Shown piece by piece: positions 1 through 64,000 of a stretch of 64,000 bases of DNA (position 1 is the stretch's first letter; every line of letters starts with the position of its first letter). Source of the stretch: Vibrio tapetis subsp. tapetis (GTDB taxonomy: Bacteria; Pseudomonadota; Gammaproteobacteria; Enterobacterales; Vibrionaceae); NCBI RefSeq assembly GCF_900233005.1, contig NZ_LT960611.1, positions 3,534,001-3,598,000 of the forward strand. The letters are read 5' to 3'. Below the pieces are notes generated by a model. That model ran no database searches. It was not told the origin of the DNA and saw only the letters and a program-made list of their open reading frames with translations. The position numbers and the translations under genes were made by a program.

Positions 1-1547
1 TTTATTTGAAGACTCACGAAAAACTATCTCGAGTGCCGGATGTCGGTTCTGTCGCATGGCGACGAGAAGCGCTAACGGATATGGTACAAAAATGGCAATG
101 GTCCGATGCGGTTATTGAAGAGTTAGATGATCGTCGTAATTGGAAAGTGGAACAAGTTAAAGTTGTCCATGACCAATTGCTTGATGCGTTGATGTTGAGC
201 TACCGAAATCTGATTCAATTTGCTCGTCGCAATGAAATTACCTCTGCGATTAGCCCTCAAGATATCAGTATATTGGCGCGTAAATTGTACGCGGCTTTTG
301 AAGTATTACCGGGTAAAGTGACACTGCTTAATCCTCAAATCTCCCCTGATTTGCATGAGTCAGACTTAAGCTTTATCCAAGTTGGAGCCGGACGCACTAA
401 CCGTGAAGGTTGGTATTTGTATAAACAACCGATAGATCCTGTCAGTATCTTAGGTCGCCCATATTTAGAACATAACGAATACTTGAGTAAGCTAGTGGCA
501 TGGTCATTCTTCAATGGCATGATCACGGAGTCAACTCGCTTACATTCGGTTGTACGTCAAGCTGATCTCGACATTGATAAGTTTTATCAGATGGTCAGCG
601 ATCTACGTAATACCTTCTCGTTGCATAAACGTCGCCCGAGTATGCAAGCTTTGGCCAGTCCATGTGAGATTAGCCAATTAGCGATGTTCATCAATTTTGA
701 AAATGATCCGACGACAAAATTGCATGGTAAAGCACTAAAAGTTGATCTGAAGAATATCGATATATTCAGCTTTGGCGAAGAAAACTTGAGCCTAGTGGGC
801 AGTGTTGATTTGGTGTATCGAAATTCTTGGCACGAAGTACGTACTTTACATTTTACTGGTGAAACCGCCATGTTAGATGCATTAAAGACGGTGCTTGGAA
901 AAATGCATCAAGACGCGTTGCCTCCTGAGTCGGTGGATGTGTTCTGTTATAGCAAGAACTTACGTGGTGTGATGCGTAACTTGGTGTATCAATTGCTCGC
1001 GGAATGCATTGAATTGCGCTTGAAACCACTAGAGCAAGAAAAACGTCGTCGTTTTAAAGCGATCCGTATTAGTGAACAAGTTTACGGCCTGTTTTTTGAG
1101 CGTCGTGGTGTTTCGGTACAAAAACTTGAAAACTCAGTCGACTTTTATAGCAGTATCTCGACGAATAAATTGAATGGTTCGCCTTTGATGATGCTGGATA
1201 AAGACCAAGATCATCCATTACCAGAATTGGTAGACAGTTTTGCGAGCGAAGGACTGATTCAGTTTTTCTTTGAAGATGTTAAGAACGGTTTCAATATCTA
1301 TGTATTAGATGAATCAAATCGAGTGGAAGTGTATCACCAGTTCAGTGGTAACAAAGATGAAATGGTTGCTAGCGTAAATCGGTTTTATACGTCTTACCAA
1401 GATGATCTAGAAATTAGTGCGACCTTCATTAATTTCAATTTGCCGCAATACTATCAAATTGTCACCCCTGAAGAAGGCAGTAGCTATGTCGTTCCGTATC
1501 GCAGTGATACTTCTCATCAGCAACGGGCTCGAGCTGTAAATCTGTAG
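1..1547 (+). CDS. cyaA: Class I adenylate cyclase, C-terminal part (5' end outside window)
   Basis: Makes cAMP from ATP in the cytoplasm and feeds CRP-dependent control. The reading frame is open from the first bases of the window, so the start lies upstream; about 514 residues of the usual ~840 are present. They correspond to the end of the N-terminal catalytic half and the whole C-terminal regulatory half that responds to the PTS in enteric bacteria. The sequence matches enterobacterial/Vibrio CyaA throughout (for example the GRPYLEHNEYLSKLVAW region). It is convergent with cyaY, as in most gamma-proteobacteria, with a shared hairpin terminator between them. Nothing looks broken. Confidence 0.95.
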   Translation, partial: YLKTHEKLSRVPDVGSVAWRREALTDMVQKWQWSDAVIEELDDRRNWKVEQVKVVHDQLLDALMLSYRNLIQFARRNEITSAISPQDISILARKLYAAFEVLPGKVTLLNPQISPDLHESDLSFIQVGAGRTNREGWYLYKQPIDPVSILGRPYLEHNEYLSKLVAWSFFNGMITESTRLHSVVRQADLDIDKFYQMVSDLRNTFSLHKRRPSMQALASPCEISQLAMFINFENDPTTKLHGKALKVDLKNIDIFSFGEENLSLVGSVDLVYRNSWHEVRTLHFTGETAMLDALKTVLGKMHQDALPPESVDVFCYSKNLRGVMRNLVYQLLAECIELRLKPLEQEKRRRFKAIRISEQVYGLFFERRGVSVQKLENSVDFYSSISTNKLNGSPLMMLDKDQDHPLPELVDSFASEGLIQFFFEDVKNGFNIYVLDESNRVEVYHQFSGNKDEMVASVNRFYTSYQDDLEISATFINFNLPQYYQIVTPEEGSSYVVPYRSDTSHQQRARAVNL

Positions 1548-1586
1548 CGAGCACTCTTCTTATTCAACTTGACTAGAATGTTAAAA

Positions 1587-1617
1587 AAAGGCGCCTTACT
1601 CGGCGCCTTTCTTGTTT
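1587..1617. terminator. Bidirectional terminator between cyaA and cyaY
   Basis: A 9-bp perfect stem, AAAGGCGCC / GGCGCCTTT, with a 6-nt loop. An A-rich tract precedes it and a T-rich tract follows it, so it can end transcription of both convergent genes. Confidence 0.85.
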
Positions 1618-1625
1618 TTATGTTG

Positions 1626-1940
1626 TTAAACCCAGTCAATCTTTTCTTGAGCCTGCTTTTCACATTCAGCTTTCACTAGGCTGATCAGTTCCGACCCTGT
1701 TTTAGAGCAAATCCATGCTTCTCCGTTGTGCTTGAAATGAAACCCACCCGATTTTGAGGCTAGCCATACTTCATGCATGGGCTCTTGGCGGTTAATTATA
1801 ATTTGGCTACGGTCTTCAAATTCCAGAGTCATCACATTACCAGATGTCTCAAAATCAATATCCGCGCCAGAGTCATCAATGGCTTCTTCGATGTTTTGTA
1901 GAGTGACATCGACCAATTGATGAAATTCAGTATCATTCAT
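1626..1940 (-). CDS. cyaY: Frataxin-like iron donor CyaY
   Basis: 104-residue frataxin homologue, the normal CyaY length. It binds iron and modulates IscS-dependent Fe-S cluster assembly in the cytosol. The N-terminal helix is acidic (NIEEAIDDSGADIDFE), giving the iron-binding acidic ridge of the family, and is followed by the beta-sheet with the conserved INRQ and EVWLASKSGGFHF segments. Its position beside cyaA, which gave it its name, is conserved. It is transcribed divergently from lptM-lysA. Confidence 0.95.
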   Translation of the reverse strand: MNDTEFHQLVDVTLQNIEEAIDDSGADIDFETSGNVMTLEFEDRSQIIINRQEPMHEVWLASKSGGFHFKHNGEAWICSKTGSELISLVKAECEKQAQEKIDWV

Positions 1941-2016
1941 CGTGCTCTATCCTATTGCTTTTCCTGATTGTGGTGCGATTATAGGAGGCATTGAGTTATT
2001 AATCACGAATTGCAAA

Positions 2017-2136
2017 ATGAAAAAGTCACTTATCGCACTTTTTTTGTTGTCCATACTCGGTTTAGCGGGTTGTGGGCAATCGGGCGCACTTTATTTGCCG
2101 GACGAAGCTCCACCAACAGAGCAGCCTCAACAGTAA
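2017..2136 (+). CDS. lptM: LPS-assembly lipoprotein LptM (YifL-type)
   Basis: A 39-residue lipoprotein. The start at 2017 is chosen because it begins a compact signal peptide (MKKSLIALFLLSILGLAGC) with a clear lipobox, LAGC; a longer reading from 1942 would bury the signal peptide. After the acylated cysteine come GQSGALYLPDE and a Pro/Gln-rich tail, as in YifL/LptM. In E. coli LptM helps LptD oxidative maturation at the outer membrane. It lies immediately upstream of lysA, the conserved position. Confidence 0.85.
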   Translation: MKKSLIALFLLSILGLAGCGQSGALYLPDEAPPTEQPQQ

Positions 2137-2160
2137 CTATTTAATTACAGGGAATGAACA

Positions 2161-3414
2161 TTGGACTACTTTAACTATCAGGATGATGGCCAACTTTGGG
2201 CCGAGGGTGTTGCACTGACCGAGCTTGCTCAAAAATATGGCACACCACTTTACGTGTATTCACGAGCAACGCTAGAGCGCCATTGGAAGGCATTTGATAG
2301 CTCTGTTGCTCAACATCCGCACCTTGTATGTTATGCCGTTAAAGCGAACTCAAACATAGGCGTATTGAATGTGCTTGCACGCTTAGGCAGTGGCTTCGAT
2401 ATTGTGTCTATGGGTGAGCTAGAACGTGTATTAGCCGCGGGAGGCGATCCAGCGAAAGTCGTCTTCTCTGGTGTCGGCAAAACAGCGCTAGAAATGAAGC
2501 GAGCTCTAGAACTGAATATTAAGTGCTTTAATGTAGAATCCGAACCTGAATTAGAGTTGCTTAACCAAGTTGCGGGTGAAGTGGGTGTGGTTGCGCCAAT
2601 TTCTTTACGAATCAACCCAGATGTCGATGCAAACACGCACCCATATATCTCAACCGGTTTACGTGATAACAAATTTGGCATTGCCTTTGATCGCGCTCCA
2701 GAAGTTTACAAGTTCGCACAAAGCTTACCGAACCTGAACGTTCAAGGTATTGATTGCCACATTGGCTCTCAACTCACTGACATTGAACCGTTTATCGATG
2801 CAACGGATCGTCTGCTTGCTTTAATTGATGAATTATCAACGCAAGGTATAAAAATCAAGCATCTTGATGTTGGTGGCGGCCTTGGTGTTGTTTACAAAGA
2901 TGAGTTACCTCCACAACCGTCGGATTACGCTAAGGCACTGCTTGCGCGTCTTGATAAGCATCCAGAGCTTGAATTGATTTTTGAGCCGGGTCGAGCGATT
3001 GCGGCCAATGCCGGTATTTTAATGACTCAAGTTGAGTTCTTAAAGCATACTGAGCATAAAAACTTTGCCATTATTGATGCGGCGATGAATGATTTAATGC
3101 GTCCTGCCCTGTATCAAGCGTGGCAAGACATTGTTCCTGTCGTGCCTCGTGATGGTGAGGCGACAAGCTACGATTTAGTTGGACCTATTTGTGAAACGGG
3201 TGACTTCTTAGGTAAAGATCGTGAGTTAGTGTTAGAGCAAGGTGATTTACTTGCTGTACGTTCCGCCGGAGCTTATGGTTTTGTGATGTCTTCAAATTAT
3301 AATACTCGTGCGCGAGCAGCAGAAGTGATGGTTGATAACGATCAGTCTTATGTTGTGCGTCAGCGCGAAGAACTTGCTAGCCTTTGGCAGTTAGAGCAAG
3401 TACTACCGGAGTAA
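2161..3414 (+). CDS. lysA: Diaminopimelate decarboxylase
   Basis: Decarboxylates meso-DAP to L-lysine, the last step of lysine synthesis; PLP-dependent fold-III enzyme. 417 residues, the usual length. Visible features: PLP lysine K61 in the YAVKAN motif, HIGSQ, the GGGLGV phosphate-binding glycines, EPGR, and the CETGDFLG cysteine loop contributed across the dimer. The start is TTG, 25 bp after lptM, with an AGGGA ribosome site. First enzyme of an operon-like run with dapF, yigA, xerC and yigB. Confidence 0.95.
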
Positions 3415-3425
3415 AGTGTCTTACT

Positions 3426-4256
3426 ATGCATTTTCATTTCTCTAAAATGCACGGGTTGGGTAACGACTTTATGGTCGTAGATTGTATTACCCAGAACGTG
3501 TTTTTTTCTCCAGACCTGATCCGTCGCTTGGCGGATCGCAATACCGGAGTTGGTTTCGACCAACTCTTGGTCGTTGAAGCACCATACGATCCTGAAAGCG
3601 ACTTTCACTACCGAATTTTTAACGCTGATGGCAGTGAAGTAGAGCAATGTGGCAATGGCGCCCGTTGTTTTGCACGTTTTGTTCGCATGAAAGGCTTAAC
3701 CAATAAGCACACTATTAACGTCAGTACCAAAAAAGGCAAAATGGTGTTGTACATTGAAGATGGCGATATGGTCACCGTGAACATGGGGGAGCCAGTCTTC
3801 GACCCTGGAAAAATTCCGTTCAAAGCGAAACAGGTTGAGAAAACCTATATTCTTCGCGCTGGTGAGCACACCCTATTTTGTGGTGCGGTAAGCATGGGCA
3901 ATCCACACGTTGTTACCGCTGTTAGCGAAATCAATGAAATGGACATGGAAACTCTTGGGCCATTATTGGAATCTCATGAACGTTTTCCAGAGCGTGTTAA
4001 TGCTGGTTTCATGCAGCTACTCTCTCGTCATGAAATTAACTTACGTGTGTATGAGAGAGGAGCCGGGGAAACTCAGGCTTGTGGCAGTGGTGCATGCGGC
4101 GCCGTAGCGGTTGGGATTCATCAAGGCATTCTGGATGAAGAAGTTACGGTACATTTACCGGGCGGCGATCTTGAAATTCGCTGGAAAGGCGTTGGTCATC
4201 CACTATATATGACAGGGGCTGCGACATACGTTTATGACGGCCAGTTAAGTTGCTAG
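3426..4256 (+). CDS. dapF: Diaminopimelate epimerase
   Basis: Interconverts LL- and meso-DAP for lysine and peptidoglycan. The ATG at 3426 begins [15 protein letters not shown], the canonical N-terminus, so the reading that opens inside lysA is discarded; this gives 276 residues, typical of DapF. Both catalytic cysteines are present, in EQCGNGARC and in ACGSGACGA. The gene starts 11 bp after the lysA stop, so the two are almost certainly co-transcribed. Confidence 0.95.
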
Positions 4257-4300
4257 TGCATGAGCTTAACCAGTAAAACAAAGAAATAAGAGGAAGAGTT

Positions 4301-5002
4301 TTGTCACACCCAGAGGCTGATGCCCTAACGGCTCAAGTGGTCGCCGATTATCTGCGCGACCACCCAGATTTTTTTCATCATAACCAAGACTTAGTTGCGC
4401 GTTTGTCCATTCCTCATAGAGAGCAGGGCGCAGTGTCCTTGGTGGAAATTCAATTAAAACGCCAACGCACGCGCATTGAAGAACTAGAAGAAGAAATCAC
4501 TCAATTGATGTCTTTAGCGGCGAATAACGATCGAACGTTTCATGACTTTATGCAGTTGCAAGAGCAAGTCTTAGGCTGTTCTCAGTTGAGTGATGTTGTG
4601 GCTTATGTAGAGCAGACCGCACGATCACTGGGTCTAAAAGGTTATTTAAAGTTGTTCGATGCACCGACAGATGCGAATACATTGAGCAGAGAAAGCTACA
4701 GCCGTTTTGCAACCAATCACTTAAATGGTAAAGACGCTTATCTTGGCCGTATGAAAAGTGCCGATCGAGAGCTTCTTTTTTCTGGTCAAAAAGTACCAGA
4801 GTTGGGTTCTTTTGTGGTATTGCCTATTATTAGAAAGAAGCCATTAGGTATAGTGGCTTTTTCCAGTGACGATGGTGGTCATTTTCAGCCTAATTTGGAT
4901 ACGTTATTTTTACGCCACCTTACCTTAGTGCTTAGCCAGTTGGTGGAGCATTTGCCTTGGCACAAAGAATCGGAAGCTCATGTCGTCTGCACCTCTGCCT
5001 AG
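4301..5002 (+). CDS. yigA: DUF484 family protein YigA
   Basis: 233-residue DUF484 protein, always found between dapF and xerC in this group. It has a helical N-terminus (VADYLRDHPDFFHHNQDLVARL), a short coiled coil (KRQRTRIEELEEEITQLM) and a GAF-like C-terminal domain. The molecular role is not established. The start is TTG at 4301, with AGGAAGAG just upstream. It overlaps xerC by 23 bp, indicating translational coupling. Confidence 0.85.
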   Translation: MSHPEADALTAQVVADYLRDHPDFFHHNQDLVARLSIPHREQGAVSLVEIQLKRQRTRIEELEEEITQLMSLAANNDRTFHDFMQLQEQVLGCSQLSDVVAYVEQTARSLGLKGYLKLFDAPTDANTLSRESYSRFATNHLNGKDAYLGRMKSADRELLFSGQKVPELGSFVVLPIIRKKPLGIVAFSSDDGGHFQPNLDTLFLRHLTLVLSQLVEHLPWHKESEAHVVCTSA

Positions 5003-5894
5003 TGATCTAGCGAAACCGTTAGAGCGTTTCTATCAATATCTCCATAGTGAGCGAGGGTTGAGCTTGCACACCCAACGCAACTATAAACTGCAGTTATCTC
5101 ATATGGCTGGGCAGTTGGTTGAGCTGGGTGTGAGTGACTGGAAACAAGTTGATGCTGGTTGGGTTCGCCAGTTAGCCAGTAAAGGCATGCGTGAAGGAAT
5201 GAAGGCGAGCAGCATTAGCACTCGTTTATCATCGTTGCGTAGTTTCTTTGATTTCCTTATTTTGCGCGGTGTTTTACAGGCTAACCCTGCAAAAGGGGTC
5301 TCAGCACCTCGTAAACAGCGACCGTTACCAAAGAACATCGATGTGGATGAAGTCGGTCAGTTGTTGGAAGTGAATGAAGACGATCCATTATCCATTCGTG
5401 ACCGAGCGATGATGGAATTAATGTATGGGGCAGGTTTGCGTTTGGCTGAACTGGTCAGCATTAATGTGAAAGACATTTCCTTAAGCCGCGGTGAGTTGCG
5501 AGTTATTGGTAAAGGAGATAAAGAAAGAAAAGTTCCTTTTGCTGGTAAAGCTCGTGAATGGGTAGGCCAATGGCTCAAGGTTCGTAATGAACTTGCAAGT
5601 TCTGATGAAGCCGGTTTGTTTGTGTCTAAGCTGGGCCAACGGATATCACATCGTAATGTGCAAAAGCGCATGGCCGAGTGGGGGCAAAAGCAAGGGGTTT
5701 CTAGTCATATCAGTCCGCATAAATTACGTCACTCTTTTGCAACGCATATGCTTGAATCTAGCGGCAACTTAAGAGCAGTTCAAGAGCTATTAGGGCATGA
5801 GAACATTTCTACTACTCAAATCTATACTCACTTAGATTTCCAGCACCTTGCGCAGGCTTACGATCAAGCGCACCCTCGAGCCAAGAAAAAATAA
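4980..5894 (+). CDS. xerC: Tyrosine recombinase XerC
   Basis: Resolves chromosome dimers at dif together with XerD. 304 residues with an N-terminal SAM-like core-binding domain (about 10-100) and a C-terminal catalytic domain. The full tyrosine-recombinase set is visible: R154 (GLRLAEL), K178, H247-x-x-R250 (HKLRHSF), H273 (LGHENIS) and nucleophile Y282 (IYTHLD). Housekeeping recombinase, unrelated to the island recombinases at 35-41 kb. Confidence 0.95.
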   Translation: MSSAPLPSDLAKPLERFYQYLHSERGLSLHTQRNYKLQLSHMAGQLVELGVSDWKQVDAGWVRQLASKGMREGMKASSISTRLSSLRSFFDFLILRGVLQANPAKGVSAPRKQRPLPKNIDVDEVGQLLEVNEDDPLSIRDRAMMELMYGAGLRLAELVSINVKDISLSRGELRVIGKGDKERKVPFAGKAREWVGQWLKVRNELASSDEAGLFVSKLGQRISHRNVQKRMAEWGQKQGVSSHISPHKLRHSFATHMLESSGNLRAVQELLGHENISTTQIYTHLDFQHLAQAYDQAHPRAKKK

Positions 5895-5916
5895 CGAATA
5901 ACTAAGGTTTCTATTT

Positions 5917-6627
5917 ATGCGTTTTTACCGTCGAGTTCCTACCATCAAAGCCATGACATTTGATTTGGATGATACCTTATACGACAACTATCCAGTGATC
6001 ATGCGGGTAGAAAAAGAAGTCGCGGATTGGCTAAAAGCGCAATACCCTCAATGCCAGCAGCTCAGCATGGCGCAATGGCATCACATTAAAAAGCAGCTAA
6101 TCATTGAAGATCCAGCCTTAGCTCATGATGTGACATTATGGCGTTGGAAACAAATAGTCACTGGGTTGGTCTTATCGAGTTATACCGAATTACAGGCGAA
6201 AGATGCGGCTAATGAAGCCATAGAACAAGTTCAGTATTGGCGTAATTTAGTTGACGTCCCGCGTAACACTCATGATGTGTTAGAGCAGCTTGCCCACGCG
6301 ATGCCTCTCATTGGTATTACTAATGGCAATGTTGACCCTGAAAAAATAGGTTTAAACCAGTATTTTTGCCATGTGTATCGAGCGGGCCGAGATGGCCGTT
6401 CAAAACCTTATCCTGACATGTTTCAACTCGCTCAGCAGCAGCTAAATATTCATTCTTGTCATATTTTGCATGTTGGCGATCATCTTCGTAGCGATGTGTT
6501 GGGCGCCAAACAAAGTGGTTACTCCGCTTGTTGGCTGCCTTACGGCGCTCAGTCTCTTAAACATGCAGTGACATTGCCTGATGTAGAAATATCGGAATTG
6601 AGCCAACTTTTAAACTTTATCCGGTAA
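5917..6627 (+). CDS. yigB: HAD-superfamily phosphatase YigB
   Basis: 236-residue HAD hydrolase. Motif I is DLDDTLYDN, motif II is GITNGN, and motif III/IV is HVGDHLRSDVLGAKQSG. E. coli YigB dephosphorylates FMN and other small phosphates, which I transfer by homology and by the conserved position after xerC. It starts 22 bp after xerC and is probably the last gene of the dapF operon. I saw no clear hairpin terminator in the 209 bp that follow. Confidence 0.88.
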   Translation: MRFYRRVPTIKAMTFDLDDTLYDNYPVIMRVEKEVADWLKAQYPQCQQLSMAQWHHIKKQLIIEDPALAHDVTLWRWKQIVTGLVLSSYTELQAKDAANEAIEQVQYWRNLVDVPRNTHDVLEQLAHAMPLIGITNGNVDPEKIGLNQYFCHVYRAGRDGRSKPYPDMFQLAQQQLNIHSCHILHVGDHLRSDVLGAKQSGYSACWLPYGAQSLKHAVTLPDVEISELSQLLNFIR

Positions 6628-6836
6628 CGAATAATAATTCACAGAATAAGAATAACCTCTGTTTTATAAGGCGTATTCAGCCAAATTGTTTCAAATACTA
6701 AGCTCAATATACGAGCGGCCTCACAACACGGCTATTTGGTTTGGGCTAAATGAGCAAAAGTTGATCATAGGTGTTTTTCAGTCAGTGACTCTGGCGCTAT
6801 AGTGATTCACCTTAAATTCTGTTCATAATATGTAAT

Positions 6837-9350
6837 ATGCGCTGTCACTCAATATTGGTACAAGACTTACCACAACTGCATGCCGAATTAAAAAGCTTCG
6901 CGGTGGATAATAATGCCACTTATTTAGTACAAATATTTTCTACACAATCGGCCGATATTGCGGTTGAGTACAGTCGCGTCTTAAATCAGACTTTCGAACG
7001 GGTCACCGTTATCGGTCAAAGCTCCACGCACACCATTAAAAATAGCAGCGTCGTTAACCTAGGCACATTGATTATTATTACAGAGTTGATGGCGACTCAT
7101 ATTACCTCTAGTGCCGTGTTTTATACTGGTGATCAAAAGCGAGACAGCCAACATTTGGTTGAACAATTATTAGTCAATCGAACCACAAAAGTCGCGATCA
7201 GCTTCGCTGATCAAGTGGATGCTAACGACTACCCGCTATTCAGTGCATTCAATCAGTTGTCTTTTGACCTTCCTGTTGCTGGTGGCTTATCACATGCGAA
7301 TTTATTTGGCCGTTGGGTCATGCTTAATCAGCAAATCTATCAGCATGCATGTGTTGCGGTAGCGCTGCACAATGAAAACTTACAAGTGTGGCGTAATGCT
7401 TATGCAGAGTGGAACCCTGTTGGTCGCAAGTTTCGGATTACGGAAGCGAACAATGGCCGACTTGTCAGCCTAGACCACAAGCCCGTCCAAGAAATTTATA
7501 ATCGATACTTAGCTGACGGTAACGCGGTGACTTTCGAACAGCTGCAAGATTTCCCTTTAATGCGCGGCGAGCAAAGTCATCAGTCTGTCCACTTACCAAG
7601 GGAGTTGTACTCTGACGGTAGCATTGAATTTAATGCAGATTGGAAAGTAGGCGATGAAGTGCGTTTTTGCTACAACCACCCTTCCTTGACTCAAGAGCAG
7701 GTGCGTTTAGGGGCTGAGCAACTATTCGTGCACCATCCTGAGAGTGTTTTTATCTACAATTGCGCATCTCGACTCGATTTTATGGACGGTGCCGATGAAC
7801 TGACGCCATTTTCTGAATTTGCTAACGCGAATGGTGCTTATTGTATGGGAGAGCTGTTCCGAGATGATAAAACGCAGCTGATCATGCACCACAGCTTAAC
7901 TTATCTCGCGATGCGAGAAACAGCGCTAGAAAAGCCTACGCTTGAACACATGAAGCGCCATCAGCCTCACTCTGTTTCCCCTTTATTTTCTTTGATCCGT
8001 AATGCCATTGCAGATGTGGATGAAATGAACAATAACATGGAGCAGAAGCTGTTAGAACAAGCGCACAAGCTAACGGAAAGCTATCGTTTTGATCGCCGAA
8101 CCGGTTTGCTTAATCGTACCGTTTTAAAAGAGCGGTTAACTAAGATAGTACAAAGCGAGCACTTGCTAACGCTTAAACTGACTAATTTTAATCAGGTGAA
8201 TGAAAAGTATGGTTATCAAGTGGGTGACCAATTACTTCAGGACTTAAGTCAGTATTTTCAAGAGCAGTTATGGCAGCGCTTTGGTGGCAGTTCTGAACTG
8301 TATAGTATTGGCATTGGTGAATGGGCTGCCGTATTTTCTTCAGAGCGTACCAGCGCATTTATTCGTCAGCGCTTTACCGAATTCGTGGATGAAATTGAAC
8401 ATGTAAACTTTGAACCTTATGGTTTGCCAGATCTTGATTACCTATCGGTTTCACTGTGTGGGGGGCTCGCGAGTCGTCGAGACTTTCCTGATATAGGCAT
8501 TGAGGAGTTGTTGCTTAAATCTATAGAAGCGCGTCGTCATGGCATGAAAAATAATCGCCACATGTGTAATGCAAAGCTACTCACGGGTGAAGAAGAAGCT
8601 AGGCAAGCGCAATTGAGCTGGTTATCTTGCGTGAGCCGGGCGGTATTAAACCGGAATGTTATTGCCTATTCTCAGCCAATATTTGCAGCTCACTCTCATA
8701 AAAAAGTATCACAAGAGTGCTTGGTTCGAATTCAAGAAGACGATCAGATCATTCCACCGGGTAAGTTCTTGCCTATCATCGAGGATACTCACCTGTATAC
8801 TCGGCTTAGTCGTCAGATGATTAAGCATACGTTTCATTGCATGGCGAGCAGCGATGAATCATTTTCCATTAACCTATCACCACAAGATTTAATGAGTGAT
8901 AAGACTCTTTATTTGTTAGAGGGTGCGATACAGGGCTTAAAAATGCCGACCCGCGTTGGGTTGGAAGTGTTGGAAAGCGAGCAGATCAAAGACTATTCCA
9001 GAATGATTGAAGTGTGTAATCACTTTAGAGGGTTAGGCGCTCGGATTATCGTCGATGACTTTGGTTCCGGGTATTCAAATATCGATGAAATCATCAAGTT
9101 AGAACCTCAGATTATTAAACTCGATGGCAGTATTATTCGTAATATTGATAAAGATAAGCGCCAACGACAGATAGCCCAACAATTGGTTAGGTTGTGTAAT
9201 GTCTTTGAGGCGAAAACAGTGGCAGAGTTTGTTCATAATGAACAAGTCTGCCGAATTGCTGAAGATATTGGTGTTGATTATCTGCAAGGGTTTTATTTAG
9301 GTGAGCCTGAGCTACTAAAAGCGCCATCTTTAGAGCTTTGCCAAAGGTGA
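6837..9350 (+). CDS. FIST-GGDEF-EAL signalling protein
   Basis: An 837-residue cytoplasmic signalling protein with no membrane segment. Residues about 20-360 form FIST N and C sensory domains (family known as small-ligand sensors). After a linker comes a GGDEF domain (about 420-570) whose signature has decayed to GIGEW near residue 491, so diguanylate cyclase activity is unlikely. The EAL domain (about 600-830) reads ECLVR (E627) and keeps INLSPQDL, the DDFGSGYS loop (D740-D741), IIKLDGSII and AEFV, so phosphodiesterase activity is plausible. It probably adjusts c-di-GMP in response to a FIST ligand. Its last 58 bp overlap the convergent tapT gene. No strong ribosome site precedes 6837. Confidence 0.88.
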   Translation: MRCHSILVQDLPQLHAELKSFAVDNNATYLVQIFSTQSADIAVEYSRVLNQTFERVTVIGQSSTHTIKNSSVVNLGTLIIITELMATHITSSAVFYTGDQKRDSQHLVEQLLVNRTTKVAISFADQVDANDYPLFSAFNQLSFDLPVAGGLSHANLFGRWVMLNQQIYQHACVAVALHNENLQVWRNAYAEWNPVGRKFRITEANNGRLVSLDHKPVQEIYNRYLADGNAVTFEQLQDFPLMRGEQSHQSVHLPRELYSDGSIEFNADWKVGDEVRFCYNHPSLTQEQVRLGAEQLFVHHPESVFIYNCASRLDFMDGADELTPFSEFANANGAYCMGELFRDDKTQLIMHHSLTYLAMRETALEKPTLEHMKRHQPHSVSPLFSLIRNAIADVDEMNNNMEQKLLEQAHKLTESYRFDRRTGLLNRTVLKERLTKIVQSEHLLTLKLTNFNQVNEKYGYQVGDQLLQDLSQYFQEQLWQRFGGSSELYSIGIGEWAAVFSSERTSAFIRQRFTEFVDEIEHVNFEPYGLPDLDYLSVSLCGGLASRRDFPDIGIEELLLKSIEARRHGMKNNRHMCNAKLLTGEEEARQAQLSWLSCVSRAVLNRNVIAYSQPIFAAHSHKKVSQECLVRIQEDDQIIPPGKFLPIIEDTHLYTRLSRQMIKHTFHCMASSDESFSINLSPQDLMSDKTLYLLEGAIQGLKMPTRVGLEVLESEQIKDYSRMIEVCNHFRGLGARIIVDDFGSGYSNIDEIIKLEPQIIKLDGSIIRNIDKDKRQRQIAQQLVRLCNVFEAKTVAEFVHNEQVCRIAEDIGVDYLQGFYLGEPELLKAPSLELCQR

Positions 9351-9925
9351 CCACTTTTGTCTGCCTGAAACACTTGTAAGTAGTGCTGGAAAAACTCGTT
9401 AAGGCTGTCGGCAGCTTGTGGGTTATGGGTTGCTTTAAGCAGGTGAATCCCCACTTCGCAGGTACATAAATTCCCTTGTTTTTGATTGCGCCTTAGCGGG
9501 TAGCTAGAGGCTTCCGTTATTGCTAAATGACAGTGAGGTAGTGCTTGCAGCCAACTGCTTCGATTATGCATTTTCTTGGCTTCCTGCCACGTCCCATCCA
9601 ATAAAATAAACAGCCAAGTTTTGTCATCTTCCTCATGAGTCTTGGTTGCGAGTAGCTGACTGGTGTCGCTGGGAAATAACACCACTGGTTTTAAATTGGG
9701 ATCCTGCATGTAGTGAAGTAGTTGGGCTGGCGGCTCTTTTCTATGCCACTCCATCACTTCACAATTACCTATGCTGGTTGCTAACAATTGCCCAGTGTTG
9801 GTGTCTCTGCGAAATTCGTTAGGGTGCGTTAATAGCACCAAGCGCCAGTTGGGTGTTAGCTTTGGTCTGATCTTGCAAACGCACTGATGCTTTAATCCGC
9901 AAGTTGAACAGCCATTATTACTCAT
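9293..9925 (-). CDS. tapT: DTW-domain tRNA-uridine aminocarboxypropyltransferase (TapT/YfiP type)
   Basis: 210 residues of the DTW family. Family knowledge: E. coli TapT (YfiP) makes acp3U47 in tRNA using SAM. Visible here are an N-terminal cysteine cluster (CSTCGLKHQCVC) likely to bind metal, the LTHPNE segment, the signature DGTWQEAKKM, and the YPLRRNQKQGNLCTCE region. The start forms a TAATG overlap with the stop of the upstream lipoprotein gene, so the two are coupled. Its 3' end runs 58 bp into the FIST-GGDEF-EAL gene on the other strand. Confidence 0.82.
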   Translation of the reverse strand: MSNNGCSTCGLKHQCVCKIRPKLTPNWRLVLLTHPNEFRRDTNTGQLLATSIGNCEVMEWHRKEPPAQLLHYMQDPNLKPVVLFPSDTSQLLATKTHEEDDKTWLFILLDGTWQEAKKMHNRSSWLQALPHCHLAITEASSYPLRRNQKQGNLCTCEVGIHLLKATHNPQAADSLNEFFQHYLQVFQADKSGHLWQSSKDGAFSSSGSPK

Positions 9926-10980
9926 TATTGAAAGCTCTCACTTTGCTCTGAGACCATTGGCATTAATTCTGTATTGAACAGTTTCATTCCGCCGCCGTGA
10001 AGAGGGTAAATTTTATCGTTTATTTTCTCTTCTTTGGTGATTAGCCCGTCGCCATCGAGAGTAAAAATTCGCTGCGCAATTAAGTACTGTTGCTGGTGGT
10101 GCGTCATGGTCACTTGAATCTGCTGGTCATTGAGCTGTTGCCAGAATCCAACCTCAACGCGCGTAGGTTCACCATTTTGATAGTGATAGCGAGTGGTCGC
10201 GCTATGATCGCCGTTGAGTTGCAAAGCAACTTGGAAGCTCTGATTTTCGGTCGATTGAGCGCGATACTTACCTACCCAGCGTCGACTTGAGTCAAGGTTG
10301 CTTAACATAGCGCAACCTTGGAATTCTTTATTATCAAGGGTTAGCGTAGACTGCCAGCTGAAAATATCACCGCTCATGGTATCGGAGCAGTGTTGTTTCG
10401 TAAGCTTTAAATGGCCATTGTCCAGCTGGTATTCTCGAATAGAACTAGAGATGTGACTACTTTGGCGAGCTGACTGAGTTGTCTCGGCTCCTGGTTGACG
10501 AAATTCTACATTCTGTTTAGTTAGTTGAGCATTCCAAAAAGGCTCATTGCCCATCGCTTGGGTTGGATGCGCGGGACGATGACATGCGTTCGCGGCTTCA
10601 ACACTGAGGCGATTGACTTGGGTGACGACAAACGTGGCGTCGTAGTCTGCTGCGAATCCATCCAGAGGTGGTGGAACTAAATAACCAATTAACTCCCCAT
10701 ATAGAGGCTGGTAGGCCTCATGCATCAGCTTTTGCGCTCGTTCAAATTCACCACTTGGTAAATGAACCCAGTATTGTTGGCTGCTGTTGCACGGTTGAAT
10801 AGATCGCGCTTCATGACCTATGACGACTTCACCACGCAGAATGAAAGTTTGTGGCTGAGTTTGCTGACTTAGATTAACAAGAGCGTCAGGCTTAGCGGTT
10901 TGTTTAGGTGGTGGGGATTGGCTACAGCCTGATAATACGATACTGGCTGCCGCGAGTGCGATCATTGTACGTAGGGTCAT
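9925..10980 (-). CDS. Predicted lipoprotein with META/COG3650-like domain
   Basis: 351 residues beginning with a lipoprotein signal (MTLRTMIALAAASIVLSGC, lipobox LSGC), so it should be membrane anchored and periplasmic. The central part contains MGNEPFWNAQL, the hallmark of COG3650/META-type proteins, preceded by an OB-like region with LRGEVVIGHEARSIQPC. No enzymatic residues are recognisable and the function is unknown. It is translationally coupled to tapT by a 1-bp TAATG overlap. Confidence 0.7.
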   Translation of the reverse strand: MTLRTMIALAAASIVLSGCSQSPPPKQTAKPDALVNLSQQTQPQTFILRGEVVIGHEARSIQPCNSSQQYWVHLPSGEFERAQKLMHEAYQPLYGELIGYLVPPPLDGFAADYDATFVVTQVNRLSVEAANACHRPAHPTQAMGNEPFWNAQLTKQNVEFRQPGAETTQSARQSSHISSSIREYQLDNGHLKLTKQHCSDTMSGDIFSWQSTLTLDNKEFQGCAMLSNLDSSRRWVGKYRAQSTENQSFQVALQLNGDHSATTRYHYQNGEPTRVEVGFWQQLNDQQIQVTMTHHQQQYLIAQRIFTLDGDGLITKEEKINDKIYPLHGGGMKLFNTELMPMVSEQSESFQ

Positions 10981-11100
10981 GAGTCATCCTGAGACTTAAA
11001 GGGAAGTAGGGGTATTTTACCTCAATTTGTTGTGTAGACCGCAGTCGATTTGTTTAATTCCGGGCAGCGTGTCGGTTATCGTGCGATTTCGATGGGGAGT

Positions 11101-11130
11101 AATAAAAAAGCCGCTCATACATAAGCGGCT
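11101..11130 (-). terminator. Terminator after yigL
   Basis: On the minus strand, AGCCGCT - 8-nt loop - AGCGGCT is followed by a run of T (positions 11108 down to 11101). It ends the pldB-yigL transcription unit. Confidence 0.85.
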
Positions 11131-11153
11131 AATGAATATGGTGGGAGTCGCTG

Positions 11154-11975
11154 TTATAACAGGTGTTCGCGTAAGTAATGAGCGACGGCATCATCGGCAT
11201 GGCTACCAATGATCTCATTGCTTGGTAATGCTTTTTTCACTTTATCGTGAGAGGTTTCCATAACCAGCCCTTTACCTGCCATAGACAGCATTTCAACGTC
11301 ATTCATGCCATCACCAAATACGATGCAGTTTTCCAACGTTAGGTTCAGTTTTTCGGCTACCGCTTTGAGTGCTTCGCCTTTGGATACTTCCGCAGCCATG
11401 ACTTCTAAACACCATGGCGTTGAGAATACGACATTAAGTAGGCCTTCAAATTTTTGATTGAGCTCTTGTTCGTATTTCACCAAGTATTCGTGATCTGGGT
11501 AGGTGAAAAAGAGCTTTGCGACTCCGGTAGTCGGCGCATTATCAGCGTCAAATAGCTGATAAGAGAAGCCAGATTCTTCATGAAAATTCTTTAGGCGCTC
11601 GTCTTCACGATCGAGTAGCCAAAGCTCATCTTGGTAGATATGAATGATCACTTCAGGGTCAGCCTTGATGACATCGACCACACCTTGTACCAACTGCTCT
11701 GGAACGTTTTGACTGTACATCAAGTTATCATTTTCATCATGAACACGAGCACCGTTTGATGTGATCATGTGAGCCGGAATACCTACTTGTCCACGAATGC
11801 CTGCTACATCGACATGATGTCGCCCTGTTGCAAACACAAAATGAAATCCTTGTTGGTGCAAGTCTTTCAATGTTTGTTTAGAAAATTCGGTTAACTGATG
11901 GTTTGGAGCGAGAAGGGTGCCATCCAGATCAGAGGCAACAATGTTAAATGAAGCATTACTTTTCACTTGGGTCAT
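11154..11975 (-). CDS. yigL: Cof-type HAD phosphatase YigL
   Basis: 273-residue HAD hydrolase of the Cof/type IIB group: DLDGTLLAPNH near the N-terminus, FATGRHH, a large cap domain (about 85-190), then KGEALKAV and FGDGMNDVEML. E. coli YigL is a pyridoxal-phosphate and sugar-phosphate phosphatase; I assign the name from the family and from its place directly downstream of pldB, as in E. coli. The substrate here is not shown by the sequence. Confidence 0.82.
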   Translation of the reverse strand: MTQVKSNASFNIVASDLDGTLLAPNHQLTEFSKQTLKDLHQQGFHFVFATGRHHVDVAGIRGQVGIPAHMITSNGARVHDENDNLMYSQNVPEQLVQGVVDVIKADPEVIIHIYQDELWLLDREDERLKNFHEESGFSYQLFDADNAPTTGVAKLFFTYPDHEYLVKYEQELNQKFEGLLNVVFSTPWCLEVMAAEVSKGEALKAVAEKLNLTLENCIVFGDGMNDVEMLSMAGKGLVMETSHDKVKKALPSNEIIGSHADDAVAHYLREHLL

Positions 11976-12088
11976 AGCGTTCTCAAATTAATACAAATAG
12001 GGTGCTCAAATTAATACTGATTCATTTTAGGGGATAACAAGATTAAAAAAGAGGGTAAACCCGCATTTCCCCTTTTAATCGACGCTTT

Positions 12089-13078
12089 CTAACGATGTAC
12101 TTCGCATTGAGCAAGGTGCGTGAACAATGAATGCAGTGCTGGAGTTCGAATGGCGTCTATTTCAAATAAAATCTCGTGCCTCGCGTTAGGGATACTTTCT
12201 AATCTGACATGCGGTCCGGACATTTTAGCAAAGCGTACGTGGGAAGCATTATCAACGATTTGATCGCATTGCGCCTGCATCAGTAAGGTTGGCGTTTGCA
12301 GCATGCTTGCATTGTCTACGCACTGTTGTGCAGCATTTAAGCTCTCGGCTACCCAGTGTGTACTCGGGCCACCAAGCTTCAATTGGGGTAACTGTTCATA
12401 CAGGTCACGAAACCACTGATAACGAACAAGGCTTTGGGTTAAGCGGTTGTCGTCGAATGGTTTTGGATAATAATTACGATGACCCGGGGCATATTTGGGT
12501 TGAGACGCTCTGGCTGCCATCAATTGAGCCATTTTTTGCGCTATTGGGCGAAAATACCAAGGCAGTGCTACGCCAAACATAGGTGAGCTTAAGGTCAGTG
12601 AGTCAAATGGATGATGTTTATGCTGTTGTAGGTATTGAGCGGCAATGGCTCCACCCATTGAGTGGCCGATCAAGTGGCAGTGCTGATATTGTTTTAGAGG
12701 CCAGTGATTAACAAGCAGCGCCATATCTTTGATGTAGTCGTCAAACTCGTCAACAAACCCCATTTCAGGATCATGGCAGAGGCGTTCTGACGCTCCTTGA
12801 CCGCGATGATCATAAGAAAAAATGTCATAGCCCTGAGAGTAAAGGTCGAAGAACAGCTCTTGGTATTTCCAGACACTTTCAATACGGCCATTAATAAAAA
12901 CAATTGCTTTGGTGTTTGTTGGTGCAGTCATGGACGACCAGTAGAGAGATGAGCTCTTCGTTCCGGTTAAAAAACCGTCTTGCCTTTGTTGCCAAAAAGG
13001 CGCAATCTTGCCCTTAAAGAAGGCTTGATAATCGGCCTCTTGGCTAAATGTGAAGTCGGCAGTCGGATCGTTTGGCAT
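12089..13078 (-). CDS. pldB: Lysophospholipase L2-type alpha/beta hydrolase
   Basis: 329-residue monoacylglycerol-lipase-like alpha/beta hydrolase. Visible: YDHRGQGAS, the nucleophile elbow GHSMGG (Ser), the acid region QAQCDQIVDN, and the histidine in NARHEILFE. PldB hydrolyses lysophospholipids at the inner membrane. Conserved neighbours are yigL downstream on the same strand and rhtB divergent upstream; the 95 bp between pldB and rhtB must hold both promoters. Confidence 0.85.
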   Translation of the reverse strand: MPNDPTADFTFSQEADYQAFFKGKIAPFWQQRQDGFLTGTKSSSLYWSSMTAPTNTKAIVFINGRIESVWKYQELFFDLYSQGYDIFSYDHRGQGASERLCHDPEMGFVDEFDDYIKDMALLVNHWPLKQYQHCHLIGHSMGGAIAAQYLQQHKHHPFDSLTLSSPMFGVALPWYFRPIAQKMAQLMAARASQPKYAPGHRNYYPKPFDDNRLTQSLVRYQWFRDLYEQLPQLKLGGPSTHWVAESLNAAQQCVDNASMLQTPTLLMQAQCDQIVDNASHVRFAKMSGPHVRLESIPNARHEILFEIDAIRTPALHSLFTHLAQCEVHR

Positions 13079-13173
13079 GAGAGTTCTACTTAATACAGGT
13101 GCAAATTAGTGCTTAGGTTCAGTATATGCGAATGCACAAGAGTGTCTACGCTTAAGCCAGTGAGAGAGTGATT

Positions 13174-13791
13174 ATGGATTTACAGATTTGGTTAGCTTAT
13201 GTACTAACCGCCATTGTGTTTAGTTTAGCGCCAGGGTCTGGCACAGTAAATTCAGTGAGCAATGGCATCAGTCATGGCATGAAAAAATCATTACCTGCCA
13301 TTGCTGGATTGCAAATCGGCCTAATGATTCATATTGCTTTTGTAGGGGCTGGTATTGGCGCCTTGGTTGCTCAATCTGCTACTGCTTTCACCATCATTAA
13401 ATGGGTGGGTGTCGCGTATCTAATTTGGCTTGGTATCAATAAGTGGCGCGACTCATCGTCATTATCTGTCAGCGAAGCGGGTGATGAAAAGTCAGGTTTA
13501 CAGTTATTGCGCAGCGCCGTCGTTATAAATTTAACAAACCCTAAATCTATCGTGTTTTTGGTGGCGTTGTTTCCTCAATTTATAGACCCTACAGCCACTC
13601 AATTGCCTCAATTAATGATATTAGGCGTCACAACAGTCGTTATCGATACGGTTGTTATGCTCTTTTATACTGGGTTAGCGTCTCAGTTAGGTCGATTTAT
13701 TCGTTCAGAAGCGATGATGGCAAGGCTAAATAAAGTCTTTGGCAGTATGTTTGTTGGTTGCGGTCTATTACTCGCGACTGCTCGCGCATAA
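13174..13791 (+). CDS. rhtB: RhtB-family homoserine / homoserine-lactone exporter
   Basis: LysE/RhtB superfamily transporter, 205 residues from ATG 13174, which has GAGAGAG just upstream; a GTG two codons earlier is the less likely start. Signature N-terminus: LAPGSGTVNSVSNGISHG. About six hydrophobic segments follow, with the LTNPKSIVFLVALFPQF loop typical of RhtB. It lies divergent from pldB, as in E. coli. The substrate (homoserine, threonine or lactones) is inferred from the family. Confidence 0.85.
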   Translation: MDLQIWLAYVLTAIVFSLAPGSGTVNSVSNGISHGMKKSLPAIAGLQIGLMIHIAFVGAGIGALVAQSATAFTIIKWVGVAYLIWLGINKWRDSSSLSVSEAGDEKSGLQLLRSAVVINLTNPKSIVFLVALFPQFIDPTATQLPQLMILGVTTVVIDTVVMLFYTGLASQLGRFIRSEAMMARLNKVFGSMFVGCGLLLATARA

Positions 13792-13890
13792 TCTAAGGTA
13801 TGGCATTGCTTTTTGTTGGTATTCGCTATTAAATGTGTACTCAATTCGTCAATTAATAAAGACATCTCAGAGCTTTAGCAGGTTTTCGGT

Positions 13891-15129
13891 ATGTATACCT
13901 ATGTCGCAAGACAACCGATTCTTAACAGCAAGTGCCACACCATTGGTTATGAGTTGTTATTTCGTGATGGTGAAAAAAATGCCTACCCTGAACATGTGGG
14001 ATCAAACCGTGCGACGTACCGTTTAATTGCCGAGAATTTCCTCTCTTTTCAGTCTTTAACGACCAGCCGTCAATCGAGCTATTTCATTAATTTCCCTCAA
14101 GAGAGTTTGATTCGCTTGTTGCCTATGGCTTTGCCTAAAGAGCACATCGTGGTCGAAATACTAGAGACGTGTGAGCCGACGGACGAGCTATTGCAAGCTG
14201 TACGTTATTTGCATCGTAATGGTTATGTTATCGCACTTGATGATTTTGATCTTGGCGTGGAATGGGAGCGATTTGTCCCCTATGCCCGAATTATCAAGAT
14301 CGACTTGATGCAAGTCGGCGTTGAAAGAGCGTGTCAGTATGTGCAGGAGCGAACCAAGCAAGGCAGTAAAAGTCGCTTCTTAGCCGAGCGGGTCGAAACT
14401 CAGCAAGAATTTGATATGGTTAAAGGGGCGGGTTTTCACTTGTTCCAAGGTTACTTTTTTAGTAAGCCAGAAGTCGTCAGAAATCATGCTATCAAGCCAG
14501 AACAAGTGCTGGCGATGCAGTTATTTCATGAAGTATGTAAAGTCGATGTCGACTATAACAAGGTCGAGCTCCTTATTTCGAGTGACGTTAGCTTAAGCTA
14601 TCAATTACTTAAGTTTGTGAATGGCTTCTCTACTCGCATAATGGTGCCGATTTCGTCCTTTAAGCAGGCTTTGGTTTATTTGGGTCAAGATAAGCTAAAG
14701 CAGTTTGTCTCTCTAGTGGTTGCGTCTTATGTTTCCGTTAGCAAGCCGGGGGAGCTACGCAAGCTCTCTTTGCAACGGGCTCGGTTTTGCCATTTGATGA
14801 CGCGATACCAACCTTTTTCTGAACAGCGTGATCATGCATTTTTGCTCGGCCTATTTTCACTGCTCGATTCATTTTTAGATCATTCAATGGATCATTTATT
14901 AAAGCAGTTACCATTGAGCACTGAGATTAACATTGCATTATTGGAGCGACGCGGCCCATTGGGGTTGTTGTTAGCGATAGAAGAATGCTTTGAACAAGCT
15001 GACTGGCAAGGTGTTGAAAAGCTTTGTATTACCCTGCGTCTCGAAGTGGATGACGTTCGGCATGAACTGGTAGAAGCAATGACTTGGAGTGAGCAAATAC
15101 AAAGCTCTTTAATTGAATCCTCTTCATGA
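13891..15129 (+). CDS. cdgJ: EAL-HDOD signalling protein (CdgJ-like)
   Basis: 412 residues: EAL-like domain (about 1-200) then HDOD domain (about 205-400). The EAL start is RQPILNSKCHTIGYELLFRDG, so the motif reads ELL with E21 kept. NFPQESLI replaces the canonical N-site region, DDFDLGVEW the DDFGxG loop, and IIKIDLMQV and ERVET the later sites, so catalytic competence is doubtful. In V. cholerae the EAL-HDOD protein at the equivalent place near rhtB (CdgJ) affects motility and biofilm; the name rests on that recollection and on architecture. A strong terminator follows. Confidence 0.75.
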   Translation: MYTYVARQPILNSKCHTIGYELLFRDGEKNAYPEHVGSNRATYRLIAENFLSFQSLTTSRQSSYFINFPQESLIRLLPMALPKEHIVVEILETCEPTDELLQAVRYLHRNGYVIALDDFDLGVEWERFVPYARIIKIDLMQVGVERACQYVQERTKQGSKSRFLAERVETQQEFDMVKGAGFHLFQGYFFSKPEVVRNHAIKPEQVLAMQLFHEVCKVDVDYNKVELLISSDVSLSYQLLKFVNGFSTRIMVPISSFKQALVYLGQDKLKQFVSLVVASYVSVSKPGELRKLSLQRARFCHLMTRYQPFSEQRDHAFLLGLFSLLDSFLDHSMDHLLKQLPLSTEINIALLERRGPLGLLLAIEECFEQADWQGVEKLCITLRLEVDDVRHELVEAMTWSEQIQSSLIESSS

Positions 15130-15147
15130 AGAATTTGTGACAATAGA

Positions 15148-15176
15148 AACACGCGTATTGACGCGTGTTTTTTTTT
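15148..15176 (+). terminator. Terminator after the EAL-HDOD gene
   Basis: A 9-bp stem, AACACGCGT / ACGCGTGTT, with a 4-nt loop (ATTG), followed directly by about nine T residues. It insulates the arsenic operon from upstream transcription. Confidence 0.9.
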
Positions 15177-15181
15177 ATCTA

Positions 15182-15205
15182 ATATATATGGATATGCGTA
15201 TATGA
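15182..15205 (+). promoter_or_regulatory. Candidate ArsR operator
   Basis: AT-rich block with repeated ATATG units, including the imperfect dyad ATATGCGTATAT at 15192-15203, directly before the arsR ribosome site. ArsR repressors bind similar sequences over their own promoters (E. coli ArsR sites contain CATATGCG). Site assignment is inference. Confidence 0.45.
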
Positions 15206-15217
15206 GGTTTTATTGTG

Positions 15218-15553
15218 ATGTTACCCAATCAGTTTTTTAAGTTGTTATCGGATGAAACGCGTTTGAGATGTTTGCTTCTTATTGCCAGAGAAGGCCGCTT
15301 ATGTGTCTGTGAATTGACGCAGGCGCTACAAGAGAGTCAGCCTAAAATCTCACGCCACCTCGCACAATTACGCCAGTCAGGTGTGCTCAAAGATGAAAGA
15401 CAGGGTCAATGGGTATATTACGATGTGGCAGATTCATTGCCTGGGTGGATGCGTAAAGTCATAACCGGCTTGCAAGAATCAAATTGTTTGGCAACACAAT
15501 ATGAGCAAGATACATCACGTTTACTTCAGGCCGAAAAGCCAGTGTGCAGTTAG
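15218..15553 (+). CDS. arsR: ArsR-family arsenic-responsive repressor
   Basis: 111-residue winged-helix repressor starting at ATG 15218 behind TGAGG; a GTG one codon earlier is possible. It carries [13 protein letters not shown] and the As(III)-binding CVC motif in [11 protein letters not shown], followed by the recognition helix [18 protein letters not shown] and the wing [11 protein letters not shown]. It likely represses the operon GAPDH-phosphatase-arsJ until arsenite binds the cysteines. A further CS pair ends the protein. Confidence 0.9.
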
Positions 15554-15594
15554 GTTCCAATTTACAATTAATTCAATTTACAAAGAGAGATGTA

Positions 15595-16605
15595 ATGACT
15601 ATCAAAGTAGGTATTAATGGTTTTGGTCGTATTGGCCGCTTAGCACTTCGTGCTGCATTTAATTGGCCTGAAGTTGAGTTTGTGCGTATTAATGATGTAG
15701 CCGGTGATGCTGCAACGTTGGCTCACCTGTTAGAGTTCGATTCAGTTCAAGGGCGCTGGGAGCACGCTGTTACCTCTCAAGGCAATAGTATTCAAGTGCT
15801 TGACCATCGTATCGCGACAACACAAGAGAGTGAAATATCAGCAGTTGATTGGTCGGATTGTGATGTTGTAATTGAAGCAACTGGCGTTAACCGCGATATT
15901 AGTAAACTGAATCAATACCTCGAACAAGGTGTTGGCCGTGTCGTTGTTTCTGCGCCAGTGAAAGATGCCAATGTCGCCAATGTGGTTGTTGGCGTTAATG
16001 ATGCGATTTTTGCACCTGAAAAGCACCAGATTGTAACGGCAGCGTCGTGTACGACGAACTGTATTGCACCTGTGGTTAAGGTGATTCACGAGAAACTGGG
16101 CATAGCGAATGCGTCGTTTACGACGATTCATGATTTAACCAATACTCAAACCATTCTTGATGCCCCTCATAAAGACTTGCGTCGCGCACGAGCTTGTGGA
16201 ATGAGTTTGATCCCGACCACAACGGGCAGTGCTAAAGCGATTATTGAAATTTTCCCAGATCTTGACGGTAAGATTAATGGCCATGCCGTACGTGTTCCTC
16301 TCGCGAATGCTTCTTTAACGGACATTGTGTTTGAAGTAGAAAGAGACACAACAGTAGAGGAAGTGAATGCGTTACTTAAAGAAGCATCACAAGGTGAGTT
16401 AGCTGGTATTTTAGGCTTTGAAGAGCGTCCGTTGGTTTCTATTGATTATCGTGGCGACAAGCGTTCTACGATCGTAGATGCGCTGTCTACGATGTTGGTT
16501 GGTAAGCGAATGGTTAAGATTTACGCTTGGTATGATAATGAAATGGGTTATGCGACTCGTACCGCTGAACTCATGCGCACTGTCGGTTTGGCTGAAGGAA
16601 AATAA
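15595..16605 (+). CDS. ArsJ-associated glyceraldehyde-3-phosphate dehydrogenase
   Basis: 336-residue GAPDH with NAD-binding [10 protein letters not shown] at the N-terminus, catalytic ASCTTNC, and [10 protein letters not shown] near the C-terminus. ATG 15595 follows AGAGAGA; an earlier in-frame opening would overlap arsR. Established pathway: ars-linked GAPDH uses arsenate in place of phosphate to form 1-arseno-3-phosphoglycerate, which ArsJ exports before it hydrolyses. Its place between arsR and arsJ supports this detoxification role rather than glycolysis. Confidence 0.9.
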
Positions 16606-16607
16606 CC

Positions 16608-17108
16608 ATGGAACATCCAGTCTGGAGCCTGGCAACAGGCCAACAACAAGCGGCATTGATTTTAACGCCATGCCCTGGAACAAAAGGTGTTGAGTTGGCT
16701 AAATCGTTAGGTCAACTAAAAGCACAAGGTGTTAAAGCGGTTGTAACGGCCATTAATAATGAAGAAATGCAGAGTAAAGGGGTGCGTGAACTTGGTGCGC
16801 TAACAGAAGAGCTGGGGATGGCTTGGCATCATATCGTTATTGAGGATGATCAAGCTCCGGGGGAAGATTTTTCTGCTAAGTGGCAACAAGCTAGCCCTAG
16901 CCTACAAGCTCTATTGGCGAACGGTGATAAAGTCGCACTGCATTGCATGGGAGGATCTGGCCGTACTGGTCTTCTAGCCGCCCATTTATTATTGGAACAA
17001 GGTTGGCCGCTAGACAAGATTATTTCTCAGGTGCAAGCATTACGCCCAGGTGCATTTACCAAAGCGGTACAACAAGACTATATTCAGTCTGTAGCTAACT
17101 CAAAGTAA
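16608..17108 (+). CDS. Dual-specificity / CDKN3-like protein phosphatase in the ars operon
   Basis: 166 residues with the cysteine-phosphatase P-loop HCMGGSGRTG, matching HCxxGxxRTG, and an upstream aspartate loop (IEDDQAPGEDF). The start ATG is 2 bp after the GAPDH stop, so it is part of the ars operon. Its role is unproved: it could act on a phosphorylated or arsenylated sugar acid, or on the transporter. Alternatives include a regulatory tyrosine phosphatase. The family call is firm; the substrate is unknown. Confidence 0.75.
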   Translation: MEHPVWSLATGQQQAALILTPCPGTKGVELAKSLGQLKAQGVKAVVTAINNEEMQSKGVRELGALTEELGMAWHHIVIEDDQAPGEDFSAKWQQASPSLQALLANGDKVALHCMGGSGRTGLLAAHLLLEQGWPLDKIISQVQALRPGAFTKAVQQDYIQSVANSK

Positions 17109-17116
17109 CCGAATAG

Positions 17117-17145
17117 AGCTTTAGGAACATCATGATCCTAAAGCT
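17117..17145 (+). promoter_or_regulatory. Intra-operon hairpin between phosphatase gene and arsJ
   Basis: A perfect 10-bp stem, AGCTTTAGGA / TCCTAAAGCT, with a 9-nt loop. There is no T tract, so a simple terminator is unlikely; mRNA processing, stability or partial attenuation before arsJ are more plausible. Confidence 0.5.
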
Positions 17146-17184
17146 TGAATACCTTTCTCTTCATCATTAGAGAGTGACCCTCGT

Positions 17185-18420
17185 ATGTTTGCAAACTTAA
17201 GCCATAGTGTGCGTCAGTACATGTTAGTGACTTTTAATTATTGGAATTTTACTCTTACCGACGGCGCTTTACGCATGTTGGTTGTGTTGTATTTTCACGA
17301 CTTGGGTTACGGGACATTAGCGATCGCTTCACTGTTTTTGTTCTATGAATTTTTTGGTGTAGTGACTAATTTAGTCGGAGGTTGGCTAGGCGCTCGCCTA
17401 GGTCTTAATCGGACCATGAACGTTGGTTTAGTGATGCAAGTCCTGGCGTTGCTCATGTTGGCCGTTCCCAGCGTTTGGTTAACGATTCCTTGGGTCATGG
17501 CTGCGCAAGCTTTATCTGGTATTGCTAAAGATCTGAATAAAATGAGTGCTAAGAGTTCAATTAAGGCACTAGTACCAGATGAACAGCAAGGGGCTTTATA
17601 TAAGTGGATTGCGATCCTGACGGGCTCGAAAAATACCTTAAAAGGTGTTGGGTTCTTCATGGGGGGGGCGTTGTTATCGTTAGTGGGATTCCAATATGCG
17701 GTATTAGGCATGGCTGCTGTTCTGTTTGTGGTGTTCATGGCAAGCTTGATAATGCTTGATGGTGATATGGGGAAGGCAAAATCAAAACCCAAATTTACAC
17801 AAATGTTCTCTAAGTCTGACAGTATTAATCGGTTATCGATTGCTCGCATGTTCTTGTTTGGTGCTCGCGATGTGTGGTTTGTCGTGGCACTGCCAATCTA
17901 TCTCGGTAGCGTATTTGGCTGGGATCATTTTTGGGTTGGTGGCTTTTTGGCGGTTTGGGTCATGGCATACGGTGTTGTGCAAGGTTTTGCTCCTAAAATC
18001 ACTGGCAAAGCAGAAGGTAAAGTTCCAGATGGACGCTCTGCTCTCTACTGGGTGAGTATTTTAGCCGCTGTGACGGGGACAATTGCATATTTGATGCAGT
18101 TAGGTTGGCAACCTGAGTGGGTGATCACTATCGGCCTATTAGTCTTCGGTGCCGTCTTTGCGATCAATTCCTCTCTGCACTCCTATTTGATCGTTAGCTA
18201 TGCTAAAGGTGATGGTGTCTCGCTGGATGTCGGTTTCTACTACATGGCCAATGCAATGGGAAGATTGGTCGGTACTATATTGTCTGGTTGGGTGTTTCAA
18301 GAAGCCGGTTTAGTGGCGTGTTTGTGGGTTTCTTTCGGGTTTTTGCTCATTACGGTATTGGTTAGTATTCGGTTACCTCGCCGGCTAAACGCGAAGGATG
18401 TGAGCGCGCGTCAAGGTTAA
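17185..18420 (+). CDS. arsJ: Organoarsenical efflux transporter ArsJ
   Basis: 411-residue major-facilitator protein with about twelve membrane segments and ArsJ signatures (NYWNFTLTDGALRMLVVLYF at the start, DLNKMSAKSSIK in the middle). Exports 1-arseno-3-phosphoglycerate made by the operon GAPDH, giving arsenate resistance. ATG 17185 is preceded by a weak GAGTGACC. It is 76 bp after the phosphatase gene, with a stable hairpin in between. Last gene of the ars operon. Confidence 0.9.
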   Translation: MFANLSHSVRQYMLVTFNYWNFTLTDGALRMLVVLYFHDLGYGTLAIASLFLFYEFFGVVTNLVGGWLGARLGLNRTMNVGLVMQVLALLMLAVPSVWLTIPWVMAAQALSGIAKDLNKMSAKSSIKALVPDEQQGALYKWIAILTGSKNTLKGVGFFMGGALLSLVGFQYAVLGMAAVLFVVFMASLIMLDGDMGKAKSKPKFTQMFSKSDSINRLSIARMFLFGARDVWFVVALPIYLGSVFGWDHFWVGGFLAVWVMAYGVVQGFAPKITGKAEGKVPDGRSALYWVSILAAVTGTIAYLMQLGWQPEWVITIGLLVFGAVFAINSSLHSYLIVSYAKGDGVSLDVGFYYMANAMGRLVGTILSGWVFQEAGLVACLWVSFGFLLITVLVSIRLPRRLNAKDVSARQG

Positions 18421-18501
18421 CAGGAAATTTACCTGAATTTGTCCTGCATCTTATAGGCTTGTTGTTATGCTTAGTATGGTCTATTGATGATAGGAGGCCA
18501 T

Positions 18502-19515
18502 GTGACTCAACGAGTTTTATTTTTTGACCTATTACGTTGCCTTGCGGCAATTGCTGTTGTCTTAATTCATGCTTTAGGTCCATATCGCCACTTAATGGGT
18601 GATATCCCCTTTGAACACTGGTCTATAGCGGTTGGCTTAAACAGTGTGAGCCGCTGGGCTGTTCCTATTTTCATTATGATCACCGGGGCTCTTTTACTGA
18701 GTGATGCTCGACCTTTCCAAGCTAAGGTGTTTTTTCAAAAGAGATTTGCAAAAGTGCTGATCCCATTCTTTGTTTGGTCGGCTTTTTATGCAGTATTCTC
18801 TGGCTGGACGAGCGGTGGTTTTGATTGGCAGCCCGTCACTCAGGCGCTAGGTGAATTTATACATCACGAAACTTATTATCATCTCGGCTTTTTCTACTAT
18901 TTCTTACCGCTTTATTTCTTAGTCCCAATTTATCGATGGATTATCACCCAGCATGGTGAAACGGGGATCTGGCTATTTATTGCAATTTGGTTGTTTACGA
19001 CAGCCTTGTTTTTGTTGGATGTCGATGGACCTTGGTCAAATCAGATCTGGTTGTTTTCTGGTTATTTAATGCTTGGGTATGCTTTGTATCAAGTGACTCC
19101 CCTTACCGGCCGTAACTTGTCGTTGGCGGTTTCTTTCGGTGTCTTTAGTTTGTTAGCAACGATTTATTGGGTCATTGCTGGCAGTGTAGAAAATGGAGAG
19201 TATACAGTAGGGCGGTGGCTTTCGTATAAAACGCTTAATACCGTTCTGGCTGCTAGCATGATCTTCATTATGTGCCGAAAATTTGCGGATGGTCTATCGA
19301 GATCAGCCTTGAAGGTTATCGCGTTTATCAGTCGTTATAGTTTGGGGATTTATTTACTTCATCCGATCTTTTTGTGGCCGCTATATCAACTGGAGTTACC
19401 GCTACTCCATCCTTTGGTTGGTTTGCCGTTATGGGTCATATTCAGTGGGGGAGCGGCTCTATTTTCTAGCTGGTGGCTTTCAAAATACAAAGCCACCGCT
19501 TGGTTAGTGCCTTAA
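18502..19515 (+). CDS. Membrane acyltransferase 3 family protein
   Basis: 337 residues from GTG 18502, chosen because AGGAGG ends 4 nt before it; TTG/ATG codons further upstream lie before or in that site. Acyltransferase-3 family: N-terminal FFDLLRCLAAIAVVLIHA with the catalytic-type histidine, PIFIMITGALLL, and about ten membrane helices, ending ISRYSLGIYLLHPIF. Such proteins O-acetylate surface sugars (WecH/OafA type). The acceptor is unknown. The 3' end overlaps yhhM on the other strand by 4 bp. Confidence 0.82.
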   Translation: MTQRVLFFDLLRCLAAIAVVLIHALGPYRHLMGDIPFEHWSIAVGLNSVSRWAVPIFIMITGALLLSDARPFQAKVFFQKRFAKVLIPFFVWSAFYAVFSGWTSGGFDWQPVTQALGEFIHHETYYHLGFFYYFLPLYFLVPIYRWIITQHGETGIWLFIAIWLFTTALFLLDVDGPWSNQIWLFSGYLMLGYALYQVTPLTGRNLSLAVSFGVFSLLATIYWVIAGSVENGEYTVGRWLSYKTLNTVLAASMIFIMCRKFADGLSRSALKVIAFISRYSLGIYLLHPIFLWPLYQLELPLLHPLVGLPLWVIFSGGAALFSSWWLSKYKATAWLVP

Positions 19516-19844
19516 GAGCGTTTTAAGGCAAAATGCATGAACTTATCACCTTGATAGGTGAGCATGCCTTTGTCTCCGGGGTTCAATGCTGAAAAATAGT
19601 GTATGCCAACTTGAAACTCTCGTTTAGGGCCAACTCGGCCCTTTTGCACGTAAATCCAATATTCTTGATCTTCTTCACCAGGTTTGGTGTTTTCAATTTC
19701 AATGGATTGTTTATCTAATATGGTTACAAGCGCTGTCTGCTCTGGAGCATCTTCACCAAAAGTGTGCTTGCGTTGGAAGCCAACAAAAAACCAGCCAGCA
19801 CCAATAGCCAGAAGCAACATGAGTCCAAAAATAGAAAGTGGCAT
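19512..19844 (-). CDS. yhhM: DUF2500 protein YhhM
   Basis: 110-residue protein with one N-terminal membrane helix (about 3-23) and a soluble domain containing EEDQEYWIYVQKGRVGPKREFQVG, the DUF2500 pattern. In E. coli the order rsmD-yhhL-yhhM-yhhN is conserved; here yhhM and yhhN are near each other while yhhL-rsmD lies beyond the island. Function unknown. Confidence 0.75.
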   Translation of the reverse strand: MPLSIFGLMLLLAIGAGWFFVGFQRKHTFGEDAPEQTALVTILDKQSIEIENTKPGEEDQEYWIYVQKGRVGPKREFQVGIHYFSALNPGDKGMLTYQGDKFMHFALKRS

Positions 19845-20020
19845 GTGTTATATCCTTATAAATTCAAGATCAGTTTACCTAGAGCGGAAGTCTGGGAACA
19901 ATGCAGTCATGGATTTCGTGATCCAGTTATTGATTTTATTGAGCTAAATTTAGGGTATGTTGGTCTGAAAGTAAGTGCATGAAAATAAAGAATCGGTTAT
20001 GACAATACAGGAGGTGCTGA

Positions 20021-20386
20021 ATGTCTGATATTGAAAAGGTAGTCACTCGGACTCGCCAAATAGAAAAACTGTTGCGAGTGCAATATCACGCTTCGGGCAA
20101 AGGACTGCATCAGTTGATAACCAGTACTGAAGAACGTTTGCCTCATGATGTCATCAAGAAACTGCGATATGTAGCAACCATTCGAAACAAGATTGTTCAC
20201 GAAGAGGACTTTGTTCTTGAAAATCGAAAGGAATTTTTGAAAGTCTGCGATGAATGCGAAAAAGAGCTAACACCACGAAGTGGGCGGTTTGTTTGGGGGG
20301 TGGCGTTGACATTGATGGGGTTAATTACATTGGCGGCGTTAAGCTTTTATTACGTCCATTGGAATGAGTTAAGTAAACATTTGTAG
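20021..20386 (+). CDS. Small HEPN/DUF4145-like protein with C-terminal membrane anchor
   Basis: 121 residues. The N-terminal 85 are helical and soluble and end in LRYVATIRNKIVHEED, a R-x4-H arrangement seen in HEPN and DUF4145 proteins. Residues about 90-112 are a single membrane helix (FVWGVALTLMGLITLAALSFYYV). The start ATG at 20021 sits 9 nt after AGGAGG. HEPN domains are often RNases, but this is a weak match and no partner toxin or antitoxin is adjacent; the role is unknown. Confidence 0.6.
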   Translation: MSDIEKVVTRTRQIEKLLRVQYHASGKGLHQLITSTEERLPHDVIKKLRYVATIRNKIVHEEDFVLENRKEFLKVCDECEKELTPRSGRFVWGVALTLMGLITLAALSFYYVHWNELSKHL

Positions 20387-20460
20387 GGATTGATTTATTT
20401 AGCTAATTGAACAACATATCTTCATTTTTTGACAAATCTGAGCGTTAAATAGGCACAAAT

Positions 20461-20493
20461 AAAAAAAGGGACGCATTAAGCGTCCCTTTTTTT
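20461..20493. terminator. Bidirectional terminator
   Basis: Stem GGGACGC / GCGTCCC with loop ATTAA, flanked by A7 on the left and T7 on the right. It serves the plus-strand HEPN-like gene and the convergent 26-codon gene. Confidence 0.9.
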
Positions 20494-20516
20494 AAAAAGG
20501 TCTTTTGTGATGTTGA

Positions 20517-20597
20517 TTAGTACATCATCGGCAGTGTCATTAAACCAACTACTACCGCAATCATCACAAGTCCTTGTTTTTGAGAGGAAGAAATCAT
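20517..20597 (-). CDS. 26-residue single-helix membrane peptide
   Basis: A small gene running from ATG at 20597 to TAA at 20517. It encodes a short polar start (MISSSQKQG) and one hydrophobic helix (LVMIAVVVGLMTLPMMY). A good ribosome site, TTAGGAG, sits 7 nt before the ATG and a strong terminator follows. That combination supports a real small protein. It resembles YnhF-type mini membrane proteins in layout, but I cannot assign it to a family. Confidence 0.6.
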   Translation of the reverse strand: MISSSQKQGLVMIAVVVGLMTLPMMY

Positions 20598-21269
20598 AAC
20601 ACTGCTCCTAAATTCTTTGCTATAAACCGTTGACAAAAAGAATAGCATGGATTTTGGTGTTTGATCAAGTAATATCTTCTCTGGCCTCTGAAAGTGCAGC
20701 TTTACATGATGGTAATTGGTGTTTTTTGGTCAGGTTTGTGTCATGTTTTGATTGTTTGATTATCAAGCATATGTCACAAATTGTCATTTATGTGCACTTA
20801 ACCTGTTGATATATATATATTTTAATGTCGATCTGCATTGTTCATTATTTGTAATATTTAAAATGATCGATTTTTTGCGTTGGGTATATCTAGCTTCAAT
20901 AAAACGCTGTTTGTTTTGTTTTTATGCTGCTTGAATTTGCTGGTGGAGGGGGTGAAGGTAATATAATGCTGTTTTATTCTTCCTTTTCTCCTTGTGTGGG
21001 ATTCCTGGTTGGGTGAAGCTTCGGGATGGGTTTAAATCCCATTTTTTAATTTAAGTTATTGTTTTAAAGTTATTTATTTCCTGCGTTTTTCATTGTTTGT
21101 CTAAAGTGGCAAACGGTTGCTTTTTGATGGTGTTGAGTTGTGCGCAACGACGGTTGTTTTCGGTGGGCTTGAACAGTGAAAGTTTATTGAAGTTATCATT
21201 AAGGCTGATTTTTAGTGGTTGAAAGCACTTTGATGAAACTGTGCCATATCCTTACAGAGATCCAATTAT
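20598..21269. other. 672-bp AT-rich intergenic region
   Basis: No convincing gene. A possible 60-codon plus-strand frame at 20752-20934 has no ribosome site and unusual composition. There is a TATATATATATA stretch near 20808-20820 and, near 21025-21047, a small ATGGG/CCCAT hairpin followed by T6 that could end a short RNA. Promoters for the 26-residue peptide (left) and yhhN (right) must lie here. Confidence 0.5.
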
Positions 21270-21962
21270 TTGGTATTGTTGCTGGACTTAAGTTTTGCCA
21301 ACACTAAACTGTGCAAATTACTAAATAAGCATGACCATTTAGTGGGGGATTCATTAGTGGGAATATCAAGTTTGATTTCTACATCAACTAACCAGGTATT
21401 GGCGTCGAGTTTGACTCGGTTTCGTTTAAGTAGCATTGCTTTGTTATTCAGCCTGTTGATATTTTTTGAACCATTTTCCTCTACAAATGTGTGGATGTTG
21501 CTGGGTTTAGGGTTGTTGGCGATGAGTGAAATGTGCAATGCATTCTTGCCGACCAAGAATACAATCTCCTTTACTATCGCAATGTTCGCTTTTACGTGTT
21601 TGAGTAAATTCTATTGGCTGCAGCTGCATAGTGATATTGTTTGGTGGCTACCCGCTTTATTGGTAGCAACGGGTGTTATCTTGTTGCTGCTCTTTCTACC
21701 TCTGCTTGATTCTCTTATCTTCCCCGCCACCATTATGGGGGCAATACTGCTCCAACTGTCCTGGGCGTCTGGTGAGGTTTGGTTAACGGAAAATAGCTCA
21801 TTAAGTTTGGCAGGTTTTGTTGCTTGTCTTATTATGCTGGTTTCTAAATTATTGTTTGCTATTCACCATTGTCGTAAGCCGTTTCGATACGGCGAGGTGA
21901 TGATATCTGGCCTGTATGTCTTTTCGTTGACGTTAATGGCGTGTGCGGCAATGATGGCTTAA
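21270..21962 (+). CDS. yhhN: YhhN-family membrane protein (lysoplasmalogenase-like)
   Basis: YhhN/TMEM86 family, with about eight membrane helices starting at RFRLSSIALLFSLLIFF and ending GEVMISGLYVFSLTLMACAAMMA. Eukaryotic relatives are lysoplasmalogenases; the bacterial role is not established. The start is uncertain: no ATG occurs before the first helix, TTG 21270 gives 230 residues, and GTG 21357 behind GGGGGA gives 201, closer to the family length of about 208. Confidence 0.7.
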   Translation: MVLLLDLSFANTKLCKLLNKHDHLVGDSLVGISSLISTSTNQVLASSLTRFRLSSIALLFSLLIFFEPFSSTNVWMLLGLGLLAMSEMCNAFLPTKNTISFTIAMFAFTCLSKFYWLQLHSDIVWWLPALLVATGVILLLLFLPLLDSLIFPATIMGAILLQLSWASGEVWLTENSSLSLAGFVACLIMLVSKLLFAIHHCRKPFRYGEVMISGLYVFSLTLMACAAMMA

Positions 21963-21988
21963 TTCTTTATTTTAGGAGCCAAGTGCTT

Positions 21989-22225
21989 ATGTCGAACTCA
22001 ACCCACGGCCACAGAGTGATGGAGTTGTTGCGTGATAGCACGCTTACTCTTGAGGCGCTGCAGCAAGAAGTGAATCATCGTTTTGGCGCATCTACACGTT
22101 TTCATACGTGCAGCCAACAAGATCTTACTTTGACACAGCTAATGACTTTTCTCATAAGCAAAGAAAAAGTCGTTGAAGTAGATGCGGGTCTGACATTGAA
22201 TCAAGAAAAAATCTGTCATCATTAA
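21989..22225 (+). CDS. yecH: YecH family (DUF2492) metal-binding-type protein
   Basis: 78 residues from ATG 21989, which follows TTAGGAG; the frame opening inside yhhN is not used. DUF2492 features: N-terminal THGHRVMELL, then RFGASTRFHTCSQQDLTLTQLMTFL, ending ICHH. The His/Cys pattern suggests metal binding. It starts 26 bp after yhhN, probably in the same transcript, and is followed by a terminator. Confidence 0.8.
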   Translation: MSNSTHGHRVMELLRDSTLTLEALQQEVNHRFGASTRFHTCSQQDLTLTQLMTFLISKEKVVEVDAGLTLNQEKICHH

Positions 22226-22288
22226 TCCCAGCTTGTCTAATACAGAGCGTTGCGCTTTAAACGACTAGAAAACTCAAAAAAATGCGAT

Positions 22289-22330
22289 AACCACTTTAGT
22301 GATTATAATCATTAGAGTGGTTGTTTTATT
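22289..22330 (+). terminator. Terminator after yecH
   Basis: Long imperfect hairpin, AACCACT...AGTGGTT with an inner GTGAT/ATCAT helix, followed by GTTTTATTTAT. It separates yecH from the interrupted yhgN gene. Confidence 0.65.
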
Positions 22331-22360
22331 TATGCGCTTACCAAAATGTAGAGAGTAAAA

Positions 22361-22603
22361 ATGGAGATAATTTCCGCAGCGGTGATGCTGTTTTTGATAA
22401 TGGATCCACTTGGCAATTTGCCAGTATTGTTATCGATACTAAAACATCTAGAGCCTAAAAGACGTCGTTTTGTCTTGGTGAGGGAGCTAATCTTTGCGCT
22501 GATTATTTTGATGTTATTCCTCTTTGCAGGGCAAAGTATTCTTAACTTTCTTCATGTTCAGCCTGAGACCTTGAGTATATCCGGCGGTATCATTCTGTTT
22601 ATT
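22361..22603 (+). pseudogene. yhgN: yhgN/marC family gene, 5' part, split by the island
   Basis: First 81 codons of a MarC-family inner-membrane protein (MEIISAAVMLFLIMDPLGNLPVLL... to GGIILFI). After position 22603 the frame continues into island DNA for 37 codons of unrelated sequence and stops at 22714. Joining base 22603 to base 41222 restores LFI-IAIKMIFP in frame and gives a complete 196-residue protein, the normal YhgN length. So this is the interrupted target of the island. The promoter and start are intact, so a truncated membrane fragment could still be made. Confidence 0.9.
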
Positions 22604-22613
22604 ACAGCTATTA

Positions 22614-22623
22614 CCCTTGTAAA
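22614..22623 (+). repeat. Left island-end inverted repeat
   Basis: CCCTTGTAAA, beginning 10 nt inside the left junction. Its partner at 41203-41212 reads CCCTTTTAAA on the minus strand, 9 of 10 bases identical and 9 nt inside the right junction. The near-symmetrical placement suggests recombinase arm or core sites. Confidence 0.55.
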
Positions 22624-22681
22624 TATAACTTTCACTATCGAGGAATATTCAGGTTTTTGTTTTTTAAGTAGTTTTAGAGGC

Positions 22682-22721
22682 AAAAAAAATGTTACACATA
22701 ATATTTATGCATAACATTTTT
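22682..22721 (-). terminator. Terminator of the island MarC-family gene
   Basis: On the minus strand a 16-bp stem (AAAATGTTATGCATAA with TTATGTGTAACATTTT, two G-T pairs), loop ATA, then T8 ending at 22682. It lies between the marC-type gene and the island's left edge. Confidence 0.8.
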
Positions 22722-22754
22722 GGTTCTGAATCATAAGGTAATATAAAAACTATT

Positions 22755-23357
22755 CTATTGAGCGATAGCCCCGATTTGCTGAAAGTAACTCTCGATACCA
22801 TTTAAAAACATCTGTACCGCAATCATTAGCAACAACATCCCCATAAGCCTTTCTAGGGCTTTAAGAATCTTATCTCCGACGATTCTCTCGATAAGCTCAC
22901 CACCACCTAAAATCAAGGCAGAGGCAAACCAAGCTAAAAAAACGGCTAGAGACCAGTCATACATGCGGCTCGTGTCTTGTTGGGCGAGTAAGATGAGCGT
23001 AGCGATTAAACTTGAACCTGCAAGCAGAGGGGTAGCAAGAGGCACTATAAATGGATCTTCACCTGCAGCTACTATTGGAGAGCTTGAAGATGGGAAAATC
23101 ATTTTTAATGAAACCATCAGTAGTATTAATGCACCACTGATGGAAACAGCTTGAGAACTTAAGTTTAGAAATTTAAGTATTGAATCTCCTGCCCATAAGA
23201 ACGTCATCATGATTGCTAAAGCAATTAATAGCTCTCGGATTAAGATAATTCTACGTTTTTTAGGAGGTATGTGCCTCAAGACAGAACTAAAAATTGGAAG
23301 GTTACCAAACGGGTCCATGATCAGGAACAGCATTGTAGTAGCGGCGATAATATCCAT
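22755..23357 (-). CDS. MarC/YhgN-family membrane protein carried by the island
   Basis: Complete 200-residue MarC-family protein with about six membrane helices; signature start MDIIAATTMLFLIMDPFGNLPIF and GEDPFIVPLATPLLAGSS. It aligns end to end with the interrupted yhgN (same motifs, many substitutions), so it is a diverged homologue and not a recent copy. It is oriented opposite to yhgN, with its own terminator. The likely meaning is that the island supplies a substitute for its insertion target, or that it is a coincidental MarC-type cargo. MarC-family function is not settled (NAAT transporter label). Confidence 0.9.
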   Translation of the reverse strand: MDIIAATTMLFLIMDPFGNLPIFSSVLRHIPPKKRRIILIRELLIALAIMMTFLWAGDSILKFLNLSSQAVSISGALILLMVSLKMIFPSSSSPIVAAGEDPFIVPLATPLLAGSSLIATLILLAQQDTSRMYDWSLAVFLAWFASALILGGGELIERIVGDKILKALERLMGMLLLMIAVQMFLNGIESYFQQIGAIAQ

Positions 23358-23506
23358 GAGGACTCCGTATTGTTGTTAGCTTATAGGGTTTAGCGGGGCG
23401 CTATTCTAGCTTAGCAACAATGACTTATACACAACTCTATGAACTCGAGTTATTCGGAGTAGATGGCGTAGACTAGTTCGGTAGGATACCTAGATATTTT
23501 GAGCTT

Positions 23507-23827
23507 TTATGTGTTTGTTTTTTGAAGGTTAGAAATAAAGTCCATAAGTACCTTTCTTTCCTCGATAGATAGTTTTGATATAGCTATAGCTAGATCTGCT
23601 GAAGTTTCATCTTCACAGAAAAAGTAATTCAAAGGCACACCAAGTTCATCAGCAATTTTTTTTAATGTGCTGACGTCAGGAGTATGTCGGCCTTTCTCAT
23701 ATTGATTCATTCGTGCGCTTGCCGAGCTCTCATCTATACCAATTTTTACTCCTAACGCTTTTTGCGAGAGTTTAGCTTTCTTACGAACATCTTTAAGCCG
23801 CTGCGGTATGGGGTTGTCGATTGACAT
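23507..23827 (-). CDS. XRE-family (Cro/cI-like) repressor
   Basis: 106 residues. The helix-turn-helix covers about 8-62 (RLKDVRKKAKLSQKALGVKIGIDESSASARMNQYEKGRHTPDVSTLKKIADELGVPLNYFF), with a short C-terminal helical tail likely for dimerisation. Divergent from the operon at 23930; between them are two identical-architecture palindromes (see operators). It probably represses both its own gene and the wHTH-helicase operon. Confidence 0.88.
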   Translation of the reverse strand: MSIDNPIPQRLKDVRKKAKLSQKALGVKIGIDESSASARMNQYEKGRHTPDVSTLKKIADELGVPLNYFFCEDETSADLAIAISKLSIEERKVLMDFISNLQKTNT

Positions 23828-23856
23828 TTCACTTTCATAATTTTTTCAACTCATAA

Positions 23857-23871
23857 CTAAGATTTTCTTAG
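23857..23871. promoter_or_regulatory. XRE operator O1
   Basis: CTAAGATTTTCTTAG, arms CTAAG/CTTAG with a 5-nt centre; flanking bases extend the dyad to 8-bp arms (AACTAAGA/TCTTAGTT). It lies just upstream of the repressor start and overlaps the probable -35 region of the rightward operon. Confidence 0.7.
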
Positions 23872-23890
23872 TTTTACTGATTTCTGTATA

Positions 23891-23905
23891 CTAAGCAATA
23901 CTTAG
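23891..23905. promoter_or_regulatory. XRE operator O2
   Basis: CTAAGCAATACTTAG, the same CTAAG-N5-CTTAG design as O1, 34 bp away centre to centre. It overlaps the end of the likely -10 element TATACT (23887-23892) of the rightward promoter. Confidence 0.7.
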
Positions 23906-23929
23906 CTTTTTATGGTGTGCGGTCGATAT

Positions 23930-24460
23930 ATGAAACCTTCTAAAAAAATTAGTGCGGATATGCATAAGCTGTTGATAGAGAAAAGAATGGATGGTTTTTC
24001 AATTGTTGAGGCCAGAGAAGCGTCACTATCTGGGAAAGCTATGCCAAATGAACTAGGTAAATACCACCAACGAATTTATCGTCAAATATGGCAACTTGAA
24101 AAGAAAAACTGGCTCAGAAGTGAAGGGTATGGGAAGAGTAAAAGATACTTCAAGACAGCAGTCTTTGAGAGCTTCCAATTTCATTTGAAGACAAATAATA
24201 AACGCTCTTATGCTGCTGAAAACATAAATTCAAACTACTCAGTTTTAGTGTATGAACGGAATGAAGCTCAAGGAGAACTAGAGGTGGTTTTAGGTGAGAT
24301 CGAAGAATACCGCTCACTCAAGAATCGCTTTCCAGAACTAGAGTCTAGATTAACCCCCTTCCAAGAGGATGCTACAGAGCGATCTGCTCGATTGTTAAGT
24401 AGGGTCAACGTACTAACGAAAGTACTGAAAACACTTACGGAAGGTGCCAAAGAGTGTTAA
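23930..24460 (+). CDS. Unknown helical, wHTH-like protein upstream of the helicase
   Basis: 176 residues from ATG 23930 (ATG 23912 would add six). The N-terminal ~90 residues are basic and look like a winged helix (KYHQRIYRQIWQLEKKNWLRSEGYGKSKRYFKT). The C-terminal part (about 105-175) is a predicted coiled coil (EAQGELEVVLGEIEEYRSLKNRFPELESRL). No family recognised. Its stop overlaps the helicase GTG start by 7 bp, so the two are coupled. It is controlled by the adjacent XRE operators. Confidence 0.7.
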   Translation: MKPSKKISADMHKLLIEKRMDGFSIVEAREASLSGKAMPNELGKYHQRIYRQIWQLEKKNWLRSEGYGKSKRYFKTAVFESFQFHLKTNNKRSYAAENINSNYSVLVYERNEAQGELEVVLGEIEEYRSLKNRFPELESRLTPFQEDATERSARLLSRVNVLTKVLKTLTEGAKEC

Positions 24461-25866
24461 GGCAGTGGCAGATTGAATGTTCAGAAAAAGCTCTACAAAA
24501 ATATCACTCGAATGAAAGACATTTTTTTTGTCAAGCAACTCCGGGAGCTGGAAAAACGGTATTAGCTGCGACTATTGCTTCTAGGCTTATATCCGAAGGT
24601 ATGATCGACCTTGTCTTATGCTTTTCACCATCTTTAACTGTTTCAAATGGTATAAAAAAAACGTTCGCGAAGACTCTGAACTGTTCATTCAACGGGGGAT
24701 TAGGTTCAATTGGAAAATCACTTACATACCAATCCATACAATTTCTAAATGATGAATTTTGGGAGACATTGAGAAATCACCGTGTATTTGTGGTTTTTGA
24801 TGAAATACATCATTGCTCTGGATCTGAGGTTGAAAGTGCAAATGTTTGGGGGCAGCAAGTCCTTACTAATATTCAAGGATTAGCAACATATACATTGGCT
24901 TTATCAGGAACGCCTTGGCGTTCAGATGCTATACCGATCGTTATGAGTGACTATAGCGAGCCTAGTGGAATGGTGTTTGTTGATTATCAATATAGTTTAA
25001 AGCAAGCCGTCATAGATAAAGTATGTAGAACTCCAAAGATAGTGTTGGTTGATAGCGAGTATTTGGCAGTAAGAGATGGTAATGAGAAAGCATCTTTTTC
25101 TTCTATATTAGAAATGCTCAAGAACACTAAGACATCCTATCAAAGTGTAATTCATAACAAAGAAGCGATGTTGTACATACTGGATTTAGCTTGTGAAAAA
25201 CTAAAAGCGATAAGAGTTCAATCTCCAAATGCAGGTGGGTTAGTTGTTGCTTCTTCTGTTGAACATGCTGAACAAATTTTGCATCTTTTATCTCAAGAAT
25301 ATGGTCAAACAGTTTCGATTGTTACGTATCGCCATGAAGAACCAATAACTGAGATTGAGCGATTTCGCCAGAGTACTACTCAGTGGATTGTAAGTGTTGG
25401 GATGATTAGTGAAGGGACTGATATTCCTCGGCTTCAGGTTTGTTGTCATATGAGCTCAATAAAAACTGAGTTGTTTTTTAGGCAGGTGTTAGGGCGTGTC
25501 CTTCGTGTAAATAATTCTCTGAATCAAGAAGCATGGCTTTTTACGTTCGCTGAGCAGAGTTTTATCGATTTTGCTGAACGAATTGAACAGGACATCCCTG
25601 ACGTGTGTGCTTTTTCCAAAATGGCTCCCTTTTTAGAAAGTGCGTATTTCGGAGCATTGCGATCACCTATTTCGGCATTATCCGATCACCTGTTTCGGTT
25701 TAAACCGATCGCTCATTCCGCAATAATCCGATCACTTTAGCCCAAACTCCGAAATGGGCGATCGGAATAGCGAAATCACTGATCGGATACTCCGAAACCC
25801 TCCCTTTTTCTCTTTTAAATCAACCAGTCGCTATCCTTGTTAGTAGTCGTATACAACTAGGAAGTG

Positions 25867-27401
25867 ATGATGCCAAAAAAGAGAACACCAATGACAAAAA
25901 TCAAAGAGGTTTACGCCTTAAATTCGAGTGCGGATTGTCACACAGAAATATCGCTTCCTGTCTGAAAATTGGTTGTGCGACCGTATCTGAAATCATCAGT
26001 CGTTTTAATCAAAGCCAAATAGGTTGGCCGCTCCCTGATAGTTGTTCAGATACAGAGTTAACCAATGCGCTTTATCACCCAAAAGGAGCGAATAAAGCCA
26101 AAGCGATGCCAAACTTCGCTAACTGTTGTACGGAACTAAAAAGAAAAGGCATGACGAAACTGCTGTTGTGGGAAGAATATTACGAGCAATATCAGGAGCG
26201 AGCCTACGCTTATACTCAGTTCTGTGAACATTACATGCGTTGGTTAAAGAAGCAGAAGCGTAGCATGCGACAGACCCACATCGCAGGTGACAAGCTGTTC
26301 ATTGATTACTGTGGCCCAACGATCCCAGTCGTTAACCCTGACACGGGAGAGATCCGTCATGCCCAGGTTTTTGTTGCCACTCTTGGTGCATCCAATTATA
26401 CCTACGTGGAAGCAAGTGAGAGTCAAAAACTAGAACACTGGCTGGAAGCCCATGCCAATGCCTTCGAACACTTCGGCGGGGTTCCAAGGTTGTTAGTCCC
26501 TGATAACCTGCGTTCGGCTGTCACTAAACATGACCGCTATGAACCTCAGCTCAACGATAGTTACCAGAAACTATCTAACCATTACCAGACGGCTGTCATG
26601 CCTGCTCGACCATACAAACCTAAAGACAAAGCAAAAGCTGAAAATGCAGTGCTCATTGTTGAGCGTTGGATAATGATGCGACTACGACACAATACCTTCC
26701 ACACGTTCAAAGAGTTAAACCTAGCCATCCGTGAGCTAATGAATGATTTGAACCAAAGGGAAATGAAACAGCTAGGAGCCAGCCGTCAGGCACTGTTCGA
26801 GCAGTTAGATAAACCAGCATTGAGACCACTTCCAATCCAACGCTACATCTATACCGAAACTAAGCGGGCGAAAGTTGGGCCTGACTACCACATAGAGTAC
26901 AGAAAACATTACTACTCTGTGCCTCACCAGTTAGTGGGACAACATGTTGAACTTGAAGCCACTTCCCGCTTGATACGCATTTATTATCAAGGAAACCTAG
27001 TCTCACAACATCCATGTAGCCCAAAAGAACGAGGGATAAGCACTTACCCCGAACACATGCCCAGCAACCATCGGTATCAGAAATGGTCTCCTGAACGATT
27101 ATTGCGCTGGGGAGAACATATTGGCGCTGCAACTCGTGAAATGGTGAATGTTCAATTGATGAAAAAGGCACACCCTGAACAAGCTTATCGTAGCTGTCTT
27201 GGCTTATTGAACCTGAGTAAAAAATACGGTGATGTTCGTCTAGAGCAAGCCTGTAAGGATGCGCTTCTAATCAATAAACCCTATCTTAAGTTCGTCAAAA
27301 ACTTGTTAGTAAACCATCGGGAAGGCCAACTCTCATCAGAAACTCAAACCACACCCAACATAGAGCACAGCAATGTTCGTGGCCCTGACTTTTACCACTA
27401 G
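25867..27401 (+). pseudogene. istA: IS21-family transposase IstA with N-terminal frameshift
   Basis: The normal start appears to be ATG 25867 or 25870 (MPKKRTPMTKIKEV), but the frame is lost at a TTT run (25910-25912): adding one T would continue as LRLKFECGLSHRNIASCLKIG, the usual HTH of IstA. The main frame is open from TTG 25935 (488 residues). The DDE core is present: D in FIDYCG, D in VPDNLRS, E in KAKAENAV. Either a disabled gene, a shorter protein from the internal TTG, or frameshift expression. Confidence 0.85.
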
Positions 27402-27410
27402 GAGTACGTA

Positions 27411-28151
27411 ATGAACCAGATAAATGAACAACTAAAAGCACTTCGCCTTGGTCATGCAGCACAAGCTTTAGAGCAGCAACGTGAGCAGCTATCCACTTAC
27501 GCAGAGCTAGCGTTCGAAGAAAGGTTAAGCTTACTTCTAGAGAGTGAGTTGCTTAACCGAAACCAAACTAAGATCCAAAGGCTCAAGCGACAAGCCAAGC
27601 TCAGAGTAGATGCGCAGGCAAGCCAAATTATTTACAAAGAAGGGCGAGGTCTAATGCGGAGTCAGATGAGTGAACTTCTGACAGGAATCTATCTGCACAA
27701 ACATCAAAATATCTTGATCACTGGCCCTACAGGAGCAGGAAAAACCTATATCGCTTGCGCTTTATCGGCTCAGGCTTGCGAGCAGCAACATAGCGTTCGA
27801 TATTACCGTTTGAGTCGCTTACTGGATGATCTAAGTTCAGGCCGTCTTGACGGCACATATCAAAAACAGCTACTGGCACTATCGAAAAAAGGCTTACTCG
27901 TCCTAGATGACTGGGGAATGGAAAAGCTCACTCAGGATCATGCAGGTCATTTACTGGAGTTACTTGAAGACAGATATCAGGTCAGCAGCACGATGATGAT
28001 AAGCCAACTTCCTGTAAAAGAATGGTACAACATGATAGGTAACGCCACGGTTGCTGATGCTGTTTTAGACCGATTAATCCATAACAGCCACCGATTAGAA
28101 CTAGGAGGGGAATCAATGAGAAAACTGGCGCAATCCGATCAGTTAGAGTAA
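27411..28151 (+). CDS. istB: IS21-family helper ATPase IstB
   Basis: 246-residue DnaA/DnaC-like AAA+ ATPase that assists IstA in target selection. Walker A GPTGAGKTYIA (about residues 101-108), Walker B LLVLDDWGM, and a C-terminal DRLIHNSHRLELGGESMRK segment. It starts 9 bp after istA with AGGAG upstream. Intact. Confidence 0.95.
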   Translation: MNQINEQLKALRLGHAAQALEQQREQLSTYAELAFEERLSLLLESELLNRNQTKIQRLKRQAKLRVDAQASQIIYKEGRGLMRSQMSELLTGIYLHKHQNILITGPTGAGKTYIACALSAQACEQQHSVRYYRLSRLLDDLSSGRLDGTYQKQLLALSKKGLLVLDDWGMEKLTQDHAGHLLELLEDRYQVSSTMMISQLPVKEWYNMIGNATVADAVLDRLIHNSHRLELGGESMRKLAQSDQLE

Positions 28152-28518
28152 AACTAGAGGTAGAGAAAAACGGCAGGGTCAGGTGATCGGATTAAACCGA
28201 AACGCCCGATCGGAATCGCCGAAATACGCAAGAAAGGAGGAGGGAAGAGCTAATTAACTATTTAAAGAGTGGAGACGACGTCAAAAGCGATGACAATCTA
28301 AGTTTAACTTTTTCTGAAAAGACTGTGTTGAGTTGTAATGAGCGTAGAACTGGTAGCTCTTCTACTACGATAAAAAACCTTGAGTTAGATAGGTTTAAGC
28401 AGAGAGTTATTTCTGCTTTTACCTTATTAGGTGAAAAAGCAGAAATTTAATTGTTCATGTCTTTTATATGCGGCCCTAACTTTTATGTTGGATATGTTTT
28501 ATTTGTCTTAAAAAGTGG

Positions 28519-28547
28519 TAAACAATTTATCTTTAGGCGAGTATAAT
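28519..28547 (+). promoter_or_regulatory. Probable sigma-70 promoter of the ATPase-protease operon
   Basis: TATAAT at 28542-28547 with TAAACA 17 bp upstream as a weak -35. About 50 bp before the ATPase start. It lies downstream of the helicase stop, so the operon has its own promoter. Confidence 0.55.
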
Positions 28548-28596
28548 CGGCCGGTATTTTATTGTATTTATTAAAAATCAAGCGCTTAGGTCAATT

Positions 28597-29685
28597 ATGA
28601 ATGGTAAACTCATATTAAAAATCGTTGAGTCGGCGTTAGCTGGGCGCTCTGATGAGTTAAAAATGTTAGTAAATGTCCTGAGTCACGAGGTTAGTCGAAC
28701 TAATCCAGATTTGAGTCGGGAATTAAGTAAGCTTGTCTTGTCGAAGGGCAGTTTAAGAAGTAAAGCACAAAGGGTTAACCCTAATTTACTGGAGCCTAAA
28801 AAATCAGGCCTGATAGAAAACAGCTTAGTGAACATAAACCCTTTCCCATACTTAGAAAGTGCGCCGGTTTTGCCGGACTCAATCAAAGATACTTTTGAAC
28901 AAGTTATTGTTGAACATAACAATAAAGCTAAGTTACAAAAAAATGGATTGGAACCAGTAAAGACCCTTTTATTTGAGGGGCCGCCAGGCGTAGGGAAAAC
29001 TATGTCTGCTCAATGGCTAGCTCAAAAATTAGATGTACCATTACTCGTTTTAGATTTGGCAACCGTAATGAATAGCCAATTAGGTAAAACAGGTAACAAC
29101 CTAAAGTCCGTAATAGAGCATGCAGCCTCTCAGTCATGTATTTTGTTGTTAGATGAGTTTGATGCGATTGCTAAGAAGCGTGATGACGAAGGGGATGTCG
29201 GAGAGCTTAAACGACTAGTTACTGTATTACTGCAATCAATAGATGCTTGGCCTAGCTCATCGATCCTTGTTGCTGCTACAAACCATGCTGAATTGCTTGA
29301 TCCGGCAGTTTGGCGTCGATTTGAAGAGAAATTTGTTTTCTCTCTTCCTAATGATGTGCAGGTTAGTGATTACTTAGAAAGTATTACTGGAAATAAGCAT
29401 GTAGCAGCTCTGTCACTTTTGTTTCGAGGGATGTCATACAGTGATATAAAAACTTTGATACTCAAGTATAAGAAAATTAGTTTAATTCATGATATACCAC
29501 TTGTTGAACAGTTAATAGCTGCGCATGTGTCTAATATTTGTTTAGAAAAACTATCGATTAATGAAAAGAAGCAACTAGCAGTGGCCTTAATCGGTGCGAA
29601 ACTTTCACAACGAAAAGTTTCTGAACTTTTGAATATATCAAGACAAACAATCAAAAAGGCAATCGACAACGTCGAATCTAATTAG
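28597..29685 (+). CDS. ietA: AAA+ ATPase of an IetAS-like pair
   Basis: 362 residues: helical N-terminus, AAA+ core with Walker A GPPGVGKT (128-135), Walker B ILLLDEFDA, sensor AATN (226-229) and arginine finger WRRF (239-242). A C-terminal HTH (LSQRKVSELLNISRQTIKKAI) may bind DNA. Directly followed (13 bp) by a subtilisin-like protease, the arrangement of IetA-IetS, described as a plasmid-stability and later anti-phage system. I use the name for the architecture; similarity to the type IetA should be checked. First gene of a five-gene run. Confidence 0.75.
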   Translation: MNGKLILKIVESALAGRSDELKMLVNVLSHEVSRTNPDLSRELSKLVLSKGSLRSKAQRVNPNLLEPKKSGLIENSLVNINPFPYLESAPVLPDSIKDTFEQVIVEHNNKAKLQKNGLEPVKTLLFEGPPGVGKTMSAQWLAQKLDVPLLVLDLATVMNSQLGKTGNNLKSVIEHAASQSCILLLDEFDAIAKKRDDEGDVGELKRLVTVLLQSIDAWPSSSILVAATNHAELLDPAVWRRFEEKFVFSLPNDVQVSDYLESITGNKHVAALSLLFRGMSYSDIKTLILKYKKISLIHDIPLVEQLIAAHVSNICLEKLSINEKKQLAVALIGAKLSQRKVSELLNISRQTIKKAIDNVESN

Positions 29686-29698
29686 AAGCGAAACTTGA

Positions 29699-31948
29699 AT
29701 GAGTCCCAAAAGACCTATTTTGTCCAAAGCAGAGGCCTACTCACAAGCAGTGGTCAGAAAGAATCCACCTCCAGGTGATAAATTGGTTCCATATACTTAC
29801 TTTCAAGCTAAGGGAAGAATAGGACGACAGCTTACAGAAACAATTTCTAGAATTGATACATTGCCACCGGATACTACTCCGAATGAAGAAGTTGTTACGA
29901 AGTTAACTTTACATCCTAGCTTTTTGGCCAGGTCATTTTTTCCTAAGAGCATTCTGGAAAAATATGAACTGAAATGTGTCGGTAGTAAGGAAGTTTTCAT
30001 TACTCCTGAAATGAAAGCAACAAAAACACAAGAGGAGCAGGGTGTTCTCTCTAGTTCATTATTATATGTTGCTGGCCAAAAAGAACAGTTTAGTAAGTTA
30101 CTTGATGATATTGCTTGTGATGTTCTTGATGACGACTCTTTAGATGATTTAATCAAGTTAGAGGATATTTCACTATTTGAAAGCTTAGAGAAGTTGGCTC
30201 CTTCAACTGAGACAGGACCTTCAACCTCTGAATTAGTGTATGAGATAGTCCTACATGCATCCTCATCTCAAGACTATATTCTTGAGAGCTTTTGTCGATA
30301 CATTGATAACTTAGGTGGGCATGTTTACAAAGATAAAACTAGAACTGTCAAAGGTTTAACTTTTTGTTTTGTTAAAACTTGCGCGAGTAATATAACTCCA
30401 CTCGCTAATTTTGCGTATGTACGAGTTGTAAGGCCGATACCTGAACTGACTATTAGCGAGCAAGGCTCAGATTTTAAAAAAATAGATAGTTTGAGTTTTG
30501 GGACTGAGAAAGATTTAAGCTCTGGTCCACATTCTAATATTGCGATTTTTGATGGGGGGCTTTTTCAAGGCGATTGTAATAACCCTTATATTCGATATTT
30601 TGACCTTACACACCAACATGTTGATATAGAAGATAATTACTTGCATGGTTCTCGTGTTACGTCAGCCATTGTCTATGGTGACGTAGGTGATACCGATTCT
30701 CAATCGCGTAACATTTTATCTGTGGATCATTATAAGGTTTATTGCCACCAAGATAACCTTGATGTCGGTTTAGTTGATGTTCTTGATAGGCTTGTAAACG
30801 TCTTGAAGTCGAGGAAATATAAGTTTGTAAATATTAGCTTGGGACCTAAAGTCCCATGTCCTGATGATGAGCCTAGTTTGTGGACCTCAACACTAGACGA
30901 GCTAGCGGCTACAGGTGAAACACTGTTTGTAGTTGCAGTAGGAAATGAAGGTATATATCTAAATACTGATTTAAAGGGGCTTGCTCGAATCCAACCTCCG
31001 GCCGATATGTTAAATGGATTAAGTATCGGAGCTGCAAACTCAAGAAACAAGAACTGGGAGAGAGCTTCATATAGTTGTGTAGGTCCCGGTCGTCGTCCAG
31101 GTTATATCAAACCTGACGCATTGTTTTTTGGTGGGGAAGAAGACGAAAAAGTTAAGTTACTGTCTTTAAGTGATTATTCTACGAATGAAATCACGGGCAC
31201 TTCTATTGCTGCTCCGCTCGCACTTCGTTTAGCTGCATTGATTGATATGACAACTAATGGCGAGCTAAATGTAGCGACTATTCGAGCTTTGCTTATCCAC
31301 TCAACTGGAAAAAATGACGTTGATAGGAAAGAGTGTGGCTGGGGAAGAATCGAAAGCAACATAGAAAATATACTGTATTGCGATGACAATAAGGTGACTT
31401 TCATCTATCAAGGGGTGTTAACGAAGAGCAGTGGTATTCGAGCTTCAGTACCATGCCCGCAGAATACTCCTTATATCGGTGGAATGATCGAGATGGATGC
31501 GACAGTGTGCTTTTATACCGATATAGATCAGCAGCATACGGTTAGCTATACCAGGGCTGGATTGGAGATCACTTTTAGACCAAATTTTGAAAAGTTAGGA
31601 AAGGATAGCTCTGAAGCGAAAACTAGGTCTCTTTTCAATAAAAAGAATATCTTAGGTGATGAGCCGACTTTTAGGCGCGATGCCCATCTATGGGAGACGT
31701 GTTATAAGGTACATGATAGAATGAGGGCATCTTCGTTGAAAGAACCTATGCTAGATATCAAGTATTTAGCCAGAGACGAAGGGCACTCTCGCTCAGCTGC
31801 GGAGATGCGTAAGCTTCCGCCACTTTACTACTCATTGATCGTTACCGTACAAACTAATACTGAATATGATTTGTACGGTGATGTTGTGAATGAATTTCAA
31901 CTATTAACACCCTTAGAGGTAGATTTAGATGCTATTGTTAACGTATAG
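29699..31948 (+). CDS. ietS: Subtilisin-like (S8) serine protease of an IetAS-like pair
   Basis: 749 residues without a signal peptide, so probably cytoplasmic. N-terminal ~270 residues are of unknown fold; the S8 domain follows with D285 (AIFDGG), H316 (HGSRVTSAI), oxyanion N416 (AVGNEG) and S502 (GTSIAAP); a ~220-residue C-terminal domain ends the protein. All catalytic residues are intact. In IetAS the ATPase is thought to control the protease during phage infection. The next gene begins within about 30 bp. Confidence 0.82.
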   Translation: MSPKRPILSKAEAYSQAVVRKNPPPGDKLVPYTYFQAKGRIGRQLTETISRIDTLPPDTTPNEEVVTKLTLHPSFLARSFFPKSILEKYELKCVGSKEVFITPEMKATKTQEEQGVLSSSLLYVAGQKEQFSKLLDDIACDVLDDDSLDDLIKLEDISLFESLEKLAPSTETGPSTSELVYEIVLHASSSQDYILESFCRYIDNLGGHVYKDKTRTVKGLTFCFVKTCASNITPLANFAYVRVVRPIPELTISEQGSDFKKIDSLSFGTEKDLSSGPHSNIAIFDGGLFQGDCNNPYIRYFDLTHQHVDIEDNYLHGSRVTSAIVYGDVGDTDSQSRNILSVDHYKVYCHQDNLDVGLVDVLDRLVNVLKSRKYKFVNISLGPKVPCPDDEPSLWTSTLDELAATGETLFVVAVGNEGIYLNTDLKGLARIQPPADMLNGLSIGAANSRNKNWERASYSCVGPGRRPGYIKPDALFFGGEEDEKVKLLSLSDYSTNEITGTSIAAPLALRLAALIDMTTNGELNVATIRALLIHSTGKNDVDRKECGWGRIESNIENILYCDDNKVTFIYQGVLTKSSGIRASVPCPQNTPYIGGMIEMDATVCFYTDIDQQHTVSYTRAGLEITFRPNFEKLGKDSSEAKTRSLFNKKNILGDEPTFRRDAHLWETCYKVHDRMRASSLKEPMLDIKYLARDEGHSRSAAEMRKLPPLYYSLIVTVQTNTEYDLYGDVVNEFQLLTPLEVDLDAIVNV

Positions 31949-31981
31949 AGAGTGCCGACAACTATGAGGGGGCAGCTAGCT

Positions 31982-32335
31982 ATGAATAGATCTGAAATAC
32001 ATAATTTTTCCTCTTTGAGGACCGCTGATACCAGAGCAGATCATGACTTTTTTAAGCAACTATCTGATAAAACAGTCATAAATATCGATAGGTTAGGCGC
32101 TCAAGGAACAGACGGGGTTTCATTGTCAACTTTGAAGTCTTATATGGGTATTAACTATCAAGTGCTTACTAAAGTAATTAAAACACTGCACTCGAAGAAG
32201 TTGGTTGCATTACGTCGACGTTCTGGAGTCGAAAGCGCAGACTCTACTACGTCAGATGACATTATCCTTAAGTTAACTGCTGAAGGTAGTACGTATGTGC
32301 GTAATGTCTTGTATGCGATGCAAATAACAGAATAA
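31982..32335 (+). CDS. Small predicted winged-helix protein in the ATPase-protease operon
   Basis: 117 residues from ATG 31982, with GAGGGGG 9 nt before; ATG 31964 and GTG 31952 are alternatives. A MarR-like winged helix is suggested by DGVSLSTLKSYMGINYQVLTKVIKTLHSKKLVALRRRSG followed by a second strand pair (DDIILKLTAEGSTYVRNVL). Could regulate the operon or sense DNA. No named family recognised. It is 33 bp after the protease stop. Confidence 0.68.
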   Translation: MNRSEIHNFSSLRTADTRADHDFFKQLSDKTVINIDRLGAQGTDGVSLSTLKSYMGINYQVLTKVIKTLHSKKLVALRRRSGVESADSTTSDDIILKLTAEGSTYVRNVLYAMQITE

Positions 32336-32367
32336 TCCTAATAAAACTATTTAGTTGGCTACCTTAC

Positions 32368-33312
32368 GTGCTTGAGATTCTTAAAAACGTGCTTGAAACT
32401 CTTAAAAAACTATTCACTAATCACATCACAAATGTTGTCGTCATTGTTCATATCGCTGTTGTTTACGGAATTTACAATTACGACCCAACTCTTTACCCAG
32501 ACTTTTTTATAGTTTGGTTTGCCGGCATTATTTTAAGTGCGGTTGAGCTTGGTTCTAGATACAAAGATGAGCCAAGCTCAGTTTTGACAAGCTCTCCAGG
32601 TGTAATGTACTTGGTCATTAATGGACTTATTTGTTGTTTTGGCTTCTTCTTGATCCAGAACTTTAGTTGGCATTTCGAAGTTGATGAAATCCTTCCTCTG
32701 ATGGCTCAGCGTACGATGGATATAATGCAGGCTGCTTTAGGCAGTATGATGATTATGCGAAGCTCATTCATTAAACTAGGTAACGATTCCCAGACTGATC
32801 TTGGCCTAAATATTGTTCTCAAAAAGCTCCTCGCAATGGTAGATCGAGAAGTAGATAGGGTTCGAGCGACCAAAAGAAGCAAAGATGTTACCGCCCTTTT
32901 GAAGGGTACAAGCTATTCTGATACCCGAAACAAAGTAATTACATATTGCCTTGATGTGATGCAGAACATCTCACCAGATGAACGCAGGAAGTTAAAGTTT
33001 GAGTTGAATGCTATTGATGCACAAGATGAGTGTGTAGACCGCACCACAAGGAAATACTCGGCAGGACTACTGATATACAATATTGTCGGGCAAAGTGTCT
33101 TAGAAAGTGCTGTGCGTGATCTGGGGCTATATAGCTCTGTCGAATGTAAAGAGAGTGAACTTTCGGTTGACCCTCAAGAAGAGTTTGAATCTGTCCGAGA
33201 TACTTTTGAGGATATGCTTGATACTCCGTCTCCACCTCCTAATGGCAATTCAAAGTCTGTTGAAGAAGGCTCGGAACCTACTGAAACTCAGGCAGATAAA
33301 GCGATTGAATAA
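32368..33312 (+). CDS. Membrane protein of unknown function in the ATPase-protease operon
   Basis: 314 residues from GTG 32368. An N-terminal amphipathic helix precedes three or four hydrophobic segments (about 20-37, 48-64, 80-95, and a weak one near 115-130). About 180 cytoplasmic residues follow, rich in charged helices, and an acidic Pro/Glu-rich tail (about 270-314) ends it. No family recognised. The stop overlaps the TTG start of the next gene by 8 bp, so the two are coupled. It could be the membrane effector or anchor of the system. Confidence 0.7.
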   Translation: MLEILKNVLETLKKLFTNHITNVVVIVHIAVVYGIYNYDPTLYPDFFIVWFAGIILSAVELGSRYKDEPSSVLTSSPGVMYLVINGLICCFGFFLIQNFSWHFEVDEILPLMAQRTMDIMQAALGSMMIMRSSFIKLGNDSQTDLGLNIVLKKLLAMVDREVDRVRATKRSKDVTALLKGTSYSDTRNKVITYCLDVMQNISPDERRKLKFELNAIDAQDECVDRTTRKYSAGLLIYNIVGQSVLESAVRDLGLYSSVECKESELSVDPQEEFESVRDTFEDMLDTPSPPPNGNSKSVEEGSEPTETQADKAIE

Positions 33313-34312
33313 AATATTTATCACCTATTTAGCAACCTTCTTGCTGTCAGCTCTATCATTTCGCTCTTTTGCTATGGTCGATATAAGAGTTGTTGATGTT
33401 GGCCCAGGTTTATGTGTTCTCGCGACTGATACTGTGAACGATAAGCATGTTCTGTATGATGCTGGACGCTGGACCAATAGTTATTGCTATGACTATGTTG
33501 TAGATAAAGTCGAAAGAGATATATCTCTAGTTGTGATTAGTCACTTGGATTCGGATCACTTTAGTAACTTGCCAGATATATTAGAACAAAAGAAAGCTGA
33601 ACTTATTGTTCATACTGGATATAAACGAAGAAAGACAACTTGGCATGCTGCAAACCATGCAATCGCTATGGGAGCGAAGAGGGGCTCTACGGTTATTAAC
33701 TTGCAATCTACCTCATTAGATATGATGGTATCTCCAATAGTCATTGGTGATATGACTATCGATTTTGTGTACGGGCTAGGTGAGTGGGATGTGAACAAAG
33801 GACGACTTTCAGAAAGTCATTTACGTAATGCTCTAAGTATTGTCGTTAGGTTGTCTGCTCATGGTAAAGAAGTTCTTTTGGCTGGAGATACAGTCGGTAG
33901 ACATGATGGAGACCCTCAAGATTCATGTTTGTATGCTGAACAAGATATGGTTACAGCTGTTACACGTGACAAATTAGAGGCTGATGTTCTTATTGCTCCT
34001 CACCATGGTGCAGATAATGCGAGCTCAAGTTGTTTTCTGGAAGCAGTGAGCCCTACATATGTGATTTATTCTGCTGGTCATAGCTATAAGCACCCCAGAG
34101 AGGTAACTGCTAGAAGAACATTAACAACTCTTGGAATTCCTCAGACTAATATGTTTAGAACAGACAGAGGCGATGATGAGGGAGACTTAGAATGGGATTT
34201 TCAAAGGATTCCTGGCTGCTCAGACCAAGCTGGTGATGACGATGTTGCCATAGAGCTCTCGGCTACAAGTTTACACGTTTCTTATGTAAATCCTCTTAAT
34301 GAATGTGGATAA
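33305..34312 (+). CDS. Exported metallo-beta-lactamase-fold protein (ComEC C-domain-like)
   Basis: 335 residues from TTG 33305, chosen because it opens a classical signal peptide (MNKIFITYLATFLLSALSFRSFA) and overlaps the previous stop by 8 bp. Reading further upstream runs through the membrane gene in another frame. MBL motifs: VVISHLDSDH (H80, D82, D84, H85), LLAGDT, and APHHGADNASSS with a metal-binding histidine, the pattern of the ComEC/Rec2 MBL domain. Likely a periplasmic hydrolase, possibly nuclease-like. Last gene of the five-gene run. Confidence 0.78.
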   Translation: MNKIFITYLATFLLSALSFRSFAMVDIRVVDVGPGLCVLATDTVNDKHVLYDAGRWTNSYCYDYVVDKVERDISLVVISHLDSDHFSNLPDILEQKKAELIVHTGYKRRKTTWHAANHAIAMGAKRGSTVINLQSTSLDMMVSPIVIGDMTIDFVYGLGEWDVNKGRLSESHLRNALSIVVRLSAHGKEVLLAGDTVGRHDGDPQDSCLYAEQDMVTAVTRDKLEADVLIAPHHGADNASSSCFLEAVSPTYVIYSAGHSYKHPREVTARRTLTTLGIPQTNMFRTDRGDDEGDLEWDFQRIPGCSDQAGDDDVAIELSATSLHVSYVNPLNECG

Positions 34313-34386
34313 TCTGGCAGTAAATGGTCAACTTGAGGCATGTTGTAGCATCATGGGGTTGTCGTATTTCATAAGATAACCAAGCC

Positions 34387-35049
34387 CTAGTTCTCTTCAC
34401 TGTTGTTTAATTTGAGTGTTTTTTCGATAGCACTAAAAAAGCCCGGCTTAAAGATTACAAAATCGTTCATGTCTAAAATTTCACCAAATTCGCCAGTTTT
34501 GAGACCTTTCATATCAAGGTATTTAGGGTCTATTGATGATTTTAAGGCGTTAGCTTCTGAACTAGTAAGTGTAATGGTATTTGATAATTGATTAAGCTCA
34601 CTGTGAAGGGGGGCGGTATCAAATACTTGAACCGGTACTTCAGCATTCAATAAGTCCACTTTTAACTGATTCACTTCCGCAATCAATTTACTCTTGTCAG
34701 CTATCAAATCTCGCACAAGCCACCTTGCAGATGGACTCTCAATATCATTGACCCAACTATGCTCATTTAGACGAGAGTTGAACGTTGGTTCTTTCTTGAA
34801 TGTTTCTGCGTATGTTTTTATTAAGCTATGGTATAGATGCCCTGATTTGTTGCGAATAGCCTGTGTTGAAGGGCCTAAACTCTTTGCTGAAAGCTCCCCA
34901 ATATTGATGATGGAAAAGTTCTTTTGTCCGGTTTGTAATTGTTCTAAACAAACCTGGTTAATGATCTTTAGGCTTTGCTTAGCTTTCTTTGATTTTGCTT
35001 CTTTCAATAATGTCTCATATACCTTCTTAATATCGTTCAAATGGTTCAT
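34387..35049 (-). CDS. gmtX: Gamma-mobile-trio protein GmtX
   Basis: 220 residues, mostly helical, with a central coiled-coil-like stretch (LIADKSKLIAEVNQLKVDLLNAEV). Third member of the GMT module: its ATG follows the gmtZ TAA with no spacer. Tn554-type and related transposons also carry a small third protein (TnpC) after two tyrosine recombinases, and the KSLGPSTQAIRNKSGHLYHSLI region resembles such helper proteins. The name rests mainly on the gene trio and size. Confidence 0.65.
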   Translation of the reverse strand: MNHLNDIKKVYETLLKEAKSKKAKQSLKIINQVCLEQLQTGQKNFSIINIGELSAKSLGPSTQAIRNKSGHLYHSLIKTYAETFKKEPTFNSRLNEHSWVNDIESPSARWLVRDLIADKSKLIAEVNQLKVDLLNAEVPVQVFDTAPLHSELNQLSNTITLTSSEANALKSSIDPKYLDMKGLKTGEFGEILDMNDFVIFKPGFFSAIEKTLKLNNSEEN

Positions 35050-37486
35050 TTACTCTTCCTCCAATAGTTTAGTCTTTGCAAGAATCATCTGAATCTCCTC
35101 AGATAAAGGCACTAATTTGTCACTTTCTTGTAGGGATATTGAGTCTATGGGTCTCTTACCATCAAGCACATGATTGAGTTCTCCCCAACCTCCTAATCGA
35201 GCAAGCATTAGCTGAGTCATTTGGTTGCCAACCTTTAGCTGATTGTCTTCGCTTAAATGGATAAATTGTGCAGGGAATCCATTACGCAATAACATCTTGT
35301 CTAAACTGGAACTTCTACGAGGGAGTGCTGTATTTGAGTCTGCAGATAAGAATATTTCAGCGTTCTCACAGACTTCCGCTAGTGCTTGATGATGTGATAC
35401 TTCTTCCAGGTTGATTGATAAACTGTTGGTGTTTAGAACTAGGGGAACTTTGCTCTTTGATTGCTCTTCCTTATCAAACAAAGTTAACGTTTGTCTTAAG
35501 AGTTTGAATATCGATAAAATATCGCAGCCCAATGCATCGTGGCGTACTTGCTCCTGTTCTAGTAAGTTGCTTAAACGTTTGTGCTTGAGTCTAACTTCAG
35601 GGGAAACAACTTGTCCTTTTGATTCTAGTTTGTAGATCATCACATCCATATGCTCAATTTTTGAATTGAGACTGCACACTTTATTTGAGACGTATTGTCT
35701 TGCTTCAGCGATTTCATTTCCTTTTGCTAGCAGCCCGATGTAAAAAGGGATACCTGTAACAAAATGCCTACACCTGAAGCAGTTCTGTTTACCTAAATAG
35801 CCAGCTGAAACTGCGGAGTATGCGGGGGTACTTTTTGAGGAAGAGGAAACATCTCTATCACCGCCGTTCGAACATTCAGTTGCTCCATATGGACAAAGGC
35901 CATAATCAAAAAATAGGACTGATGATTGTGGCCAATCGGGGTTCTTTAGAGCGGAGTTAACAGGAATTACAAGCTCTTCTTTGTGTTCGTGAATTTTGTT
36001 TTCCATCATCAATGCTTGTTTATGTTCTGCCGAACGCTCTAGAGCTTTTTTCTCTCCAATCGTGAGTACACTTGCCATATTGGAATGTGTCATTTTTGTA
36101 TAGTGCAATGTCATCATGATTTGAGAGTGACCAACTACTTTCATTAGAATATGTAAGGGGACATCACCATAAAGAACTAGCGATGTAATAAGACTTACGC
36201 GCATCGTATGAGGGCTATATATCGATGTATATTGAGAACCCCTTTTTCTAGCTAAAGGAGTTTTATCATCCTGAATTTCATAAAGAACTTTAGCAAGTGA
36301 GTTGGCGAATATGTTCTGTTTTAACGGCTGGTAGTTGTTTGTGTCAGTGTTTCTATTCCCAGCCCCTGGATTTCGAAATAAGAAGCATTGTGTCCCGCGG
36401 TTTGTGAGCACTGCATTCGATGGCTTTATATGTTTATCAAAATGTACGTCAGTCCAACGGGTTGGTTCTTTGATAGGGTTGTACTTCGTTTGCCAATCTC
36501 TTAATCGGATAAGCCATGGCACAAGTCTTTCTGGGATATATGGAGAGTAGTATGGCTTACCTGTTTTGTTTGTGTTGACGAACATAACGAAGTTATCTCC
36601 ATCTTTATGTAATACACCTTGATTGTCTGTTTTTTGAAGCCCTACAAGAGGGTTATCGTTTTTGACCCATTTAAAGTCAGGCACAATATGAGATTTATCA
36701 TCTAATTCTATAGACTTGTAGCCGTTACAAATTAGTTTGAATTTATCTGCCTCACCTGAATCTAACCAAAGGATTTGCTGCCCTCTTGTAGGCAGGTTAA
36801 ATAAGCAATACAACGCAATAGCCCTTGCTGGAGACCACATTTCAAATATAGTTTCTCGGTAGCACCTACTCCCCTTATTTCTTTTTAGCTTAACTGCTTT
36901 TCGCCATACACAATTGGGGTCGTTTTTATCTATCAGGGCTTCATCGACTTCATACCAATCTGATTTGTTTAACTCATGAGCTACTGTTAGTTGATTAAAA
37001 TTTTCACAACGTATTTTTCCTGAGTTGTTGTAACGATCTATAAATTCGGGAATGAGGTGATTACGTCCTTTTACAACGTATTCATATGGCAAGGATGGTT
37101 TATGTGTTTCACTTTGATTGACTTTGTTGTTTTCAATAACGTGGTTGATATAGGGTATTTGGTATAAGCCTATTTTGGGTATTGGTTTTCTTTTACCTGT
37201 CGCTTTATCTTCTACAAAAAAAAGTATCGCTATAAACTGATTTTAGAAATCCTGCTATCTGATTTTTTGTAGAGTTGCGTTGTAGGCTTTCGGGTAATGT
37301 TGATAAATACTTATCCATTGATGGAGGCGGGTTTTTACGCTCAAAGAATGGAGAAATGTTATTTGAAGCATTGATATTATGAATATGAGAGGAGCAGTAC
37401 TTTAGGTAGTGGTTTAGTCGCAACTTAGTGGCTCCAACACTTCTTCTAAGTTTCATACAGTAGTTGCTAGCAAGTGCTGCCCATCC

Positions 37487-38791
37487 GAGACTGTCTCAAT
37501 TTCTGTGTAATTGCCTAAACTAAGCCTTAAAGGCTAAGGATAGGCAATATGAACAAGAAAGAGCTTGAAGCTTTCGCCAAGGAAGCAGCAAAAGGAATTA
37601 AAACCCCTGAGGACTTAACTGAGTTCAGCCAAATGCTGAAAAAAATTACGGTTGAGGCCGCACTCAATGCGGAAATGGATGAGCATCTTGGCTATGAAAA
37701 ACACCAACCCTCTAGATCGAATAATAGCCGCAATGGAAAGAGTAGCAAACGCGTAAAAACCGAAGATGGCGAGTTTGAACTCGATACACCTCGGGATCGC
37801 CTTGGCTCGTTTGACCCCAAGCTAGTCAAAAAACACCAATCACGATTTACCTCTATGGATGACAAAATCTTGTGGCTCTACGCCCAAGGAATGAGTACGC
37901 GCGACATCGTAAACGCTTTCGATGAGTGGTACGGTGCGGAGATATCACCCAGCCTCGTATCGCGCGTCACAAATGCGGTGATAGAAGAAATAGTGGAGTG
38001 GCAATCAAGGCCACTCGATGCCATTTATCCTATCGTTTATCTCGATTGTATTGTGGTCAAGATCCGTCAAGACAAGCGTATCATCAATAAGTCGATTTTC
38101 CTTGCTTTAGGTATTAACACCGATGGTCAGAAAGAGCTAATGGGCATGTGGATAGCCGAAAACGAGGGGGCTAAGTTTTGGCTGAGTGTTCTAACTGAAC
38201 TCAATCAACGTGGTGTTGAAGATATCCTTATTGCGTGTGTAGATGGATTGAAGGGCTTTCCTGACGCTATCAATACTGTCTTCCCCCAAACGCATATTCA
38301 GCTTTGTATCGTCCATATGGTGCGGAACTCATTGAAGTATGTGTCTTGGAAAGACTATAAGGCGGTGACTGCCGACCTGAAACGAGTGTATCGCTCTACT
38401 ACAGAAGATGAGGCTCTACTCGAACTGGAGCGCTTTGGCGAAGTCTGGGATGGGCAATATCCGCAAATATCTAAGTCCTGGCGCAATCACTGGCAGAACC
38501 TCAACACGCTCTTCAACTACCCAGAAGATATCCGTAGAGCCATCTACACAACCAATGCTATTGAGTCTCTCAATAGCGTGATCCGTAAAGCACTAAAAAA
38601 GCGGAAGATCTTCCCTAACGATGAGGCCGCAACCAAAATGGTGTACTTAGCAATCAAAGACGCCAGCAAGAAATGGACGATGCCCATTCAAAACTGGCGT
38701 CAGGCTATGAGTCGGTTTATTATCGAGTTCGAGGAACGTCTCGATAAACACGTTAACTAAATGGCAGTTACACAGAATCTGTTACAGCCTC
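37487..38791 (+). mobile_element. IS256-family insertion sequence inside gmtZ
   Basis: 1,305 bp with imperfect ~29-bp terminal inverted repeats, starting GAGACTGT on the left and GAGGCTGT on the right and sharing TTCTGTGTAA. It is bounded by an 8-bp target duplication GCCCATCC at 37479-37486 and 38792-38799. The single transposase gene is intact. Precise removal re-joins gmtZ as EMEGWA-ALASNYC. Confidence 0.93.
37549..38760 (+). CDS. IS256-family transposase
   Basis: 403-residue transposase of the Mutator/IS256 family, the usual length. DDE residues are in VYLDCIVVKI (first D), IACVDGLKGFPDAI (second D) and TTNAIESLNSVIRKALKKRK (E); the FPQTHIQLCIVHMVRNSLKYV block is characteristic. No frameshift or truncation, so the element may be active. 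It is on the strand opposite to gmtZ. Confidence 0.95.
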   Translation: MNKKELEAFAKEAAKGIKTPEDLTEFSQMLKKITVEAALNAEMDEHLGYEKHQPSRSNNSRNGKSSKRVKTEDGEFELDTPRDRLGSFDPKLVKKHQSRFTSMDDKILWLYAQGMSTRDIVNAFDEWYGAEISPSLVSRVTNAVIEEIVEWQSRPLDAIYPIVYLDCIVVKIRQDKRIINKSIFLALGINTDGQKELMGMWIAENEGAKFWLSVLTELNQRGVEDILIACVDGLKGFPDAINTVFPQTHIQLCIVHMVRNSLKYVSWKDYKAVTADLKRVYRSTTEDEALLELERFGEVWDGQYPQISKSWRNHWQNLNTLFNYPEDIRRAIYTTNAIESLNSVIRKALKKRKIFPNDEAATKMVYLAIKDASKKWTMPIQNWRQAMSRFIIEFEERLDKHVN

Positions 38792-39679
38792 GCCCATCCT
38801 TCCATTTCCAGATCTATCAGATTCTGAAAATCATGAGCTTTCCACAATATATCGTTAGCATTCTTATACTGGTCAATCTGTGTTGGGTTGACTTTTAATC
38901 TAGGGTGGTTGCGTGCATGGCTTTTGTACTCTCCGAGATTACGAATTCTTTTCAGGGCACAATACTGCCTAGTTTCTGCTAGTGAAAAGTAGTGCAGTTT
39001 TAGAAGTTCAGCATAAGACTTATGGCCATAGAAATTAACAGGCCGTTTAGGTAACTGATTGTTATATTTTGCCTTTTCTAAATAGCTTTTGAGTGTCCAT
39101 AATTCGTGCTCATAACAATAATCAATAAGCTCTGCTTTCGAGAGAGCTTGGGGGATAGGCTGAGCTAAAAAGGTGCTCCAACCCGGGAAGTCTGAATAAT
39201 GTTTATCTGGATTAGATGGAAGTTTTGGGTCTTGCTTATAGTGTTCAATATAACGAGATTTTGTTAAAGGATACTTCTTTAGAAGGTATAAAGCTGCTTT
39301 AGATGCCTCTTGCCAAGATTGATAAAAACGTTGCCATAAGAATGCTTGCCAATGAGGTAGGTTATATTGAAGTTCAGGATCTTTGGGGAGTTTTGTGTCT
39401 AACTGGTAGATGGCTAAGTATGCTGATTTAGTTGGCTTTGCCTTGCCTATTAGGTTTCTAAAACTCTCAAGTGTTTCTTTTGCTGTTGGATAACTTTTAT
39501 CTGTGCCTAAGAATGTCAGCCATGTATTGAAATCAGTGTAATAGGTCTCGGGACTCGAAGGTAATTTAGGGTCATTTTTGTAATGTTGCCTATAGCTCGA
39601 GGCCGACCGTTTATGAATAGACAGGTTATCTAAGAGCTTGATAGCAGCAATGGACGCCTCTTCTATAGTTTTGTATTTG

Positions 39680-41083
39680 TTATTCATTTTGAGCCTGCAT
39701 TTTATTTTCTGCTTTGAGCATCCTTTCTTTGATTGAATCGTGAGAGAGTTCTCCATAATCATTCTGAGAGTTAATGTTTTTATGATGCATCATTGATCTT
39801 ATGTACATAGGTTCTAAGCCTAATTCATTTAGTTCTTGTTTATACAAGTGCCGCAGTCCGTGAGGTGTAGTCCCTTCGCTTTTAGAGCTTATTAACCCAA
39901 CTCTCTCAACGGCTCTCTTTTGACCATCTAGGAGAGCTTTGTAAGAAAGGGGTTGTCCATCTCTTAGGTTCGAAAAAGCGAAAGGATGACTCTGATTTTT
40001 TGGTGCTTGAAACTTTAAGTATAATTGCCAATAAATTAGGAAAAGTTCTGCCGCATGAGAGTTATTGAAGTATGCAATCATATAGAACTTTCTGGGGATT
40101 AAGACTGGATTCTTCCATCCGGTGTACAACCTTTTAGGGCTGTTCTTGTTGCTCCTGGGAAGCATACTATATTCAGTTTTTAAGAATTCATCTCTGCGGG
40201 CATATGGTTTGTTGTATGCCTTACGCCATTCATTTGGAGCAATCCCTTTCTCAGGATGGTGTACTTTTATAAGTGGTATTTTTTTATCTAGATGAATCTT
40301 CGTTTGAGAGGGGTCAAGAGAGATGTCTGATATATATAGGTTGGGCACTTCTGATATCCTCAATCCACAAAAGCGCATTAGTAAAAACGCTAAGACTTTA
40401 GCTAAATCTAAGCGTTTATATAAAGGTTCGTTTGCTTTAGCCCCCCGAATAACAAAACCTTTTTCTACTACGTCCCAAGTTCTTTCTTTTGGGAACGTAT
40501 ATGTCATTTGAAATGTTTGAGGCTCTCTATGCTTTGAGATGAAAGGTGTACGTTTTGCGTCTTTATATGCTTGAGAATCGTCATGGGTATGCTTTAGAAA
40601 AGAGTTGTTCTTTCGATGATGGTAAGCCGCCAAGTTGAGCATTTCTTCATATGGAGTGGCTTTGACCATTGGATTCAACAAGGCATTTTCTCCTCCTGTT
40701 TTTTCCAATAAGAACTCAGAGTATGTGGATATGTATCTGACTAGCTTGTTAGTCTGTTTGGCTGTGCGAGGTTGCCATCTCAAGTCTGTGTGGTCTTCAC
40801 CTGTTTCTTGAACTGTTCCGGAGAATAGTGCATTTGAAAAAGCTTCGAACATAAGTCTTGGAGATTGGAATACCCCTCGGGTAGCCTGCCAATAATCAAG
40901 AAGTAGACATAATGCTTGTGCATTTTCACGATGCCAGCTTTTCCCTTTGTTTTTCCTTGCCAACTGGTAGAGCAAAAATGATTCAAGTATAAATCCATTA
41001 ATACTAATCACTCTTAGTTTAATCACTTGGAACCCACTTTGTGCTACGTATCTATCTCTACAGACAATTGTATATTTACCCAT
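39680..41083 (-). CDS. gmtY: Gamma-mobile-trio recombinase GmtY (tyrosine recombinase)
   Basis: 467 residues from ATG 41083 (MGKYTIVCRDRYV), preferred over an opening at 41191 whose first 36 residues look non-coding. Tyrosine-recombinase catalytic residues: R in CGLRISEVP, H-x-x-R in HGLRHLYK, H in MMHHKNIN and Tyr in NDYGEL. It is the gene nearest the island's right end, reading inward, and its stop overlaps gmtZ by 8 bp. Intact. With gmtZ it should form the integration/excision machinery. Confidence 0.78.
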   Translation of the reverse strand: MGKYTIVCRDRYVAQSGFQVIKLRVISINGFILESFLLYQLARKNKGKSWHRENAQALCLLLDYWQATRGVFQSPRLMFEAFSNALFSGTVQETGEDHTDLRWQPRTAKQTNKLVRYISTYSEFLLEKTGGENALLNPMVKATPYEEMLNLAAYHHRKNNSFLKHTHDDSQAYKDAKRTPFISKHREPQTFQMTYTFPKERTWDVVEKGFVIRGAKANEPLYKRLDLAKVLAFLLMRFCGLRISEVPNLYISDISLDPSQTKIHLDKKIPLIKVHHPEKGIAPNEWRKAYNKPYARRDEFLKTEYSMLPRSNKNSPKRLYTGWKNPVLIPRKFYMIAYFNNSHAAELFLIYWQLYLKFQAPKNQSHPFAFSNLRDGQPLSYKALLDGQKRAVERVGLISSKSEGTTPHGLRHLYKQELNELGLEPMYIRSMMHHKNINSQNDYGELSHDSIKERMLKAENKMQAQNE

Positions 41084-41202
41084 TGGTACACTCGCAATTG
41101 TTATAAATATGATCATCCATAGGGGTAGTATAGGTATGTATTGCTTACTTTGTGAACGATGTTGATGTGTTTGTGGGTAGAGTAATCGCATAAATAGTAC
41201 AT

Positions 41203-41212
41203 TTTAAAAGGG
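41203..41212 (-). repeat. Right island-end inverted repeat
   Basis: CCCTTTTAAA on the minus strand, 9 nt inside the right junction; partner of 22614-22623 with one mismatch. Confidence 0.55.
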
Positions 41213-41221
41213 GTATCTTTC

Positions 41222-41569
41222 ATTGCAATTAAGATGATCTTTCCTCAGCCCGGTGGCGTTACTGGCCTTGCTGCCGGTGAGGAGCCCTATATTGTGCCTA
41301 TTGCGATTCCAATGATTGCAGGCCCATCGGTGATTGCTTCTTTGCTCTTGTTATCGAACCAGCAGCCAGATCGTATGATGGATTGGTCGTTAGCTGTATT
41401 GTTAGCTTGGGGAGCTAGCTTCCTGATACTGATGTTCTACGACTTCTTCCATAAGTTATTGGGAGAGCGAGGACTGCGTGCTGTAGAGCGTTTGATGGGA
41501 TTACTTTTAGTGATCATCTCGATTCAAATGCTACTCAATGGCGTGAGCAGTTATTTTAAGCTCGCCTAA
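41222..41569 (+). pseudogene. yhgN: yhgN/marC family gene, 3' part
   Basis: Remaining 115 codons of the split gene: IAIKMIFPQPGGVTGLAAGEEPYIVPIAIPMIAGPSVIASLL to SSYFKLA. There is no promoter of its own visible, since the preceding 140 bp belong to the island end. The terminator after it is intact. Together with 22361-22603 it makes a full YhgN-type protein on paper. Confidence 0.9.
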
Positions 41570-41608
41570 GCCAAATGTTCGCTGTCTAGTTTGTTAGATT
41601 GAATATAA

Positions 41609-41650
41609 AAAAAGAGCCCAAAGTGCTATTCGACTTTTTGGGCTCTTTTT
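41609..41650. terminator. Bidirectional terminator between yhgN and yhhL
   Basis: AAAGAGCCCAAA pairs with TTTGGGCTCTTT around a ~15-nt loop, with A-rich sequence before and T-rich after. It fits the convergent yhgN and yhhL-rsmD units. Confidence 0.85.
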
Positions 41651-41695
41651 GTATCTGGTGTTGAGATCAATACAGGGCTTAAACTCAGTGCTGAA

Positions 41696-41962
41696 CTAGG
41701 TCATGTATTTTCTACGAATGTCTAGCATGGCAAAAATACCAAAAATTAATATCGACCATTTCTCCCAACTAGTGATTTTGACTTTGTCTCCAAATGCACC
41801 AAGGAAAATCAGCATTTGAAGTGCATGCATAAACAGTAGAAACGCGGTCATGATGTACAGTGCGATAGCCGCTTTTCCCGGAAATGGAGAGAAGATATTC
41901 ACTAAGAGAACAAACCAAACAAAAGCAACCGCGGCTTTTGCTAATATCAGCAGAATTTTCAT
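41696..41962 (-). CDS. yhhL: DUF1145 membrane protein YhhL
   Basis: 88-residue inner-membrane protein with three hydrophobic segments and the DUF1145 features NIFSPFPGKAAIALY and KWSILIFGIFAMLDIRRK. It follows rsmD with a 4-bp ATGA-type overlap, the conserved rsmD-yhhL arrangement. Function unknown. Confidence 0.85.
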   Translation of the reverse strand: MKILLILAKAAVAFVWFVLLVNIFSPFPGKAAIALYIMTAFLLFMHALQMLIFLGAFGDKVKITSWEKWSILIFGIFAMLDIRRKYMT

Positions 41963-42558
41963 TGAACTTTCCTTTCAAATAAACGGTAACTGACTTGCCC
42001 AGCAGTTTTTTCTCTATGGGCGTACCAGTGTGGTGGTAGTGAATCGATAGCGAGTGCTTTCTCTGTCTCGATATAAATCATAGCATTTGGTGCTAACCAG
42101 CCATTTTGCTCTAAAAGTATGATAACTTCGCTCAATAGGCCTTTGTGGAAAGGTGGGTCGATAAAAACCACGTCGTAGGCTTCGCCTTGTTTGGCTAAGT
42201 ACTGCAAAGTGTCGGTTTTTATCACATCGATATTATTCGCCTTTAATGCTTGGCAGTTATCGCATAATTGTTGATATGCCTTTGGATTCAATTCTAACAT
42301 GGTGACAAGTTCAGCTTGACGCGAGGCAGATTCAAAACCAAGACCGCCGGAGCCTGCAAATAGATCCAAGCATTTGGCGTGAGGGATATCCTGAGCTAGC
42401 CAATTAAAGAGTGTTTCTTTAACGCGATCTGTCGTTGGTCTCAATCCTTCGGCATCATGAACAGGAAGTTTTCGACCACGCCACAAGCCGCTAATGATGC
42501 GAACAACGCCTGTAGAGTTTTTATTTTGTGATGGGTTTTGCTGACGACGTCTTTGCAT
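41959..42558 (-). CDS. rsmD: 16S rRNA (guanine966-N2)-methyltransferase RsmD
   Basis: 199 residues. SAM-binding DLFAGSGGLGFESASR, catalytic FIDPPFHKG (DPPF) and an N-terminal basic tail with RIISGLWRGRKLPV, all typical of RsmD. Methylates G966 of 16S rRNA in the assembled 30S subunit. Divergent from ftsY, as in E. coli. Confidence 0.95.
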   Translation of the reverse strand: MQRRRQQNPSQNKNSTGVVRIISGLWRGRKLPVHDAEGLRPTTDRVKETLFNWLAQDIPHAKCLDLFAGSGGLGFESASRQAELVTMLELNPKAYQQLCDNCQALKANNIDVIKTDTLQYLAKQGEAYDVVFIDPPFHKGLLSEVIILLEQNGWLAPNAMIYIETEKALAIDSLPPHWYAHREKTAGQVSYRLFERKVQ

Positions 42559-42686
42559 AGATTTTTTGACCGCAAATAAAGTGATAGTATAGATAAGTTT
42601 TGTACCGCTAAAGTGTACCAGAAAAGTTTTCTCAGTTTGTTGCTCAAGTTATTGAGTGACCAATAAAGTAATGTTTAGGATTTTCG

Positions 42687-43907
42687 ATGACAGAAAAGAA
42701 AAAGCGCGGATTGTTGTCTTGGCTTGGTTTTGGTGATGAAGACCAAACTGATAAAAAAGAATCAACGCAAGAGAACAGCCAAGAAGCCGAAAACACGGTA
42801 GAAGCCATTGATGCTGACATTAACGTAGCCTCTGCCGACGTCGCTTCTCCAGCAGAAGAGCATGTTGAAACTCCAGTAACCGTTGATGAAGTAGTGGAGC
42901 AAGATAACCTGACCGCTGAAACGGAGCCTGAAGCTGAAACCGAAACAGCAGAGCCAGAGCGCGTACAAGAACAAGAAAAGCCAATGGAAAGCTTCTTTAC
43001 TCGTTTAAAGCGCAGCTTAAGCCGCACCAAAGAAAATATTGGCGCTGGCTTTTTTGGTCTATTCAAAGACAAAAAAATCGACGATGACTTATTTGAAGAG
43101 TTAGAAGAGCAACTATTGATTGCTGATGTAGGTATGGACACCACGGTTAAGATCATCGAAAACTTAACAGATAAGGCCAACCATCGAGATCTAAAAGATG
43201 GTGAAGCCCTATACGGTTTATTAAAAGAAGAAATGGCCGACATCCTTAGCCATGTAGAAAAGCCTCTGGAAATTGATACCACTAAAACGCCTTACGTTAT
43301 TTTGATGGTGGGCGTGAATGGTGTGGGTAAAACAACCACCATTGGCAAGCTGGCTAAACAATTCCAAGGCCAAGGTAAAAAAGTTATGTTAGCGGCGGGA
43401 GATACTTTCCGAGCAGCAGCTGTTGAGCAATTACAAGTTTGGGGTGAGAGAAACCAAGTTCCCGTCATTGCACAACATACAGGTGCAGACAGTGCGTCTG
43501 TTATCTATGACGCGATCGAAGCAGCCAAAGCTCGTGGTGTTGACGTTGTTATCGCTGATACAGCAGGTCGTTTGCAAAACAAGAGCAACTTGATGGAAGA
43601 GCTGAAAAAGATTGTTCGTGTTATGAAGAAAATCGACGGCTCAGCACCTCATGAAATCATGCTAACCTTGGATGCAGGCACCGGACAAAATGCGATTAGC
43701 CAAGCGAAGTTGTTCAGTGATGTGGCACCGATTACCGGTATTACTCTGTCTAAGCTCGATGGCACAGCGAAAGGCGGCGTGATCTTTGCGATAGCCGATC
43801 AATTTCAGATCCCAATTCGTTATATTGGTGTAGGTGAAGGTATTGAAGACCTTCGTCCGTTCGTTGCACAGGATTTTGTCGACGCGTTATTCAGTCGCGA
43901 AGAGTAA
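42687..43907 (+). CDS. ftsY: Signal recognition particle receptor FtsY
   Basis: 406 residues: acidic N-terminal A domain (1-105, rich in Glu), N domain, then the GTPase G domain with GVNGVGKTTTIGKLA, DTFRAAAVEQL, DTAGR, and LSKLDGTAKGG. Docks SRP-ribosome complexes at the inner membrane. First gene of ftsY-ftsE-ftsX; 10 bp separate it from ftsE. Confidence 0.97.
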   Translation: MTEKKKRGLLSWLGFGDEDQTDKKESTQENSQEAENTVEAIDADINVASADVASPAEEHVETPVTVDEVVEQDNLTAETEPEAETETAEPERVQEQEKPMESFFTRLKRSLSRTKENIGAGFFGLFKDKKIDDDLFEELEEQLLIADVGMDTTVKIIENLTDKANHRDLKDGEALYGLLKEEMADILSHVEKPLEIDTTKTPYVILMVGVNGVGKTTTIGKLAKQFQGQGKKVMLAAGDTFRAAAVEQLQVWGERNQVPVIAQHTGADSASVIYDAIEAAKARGVDVVIADTAGRLQNKSNLMEELKKIVRVMKKIDGSAPHEIMLTLDAGTGQNAISQAKLFSDVAPITGITLSKLDGTAKGGVIFAIADQFQIPIRYIGVGEGIEDLRPFVAQDFVDALFSREE

Positions 43908-43917
43908 GGGTTTCATC

Positions 43918-44592
43918 GTGATTAATTTTCAGCAAGTCAGTAAAGCATATCGTGGTGGTCGCCAAGCCTTACAAAAAGTGGATTTTCACTTACGTCGTGG
44001 CGAAATGGCATTTCTTGGTGGGCACTCTGGTGCGGGTAAAAGTACCTTGCTGAAATTAATTTGCGCCATCGAGCGCCCGACCGATGGAAAAATTAGCTTT
44101 AATGGTCACGATATTACTCGGATCAGCGGTAAAGATATTCCCTTCCTAAGGCGAAATATTGGCATTGTGTTTCAAGATCATTGCTTGTTAATGGATCGCT
44201 CTGTTTATGACAATGTCGCCCTACCGATGCGAATTGAATCTGTGTCTGAAAATGAAATTAAACGCCGTGTGTCTGCGGCGCTTGATAAAACGGGGTTACT
44301 GGACAAAGCTCGTTGCTTACCTAACCAGCTATCTGGCGGTGAACAGCAACGTGTTGGGATCGCTCGTGCGGTAGTTAATCGACCGACGCTCTTACTCGCT
44401 GATGAACCAACGGGTAATTTAGATCAAGAACTTTCAAACCGTGCATTGAGCTTATTTGATGAATTTAACCGTGCAGGTGTGTCAGTTTTATTTGCTACAC
44501 ATGATGTTGATTTAATGAATACTCGCCCGCACGTTCGTCGCTTAGAGCTCAATCAAGGCTTTTTAAGTGAGGTATCAAGTAATGGGCAATAA
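43918..44592 (+). CDS. ftsE: Cell-division ABC ATPase FtsE
   Basis: 224 residues from GTG 43918 ([11 protein letters not shown]), the normal FtsE start; a frame opening earlier runs inside ftsY and is discarded. Walker [11 protein letters not shown], signature [14 protein letters not shown], Walker [13 protein letters not shown]. With FtsX it controls septal amidase activation at the divisome. It overlaps ftsX by 11 bp. Confidence 0.96.
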
Positions 44593-45514
44593 AAACAAAC
44601 CTAAAAAAGACGGTTTTTTGGCTGCCCACATTAAGCAAGCTAAACGCTCTTTGTATGAATTAACCCAGCGCCCGCTAGGAAATTTACTCACACTTGCGGT
44701 GATCTCCGTTGCATTGACTCTTCCTGCTTGTTTATATCTGGTAGGTAAAAATTTGAGTGTGGCAGCAGACAGCATGAGTGCTTCTTCGCAAATTAATGTG
44801 TTTTTGGTAGAGCAAACGCCAGAAGCTCGTATCATGGTCATGAAAGACGAAGTAGAAGGTTGGAGTGAAATCCAACAAGTTGAGTATATTTCATCTCAGC
44901 AAGGCCTTGCTGATATGAGTGAGCATGCTGGTCTTGAGCAAGCCCTGTCTATATTAAGTGATTATGCATTGCCGGCGGTTCTGGTCATTACCCCGACAAC
45001 GGACAACAACGCAGATTTGCAATTACTGACCACCAAATTGCAGTCGCTTCCAGCGGTAACTGATGTACGCATGGATGAAGACTGGCTGGAGCGTATCAGC
45101 GCAATTAAACATGTCGCGATGGGCTTAGCCGTTGCACTTGGTGTACTGATGCTAGGTGCGGTATTCCTTATTGTCGGTAACACACTTCGTTTCAATATTA
45201 TGGAACATAAAGAAGAAATCAAAGTGATGAAGCTAATAGGTGCAACCGATAGCTTTATCTTACGACCGTATTTGTATACGGGGATGTGGTTTGGTGGATT
45301 AAGTGCCATATCTGCATGGATTTTGACAGCAGCGGTGACGATCTTATTAAATGGCGCTGTGGAAGATTTAGCTAATTTGTATGACAGCCCATTTAGGTTG
45401 ATTGGAATGAATTGGGATGAAACCGTCGTTCTTTTAGTGATTGGAACGTTATTAGGGTTGATCGCAGCAAAACTGTCAACGCAGCGTCACCTAAAAGAAA
45501 TTGAACCTGTCTAA
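44582..45514 (+). CDS. ftsX: Cell-division ABC membrane protein FtsX
   Basis: 310 residues from ATG 44582 ([20 protein letters not shown]). Four membrane helices: one after the N-terminal cytoplasmic tail (about 40-60), then a large periplasmic loop (about 65-190), then three helices. FtsX-type C-terminus. Partner of FtsE, with the overlap of the two genes conserved. Confidence 0.95.
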   Translation: MGNKNKPKKDGFLAAHIKQAKRSLYELTQRPLGNLLTLAVISVALTLPACLYLVGKNLSVAADSMSASSQINVFLVEQTPEARIMVMKDEVEGWSEIQQVEYISSQQGLADMSEHAGLEQALSILSDYALPAVLVITPTTDNNADLQLLTTKLQSLPAVTDVRMDEDWLERISAIKHVAMGLAVALGVLMLGAVFLIVGNTLRFNIMEHKEEIKVMKLIGATDSFILRPYLYTGMWFGGLSAISAWILTAAVTILLNGAVEDLANLYDSPFRLIGMNWDETVVLLVIGTLLGLIAAKLSTQRHLKEIEPV

Positions 45515-45550
45515 GATCTTTCGGTCAAAAATGGAGATTACGTCCCATAG

Positions 45551-45566
45551 GTAACACGTTTGTTAC
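45551..45566. promoter_or_regulatory. Palindromic candidate operator upstream of rpoH
   Basis: GTAACACGTTTGTTAC, arms GTAACA/TGTTAC with a 4-nt centre, 128 bp before the rpoH start. A possible TTGAAA -35 at 45608 follows. The binding protein is unknown. Confidence 0.4.
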
Positions 45567-45693
45567 TTGAATGGGGCGGATATCTATGGATAATGTCCTT
45601 CCCTTTCTTGAAAGCTGTTCATTTTCAGTTCAAGATAGATGGGGTAGATTACATATTCGCTTTACAGTTATAAAGAATCGAACGAGGAATTGA

Positions 45694-46551
45694 ATGGCAA
45701 AGGCAGCGTATCCAATGGCTCTAGTGACACAAGATAGCTTAGACAGCTACATTCGTTCAGCAAATAGCTACCCAATGCTAAAGGTTGAAGAAGAACGTGA
45801 ACTAGCCGAAAGATTACACTACAAAGGCGAAATCGATGCTGCAAAGGGGTTAATCCTTTCACATCTTCGATTTGTCGTTCATGTTGCACGTGGATATTCA
45901 GGCTACGGCTTACCTCTGGCAGATTTAGTTCAAGAAGGTAATATCGGCTTGATGAAAGCGGTGAAGCGCTTTAATCCTGAAGTGGGTGTTCGCTTGGTTT
46001 CCTTTGCCGTGCATTGGATCAAAGCTGAAATTCATGAATATGTGTTACGCAACTGGCGCATCGTGAAAATCGCGACCACCAAAGCGCAACGCAAACTGTT
46101 CTTTAATCTTCGTAAGAATAAAAAGCGCCTGGGTTGGTTTAATAACGGTGAAGTAGAAACAGTAGCAAGAGAGCTAGGTGTTGAGCCTTCAGAGGTTCGT
46201 GAAATGGAATCTCGTTTAGCCGCTCAAGATGCTGCGTTTGAAATGCCAACAGAAGACGATGATTCAAGTGCTGCTTATTCTGCGCCAGTTTTATACTTGG
46301 AAGATAAGCAATCAGACATCGCCGACAATATTGAAGCGGATAATTGGGAAAAACACACCAACAACCGTTTAAGCAGTGCTCTTTCTACATTAGATGATCG
46401 TAGCCAGCATATTGTACGTTCTCGTTGGTTGAATGATCAAAAGTCAACATTACAAGAATTAGCGGATGCCTATGGTGTATCAGCTGAACGTATTCGACAG
46501 CTAGAAAAGAACGCAATGAAGAAGCTTAAATTGGCCGTTGGCGAATTTTAA
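45694..46551 (+). CDS. rpoH: Heat-shock sigma factor sigma-32
   Basis: 285 residues. Region 2 with [49 protein letters not shown], the RpoH box ([17 protein letters not shown]), and region 4 with [27 protein letters not shown]. Directs transcription of chaperone and protease genes after heat shock. The 180-bp leader may hold more than one promoter; the start has AACGAGGAA upstream. Confidence 0.97.
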
Positions 46552-46572
46552 TCTCTTAGATTCAGAACACGA

Positions 46573-46603
46573 AAGCCGAGATCAAATGATCTCGGCTTTT
46601 TTA
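46573..46603 (+). terminator. Terminator after rpoH
   Basis: A 12-bp stem, AAGCCGAGATCA / TGATCTCGGCTT, with a 2-nt loop, followed by T4. Near-perfect dyad with A's upstream. Confidence 0.9.
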
Positions 46604-46633
46604 TTATCTGATGATCTTAGCGGCAAAAAATAT

Positions 46634-46820
46634 TGTGGATAAGTCTGTGGGGTAATTATTATTAACAGAGGGTAGAACCGCCTATAACGGGGCATTGCGC
46701 CCAAGTGACGCGTGGGGATACTTTTTGGTTTACACACAGATAAACAAAGATCATTACTACATGTAGTGGATCTAAGATCCTAAACCTACTTTATCAACGC
46801 AATCCACAGTGTTATCCACA
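46634..46820. promoter_or_regulatory. Intergenic cluster with two consensus DnaA boxes and palindromes
   Basis: The 326 bp between the rpoH terminator and glpE contain TGTGGATAA (46634-46642) and TTATCCACA (46812-46820), both perfect 9-mer DnaA boxes in opposite orientation, plus weaker TTATCAACG just upstream of the second. Between them lie the 12-bp palindrome ACTACATGTAGT (46756-46767) and GGATCT-A-AGATCC (46768-46780) with two GATC sites. It could titrate DnaA or regulate glpE/rpoH. It is not the usual oriC neighbourhood (no mnmG/mioC) and lacks a clear AT-rich unwinding region. Confidence 0.5.
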
Positions 46821-46929
46821 AATGCCTAACTTTTGCACAGCCTTATTCAGGGGTAACTTAGGCATTCACGTTCAGCCTCTGGATACGTTACAATGGCCGT
46901 CACTTATATGAATGAAATTAGGGATAAAG

Positions 46930-47242
46930 ATGGAAACTTTTCAGCACATTGATGTAACAGCGGCATACAAGCTAATGAGCGAAAAAAATGCTGTATTGGT
47001 GGATATTCGAGATCATCAATCTTTCACGTTATCTCATCCTGAAAATGCCTTTCAATTGACTAATGAATCTATGGCGACGTTCATGGCACAGCATGACTTT
47101 GAGCAGCCTGTATTAGTGCTGTGTTATCGCGGGATCAGTAGTCAAGGACTTAATTAATCAAGGTTATGATGAGGTCTACAGTGTCGATGGTGGCTTTGAT
47201 GCGTGGCAAAAGCTAGAACTTCCGATGGTGACCCTAGCTTAG
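46930..47242 (+). pseudogene. glpE: GlpE rhodanese, frameshifted near the active-site loop
   Basis: Single-domain thiosulfate sulfurtransferase. The frame from ATG 46930 runs to CYRGISSQG, including the catalytic cysteine, then stops at 47157. The missing end ([31 protein letters not shown], stop 47242) is present in the +1 frame from 47147. Compared with the family pattern (SSQGAAQYL...), about four residues are lost, consistent with a ~11-nt deletion directly after the active-site loop. A 75-residue truncated protein is likely inactive. Followed 8 bp later by glpG. Confidence 0.85.
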
Positions 47243-47250
47243 GAGGCAGT

Positions 47251-48096
47251 ATGATTCGACTGATTGCGATGAATAATCCAAGAGTTGCTCAAGCTTTTAT
47301 TGATTATATGGCATCTAGGCAGATAGAAATCGATATGATGCCTGAAGGTGAGGGTAATTTTGGGCTTTGGCTCAAAGACAGCCAATACCAAGTCGAAGTT
47401 GAATCTGAACTGACTCTGTTTTTGGACAACCCAACCGCCAGTAAATACCAAGCGGCGTCATGGGATATGGCAGAAAGTCGAACCCGCCAGTTTAATTACC
47501 CAATGCCGAGCTTTTTGGCGATGATAAAAAACAAAGCAGGGCCCGTCACTATATTGGTGATGCTGCTGTCTATTGTGGTTTATGGTCTACTGCAGTTTAG
47601 CAGCGCTCAATCGATATTGAATTTATTGCATTTTCCGGCTTACGAAGGCCAGAAATTTGAACTTTGGCGCTGGGTCTCTCATGCGATATTGCATTTTTCA
47701 GTAACCCATATCGTATTTAATTTACTGTGGTGGTGGCAGTTTGGTGGAGACATCGAGCAGCGCATCGGCAGCGGAAAGTTGGTACAAATATTTATGGTGT
47801 CAGCGGCGCTTTCTGGTGCGGGGCAGTTCTGGGTTGAAGGTGCTAACTTTGGCGGCTTATCCGGTGTTGTTTATGCATTGATGGGCTATTTGTGGATGTT
47901 GACTATTAAGGCTCCTCAAAAAGGTTTGCTCATTCAAAAACCGATCATTGGGTTTATGCTGGTTTGGTTAGTGTTGGGGTATGTACAACCTTTCATGGCG
48001 ATTGCTAATACCGCTCACCTTGTTGGTTTGTTGTCGGGAGTAGGGCTTGGGTTGTTTGATGCTCAGCGTTTTAACTCTCAGAGTACGCACTCATAG
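47251..48096 (+). CDS. glpG: Rhomboid intramembrane serine protease GlpG
   Basis: 281 residues from ATG 47251, with AGGAGG 4 nt upstream. Small N-terminal cytoplasmic domain (about 1-75), then six membrane helices. The catalytic serine is in GGLSGVVYAL, the catalytic histidine in NTAHLVGLLSG, and the HFSVTHIVFNLLWWW segment is typical. It keeps its place after glpE although glpE is broken. Confidence 0.94.
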   Translation: MIRLIAMNNPRVAQAFIDYMASRQIEIDMMPEGEGNFGLWLKDSQYQVEVESELTLFLDNPTASKYQAASWDMAESRTRQFNYPMPSFLAMIKNKAGPVTILVMLLSIVVYGLLQFSSAQSILNLLHFPAYEGQKFELWRWVSHAILHFSVTHIVFNLLWWWQFGGDIEQRIGSGKLVQIFMVSAALSGAGQFWVEGANFGGLSGVVYALMGYLWMLTIKAPQKGLLIQKPIIGFMLVWLVLGYVQPFMAIANTAHLVGLLSGVGLGLFDAQRFNSQSTHS

Positions 48097-48130
48097 TGTA
48101 AAAGCTAAATACCAAAATATAATCATTAAA

Positions 48131-48155
48131 AAAGACGACATGAAGTCGTCTTTTT
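48131..48155. terminator. Bidirectional terminator after glpG
   Basis: AAAGACGAC / GTCGTCTTT, 9-bp stem with loop ATGAA, A's before and T5 after. It serves glpG and the convergent fliL-like gene. Confidence 0.9.
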
Positions 48156-48188
48156 GCTAACTGAAGTCCGTTTGAATGTAGTACCCAG

Positions 48189-48599
48189 CTATTGGTATAA
48201 ATACTTGGTAAACAACAAATCGGCAATGAGCGTTTTTCCTGTTTCCGCCAACAAAATTTCATTTAGCTGGTCGATCATTTTCTTTCTAAGCTCTTCGCGG
48301 CCAGAAAGAGACTTAACGACGTCTTCAGTTTGTCTACCTAACATATCCACAACCGCATCACGAATAAGTGGGTTGTGTTGTTCTAGTAACGGAACAAATG
48401 TTGTGTCGTTAACCATTATATCAATGCGAACTTGCAAGTAACCCAGCTTTTTTCCGCTGGTATGAAAGTTAGTCGTGAGATCCGGTTGCAATGTGTAGTA
48501 GGCGAATTTAGGCCCAGCGGCTTCTTCTTCCGCCATACTTGGAAAAGAAATTAAGGCGATAAAAACCAGTAAAATTTTTGCGAGCAATTGTCGATGCAT
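48189..48599 (-). CDS. FliL-like exported protein
   Basis: 136 residues from ATG 48599 (MHRQLLAKILLVFIALISFPSMA, a signal peptide or anchor). The rest matches the FliL domain: YYTLQPDLTTNF, GYLQVRIDIMV, HNPLIRDAVVDMLGRQ and REELRKKMIDQLNEILLAETG. FliL supports stator function in the flagellar motor. This copy is outside a flagellar operon and is a shorter paralogue type common in Vibrio. Confidence 0.82.
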   Translation of the reverse strand: MHRQLLAKILLVFIALISFPSMAEEEAAGPKFAYYTLQPDLTTNFHTSGKKLGYLQVRIDIMVNDTTFVPLLEQHNPLIRDAVVDMLGRQTEDVVKSLSGREELRKKMIDQLNEILLAETGKTLIADLLFTKYLYQ

Positions 48600-48743
48600 A
48601 ATTGTGTCTTTTGTTTGTGCCAATGACGACATTCGAATAGGATTTGTCTGTTACAATAGTGAGTCAACAGTGACGAAATTGAAAGAAAATTCTCTTAAAT
48701 AGTACGTTATTGTAAACCAGATCGTGATGAATAGAATATTGGT

Positions 48744-49289
48744 ATGGATGAGTTGAAATCGTTGTACTTTACCGCGCTCAAGAAAGTGAAATGGCAGCAG
48801 CCCGAAACATTTTCGTTTGAAGATGAAAAATCACGTTTGTGGTTATTAGAGGAAGGCTCGCTTTCTCGCCTTTTGGCAAAAGAATGCAGCAAATTGAGTG
48901 TGAACCTGCTGAAAAATGAAACCATCAACCACGCTCAAGTATCTGAGCACGAAAGAGGTTGTTTGGTTCAGGAAGATTATTTGCTTCGAGAAGTTATTTT
49001 ATCAGGGGATGAACATGAGTGGGTACTTGGCCGAACACTCATTCCGCTGTCTTCGTTGGAGGGTCAGCAACATGATTTGACTCGCCAAGGTGATATTCCA
49101 TTAGGTCTAACAGTGTTTAATGCCGAGTATGTTAAGCGAGATGAGCTGGAAGTAGGCTGGGCTGAAGTACCAGAAGGCCGATTGTTAGCTCGGCGCTCAC
49201 GATTATGGATGAACCATAAACCCATGTTAGTGGCAGAGTTATTTTTGCCAAATTCTCCTATGTATTCTTGTTCGGTGGTAATGAAATGA
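48744..49289 (+). CDS. ubiC: Chorismate lyase
   Basis: 181 residues; converts chorismate to 4-hydroxybenzoate, first step of ubiquinone synthesis. Conserved blocks: [23 protein letters not shown] and [20 protein letters not shown]. The stop overlaps the ubiA start as ATGA, so the two are coupled. Confidence 0.92.
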
Positions 49290-50143
49290 CAATGGCGAAG
49301 GCGCGTGCATACCTTCAGTTAATGAGACTTGATAGGCCAATTGGTACTTTATTATTAATGTGGCCAACGTTATGGGCGTTACTGCTGTCGGCTGGTGGTA
49401 TCCCAAAGATTGATGTCTTAGTCGTGTTTGTTGCTGGTGTTTTTTTAATGCGCTCGGCAGGTTGCGTTATCAATGATTACGCCGATCGTAATTTTGATGG
49501 TCATGTTGAACGTACTAAAGCACGTCCGTTGCCTTCTGGTTTGGTTTCAAGTAAAGAAGCGTTGATCTTATTTTTGGTTCTTGCGCTGCTCTCTTTTGTC
49601 TTGGTGTTGAGCATGAACACGCTCACTATTCAGTTGTCATTTGCGGGTATAGTGTTAGCGTTTATCTACCCATTTATGAAACGCTTTACTCATTTACCTC
49701 AGTTATTCCTAGGCCTTGCGTTTAGTTGGGCGATCCCGATGGCGTGGGCGGCACAATCAAATGAGTTGCCGCCACAAGTGTGGTTAGTCTTTCTGATTAA
49801 TGCGTTATGGACGATCGCTTACGATACTCAATATGCCATGGTGGATAGAGACGATGACCTGAATATTGGCATAAAGTCGACCGCGATTTTATTTGGTCGT
49901 TCGGACAAGCTCATTATAGGTCTTTTGCAACTAGCGGTGATTGCTTTATTGATCGTGCTGGGAGGTTGGTTGTCACTGGGTAGTGGGTTTTATTGGGGAG
50001 TACTCGTTGCTGCCGCTCTTTTTGTTTATCAACAACATCAAATTCGTAGTCGAGAGCGCCAACCGTGTTTTCATGCATTCCTTAATAATAACCACGTAGG
50101 CATGGCGATTACGCTAGGGATTTTAGTGAGCTTCTGGTGGTGA
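49286..50143 (+). CDS. ubiA: 4-hydroxybenzoate octaprenyltransferase
   Basis: 285 residues from ATG 49286; a frame opening 18 bp earlier is an artefact inside ubiC. About eight membrane helices and both prenyl-diphosphate/Mg motifs: NDYADRNFD (first DxxxD) and [13 protein letters not shown]. It attaches the polyprenyl tail to the UbiC product in the inner membrane. Confidence 0.95.
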
Positions 50144-50177
50144 TATCTCTCTAACTCAATATCCGTTTACTATGTAT

Positions 50178-50214
50178 AAAAAAAGCGACCTCATGTATGA
50201 AGGTCGCTTTTTTT
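50178..50214. terminator. Bidirectional terminator between ubiA and plsB
   Basis: A 10-bp stem, AAAGCGACCT / AGGTCGCTTT, with a 9-nt loop, A's upstream and T's downstream; the two genes converge on it. Confidence 0.9.
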
Positions 50215-50261
50215 GAGAGCCAAGTTTAGTTGTCGGCTTGAGAAGCTATCTCAATCAACAC

Positions 50262-52691
50262 TTACTTCTCATTATCCAAGTGAATGCTCTCTTGAATCGT
50301 TAATTTCACTTCAGTTGAAACCAATGCAGAAAGCATATCGGCCAGTTGCTGAGATTTTGCTAAATCGCAGCCACCATCTTGATTAACATAGCCCTCTTGC
50401 TTAAGTGTGCTAAATAGCGCAGAGAAGACTCCTTTGTCGAAGAACTCCGGCGCATTCACCCCATGCAATTGACCTAAACGCTGGGCGACAAGTTGGCTCT
50501 TGAGTTCCAAATCCGCTTTGCCTAGATCGGGTTCCGCCACTAACTGGCAAACAGCAATAGAATAGCGCTGCAGCGTTTCCAATATCGTGCGAGAAAGCAA
50601 CATTAATGATTGGATGTGTGCTTGATTTAGGCTTATGTTTTGCTCGGCTTTAGTCACTAAGCCCTGTGCTGATAGCTCATCAATCGTTTTGCTGACGACA
50701 TCATTGATGTCTTGCAGTTCATAACGTAAGAAGAGCTCTTTTTTCAAGAACGGATAAAGCGTGGTCACCGCGCGCTGAATTTCAGTAATCGTCAGAGTCT
50801 GATGTTGAATGACCATCTGAGCAATCAAAGAAGGGATAGCGAATAAGTGAATGATGTTATTTCTATAGTAAGTCATCAATATTGATTGCTGACGATCAAG
50901 AGAAATAATGTCACCCATGCTATCGGCTTCTATAACAAACTTATCGAGTGACTCTGCATGCTCTACTAGTTCAGATGCCGTTTTGTCTGGCAATGTTGAC
51001 GTCTGTGAATAAGGAACATTCTTCAGTAGTGACATGTAGCATTCGATCTGAGCGACCAAAGTATCTCGTGATAATGCTCGTTGGCGCGATGCCAAGAGAG
51101 CTGTGGCACAAAGCGTAAGAGCATTGGCTGCCGCCGCATCATTAATGTGCGTCATCATCTTGTCTGCAAGTGAAGTCACCACCGGATTCATCCATTGTGG
51201 TTTTTGTGTTTCTACAGAATCAATGTCGTTAGTCCAATTAGGCGCATGTTCATTCAAGTACTGGTTTAACTGAATGGGCGCACCAAAGTTGACATAACCT
51301 TGGCCAAAATTGCGTAACTTACGAATGGTGCGAATGACCAAACTCGCGTTTTCTTTTTCTTTGCGCTTGCCACGTAACTCTTTAGCGTAAGTCGAGACCT
51401 CCATTACGTGTTCGTAACCGATGTAGACCGGAACTAAGGTAACAGGGCGGTTCAAACCACGTAGCATCGCTTGAATGGTCATCGCCAGCATCCCGGTTTT
51501 AGCCTGCAATAATCGGCCTGTACGAGAGCGACCCCCTTCACTAAAGTATTCAACCGAGTAGCCTTTCGCGAACAACTCAGCCAGATATTCACGGAAGATA
51601 GTGGAATAAAGTTTATTGCCTTTGAAGCTACGACGAATAAAGAACGCACCGCCACGACGGAATATTGGGCCAGCAGGGAAAAAGTTTAAATTTATGCCTG
51701 CTGCAATGTGTGGTGGCACCATGCCTTCACGATAAAGGACGTAAGACAGCAGTAAGTAATCCATATGGCTGCGGTGACAAGGTACATAAACAATTTCATG
51801 ACCATCTTGTGCAAGTTTACGCACAGTAGAGGCATTACTGATATTCAGGCCTTGATAAATGCGATTCCAAAGCCAACCAAGAATGCGTTCACCATTTTTG
51901 ACCAATGAGTAAGAGAAGTTCGCCGCCACTTCATCCATGATGGATTGCGCCTCTTTCTGCGCTTTCTCTATGCTGATGTCTTTGCTTTTCGCTTCTTCTT
52001 CAATGGCTTTTTTGATGGCTTCTGATTTCAACAGGCGGTCAAATAAAACCTGGCGATTGGGTAAGCTAGGGCCTGATGCTGCAATTTTCTGACGAGAGAA
52101 GTGAATTCGAGCAACACGAGTCAGCTTATGAGCAATGCCTTTATCAACCCCATGATTATCGGCCATGTAACGCAAAGAGACGACAGGGCTAAAACGAACC
52201 AAACAGTCACGACCGGCAAAGGCGATAGCGGCCATTTTTTGTAAGCCGTTCATTGCTTCAAGATAAGGCTTCTGTTTTTCTTCTTTTCCAGGTTTTCTTC
52301 CCCACATCACAGTAATAGGCAACACTTGAATATCTAAGTCATTGTCTTGTCCGTGAAGTTGCAATAAGTCTGAAAATAGTTCGATAGACTCGTGTGGTGC
52401 ATCACTGTCACTTTGCAGTAATGTTGGGCGGGAAGTAATAAATACAAACCGTCCAAACGCTTTGCCGTTTATCTCAAGCGGAGATAGCGGGTCAGGTAAT
52501 CCAAACTCCGATGCGTATTTTTGCAATGTGACTAAATCCACATTAGAGCGGAAAGGCAATGCATATACGATAGGCTTGGTAATATCGATGCCTAGGTCGG
52601 TAACCGGATTCGAAGGGATCGTGGTGCCTTTTACCAAAACGGCCAACGGCAGTTTCAGTAGTGAGCGGGAAAAAGTGTCTCCAGAAGACAT
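50262..52691 (-). CDS. plsB: Glycerol-3-phosphate acyltransferase PlsB
   Basis: 809 residues, the usual length. Acylates sn-1 of glycerol-3-phosphate in phospholipid synthesis. The acyltransferase blocks are present: HRSHMDYLL (the HX4D box), [29 protein letters not shown] and VPVYIGYE. Divergent from lexA with ~290 bp between, the arrangement in many gamma-proteobacteria. Confidence 0.96.
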
Positions 52692-52984
52692 AACAATAAC
52701 TGCCTCAGCGGTGTGTAAATTTTGCTTTAACGTTTCAAACGCTATTGCATCACTAGATTTTGCGCTGCAAGGATATCAGAAACTGGTCTAACCTTTTATC
52801 AATAATGCGCAAAAACTGATCTGTTTGTTGTGACGATAAAGGCCGACTCATTAAGAATAGGAGCAAAGCGTGACTTAGGCGGCTCTATGAATTCAAAATG
52901 CGTTAAAAAATAAACAATTGTGTTTGATCTATTGCTGTTACTGGATATACTCACAGTTAACTGTATAAACAGACAGGTGACCTA
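52692..52984. other. plsB-lexA divergent promoter region
   Basis: 293 bp without a gene. The right end contains the two SOS boxes of lexA described separately. No clear plsB operator was recognised in the left half. Confidence 0.5.
52941..52976 (+). promoter_or_regulatory. Two LexA (SOS) boxes upstream of lexA
   Basis: CTGGATATACTCACAG (52941-52956) and CTGTATAAACAGACAG (52961-52976), both fitting CTG-N10-CAG and spaced like the paired E. coli lexA operators. They predict autoregulation of lexA. Confidence 0.9.
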
Positions 52985-53599
52985 ATGAAGCCTTTAACGG
53001 CGCGACAACAACAAGTCTTCGAGCTTATTAAAGATAAGATCGAAGTATCAGGAATGCCTCCAACGCGAGCAGAAATCGCGAAAGAGTTAGGTTTTCGCTC
53101 CGCTAATGCGGCAGAAGAGCACCTAAAAGCACTGGCTCGTAAGGAAGTGATTGAAATTATTCCTGGCGCTTCTCGTGGTATTCGAATTCTGCTAGAAGAT
53201 CAATCCGAAAGCGGCTTGCCATTAATTGGCCAAGTGGCAGCGGGTGAACCTATTTTGGCGCAAGAGCACGTAGAGACTCACTATCAAGTAGATCCATCGA
53301 TGTTTAAGCCTCAAGCCGACTTTTTACTACGAGTTAATGGCATGAGTATGAAAGACATCGGTATTATGGACGGCGATTTACTTGCAGTACACAAGACTGA
53401 AGACGTGCGCGATGGCCAAGTTGTCGTTGCTCGTGTTGACGATGACGTAACGGTAAAACGTCTAGAGCGTAAAGGTGCGACGGTTCTATTGCATGCTGAA
53501 AACGAAGAGTTCGAACCGATTAAAGTTGATTTAACGTCTCAACACCTTGCTATTGAAGGCATCGCTGTTGGGATCATTCGCAGCGGCGATTGGATGTAA
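52985..53599 (+). CDS. lexA: SOS repressor LexA
   Basis: 204 residues. Winged-helix DNA-binding domain (1-70, [27 protein letters not shown]). Self-cleavage site A86-G87 (QVAAGEP), catalytic S121 (NGMSM) and K158 (VTVKRL). Cleaved under RecA-ssDNA stress. Its two operators lie upstream, and dinF is downstream but separated here by an additional methyltransferase gene. Confidence 0.98.
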
Positions 53600-53649
53600 C
53601 CTGGTTTAAGAAAATAAATCAGGACAAGAGTAAATCGTTTCTTGCAAAG

Positions 53650-53668
53650 TTAAATGATAGTCATTATC
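53650..53668. promoter_or_regulatory. Fur-box-like site upstream of the methyltransferase
   Basis: TTAAATGATAGTCATTATC matches 15 of 19 bases of the Fur consensus (GATAATGATAATCATTATC) and lies 30 bp before the gene start. It suggests iron control of a gene sitting between lexA and dinF. Confidence 0.65.
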
Positions 53669-53697
53669 ATCTTTATAGTATTATAGGGAAGATGATA

Positions 53698-54507
53698 ATG
53701 ACACAATTGAAATCCCCTCCTAAAGCGCAGTACCAGATCCCCAAACATCTATTACAACCTATGTGGCTTAGAAGCCGAGAAAGCATGGTTGATGGTGGCT
53801 TGGTGTTTGATCCTATTGCTGCCAATGCTTGTCGTCGTTGTCATCTCGCCCCAGACTGTTTGGCCGGAGACATCGATCAACAGCAACTTCTTCATGCTTC
53901 TCTTACTCAACTATGCGACGATGCCGTCCGCAATTTTCTTCACCGCCACCCCGATGCATGGGTTCTCAATGTTGGCGCTGGATTGGATACCCGATTCTAC
54001 CGATTAGACAATGGCCGCTGTCATTGGTTGGAGTTGGACATCAGTGAAAACCTACTGTGGCGGCAAAGGCTGTTTCATCCAAGTGAACGTTACCAACTTC
54101 GTTGTGGCAGTGTGACTCAGACCGAGTGGCTTGATGAGCTAGCCATTCCTGAAGATGCACCTGTCTTGATTGTGTCGGATCACGCATTGCTCAATTGCAG
54201 TGAATCCGAAATTGGTAAATTTATGTGCATGCTTGCAAGGCGCTTTATTCATGCTCAAAGCTGTTTTGTTGTCGCCGGAGATAAAACGCAATCTTGGTTG
54301 GGTAAAAAGTTGGGGACAACGGAATATCAGTACGGCTTTGCCAATCCCGCCGAGCGTTTTGGCAAATGGTTACCCTGGTCTCAATGGATAAAAGTACAAT
54401 CGCCAGTAGAAGGGCATTGTATGCGCTGGAAGATGTGGCAAAGATGGCTTGCTAAAATGCCAACCAGTCACAGTTATACGCCTCTTGTTTTGCAAATGCG
54501 TTGGTGA
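53698..54507 (+). CDS. SAM-dependent methyltransferase, LCMT/PPM1-like
   Basis: 269 residues from ATG 53698, which has AGGGAA 7 nt before; ATG 53692 is too close to that site. SAM motif VLNVGAGLDTRFYRLD matches the leucine carboxyl methyltransferase/PPM family, followed by WLELDISENLLWRQRLF. An N-terminal cysteine pair (ACRRCHLAPDCLAGD) is an odd addition. The substrate is unknown; bacterial relatives occur in polyketide or siderophore-like clusters. A Fur-type box precedes it. Confidence 0.75.
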   Translation: MTQLKSPPKAQYQIPKHLLQPMWLRSRESMVDGGLVFDPIAANACRRCHLAPDCLAGDIDQQQLLHASLTQLCDDAVRNFLHRHPDAWVLNVGAGLDTRFYRLDNGRCHWLELDISENLLWRQRLFHPSERYQLRCGSVTQTEWLDELAIPEDAPVLIVSDHALLNCSESEIGKFMCMLARRFIHAQSCFVVAGDKTQSWLGKKLGTTEYQYGFANPAERFGKWLPWSQWIKVQSPVEGHCMRWKMWQRWLAKMPTSHSYTPLVLQMRW

Positions 54508-54548
54508 CCGCACCTAACATAGGGTGATTGCAACTGACATAGATAGTG

Positions 54549-54581
54549 GTTAACCTCATCAGATCTACTGATGAGGTTAAC
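54549..54581 (+). promoter_or_regulatory. Perfect 14-bp hairpin covering the dinF ribosome site
   Basis: GTTAACCTCATCAG (54549-54562), loop ATCTA, CTGATGAGGTTAAC (54568-54581). The 3' arm contains GAGG, the only ribosome-site-like sequence before GTG 54582, and ends at the base before it. In RNA this would hide the ribosome site. No T tract follows, so it is not a simple terminator. Confidence 0.65.
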
Positions 54582-55925
54582 GTGAACAAATCCCTTTTAT
54601 CATCCCTTTCGAATCTGTCGCTTCATAAGCAAGTACTCTTACTTGCTATTCCTATGGTGCTATCTAACATTACCGTGCCCTTGTTGGGTTTGGTGGATGC
54701 CGCGGTGATTGGCCATTTAGAGCATTCTTGGTATTTAGGTGGTGTCGCACTCGGTGGCACTATGGTCAGTGTGACATTCTGGTTGCTTGGCTTTTTACGT
54801 ATGGCGACAACAGGGCTTACCGCGCAAGCTTACGGGGCAAAAAGCAAAGAAAAACTTGCACAGGTGGGTATGCAAGGCATGCTGATGGCAATGATCTTTG
54901 CGTTGATATTTCTAATATTTCACCAACCGATCGCTCACGGAATCTTTGCGTTAAGTGATGCCAGTGAGCAGGTAAAGACATATGGATTGCAATATTTCAG
55001 CATAAGGGCTTGGAGTGCCCCAGCGGCGCTAGGTAATTTTGTCATTCTAGGCTGGTTACTCGGGACTCAAAATGCCAAAGGTCCAATGTGGATTGTTATC
55101 ATTTCCAACCTAGTGAATATCCTACTTGATGTTGTTTTTGTACTTGGTTTTGATTGGAAGGTGGAAGGGGCTGCGTTAGCGTCAGTTATTGCAGATTATT
55201 CGGCGCTGTCTCTTGGTTTGTTCTTTGTATGGCGTACATGGCGACGATTAGAGCTGCCTTCTCCGCTACAGCATCGTTCAGGGGTAACTCAAGGTTTAGC
55301 GAGATTCGTAAAACTGAATCGGGATATCTTTTTACGTTCACTATGCTTACAAGCCGCCTTTAGCTTCATGACCTTCCAAGGCGCGAGCTTTGGTGACGAT
55401 ACCGTTGCGGCTAATGCGGTGTTGATGAGTTTCTTGATGATCATTTCGTATGGCATGGACGGATTCGCCTATGCGATGGAAGCCATGGTGGGTAAAGCCA
55501 TTGGTGCAAAGAATCGCGAAGCGTTGTCAGAAACACTGATAGGAACAACCTTTTGGAGCTTAGTGATCACTATGATCCTAACGCTCATTTTCTGGCTGTT
55601 TGGCCACAACTTGATCGCGTTGATCACCAGTATCGATATTGTCCAACATGAAGCTGCCCGTTATTTACCTTGGTTAATCGCAATGCCGTTAGTGTCTATG
55701 TGGTGTTTTTTACTTGATGGTATTTTTATTGGTGCAACGAAAGGACGAGAAATGAGAAACAGCATGTTTGTGGCGTCTGGTGCGTTCTTTGTGGCTTTCT
55801 TTGCATTTGAGCATATGGGCAATCACGCGTTATGGATAGCCATGCTCAGTTTTATGGCCATGCGTGGCATTGGTTTAGGCGTGTTGTTCTTCCATCAATG
55901 GCGAGCCAATACGTTTCTCGTGTAA
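54582..55925 (+). CDS. dinF: MATE-family efflux protein DinF
   Basis: 447 residues from GTG 54582 (MNKSLLSSLSNLSLHKQVLLLAIPMVLSNIT); GTG 54546 would place the hairpin inside the coding region. Twelve membrane helices, with GLVDAAVIGHLEHSWYLGGVALG near the start. Na+- or H+-coupled drug/organic cation export; E. coli dinF is also downstream of lexA and SOS-linked. Here a methyltransferase intervenes, so SOS co-transcription is uncertain. A strong terminator follows. Confidence 0.88.
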   Translation: MNKSLLSSLSNLSLHKQVLLLAIPMVLSNITVPLLGLVDAAVIGHLEHSWYLGGVALGGTMVSVTFWLLGFLRMATTGLTAQAYGAKSKEKLAQVGMQGMLMAMIFALIFLIFHQPIAHGIFALSDASEQVKTYGLQYFSIRAWSAPAALGNFVILGWLLGTQNAKGPMWIVIISNLVNILLDVVFVLGFDWKVEGAALASVIADYSALSLGLFFVWRTWRRLELPSPLQHRSGVTQGLARFVKLNRDIFLRSLCLQAAFSFMTFQGASFGDDTVAANAVLMSFLMIISYGMDGFAYAMEAMVGKAIGAKNREALSETLIGTTFWSLVITMILTLIFWLFGHNLIALITSIDIVQHEAARYLPWLIAMPLVSMWCFLLDGIFIGATKGREMRNSMFVASGAFFVAFFAFEHMGNHALWIAMLSFMAMRGIGLGVLFFHQWRANTFLV

Positions 55926-55985
55926 GTATGTTAACAAGCGTGAAACTGTATTTTCGTGCTGGTGAGTGTTAAATGGCTACAAACC

Positions 55986-56020
55986 AAAGGAGTACCGATA
56001 GCGATCGGTACTCCTTTTTT
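55986..56020. terminator. Bidirectional terminator between dinF and sthA
   Basis: A 14-bp stem, AAAGGAGTACCGAT / ATCGGTACTCCTTT, with a 4-nt loop, followed by T's. dinF and sthA converge here. Confidence 0.92.
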
Positions 56021-56043
56021 AGTTCGTTTCAGTGTTCAGTTCG

Positions 56044-57444
56044 CTAAAACAAGCGGTTTAAGCCATTTAACGCCGCAACACGATAAGCCTCAGCCATGGT
56101 TGGGTAGTTAAAGGTGGTTTGAACGAAATACTCAATGGTATTCGCTTCACCTTTTTGTTCCATGATGGCCTGGCCAATGTGAATGATTTCAGCAGCCCTT
56201 TCACCAAAGCAGTGGATGCCAAGGATTTCTTTTGTTTCTCGATGGAACAGTATTTTCAATGAACCAAGGTCTTTACCTGCAATTTGAGCTCGAGCAAGGT
56301 GTTTGAATGAAGAGCGACCTACCTCATATGGTATCTTGGCTGCAGTGAGTTCTTGTTCTGTCTTACCAACGGAGCTGATTTCTGGAATCGTGTAGATACC
56401 TGTTGGAATGTCTTCAATCAAGTAATTGTAAGCTTCACCTTGAGTGGTTATAGCCTGTGCGACAAATCGACCTTGATCGTAAGCTGCGCTGGCAAGGCTT
56501 GGGTAGCCGATAACATCACCTACTGCATAAATGTGTTCACACGCAGTTTGGTAGTTATTATTTACGCTAAGCTGCCCGCGTGAATCGGCTTTTAGACCAG
56601 CGGCTTCCACATTGAGCTTGTCGGTATTCCCCGTTCGTCCATTGGCATAAAGAATGCAGTCTGCTCGCATCTTTTTACCAGACTCTAGGTGTACGACGAC
56701 CCCATCTTCTGTGGGTTCTATCTTTTCGTAAGTTTCGTCATTGCGAATGATCACACCACTGTTCCAGAAGTGATAAGAAAGCGCATCGGAGGTTTCGTTA
56801 TCAAGGAAAGAAAGCAGTCGGTCACGGGTGTTGATGAGATCGGTTTTAACACCTAAGCCTCGGAAAATTGAAGCGTATTCACAACCAATAACCCCTGCAC
56901 CATAAATGATGATGTGTCTAGGGTCGTGTTCCAGAGACAGAATTGAATCACTGTCATATACGCGAGGGTGGTTGAAATCGACATCTGCAGGTTGATAAGG
57001 ACGAGATCCTGTCGCAATAACGAACTTGTCGGCTGTGTAGTGGTCTACACTTCCATCGGCTTGTGTAACAGCAACAGTATGTGCGTCGATAAATTTGGCA
57101 GCACCGAAGATTAATTGGCACTCATTGCGGTCATAAAAACCTTGGCGCATTCGAGTTTGTTTGTCTATTACGCTCTTAGCATGATCCAAAATGGTAGAAA
57201 ATGTAGCGTGGAGGCTGCTGTTGTTATGGCAGAAAAGTGGGTTGTTATTGAATTCAATGATGCGACTAACTGCGTGGCGCAATGCTTTTGAAGGTATGGT
57301 GCCCCAATGGGTACAACCACCACCAACATTAGGTTCACGTTCGATGATCGCAACATTGAGCCCGGCTTTGGTGAGACCCATAGCAGCACCTTCGCCTCCT
57401 GGGCCACTGCCAATTACAATTGCGTCAAAGTGAGTCGAGGTCAT
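56044..57444 (-). CDS. sthA: Soluble pyridine nucleotide transhydrogenase
   Basis: 466-residue FAD flavoprotein that reoxidises NADPH with NAD+. N-terminal [12 protein letters not shown]ossmann motif, [17 protein letters not shown] (one cysteine where disulfide reductases have two, as in all SthA), NAD(P) motif [13 protein letters not shown], and a C-terminal dimer domain. Divergent from fabR as in E. coli. Confidence 0.95.
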
Positions 57445-57724
57445 AGTTCTGCCTTTTGCTTAGTGCTTAACAATATATTATCTTTATCTTAACCTATTCC
57501 TTTGATGGATAAATGTTTGTGCTATCAGACAGTGGAAGGGATCACGTTGCTTCTGCAATAGAAATTGTGAAGTGGCTAATAACTCCTGCTGTTGAATCAG
57601 CAATTCTTACAAAAATCCGTAAAGTAGTCGTTGCCTACAAATGGACAGCCGTTACTTTCACGGTATAGTAATTGGATGCGCGACAGTGCGTGTGCAAAAT
57701 TACTAAAGACAAAGTAGAAAATTC

Positions 57725-58339
57725 ATGGGAATCCGAGCTCAACAAAAAGAAAAAACTCGCCGTTCATTGATCGACGCGGCCTTTCGACAGCTAAGTGCTG
57801 ATCGCAGCTTTTCAAATTTAAGCTTGCGTGAAGTGGCCAGAGAAGCGGGAATCGCTCCAACTTCTTTTTATCGCCACTTTAAAGACATGGATGAACTGGG
57901 TTTGACGATGGTCGACGAAGGAGGCCTTTTGTTACGCCAACTAATGCGCCAAGCAAGGCAGCGCATTGTAAGAGAAGGCAGTGTTATTCGGACTTCAGTG
58001 GAAACATTTATGGAGTTCATTGAAAGTAGCCCTAACGTATTTCGTTTATTGCTACGTGAGCGCTCAGGCACATCCGCGGCTTTCCGTGCAGCAGTTGCTC
58101 GTGAGATGCAGCATTTCGCAGCCGAATTAACAGAATATTTGGTGTCAACGGGCATGGCTCGAGAAGAAGCGATTGTTCAAGCTGAAGCGTCTGTAACGTT
58201 AGTATTCAGTTCTGGGGCGGAATCACTAGATTTAGACTCAGAATCAAGAAAGGAACAAGTTGAGCGCTTAGTCGTTCAACTAAGAATTATTGCAAAAGGT
58301 GCATTCTTGTACCGAAAAGAACGTGAATCAACTAAATAG
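57725..58339 (+). CDS. fabR: Unsaturated fatty-acid repressor FabR
   Basis: 204-residue TetR-family repressor; HTH at 27-50 ([30 protein letters not shown]). In E. coli it represses fabA and fabB according to the acyl-CoA/ACP pool. The neighbours sthA (divergent) and yijD (17 bp downstream) are conserved. The 280 bp upstream, shared with sthA, show no operator I recognise. Confidence 0.92.
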
Positions 58340-58355
58340 TAAGGCAGGTTAAACA

Positions 58356-58727
58356 ATGTCTAATGAAGCAACTCAAAAAGACTTCGGCTCAGAAAAGAAA
58401 ACGCTACTTTTAGCTTTGGTAGCAGGTATGTGTGGTAACGCATTATTAGCAGGATTAACAGTTAGCGAAGTTTCGTTCTCTATTTTTCCTCTGATCGCTT
58501 TGGTTTTGGCTGTTCAAAGCTTATATCAAGAGTACTTACGTAATCCGGTTGCAGAAGAAATCCCATTAGTGGGCTTAGGTTGTTTCTTCGTAGGTGCATT
58601 TGGTTACTCGGCATTCTTAAAAGCTCAGTATCCAGATACAGGTTCGAATTTCTTTGCCATTCTAGTTACCTTGATATTGATGCTTTGGGTGGGTAAAAAA
58701 CTGGGTTATATAGTCAAACAAGGCTAG
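58356..58727 (+). CDS. yijD: YijD-family membrane protein (DUF1422)
   Basis: 123 residues with four hydrophobic segments, matching DUF1422/YijD (LLLALVAGMCGNALLAGL, PVAEEIPLVGLGCFFVGAFGYSAFLKAQYPDTGSNFF). Co-transcribed with fabR. Function unknown. Confidence 0.88.
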   Translation: MSNEATQKDFGSEKKTLLLALVAGMCGNALLAGLTVSEVSFSIFPLIALVLAVQSLYQEYLRNPVAEEIPLVGLGCFFVGAFGYSAFLKAQYPDTGSNFFAILVTLILMLWVGKKLGYIVKQG

Positions 58728-58765
58728 CCGTGTAAATAAGCTTAGCTAAGTACACAACAAGAATG

Positions 58766-58794
58766 AAAAAAGCCGCTATCACTAGCGGCTTTTT
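58766..58794. terminator. Bidirectional terminator between yijD and trmA
   Basis: AGCCGCT / AGCGGCT 7-bp stem, loop ATCACT, with A5 upstream and T4 downstream. Confidence 0.85.
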
Positions 58795-58819
58795 AACATC
58801 TGCATTTTGCGTTTTCAGT

Positions 58820-59929
58820 TTATGCTTTTCGTTCTAAAAATACGCCCGCTTCCATGTGGTGGGTATATGGGAACTGATCAAATAAAGCAAAACGGGTGAT
58901 GTTGTGGGTCTCACCAAGTACGTCTAAGTTCTCTTTTAGTGTTTCAGGGTTACAAGAGATGTACATAATACGCTCGTATCCTTGCACCATTTTACAGGTG
59001 TCAATGTCCATACCAGAGCGAGGTGGATCAACAAAGATGGTGTTGCAGTTGTAGCTGCTTAAATCGATGTTTTGCTGTTTCAAGCGGCGGAACTCTCGTT
59101 TACCTTCCATTGCTTGAGTAAAATCTTCTGCTGACATGCGAACAATCTGAACGTTGTCTATTTTATTAGCCGCAATATTAAATTGTGCTGAGTCAACGGA
59201 TGGTTTCGCCAGTTCAGTCGCCAGAACGCGTTCAAAATTTTGCGCAAGAGCCAGAGAAAAGTTGCCATTGCCACAGTAAAGCTCAAGTAAATCGCCTTGA
59301 CTGTCTTGGGTGCAATCGACAGCCCACTCCAACATCTTCTGAGCAACGATGCCATTAGGTTGAGTAAAGCTGTTTTCTACTTGTTGGTAGATGTAGCTGT
59401 CACCGTTCACGTTGAGCTTTTCAATCACGTAGTCTTGATCGAGTACGATTTTCATTTTACGAGCACGGCCAATCAAATTCAAATTGAAGCCTTCGTCGTT
59501 AAGGCGCTGTTTTAGTGCTTTAGCATCGGCGATCCAAGCATCATCCAACTGGCGGTGATAAAGCAGTGACACAAGGATCTCACCGCTTAATGTCGATAAG
59601 AAATCCACTTGGAATAATTTATGACGTAGGGTCGGGTTGTCTTTCATCGCATCAATGATCAGTGGCATTAAGTCATTAATAAGACGACTTGCGGCAGGGA
59701 ATTGATCAACGCGATACTTTTCCTTGGTTTCTTGATTGAACATGGCGTAGTACATGTCGTCACCGTCATGCCAAACACGAAATTCAGCGCGCATGCGATA
59801 ATGTTGTTCTGGTGATTCGAAAACTTCTAATTCAGGCACGTTATAAGGTGCAAACATCTGCGTAAGACGTTCGGTTTTCTCTTCCAGTTGCTCGCGGTAG
59901 CGGTCTGGGTTCACATCAAGTGTTGCCAT
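58820..59929 (-). CDS. trmA: tRNA (uracil54-C5)-methyltransferase TrmA
   Basis: 369 residues from ATG 59929 ([22 protein letters not shown]), close to the family length; a longer frame from 59959 lacks conservation. Makes m5U54 in tRNA. SAM motif [22 protein letters not shown], and catalytic cysteine in YISCNPETL. The trmA-btuB-murI order is the E. coli one. Confidence 0.94.
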
Positions 59930-60107
59930 GAGGTCATGCCTATTGGTTTCTAGAAACAAGGAGCGCAGATTTTATTCAATCCACTTCGTTTGTCCAGTTT
60001 TGCGTGATTTTAGTGTCTAAATTCAACATATAGACGGGTGCAGTTAACATAATAGCTTATAGCAATAACATCTAGACAACAGACACAGGTCACACTACTA
60101 TCCGTAC

Positions 60108-60320
60108 CCATGCTGGTGGCCCATAGATGAACATTGTTTCAATGCTTCAGATTGTGAGCCTGAAAAGGGAATCTGGTGAAAATCCAGAACTGACGCGCAG
60201 CGGTAATAGAGAACGAATACCTTGGGTAAGACCCGAACACTGTTTAGCTTGCTAAGTGGGAAGTGAGGTACTAGGCGCTTATAGTTTATAGGCATGCTCT
60301 TAAGTCCGAATATCTGCCAG
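60108..60320 (+). ncRNA. Cobalamin (AdoCbl) riboswitch of btuB
   Basis: The leader contains the conserved elements in order: GGTGGCCC-type start near 60114, AAAAGGGAATCTGGTGAAAA (60163-60182), CCAGAACTGACGCGCAGCGG, AAGACCCGAACACTG, and a B12-box form AAGTCCGAATATCTGCC (60301-60317). It ends about 85 bp before btuB. Cobalamin binding should lower btuB translation. Confidence 0.93.
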
Positions 60321-60404
60321 TAAATAAAAACACCTAATGTACCTATAAAAAAACAATTAACGGGCATTGGGTGAGGATTTCTCGCGAATTTAGGACTCTA
60401 AATA

Positions 60405-62285
60405 ATGAACAAAACAGTTTTAGCGGCCGCAGTGGCGTCGCTGATGACACACATCCCTACATCTTTCGCACAAGAAGCGGCAGATTCCACTCCAAAATCT
60501 CAAACTCAAGAAACCATGGTCGTGACAGCGAACCGTTTTGAGCAGCCAGTAGGAAAAGTGACTGCAACAGTCGAGTATGTCACCAAAGATCAACTTGAAA
60601 ACCTTCAAATAAAGTCTCTGTCAGAGGCTCTTGCGCTTTTGCCCGGAGTACAGGTTGCTCAGAATGGTGGCCGAGGCCAATCAAGTTCTGTTTATATTCG
60701 AGGCAGCGCATCTAATCATGTAGTGGTTCTTTATAACGGTGTACGAATAGGCAGCGCTACGACAGGAAGTGCTAACTTTACCGCGATACCTCTTGCTGGT
60801 GTAGAGAGAATCGAATTAGTTAAAGGTGCTAGAGCAGCAGTTTACGGAGCAGATGCTATTGGCGGTGTTATAAACATTATTACGAGCTCTGGTGCTAGTG
60901 AAAATACTGCAATTATTAAAGCGGGGCTGGGGTCAGACAAATATCGTCAGGCTGGTGCTGGATATAGCGGTAAGCTAGGGGATAAATCGTGGCTTAATCT
61001 GTCCGTAAATACTGAAGCGGCTGAAGGGTTTGATGTAGGCGGGACAGGACCAAGCCAACCAGATAACGATGGTTATAGTCGTAAGGACGTAAACTTTGAA
61101 GTCGGAACTCTTATTTCTGATTCTTGGTCGGCCAATTTTATGGGCTTCTATCATCATAGTAATAGTGACTATGAAAGCTATGATGGTAAGGCTCCTGATG
61201 AGCAAGAATCAGAGCTTTATAATTACGCAGGGTCAATTACTTACGATATAGGTCGCTTTAGTTCGGTTTTGTCGTTATCGACCAACAAAGATAGCAGTGA
61301 TAATTTTGGTGGCACGACAAACGGAAGCCATCTTGTGACTAAAAGGCATGCTGCTAGTATCGTTAATATATATCGGATTAACGCTCAGTGGGTTATGAAT
61401 GCAGGCTTAGATTTTACTCAGGACTCAGTCGCAGACTCAAATATTTATAGCAGCGGTAAGTATCAAAAATACGGAAAAACGGGTAGAAGTAATCAAGCTA
61501 TATTTGTTTCATCTCTGTGGGGTTTTGATAGTACTCAGCTAGAAGCGAGTATTCGCCAAGATGGAAACAGTGTTTACGGTCAGAATACTACTTGGCAGTT
61601 AGGTGCGGGTTATCAGCTAAACCAAAATATTAGATTTGTAGCATCAGGCGGAACAGCATTCCAAGCACCAACCTATAATAATTTATATTGGCCTGGTTAT
61701 GGGAATGAGGATTTACAGCCTGAAGAGTCACTTAACTTTGAAGCTGGCGCGGAAGTGTACACTGAATTAGCTGATTTTCGAGTGATTGGATACTCAAATA
61801 CAATCACTAACTTGATTAATTATCAGTCTAAAGGTGAAGACCTTAAAAACTCCGACGCACATATTAAAGGAATCGAACTCAGTTCTACATTTGATACGGG
61901 TAATTTAAGTCACTCAGTATCAATGGATTTCTTAGATCATAAGAATAAAGTGAACGTTGCAGGCTGGGGCAAGCCGGAAGACATTCAAACTAAGAAGCTT
62001 AATCGCCGAGCAAATTTCGTGGCGAAGTGGTTTGTTAGCTATGAATATAATGCTATTCGGACGGATTTATCTTACCAATACCAAGGTAAGCGATTTGATG
62101 ATACCAAAAACACAACGGAGCTAGCTCCTTATAGCTTGGTTAATTGGTCCTTGTCTTACCAAGTCGACCCTAATTGGGTAGTTCGAGCTAAAATTGATAA
62201 CTTACTTAACGAGCAGTATGAAACAGCTTATAAGTATAACACTCAAGATCGTGCTTACTACTTAAATACAGCTTACCAATTCTAA
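60405..62285 (+). CDS. btuB: TonB-dependent vitamin B12 receptor BtuB
   Basis: 626 residues: signal peptide MNKTVLAAAVASLMTHIPTSFA, TonB box ETMVVTANRF, plug domain (about 40-160, LPGVQVAQNGGRGQSSSVYIRGSASNH) and a 22-strand barrel ending in AYYLNTAYQF with terminal Phe. Imports cobalamin across the outer membrane. Controlled by the preceding riboswitch; TAGGA sits 8-10 nt before the ATG. Confidence 0.95.
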   Translation: MNKTVLAAAVASLMTHIPTSFAQEAADSTPKSQTQETMVVTANRFEQPVGKVTATVEYVTKDQLENLQIKSLSEALALLPGVQVAQNGGRGQSSSVYIRGSASNHVVVLYNGVRIGSATTGSANFTAIPLAGVERIELVKGARAAVYGADAIGGVINIITSSGASENTAIIKAGLGSDKYRQAGAGYSGKLGDKSWLNLSVNTEAAEGFDVGGTGPSQPDNDGYSRKDVNFEVGTLISDSWSANFMGFYHHSNSDYESYDGKAPDEQESELYNYAGSITYDIGRFSSVLSLSTNKDSSDNFGGTTNGSHLVTKRHAASIVNIYRINAQWVMNAGLDFTQDSVADSNIYSSGKYQKYGKTGRSNQAIFVSSLWGFDSTQLEASIRQDGNSVYGQNTTWQLGAGYQLNQNIRFVASGGTAFQAPTYNNLYWPGYGNEDLQPEESLNFEAGAEVYTELADFRVIGYSNTITNLINYQSKGEDLKNSDAHIKGIELSSTFDTGNLSHSVSMDFLDHKNKVNVAGWGKPEDIQTKKLNRRANFVAKWFVSYEYNAIRTDLSYQYQGKRFDDTKNTTELAPYSLVNWSLSYQVDPNWVVRAKIDNLLNEQYETAYKYNTQDRAYYLNTAYQF

Positions 62286-62301
62286 TTCGACCTAGAATAT
62301 C

Positions 62302-62326
62302 AAAACCGCCTACGGGCGGTTTTTTC
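62302..62326 (+). terminator. Terminator after btuB
   Basis: AACCGCC / GGCGGTT stem with loop TACG, followed by T's. Confidence 0.85.
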
Positions 62327-62343
62327 CTAAATGGAGATACCAA

Positions 62344-63018
62344 ATGACCAAACCAAAAAGAGTGATCGTGAGCTGGTCATCAGGTAAAGACTCAACATTA
62401 ACGCTGATCAAGCTACTAGAAGATCCGTGTTATCAGGTTATTGGGCTATACACCACTTATGTTGGTAACGAAGTCCCCTTTCAAGTAACGCCCATTGATG
62501 TCGTTGCAATGCAGGCTAAATTGACTGGCTTACCATTGATCACCATCGAATTACCTGAAGTCTTCCCGTCTAACGAGATCTACCAAACCAGCGTTGTTGA
62601 AGGTCTAGAACATTCGGGACTTGATATAGAAGCCGTCGCATTCGGTGACATGTTCTGCAATGGCATTGTGGAATACCGAAAGAGCTATATAGAAAAAGCG
62701 GGTTGGAAATGTGTATTTCCATTGTTAGGAATAGATAGCCAGCAACTCGCGAATGAAATCATAGATAGAAACATTAAAACCTTTCTCGTTACTACGGACA
62801 ATGAGCGGTTACATAGGAGTTTCTGTGGGCAATGGTATAGCAAAACACTTCTTGAAGACTTACCTAGTGAAGTTGACTCTTGCGGTGAAAATGGTGAGTT
62901 TCACACATTAGTTACCAGCGCACCGTGTTTCGATGGCCATTTGAATGTTGTCTTCAATAACCTAGATTCTGGTGAACGCTTTACTCACCAAAGATACACG
63001 GCAAAGATTGGCGAATAG
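62344..63018 (+). CDS. Dph6-like ATP pyrophosphatase (diphthine-ammonia-ligase family)
   Basis: 224 residues of the DUF71/adenine-nucleotide alpha-hydrolase family. PP-loop SWSSGKDSTL near the N-terminus, AFGDMFCNGIVEYRKSYIEKAGW, and GENGEFHTLV, the family's signature. Diphthamide does not exist in bacteria, so the substrate must differ. Its place between btuB and murI raises a link to cobalamin metabolism, which is only positional. Confidence 0.8.
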   Translation: MTKPKRVIVSWSSGKDSTLTLIKLLEDPCYQVIGLYTTYVGNEVPFQVTPIDVVAMQAKLTGLPLITIELPEVFPSNEIYQTSVVEGLEHSGLDIEAVAFGDMFCNGIVEYRKSYIEKAGWKCVFPLLGIDSQQLANEIIDRNIKTFLVTTDNERLHRSFCGQWYSKTLLEDLPSEVDSCGENGEFHTLVTSAPCFDGHLNVVFNNLDSGERFTHQRYTAKIGE

Positions 63019-63065
63019 ATAGTGAAGCAGTATGATTAGCTCGAATATTAAGAGCGAGTATAAAA

Positions 63066-63866
63066 GTGGCCACTCAAGATAGTAAAACTGTATTGGTGTT
63101 TGATTCAGGCGTCGGAGGGATTTCTGTATATCAGGAATTGTCACAGCTGCTTCCTCAGCTTAATTACGTCTATTTATTTGATAATGCCGCGTATCCATAC
63201 GGTGAACTAGACCAATCGATATTGATTGAGCGAGTTTTGAAGCTTGTCTGTGAATTTGTTCGAGAACATAAAGTAGATATTGTGGTAATTGCTTGTAATA
63301 CCGCGAGCACAATCGTACTGCCTCACTTGCGTCGTGAGCTCTCTATTCCTGTGGTTGGTGTTGTACCTGCAATTAAACCTGCGTCTCTTCTTTCTTCAAA
63401 GTGTATTGGTGTTATTGCTACTCCAGCAACCGTGACTCGACAATATACCCATGACCTAATTAAGAACTTTTCAGCGAATAAACCCGTCAAACTTGTAGGT
63501 TCGACAAGGCTGGTGGATCTAGCTGAAGAAAAGCTCAGAGGAAAAGCCGTCTCTTTAGATGAGCTGAGAGACATTCTTTCTGAACTCCAAGGAACCATTG
63601 ATGTTGCGGTACTTGGCTGTACTCATTTCCCATTATTAAAAGAAGAAATTGGATTGGTACTAGGGCCTGACGTTGCTTTGATTGATTCGGGTGCTGCAAT
63701 AGCAAGAAGGGTCGCTGAATTATTAGATATAAAGAGTGGTGGTAAGCAGGAATTAGAACATTTGATTTTTTCCAGTGCACCACCCTGGGAGAGTGATGCA
63801 CTGAATCATGCATTAAAGCAAAGAGGATTCTCTAAGATTCAGATTCTTCCGACTCTGGATGTTTAG
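63066..63866 (+). CDS. murI: Glutamate racemase
   Basis: 266 residues from GTG 63066. Makes D-glutamate for peptidoglycan. Catalytic cysteines in ACNTAST and [22 protein letters not shown] at the N-terminus. The last 35 bp overlap the convergent RRM-protein gene. Conserved trmA-btuB-murI neighbourhood. Confidence 0.95.
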
Positions 63867-64000
63867 GATCGTTAGCAACGCGAACTTTTAAAGTGCGCTC
63901 CATATAATCCTTTTCATTTAAGCTAGAGATTATGTTCTTGGTGTCGTTACTAGCAACAACCACAAAACCAAATCCACGTCGCTTTCCTGTACGTTTATCT
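63832..64000 (-). CDS. RNA-recognition-motif protein, C-terminal part (5' end outside window)
   Basis: The minus strand is open from the window edge to a TAG at 63832-63834, giving ~55 residues. It reads [10 protein letters not shown] (RNP1 motif) then [18 protein letters not shown] and an acidic Ser/Glu tail. This is the end of a short RRM RNA-binding protein of the cyanobacterial/Vibrio type. It overlaps the 3' end of murI by 35 bp. Its start is beyond 64000. Confidence 0.75.

Follow-up and report, generated by a model that had tools for sequence, protein, structure and literature searches.

A gamma-mobile-trio island splits yhgN of Vibrio and carries an intact YhgN homologue, with target-matched spare genes in related islands

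According to a review of integrative and mobilizable elements, specific integration sites lie either at a gene end, where the gene product is kept, or inside a gene, which is then disrupted (PMC5704250). Tyrosine recombinase islands in tRNA and tmRNA genes (Islander, PMC4383910) restore the gene end from an attP fragment, and gene function is kept after insertion. GInts resemble the island described here in having several tyrosine recombinases at one end; they differ in their four gin genes, in their intergenic, 3'-end, or 5'-end sites, and in an outward promoter in place of a spare gene, and in their authors' view, full inactivation of the target gene is unlikely (PMC5385486). Two further systems are closer. 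The strand-biased circularizing integrative elements (SE) have a four-gene core (intA-tfp-intB-srap), terminal inverted repeats, and a 6-bp footprint on the side opposite the integrases; SE-6283, in bcp, combines a fixed intragenic site with a carried homologue of its target (PMC9345347, PMC10214605). In staphylococci, Tn554/Tn552-II have the recombination genes tnpABC, carry donor att bases (7-bp att) to one end, and use a plasmid or yolD-like target; Tn552-II carries a gene resembling its target, for which its authors suggest a possible rescue (PMC12486829). Carried target homologues have thus been noted before for two elements. Gamma-mobile-trio (GMT) islands were first reported by Mahata et al. 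2024 (10.1038/s41564-024-01840-5), a report known to us through the citing papers PMC12715929 and PMC12039261. All descriptions of published systems given here follow the accessible parts of the cited papers.

The window analysed here is a stretch of 64,000 nucleotides from Vibrio tapetis subsp. tapetis, to which all positions refer. Its yhgN gene (22361-22603 plus 41222-41569) is interrupted by an 18,618-bp GMT island, with the following features at the insertion site.

22361-22603, plus strand: 5' part of host yhgN, codons 1-81 (joined frame; uninterrupted in relatives)
22604-22609, no strand: putative 6-bp footprint ACAGCT at the host/element boundary, at the end away from gmtY (comparison with genome G435)
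22610-22633, no strand: left terminal element sequence with the inverted-repeat motif TTACCC (by-eye comparison with the right-end GGGGTA and with G435)
41198-41221, no strand: right terminal element sequence, adjoining the gmtY start (last 12 bases, GGGGTATCTTTC, common to G435)
41222-41569, plus strand: 3' part of host yhgN, starting with the target core ATTGCA (joined frame; relatives; end comparison)

The original prediction, made from the sequence of the window, was that two yhgN halves flank the segment and that joining them restores the gene. This is confirmed: with 22603 joined to 41222, a 196-aa YhgN is encoded in a single frame, and the joined 591 bp aligns without interruption across the join in 39 of 60 relatives, while joined yhgN gave no match at E<=1e-3 in the remaining 21. 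The presence of the uninterrupted site in these relatives speaks for insertion. Among 87 aligned rows through the site from loci of relatives (which count some genomes twice and overlap partly with the 60-relative comparison), only the two rows of G513 have a gap, of 4 bases, and the sole yhgN copy of that genome is frame-broken. A search of other GMT islands for the same target, also suggested at that stage, found a second genome, G435, with a related island at the same yhgN codon; its GmtY is 64% identical, and the island is visible as two contig ends of a draft assembly. The predicted ends at 22604 and 41221 fit, but the first six bases look like a footprint rather than conserved element sequence: ACAGCT is unlike both its G435 counterpart ACCAAA and the target core ATTGCA, and TTACCC follows one base further in both islands. 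No tRNA or tmRNA gene lies at an island end (zero Rfam matches to tRNA, tmRNA, or ncRNA at gathering scores within 20000-43500). In contrast to tRNA and tmRNA gene islands, with which it shares a tyrosine recombinase, the yhgN island cuts its target in mid-gene and carries a separate whole gene. This second YhgN had been overlooked in the original prediction.

22755-23357, minus strand: carried YhgN, intact, 200 aa, proposed replacement (NF008010, 229.3 bits, cut-off 215; PF01914)

The carried and host proteins share 54% amino acid identity, at which level equal function is putative; the carried YhgN may well restore the function lost with the split gene. Selection on it was addressed in three comparisons, in all of which dS was undefined; third positions differ most.

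The recombination genes occupy the opposite end of the island.

34387-35049, minus strand: gmtX, intact (NF040692, 172.6 bits, cut-off 40)
35050-37092, minus strand: C-terminal piece of the broken gmtZ (NF047926, profile positions 140-782, 530.6 bits, cut-off 600)
37205-37456, minus strand: middle piece of gmtZ, in another frame than the C-terminal piece (ORF and frames; counterpart within a 1425-aa ORF of G435)
37487-38791, plus strand: IS256 family element within gmtZ, with an 8-bp duplication, GCCCATCC (NF033543 over cut-off; terminal repeats; flanks)
38782-39762, minus strand: N-terminal piece of gmtZ with integrase repeat units, the listed ORF stopping just inside the IS (PF14882; fused to GmtZ in G435)
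39680-41191, minus strand: gmtY, tyrosine recombinase, intact (NF040693, 390.6 bits, cut-off 340)

The three proteins match the GMT models, GmtY and GmtX over their cut-offs and GmtZ below its own. The expectation of three intact overlapping genes did not hold: gmtZ is cut by the IS256 family element, and its frame is broken additionally near 37.2 kb. In G435, the integrase-repeat part and GmtZ form a single ORF, and the integrase-repeat ORF of the window is thereby ruled out as a fourth gene. Since this unbroken GmtZ also stays under the NCBIfam cut-off (562.8 vs. 600), the low score reflects, at least in part, divergence. Because gmtZ is broken, the island of the window is probably unable to move by itself now. 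Neither recombinases of another element class nor a lack of empty sites was seen, and the assignment as a GMT island with yhgN as its target is supported; the original prediction as a whole is partly confirmed.

Between carried yhgN and the recombination genes lies the remaining cargo.

23912-25740, plus strand: unknown protein and RadD/ResIII-like helicase (RadD match under the curated NCBIfam cut-off)
25935-28151, plus strand: istA/istB of an IS21 family element (NF033546 and NF038214 over cut-off; flanking inverted repeats)
28597-29685, plus strand: IetA-like AAA ATPase of an anti-phage pair (PADLOC IetA, E=3e-79; NCBIfam 222.7 bits, cut-off 510)
29699-31948, plus strand: IetS-like S8 protease, partner of the IetA-like ATPase (PADLOC IetS, E=2.2e-43; NCBIfam 110.4 bits, cut-off 900)
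31952-32335 and 32368-33312, plus strand: two ORFs without a matched family (family scans)
33107-34312, plus strand: metallo-beta-lactamase-fold protein (PF00753)

PADLOC thus finds the adjacent IetA and IetS genes of an IetAS system; as the NCBIfam scores fall below the curated cut-offs, the pair is a divergent relative. It provides cargo of the offensive/defensive kind described for GMT islands (PMC12715929, PMC12039261), and the defence part of the cargo that had been predicted is borne out; no toxin was recognised among the island ORFs scanned. From GMT islands as described in these two papers, the island differs in its broken gmtZ and in the target-matched spare gene.

The combination of split target and spare is not confined to yhgN. 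We examined 52 GMT loci and found a split gene in 20 of them (greB, 16; yhgN, 2; DUF1244, 2), these counts being made after a fragment row (G007:C1:1258717) at the same place as another row had been dropped. A homologue of exactly the split gene is carried by 16 of 18 evaluable gene-splitting islands: 14/14 for greB, 1/2 for yhgN, and 1/2 for DUF1244. Two islands (G781, G897) were left out of this count since their contigs end before gmtX, as were V. parahaemolyticus P0002 (GmtY) and P0065 (YhgN), which were not placed on one contig. Thirteen of the 14 GreB spares are intact. The 31 GMT loci without a recognised split gene, as judged by ORF self-comparison and by reading the ORFs upstream of gmtY, gave no split-plus-intact pair; several of these are on short contigs (G486, G697, G657, G801, G705). 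One locus on a 3.2-kb contig (G375), with GreB behind GmtX and the target side absent, was counted as neither split nor unsplit. G455 and G893 each have, on the downstream side, a distant homologue (about 26-29% identity) of an ORF that lies upstream of gmtY; as the upstream ORF did not look split, these pairs were not counted. The two exceptions are G435, where yhgN is split and the draft assembly has no intact YhgN, and G523, where a DUF1244 gene is split, no spare occurs within 38 kb, and the island is degenerate. An island can thus lack a spare, and G435, at least, can do without yhgN.

The second YhgN could be ordinary cargo acquired by chance, its match to the target being coincidental. 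Only one yhgN island with a spare has been seen, G435 being without, and greB islands, with measured lengths of 12-41 kb, carry many genes each. However, the identity of the spare follows the target at greB and DUF1244 as well, and a search of the 31 loci without a recognised split gene gave no such pair; we thus hold chance acquisition to be quite improbable. We consider it highly likely that a lineage of GMT islands inserts at a fixed site inside a gene and brings a replacement homologue matched to that target, here yhgN and the carried YhgN. The homologue of the cut gene that the island carries makes a lineage-wide strategy the better explanation of its intragenic insertion. A GmtY tree (37 rows) unites the 11 rows of greB islands in a single group (100/99) and separates the 14 gene-splitting rows (86/86) from 19 others; the trees were built on short or divergent alignments, and bootstraps were unsettled in two. 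Among the literature matches listed, a search to which the founding GMT paper did not belong, there was no earlier account of a GMT-wide pattern of target-matched spares, and neither greB nor yhgN occurs as a word in the accessible text of the GMT-mentioning papers searched for them.

A spare might also derive, by duplication or capture, from the very gene into which its island is now inserted, as could happen in an imprecise excision. Spare and host gene are homologous, and GreB spares reach 94% (G448), 93% (G542), and 91% (G003) protein identity to their own host half. At the DNA level, all 14 GreB spares nonetheless match a spare from a different island better than the host half at their own site, although in G928 the margin is narrow (72.6% vs. 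71.4%). The carried YhgN is intact and reversed and groups in the tree with P0062/P0063 (100/100), apart from the host YhgN. Local duplication is therefore largely refuted, with next to no probability left. For the GreB spares, dN is 0.005-0.058 vs. dS 0.606-2.961 (8 pairs with defined dS among the 12 pairs listed; 9 of the 14 spares entered these counts), values that show purifying selection.

In all 14 islands, the GreB spare begins 3-22 bp after the ORF in gmtX position, whereas carried yhgN is located at the far end of its island. The location directly behind this ORF would suit a carried gene that functions within the recombination machinery rather than as a replacement, with GreB acting, for instance, on transcription of the gmt operon. 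Against this, each target comes with a different carried family (GreB, DUF1244, YhgN), which makes such a role very improbable. To our knowledge, no shared function connects the three families with recombination.

Six variable nucleotides precede the NTAG motif in 10 of the 12 greB islands for which both ends are available, and six precede the TTACCC repeat in both yhgN islands. Opposite gmtY, the islands thus appear to end in a footprint that varies in sequence and is 6 bp long in most cases, similar to that of SE and Tn554 elements. The island of the window may work like an SE, but it is not classed as one; the described SE core has four genes (PMC9345347, PMC10214605), and GMT is a trio. 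We propose that the recombinases of this GMT lineage recognise a single fixed position within a particular protein-coding gene, and that the island, as a rule, brings a full-length, diverged homologue of the cut gene; in the window, yhgN is the target and the YhgN at 22755-23357 the proposed replacement. Integration would proceed through an SE/Tn554-like circle with about 6 bp of the donor site, which would end up as the footprint away from gmtY. If circularisation does not regenerate the empty site, as reported for SEs, the broken gene would stay broken when the element moves, and the spare would therefore be of lasting value.

The carried copy might instead guard against re-insertion by replacing a sensitive gene and leaving a second island without a target. 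Of 24 bases around the cut, 9 are not the same in carried yhgN as at the host site; this is, however, in line with its general divergence, and the 11 carried greB copies listed retain GARAAYGCNGAYTAY around the cut. The greB spares thus give no support to self-protection through a recoded cut site, and we regard a guarding role as unlikely.

Cutting a gene in mid-length while carrying a whole homologue would be a third way besides the two distinguished in the review (PMC5704250), one remarked upon earlier for at least two single elements. If systematic in GMT islands, it could let defence islands occupy conserved genes (greB, for example), impose a cost on hosts that lose the island, and disseminate core genes in foreign versions. 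A split gene together with a diverged intact homologue would also be a simple genomic signature for element ends and new targets. A broader reading, which we rate as a whole at even chances, has four parts: target specificity and matching spare form one module that travels and switches together in copy-out tyrosine recombinase elements; GMT islands cope with the cost of inserting by one of two means, depending on the lineage, either landing behind gene 3' ends or cutting a conserved gene and replacing it; the rule also covers SE-6283 and Tn552-II, as described in the accessible text; and island-borne versions repeatedly take the place of host housekeeping genes, greB among them.

A scan of viral contigs with GmtY confirmed no relative. 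Relatives of GmtY occur in 143 plasmid records and those of YhgN in seven, every one below 60% identity, and three phage records showed 24-27% identity. In G497, G482, and G560, an inverted, island-type YhgN occupies the yhgN slot. As these loci (~3.6 kb) have no convincing host yhgN remnant in the flanks, an origin as island remnant, considered first, is less likely than a variant native to the lineage, and these copies were not used as evidence. A further gene of the island, oriented like carried yhgN, is situated upstream of it.

23507-23827, minus strand: HTH repressor-like gene (HTH_3)

Homologues of this gene, with 68-76% amino acid identity, are found in seven loci of other GMT regions.

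The insertion into yhgN, which lies after codon 81, is real: as originally predicted, the two parts of the gene join into a single YhgN frame. The uninterrupted gene expected in relatives was found as well, since 39 of 60 relatives match across the join, the remaining 21 having no match at the threshold. In an alignment of 87 rows through the site, where certain genomes are represented twice, a gap at the site occurs only in the two rows of genome G513. Overlooked in the original prediction was an intact second YhgN on the island itself, between its left end and the cargo.

Features of the yhgN locus and its GMT island (window coordinates)
22361-22603 and 41222-41569: host yhgN, two parts, together one 196-aa YhgN
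22755-23357, minus strand: carried YhgN, intact, above the YhgN equivalog cut-off
beside an IS21 element: cargo, RadD-like helicase
28597-31948: cargo, IetA/IetS-like anti-phage pair, divergent, below the NCBIfam cut-offs
33107-34312: cargo, metallo-beta-lactamase-fold protein, overlapping the preceding ORF
34387-35049: GmtX, above the NCBIfam cut-off
39680-41191: GmtY, above the NCBIfam cut-off

The carried YhgN is 54% identical to the host protein. In a tree of 37 YhgNs, the bootstrap of which is not quite settled, it groups with P0062 (Vibrio sp. WXL103) and P0063 (support 100/100), apart from the Vibrio host genes that surround the window's own yhgN. dS was undefined in all three comparisons made with it.

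The GmtY search covered three sets of genomes: 227 from the genus, of which 30 matched at E<=1e-20; 369 from the class, of which 4 matched, the window's among them; and 394 from the order, where 17 matched at E<=1e-60, three being known already. The surroundings of 52 GMT loci were read. The island splits a gene in 20 of these: greB in 16 (ten from the genus Vibrio, six from elsewhere), a DUF1244 gene in two and yhgN in two, window included. Among the 18 gene-splitting loci that could be judged, 16 islands carry a homologue of the very gene which they split, hereafter the spare (greB 14/14, yhgN 1/2, DUF1244 1/2). Thirteen of the 14 carried GreBs are intact; that of G448 is cut by an insertion (25273-28311 of the G448 region, oriented with gmtY forward), so spares can decay. 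No split-plus-intact pair emerged when the 31 loci in which no split gene was recognised were compared with themselves. In two loci, G455 and G893, one ORF upstream of gmtY and another downstream are distant homologues at about 26-29% identity; these were left out of the count because the upstream ORF did not appear split. In five of the 31 loci a model check identified the neighbour of gmtY as recA, nfo, rplS, folE or guaC, its 3' end intact and directly ahead of the gmtY start. G375 was placed in neither group.

The C-terminal part of the split greB starts at codon 48 in 15 of the 16 islands; in the sixteenth, G754, the alignment continues from 36 and the cut position was assigned by analogy. 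Both halves are present in 12, the N-terminal half being absent from the regions fetched for the other four. A conserved neighbour gene, which we take to be Tex-like (no NCBIfam match at 1e-50), is situated beyond the halves in 10 of the 16 islands and also adjoins the intact greB in 12 of 28 short-flanked loci; split greB is thus at its native locus in these 10.

The comparisons assign the spare to the island. All 14 carried GreBs start 3-22 bp after the preceding ORF, which a model check identified as GmtX in two of them and also in the DUF1244 island. At the DNA level each of the 14 resembles the spare of some other island more closely than its own host half, in G928 by a slight margin only. 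A tree was also built from 50 C-terminal parts of GreB (short alignment, unsettled bootstrap); in it the label changes needed for the spares number 5, compared with 10.2 in shuffles (0 of 500 shuffles as low), and host halves are scattered. Nine GreB spares differ at 543, 281 and 2679 first, second and third codon positions, a predominance of third-position changes that shows them to be under purifying selection.

Insertion target and recombinase lineage go together, as judged from the GmtY tree (37 rows; certain branches are long, and G523 and the order-level loci were left out). Its 11 greB rows form a single group (100/99), the window and G435, the second yhgN island at the same codon, join GmtYs of V. 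parahaemolyticus and V. anguillarum (100/100), and the 14 gene-splitting rows lie to one side (86/86) of the 19 others. A record named V. parahaemolyticus provides GmtY P0002, and a record under the same species name the carried-type YhgN P0065; the two may belong to a single yhgN island.

At the gmtY end the host core abuts the element directly (ATTGCA in yhgN; in greB islands TAYCAR in 9/16 and TAY-something in the others). At the opposite end about six variable bases separate host from element: six nt ahead of NTAG in 10 of 12 greB islands (seven in G004a; AAAG in G172) and ahead of a TTACCC repeat in both yhgN islands. Only in G172, among 14 islands, are these bases identical to the host core, which suggests that the last donor site of the other 13 was probably another gene. 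If GMT islands work like the strand-biased circularizing integrative elements (SE), whose circularisation reportedly leaves no restored empty site, movement of the element would leave the cut gene unrepaired, and carrying a spare would then pay, by putative complementation.

SE-6283 likewise cuts its target gene, bcp, and carries a bcp homologue, according to its authors as if complementing the disrupted gene (PMC9345347). Tn552-II, too, has a gene resembling its target, proposed as a possible rescue (PMC12486829), and a review of IMEs sets internal sites, where the gene is disrupted, against gene ends, where it is kept (PMC5704250). Carried target homologues were thus known before. Among the literature matches listed, which do not cover the founding GMT paper, none describes GMT islands with spares matched to their targets.

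The spare is not obligatory, since G435 (no intact YhgN in the draft assembly) and the decayed island of G523 (no DUF1244 spare within 38 kb) lack it. In G513 (C3; L168, L181) the yhgN frame is broken exactly at the GMT site (position about 1154 in the reversed locus), the gene keeps TTTC, the final bases at the island right end, and its 3' part has the same protein sequence as that of G435; the break is likely the scar of a lost island. G435 and G513, both devoid of an intact yhgN, are thus viable without this gene. Elsewhere, in L162 (G497), L161 (G482) and L050 (G560), a reversed carried-type YhgN occupies the yhgN slot between conserved neighbours, with no convincing host yhgN remnant around it; it may be a native variant or an old displacement.

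The GMT assignment of the window island held for GmtY and GmtX; GmtZ stayed under its NCBIfam cut-off, as does the unbroken GmtZ of G435. The window gmtZ is not intact. It is the counterpart of a 1425-aa ORF in G435 that comprises INT repeats and GmtZ; in the window the gene is interrupted by an IS256 element with terminal repeats and an 8-bp duplication, and has a frame break elsewhere. The island, if mobile at all, therefore probably needs help in trans. Within the cargo, the IS21 element (istA/istB, 25656-28216) lies immediately behind the RadD-like helicase ORF and may have truncated it. The metallo-beta-lactamase-fold protein weakly resembles ComEC and MBL proteins of defence systems.
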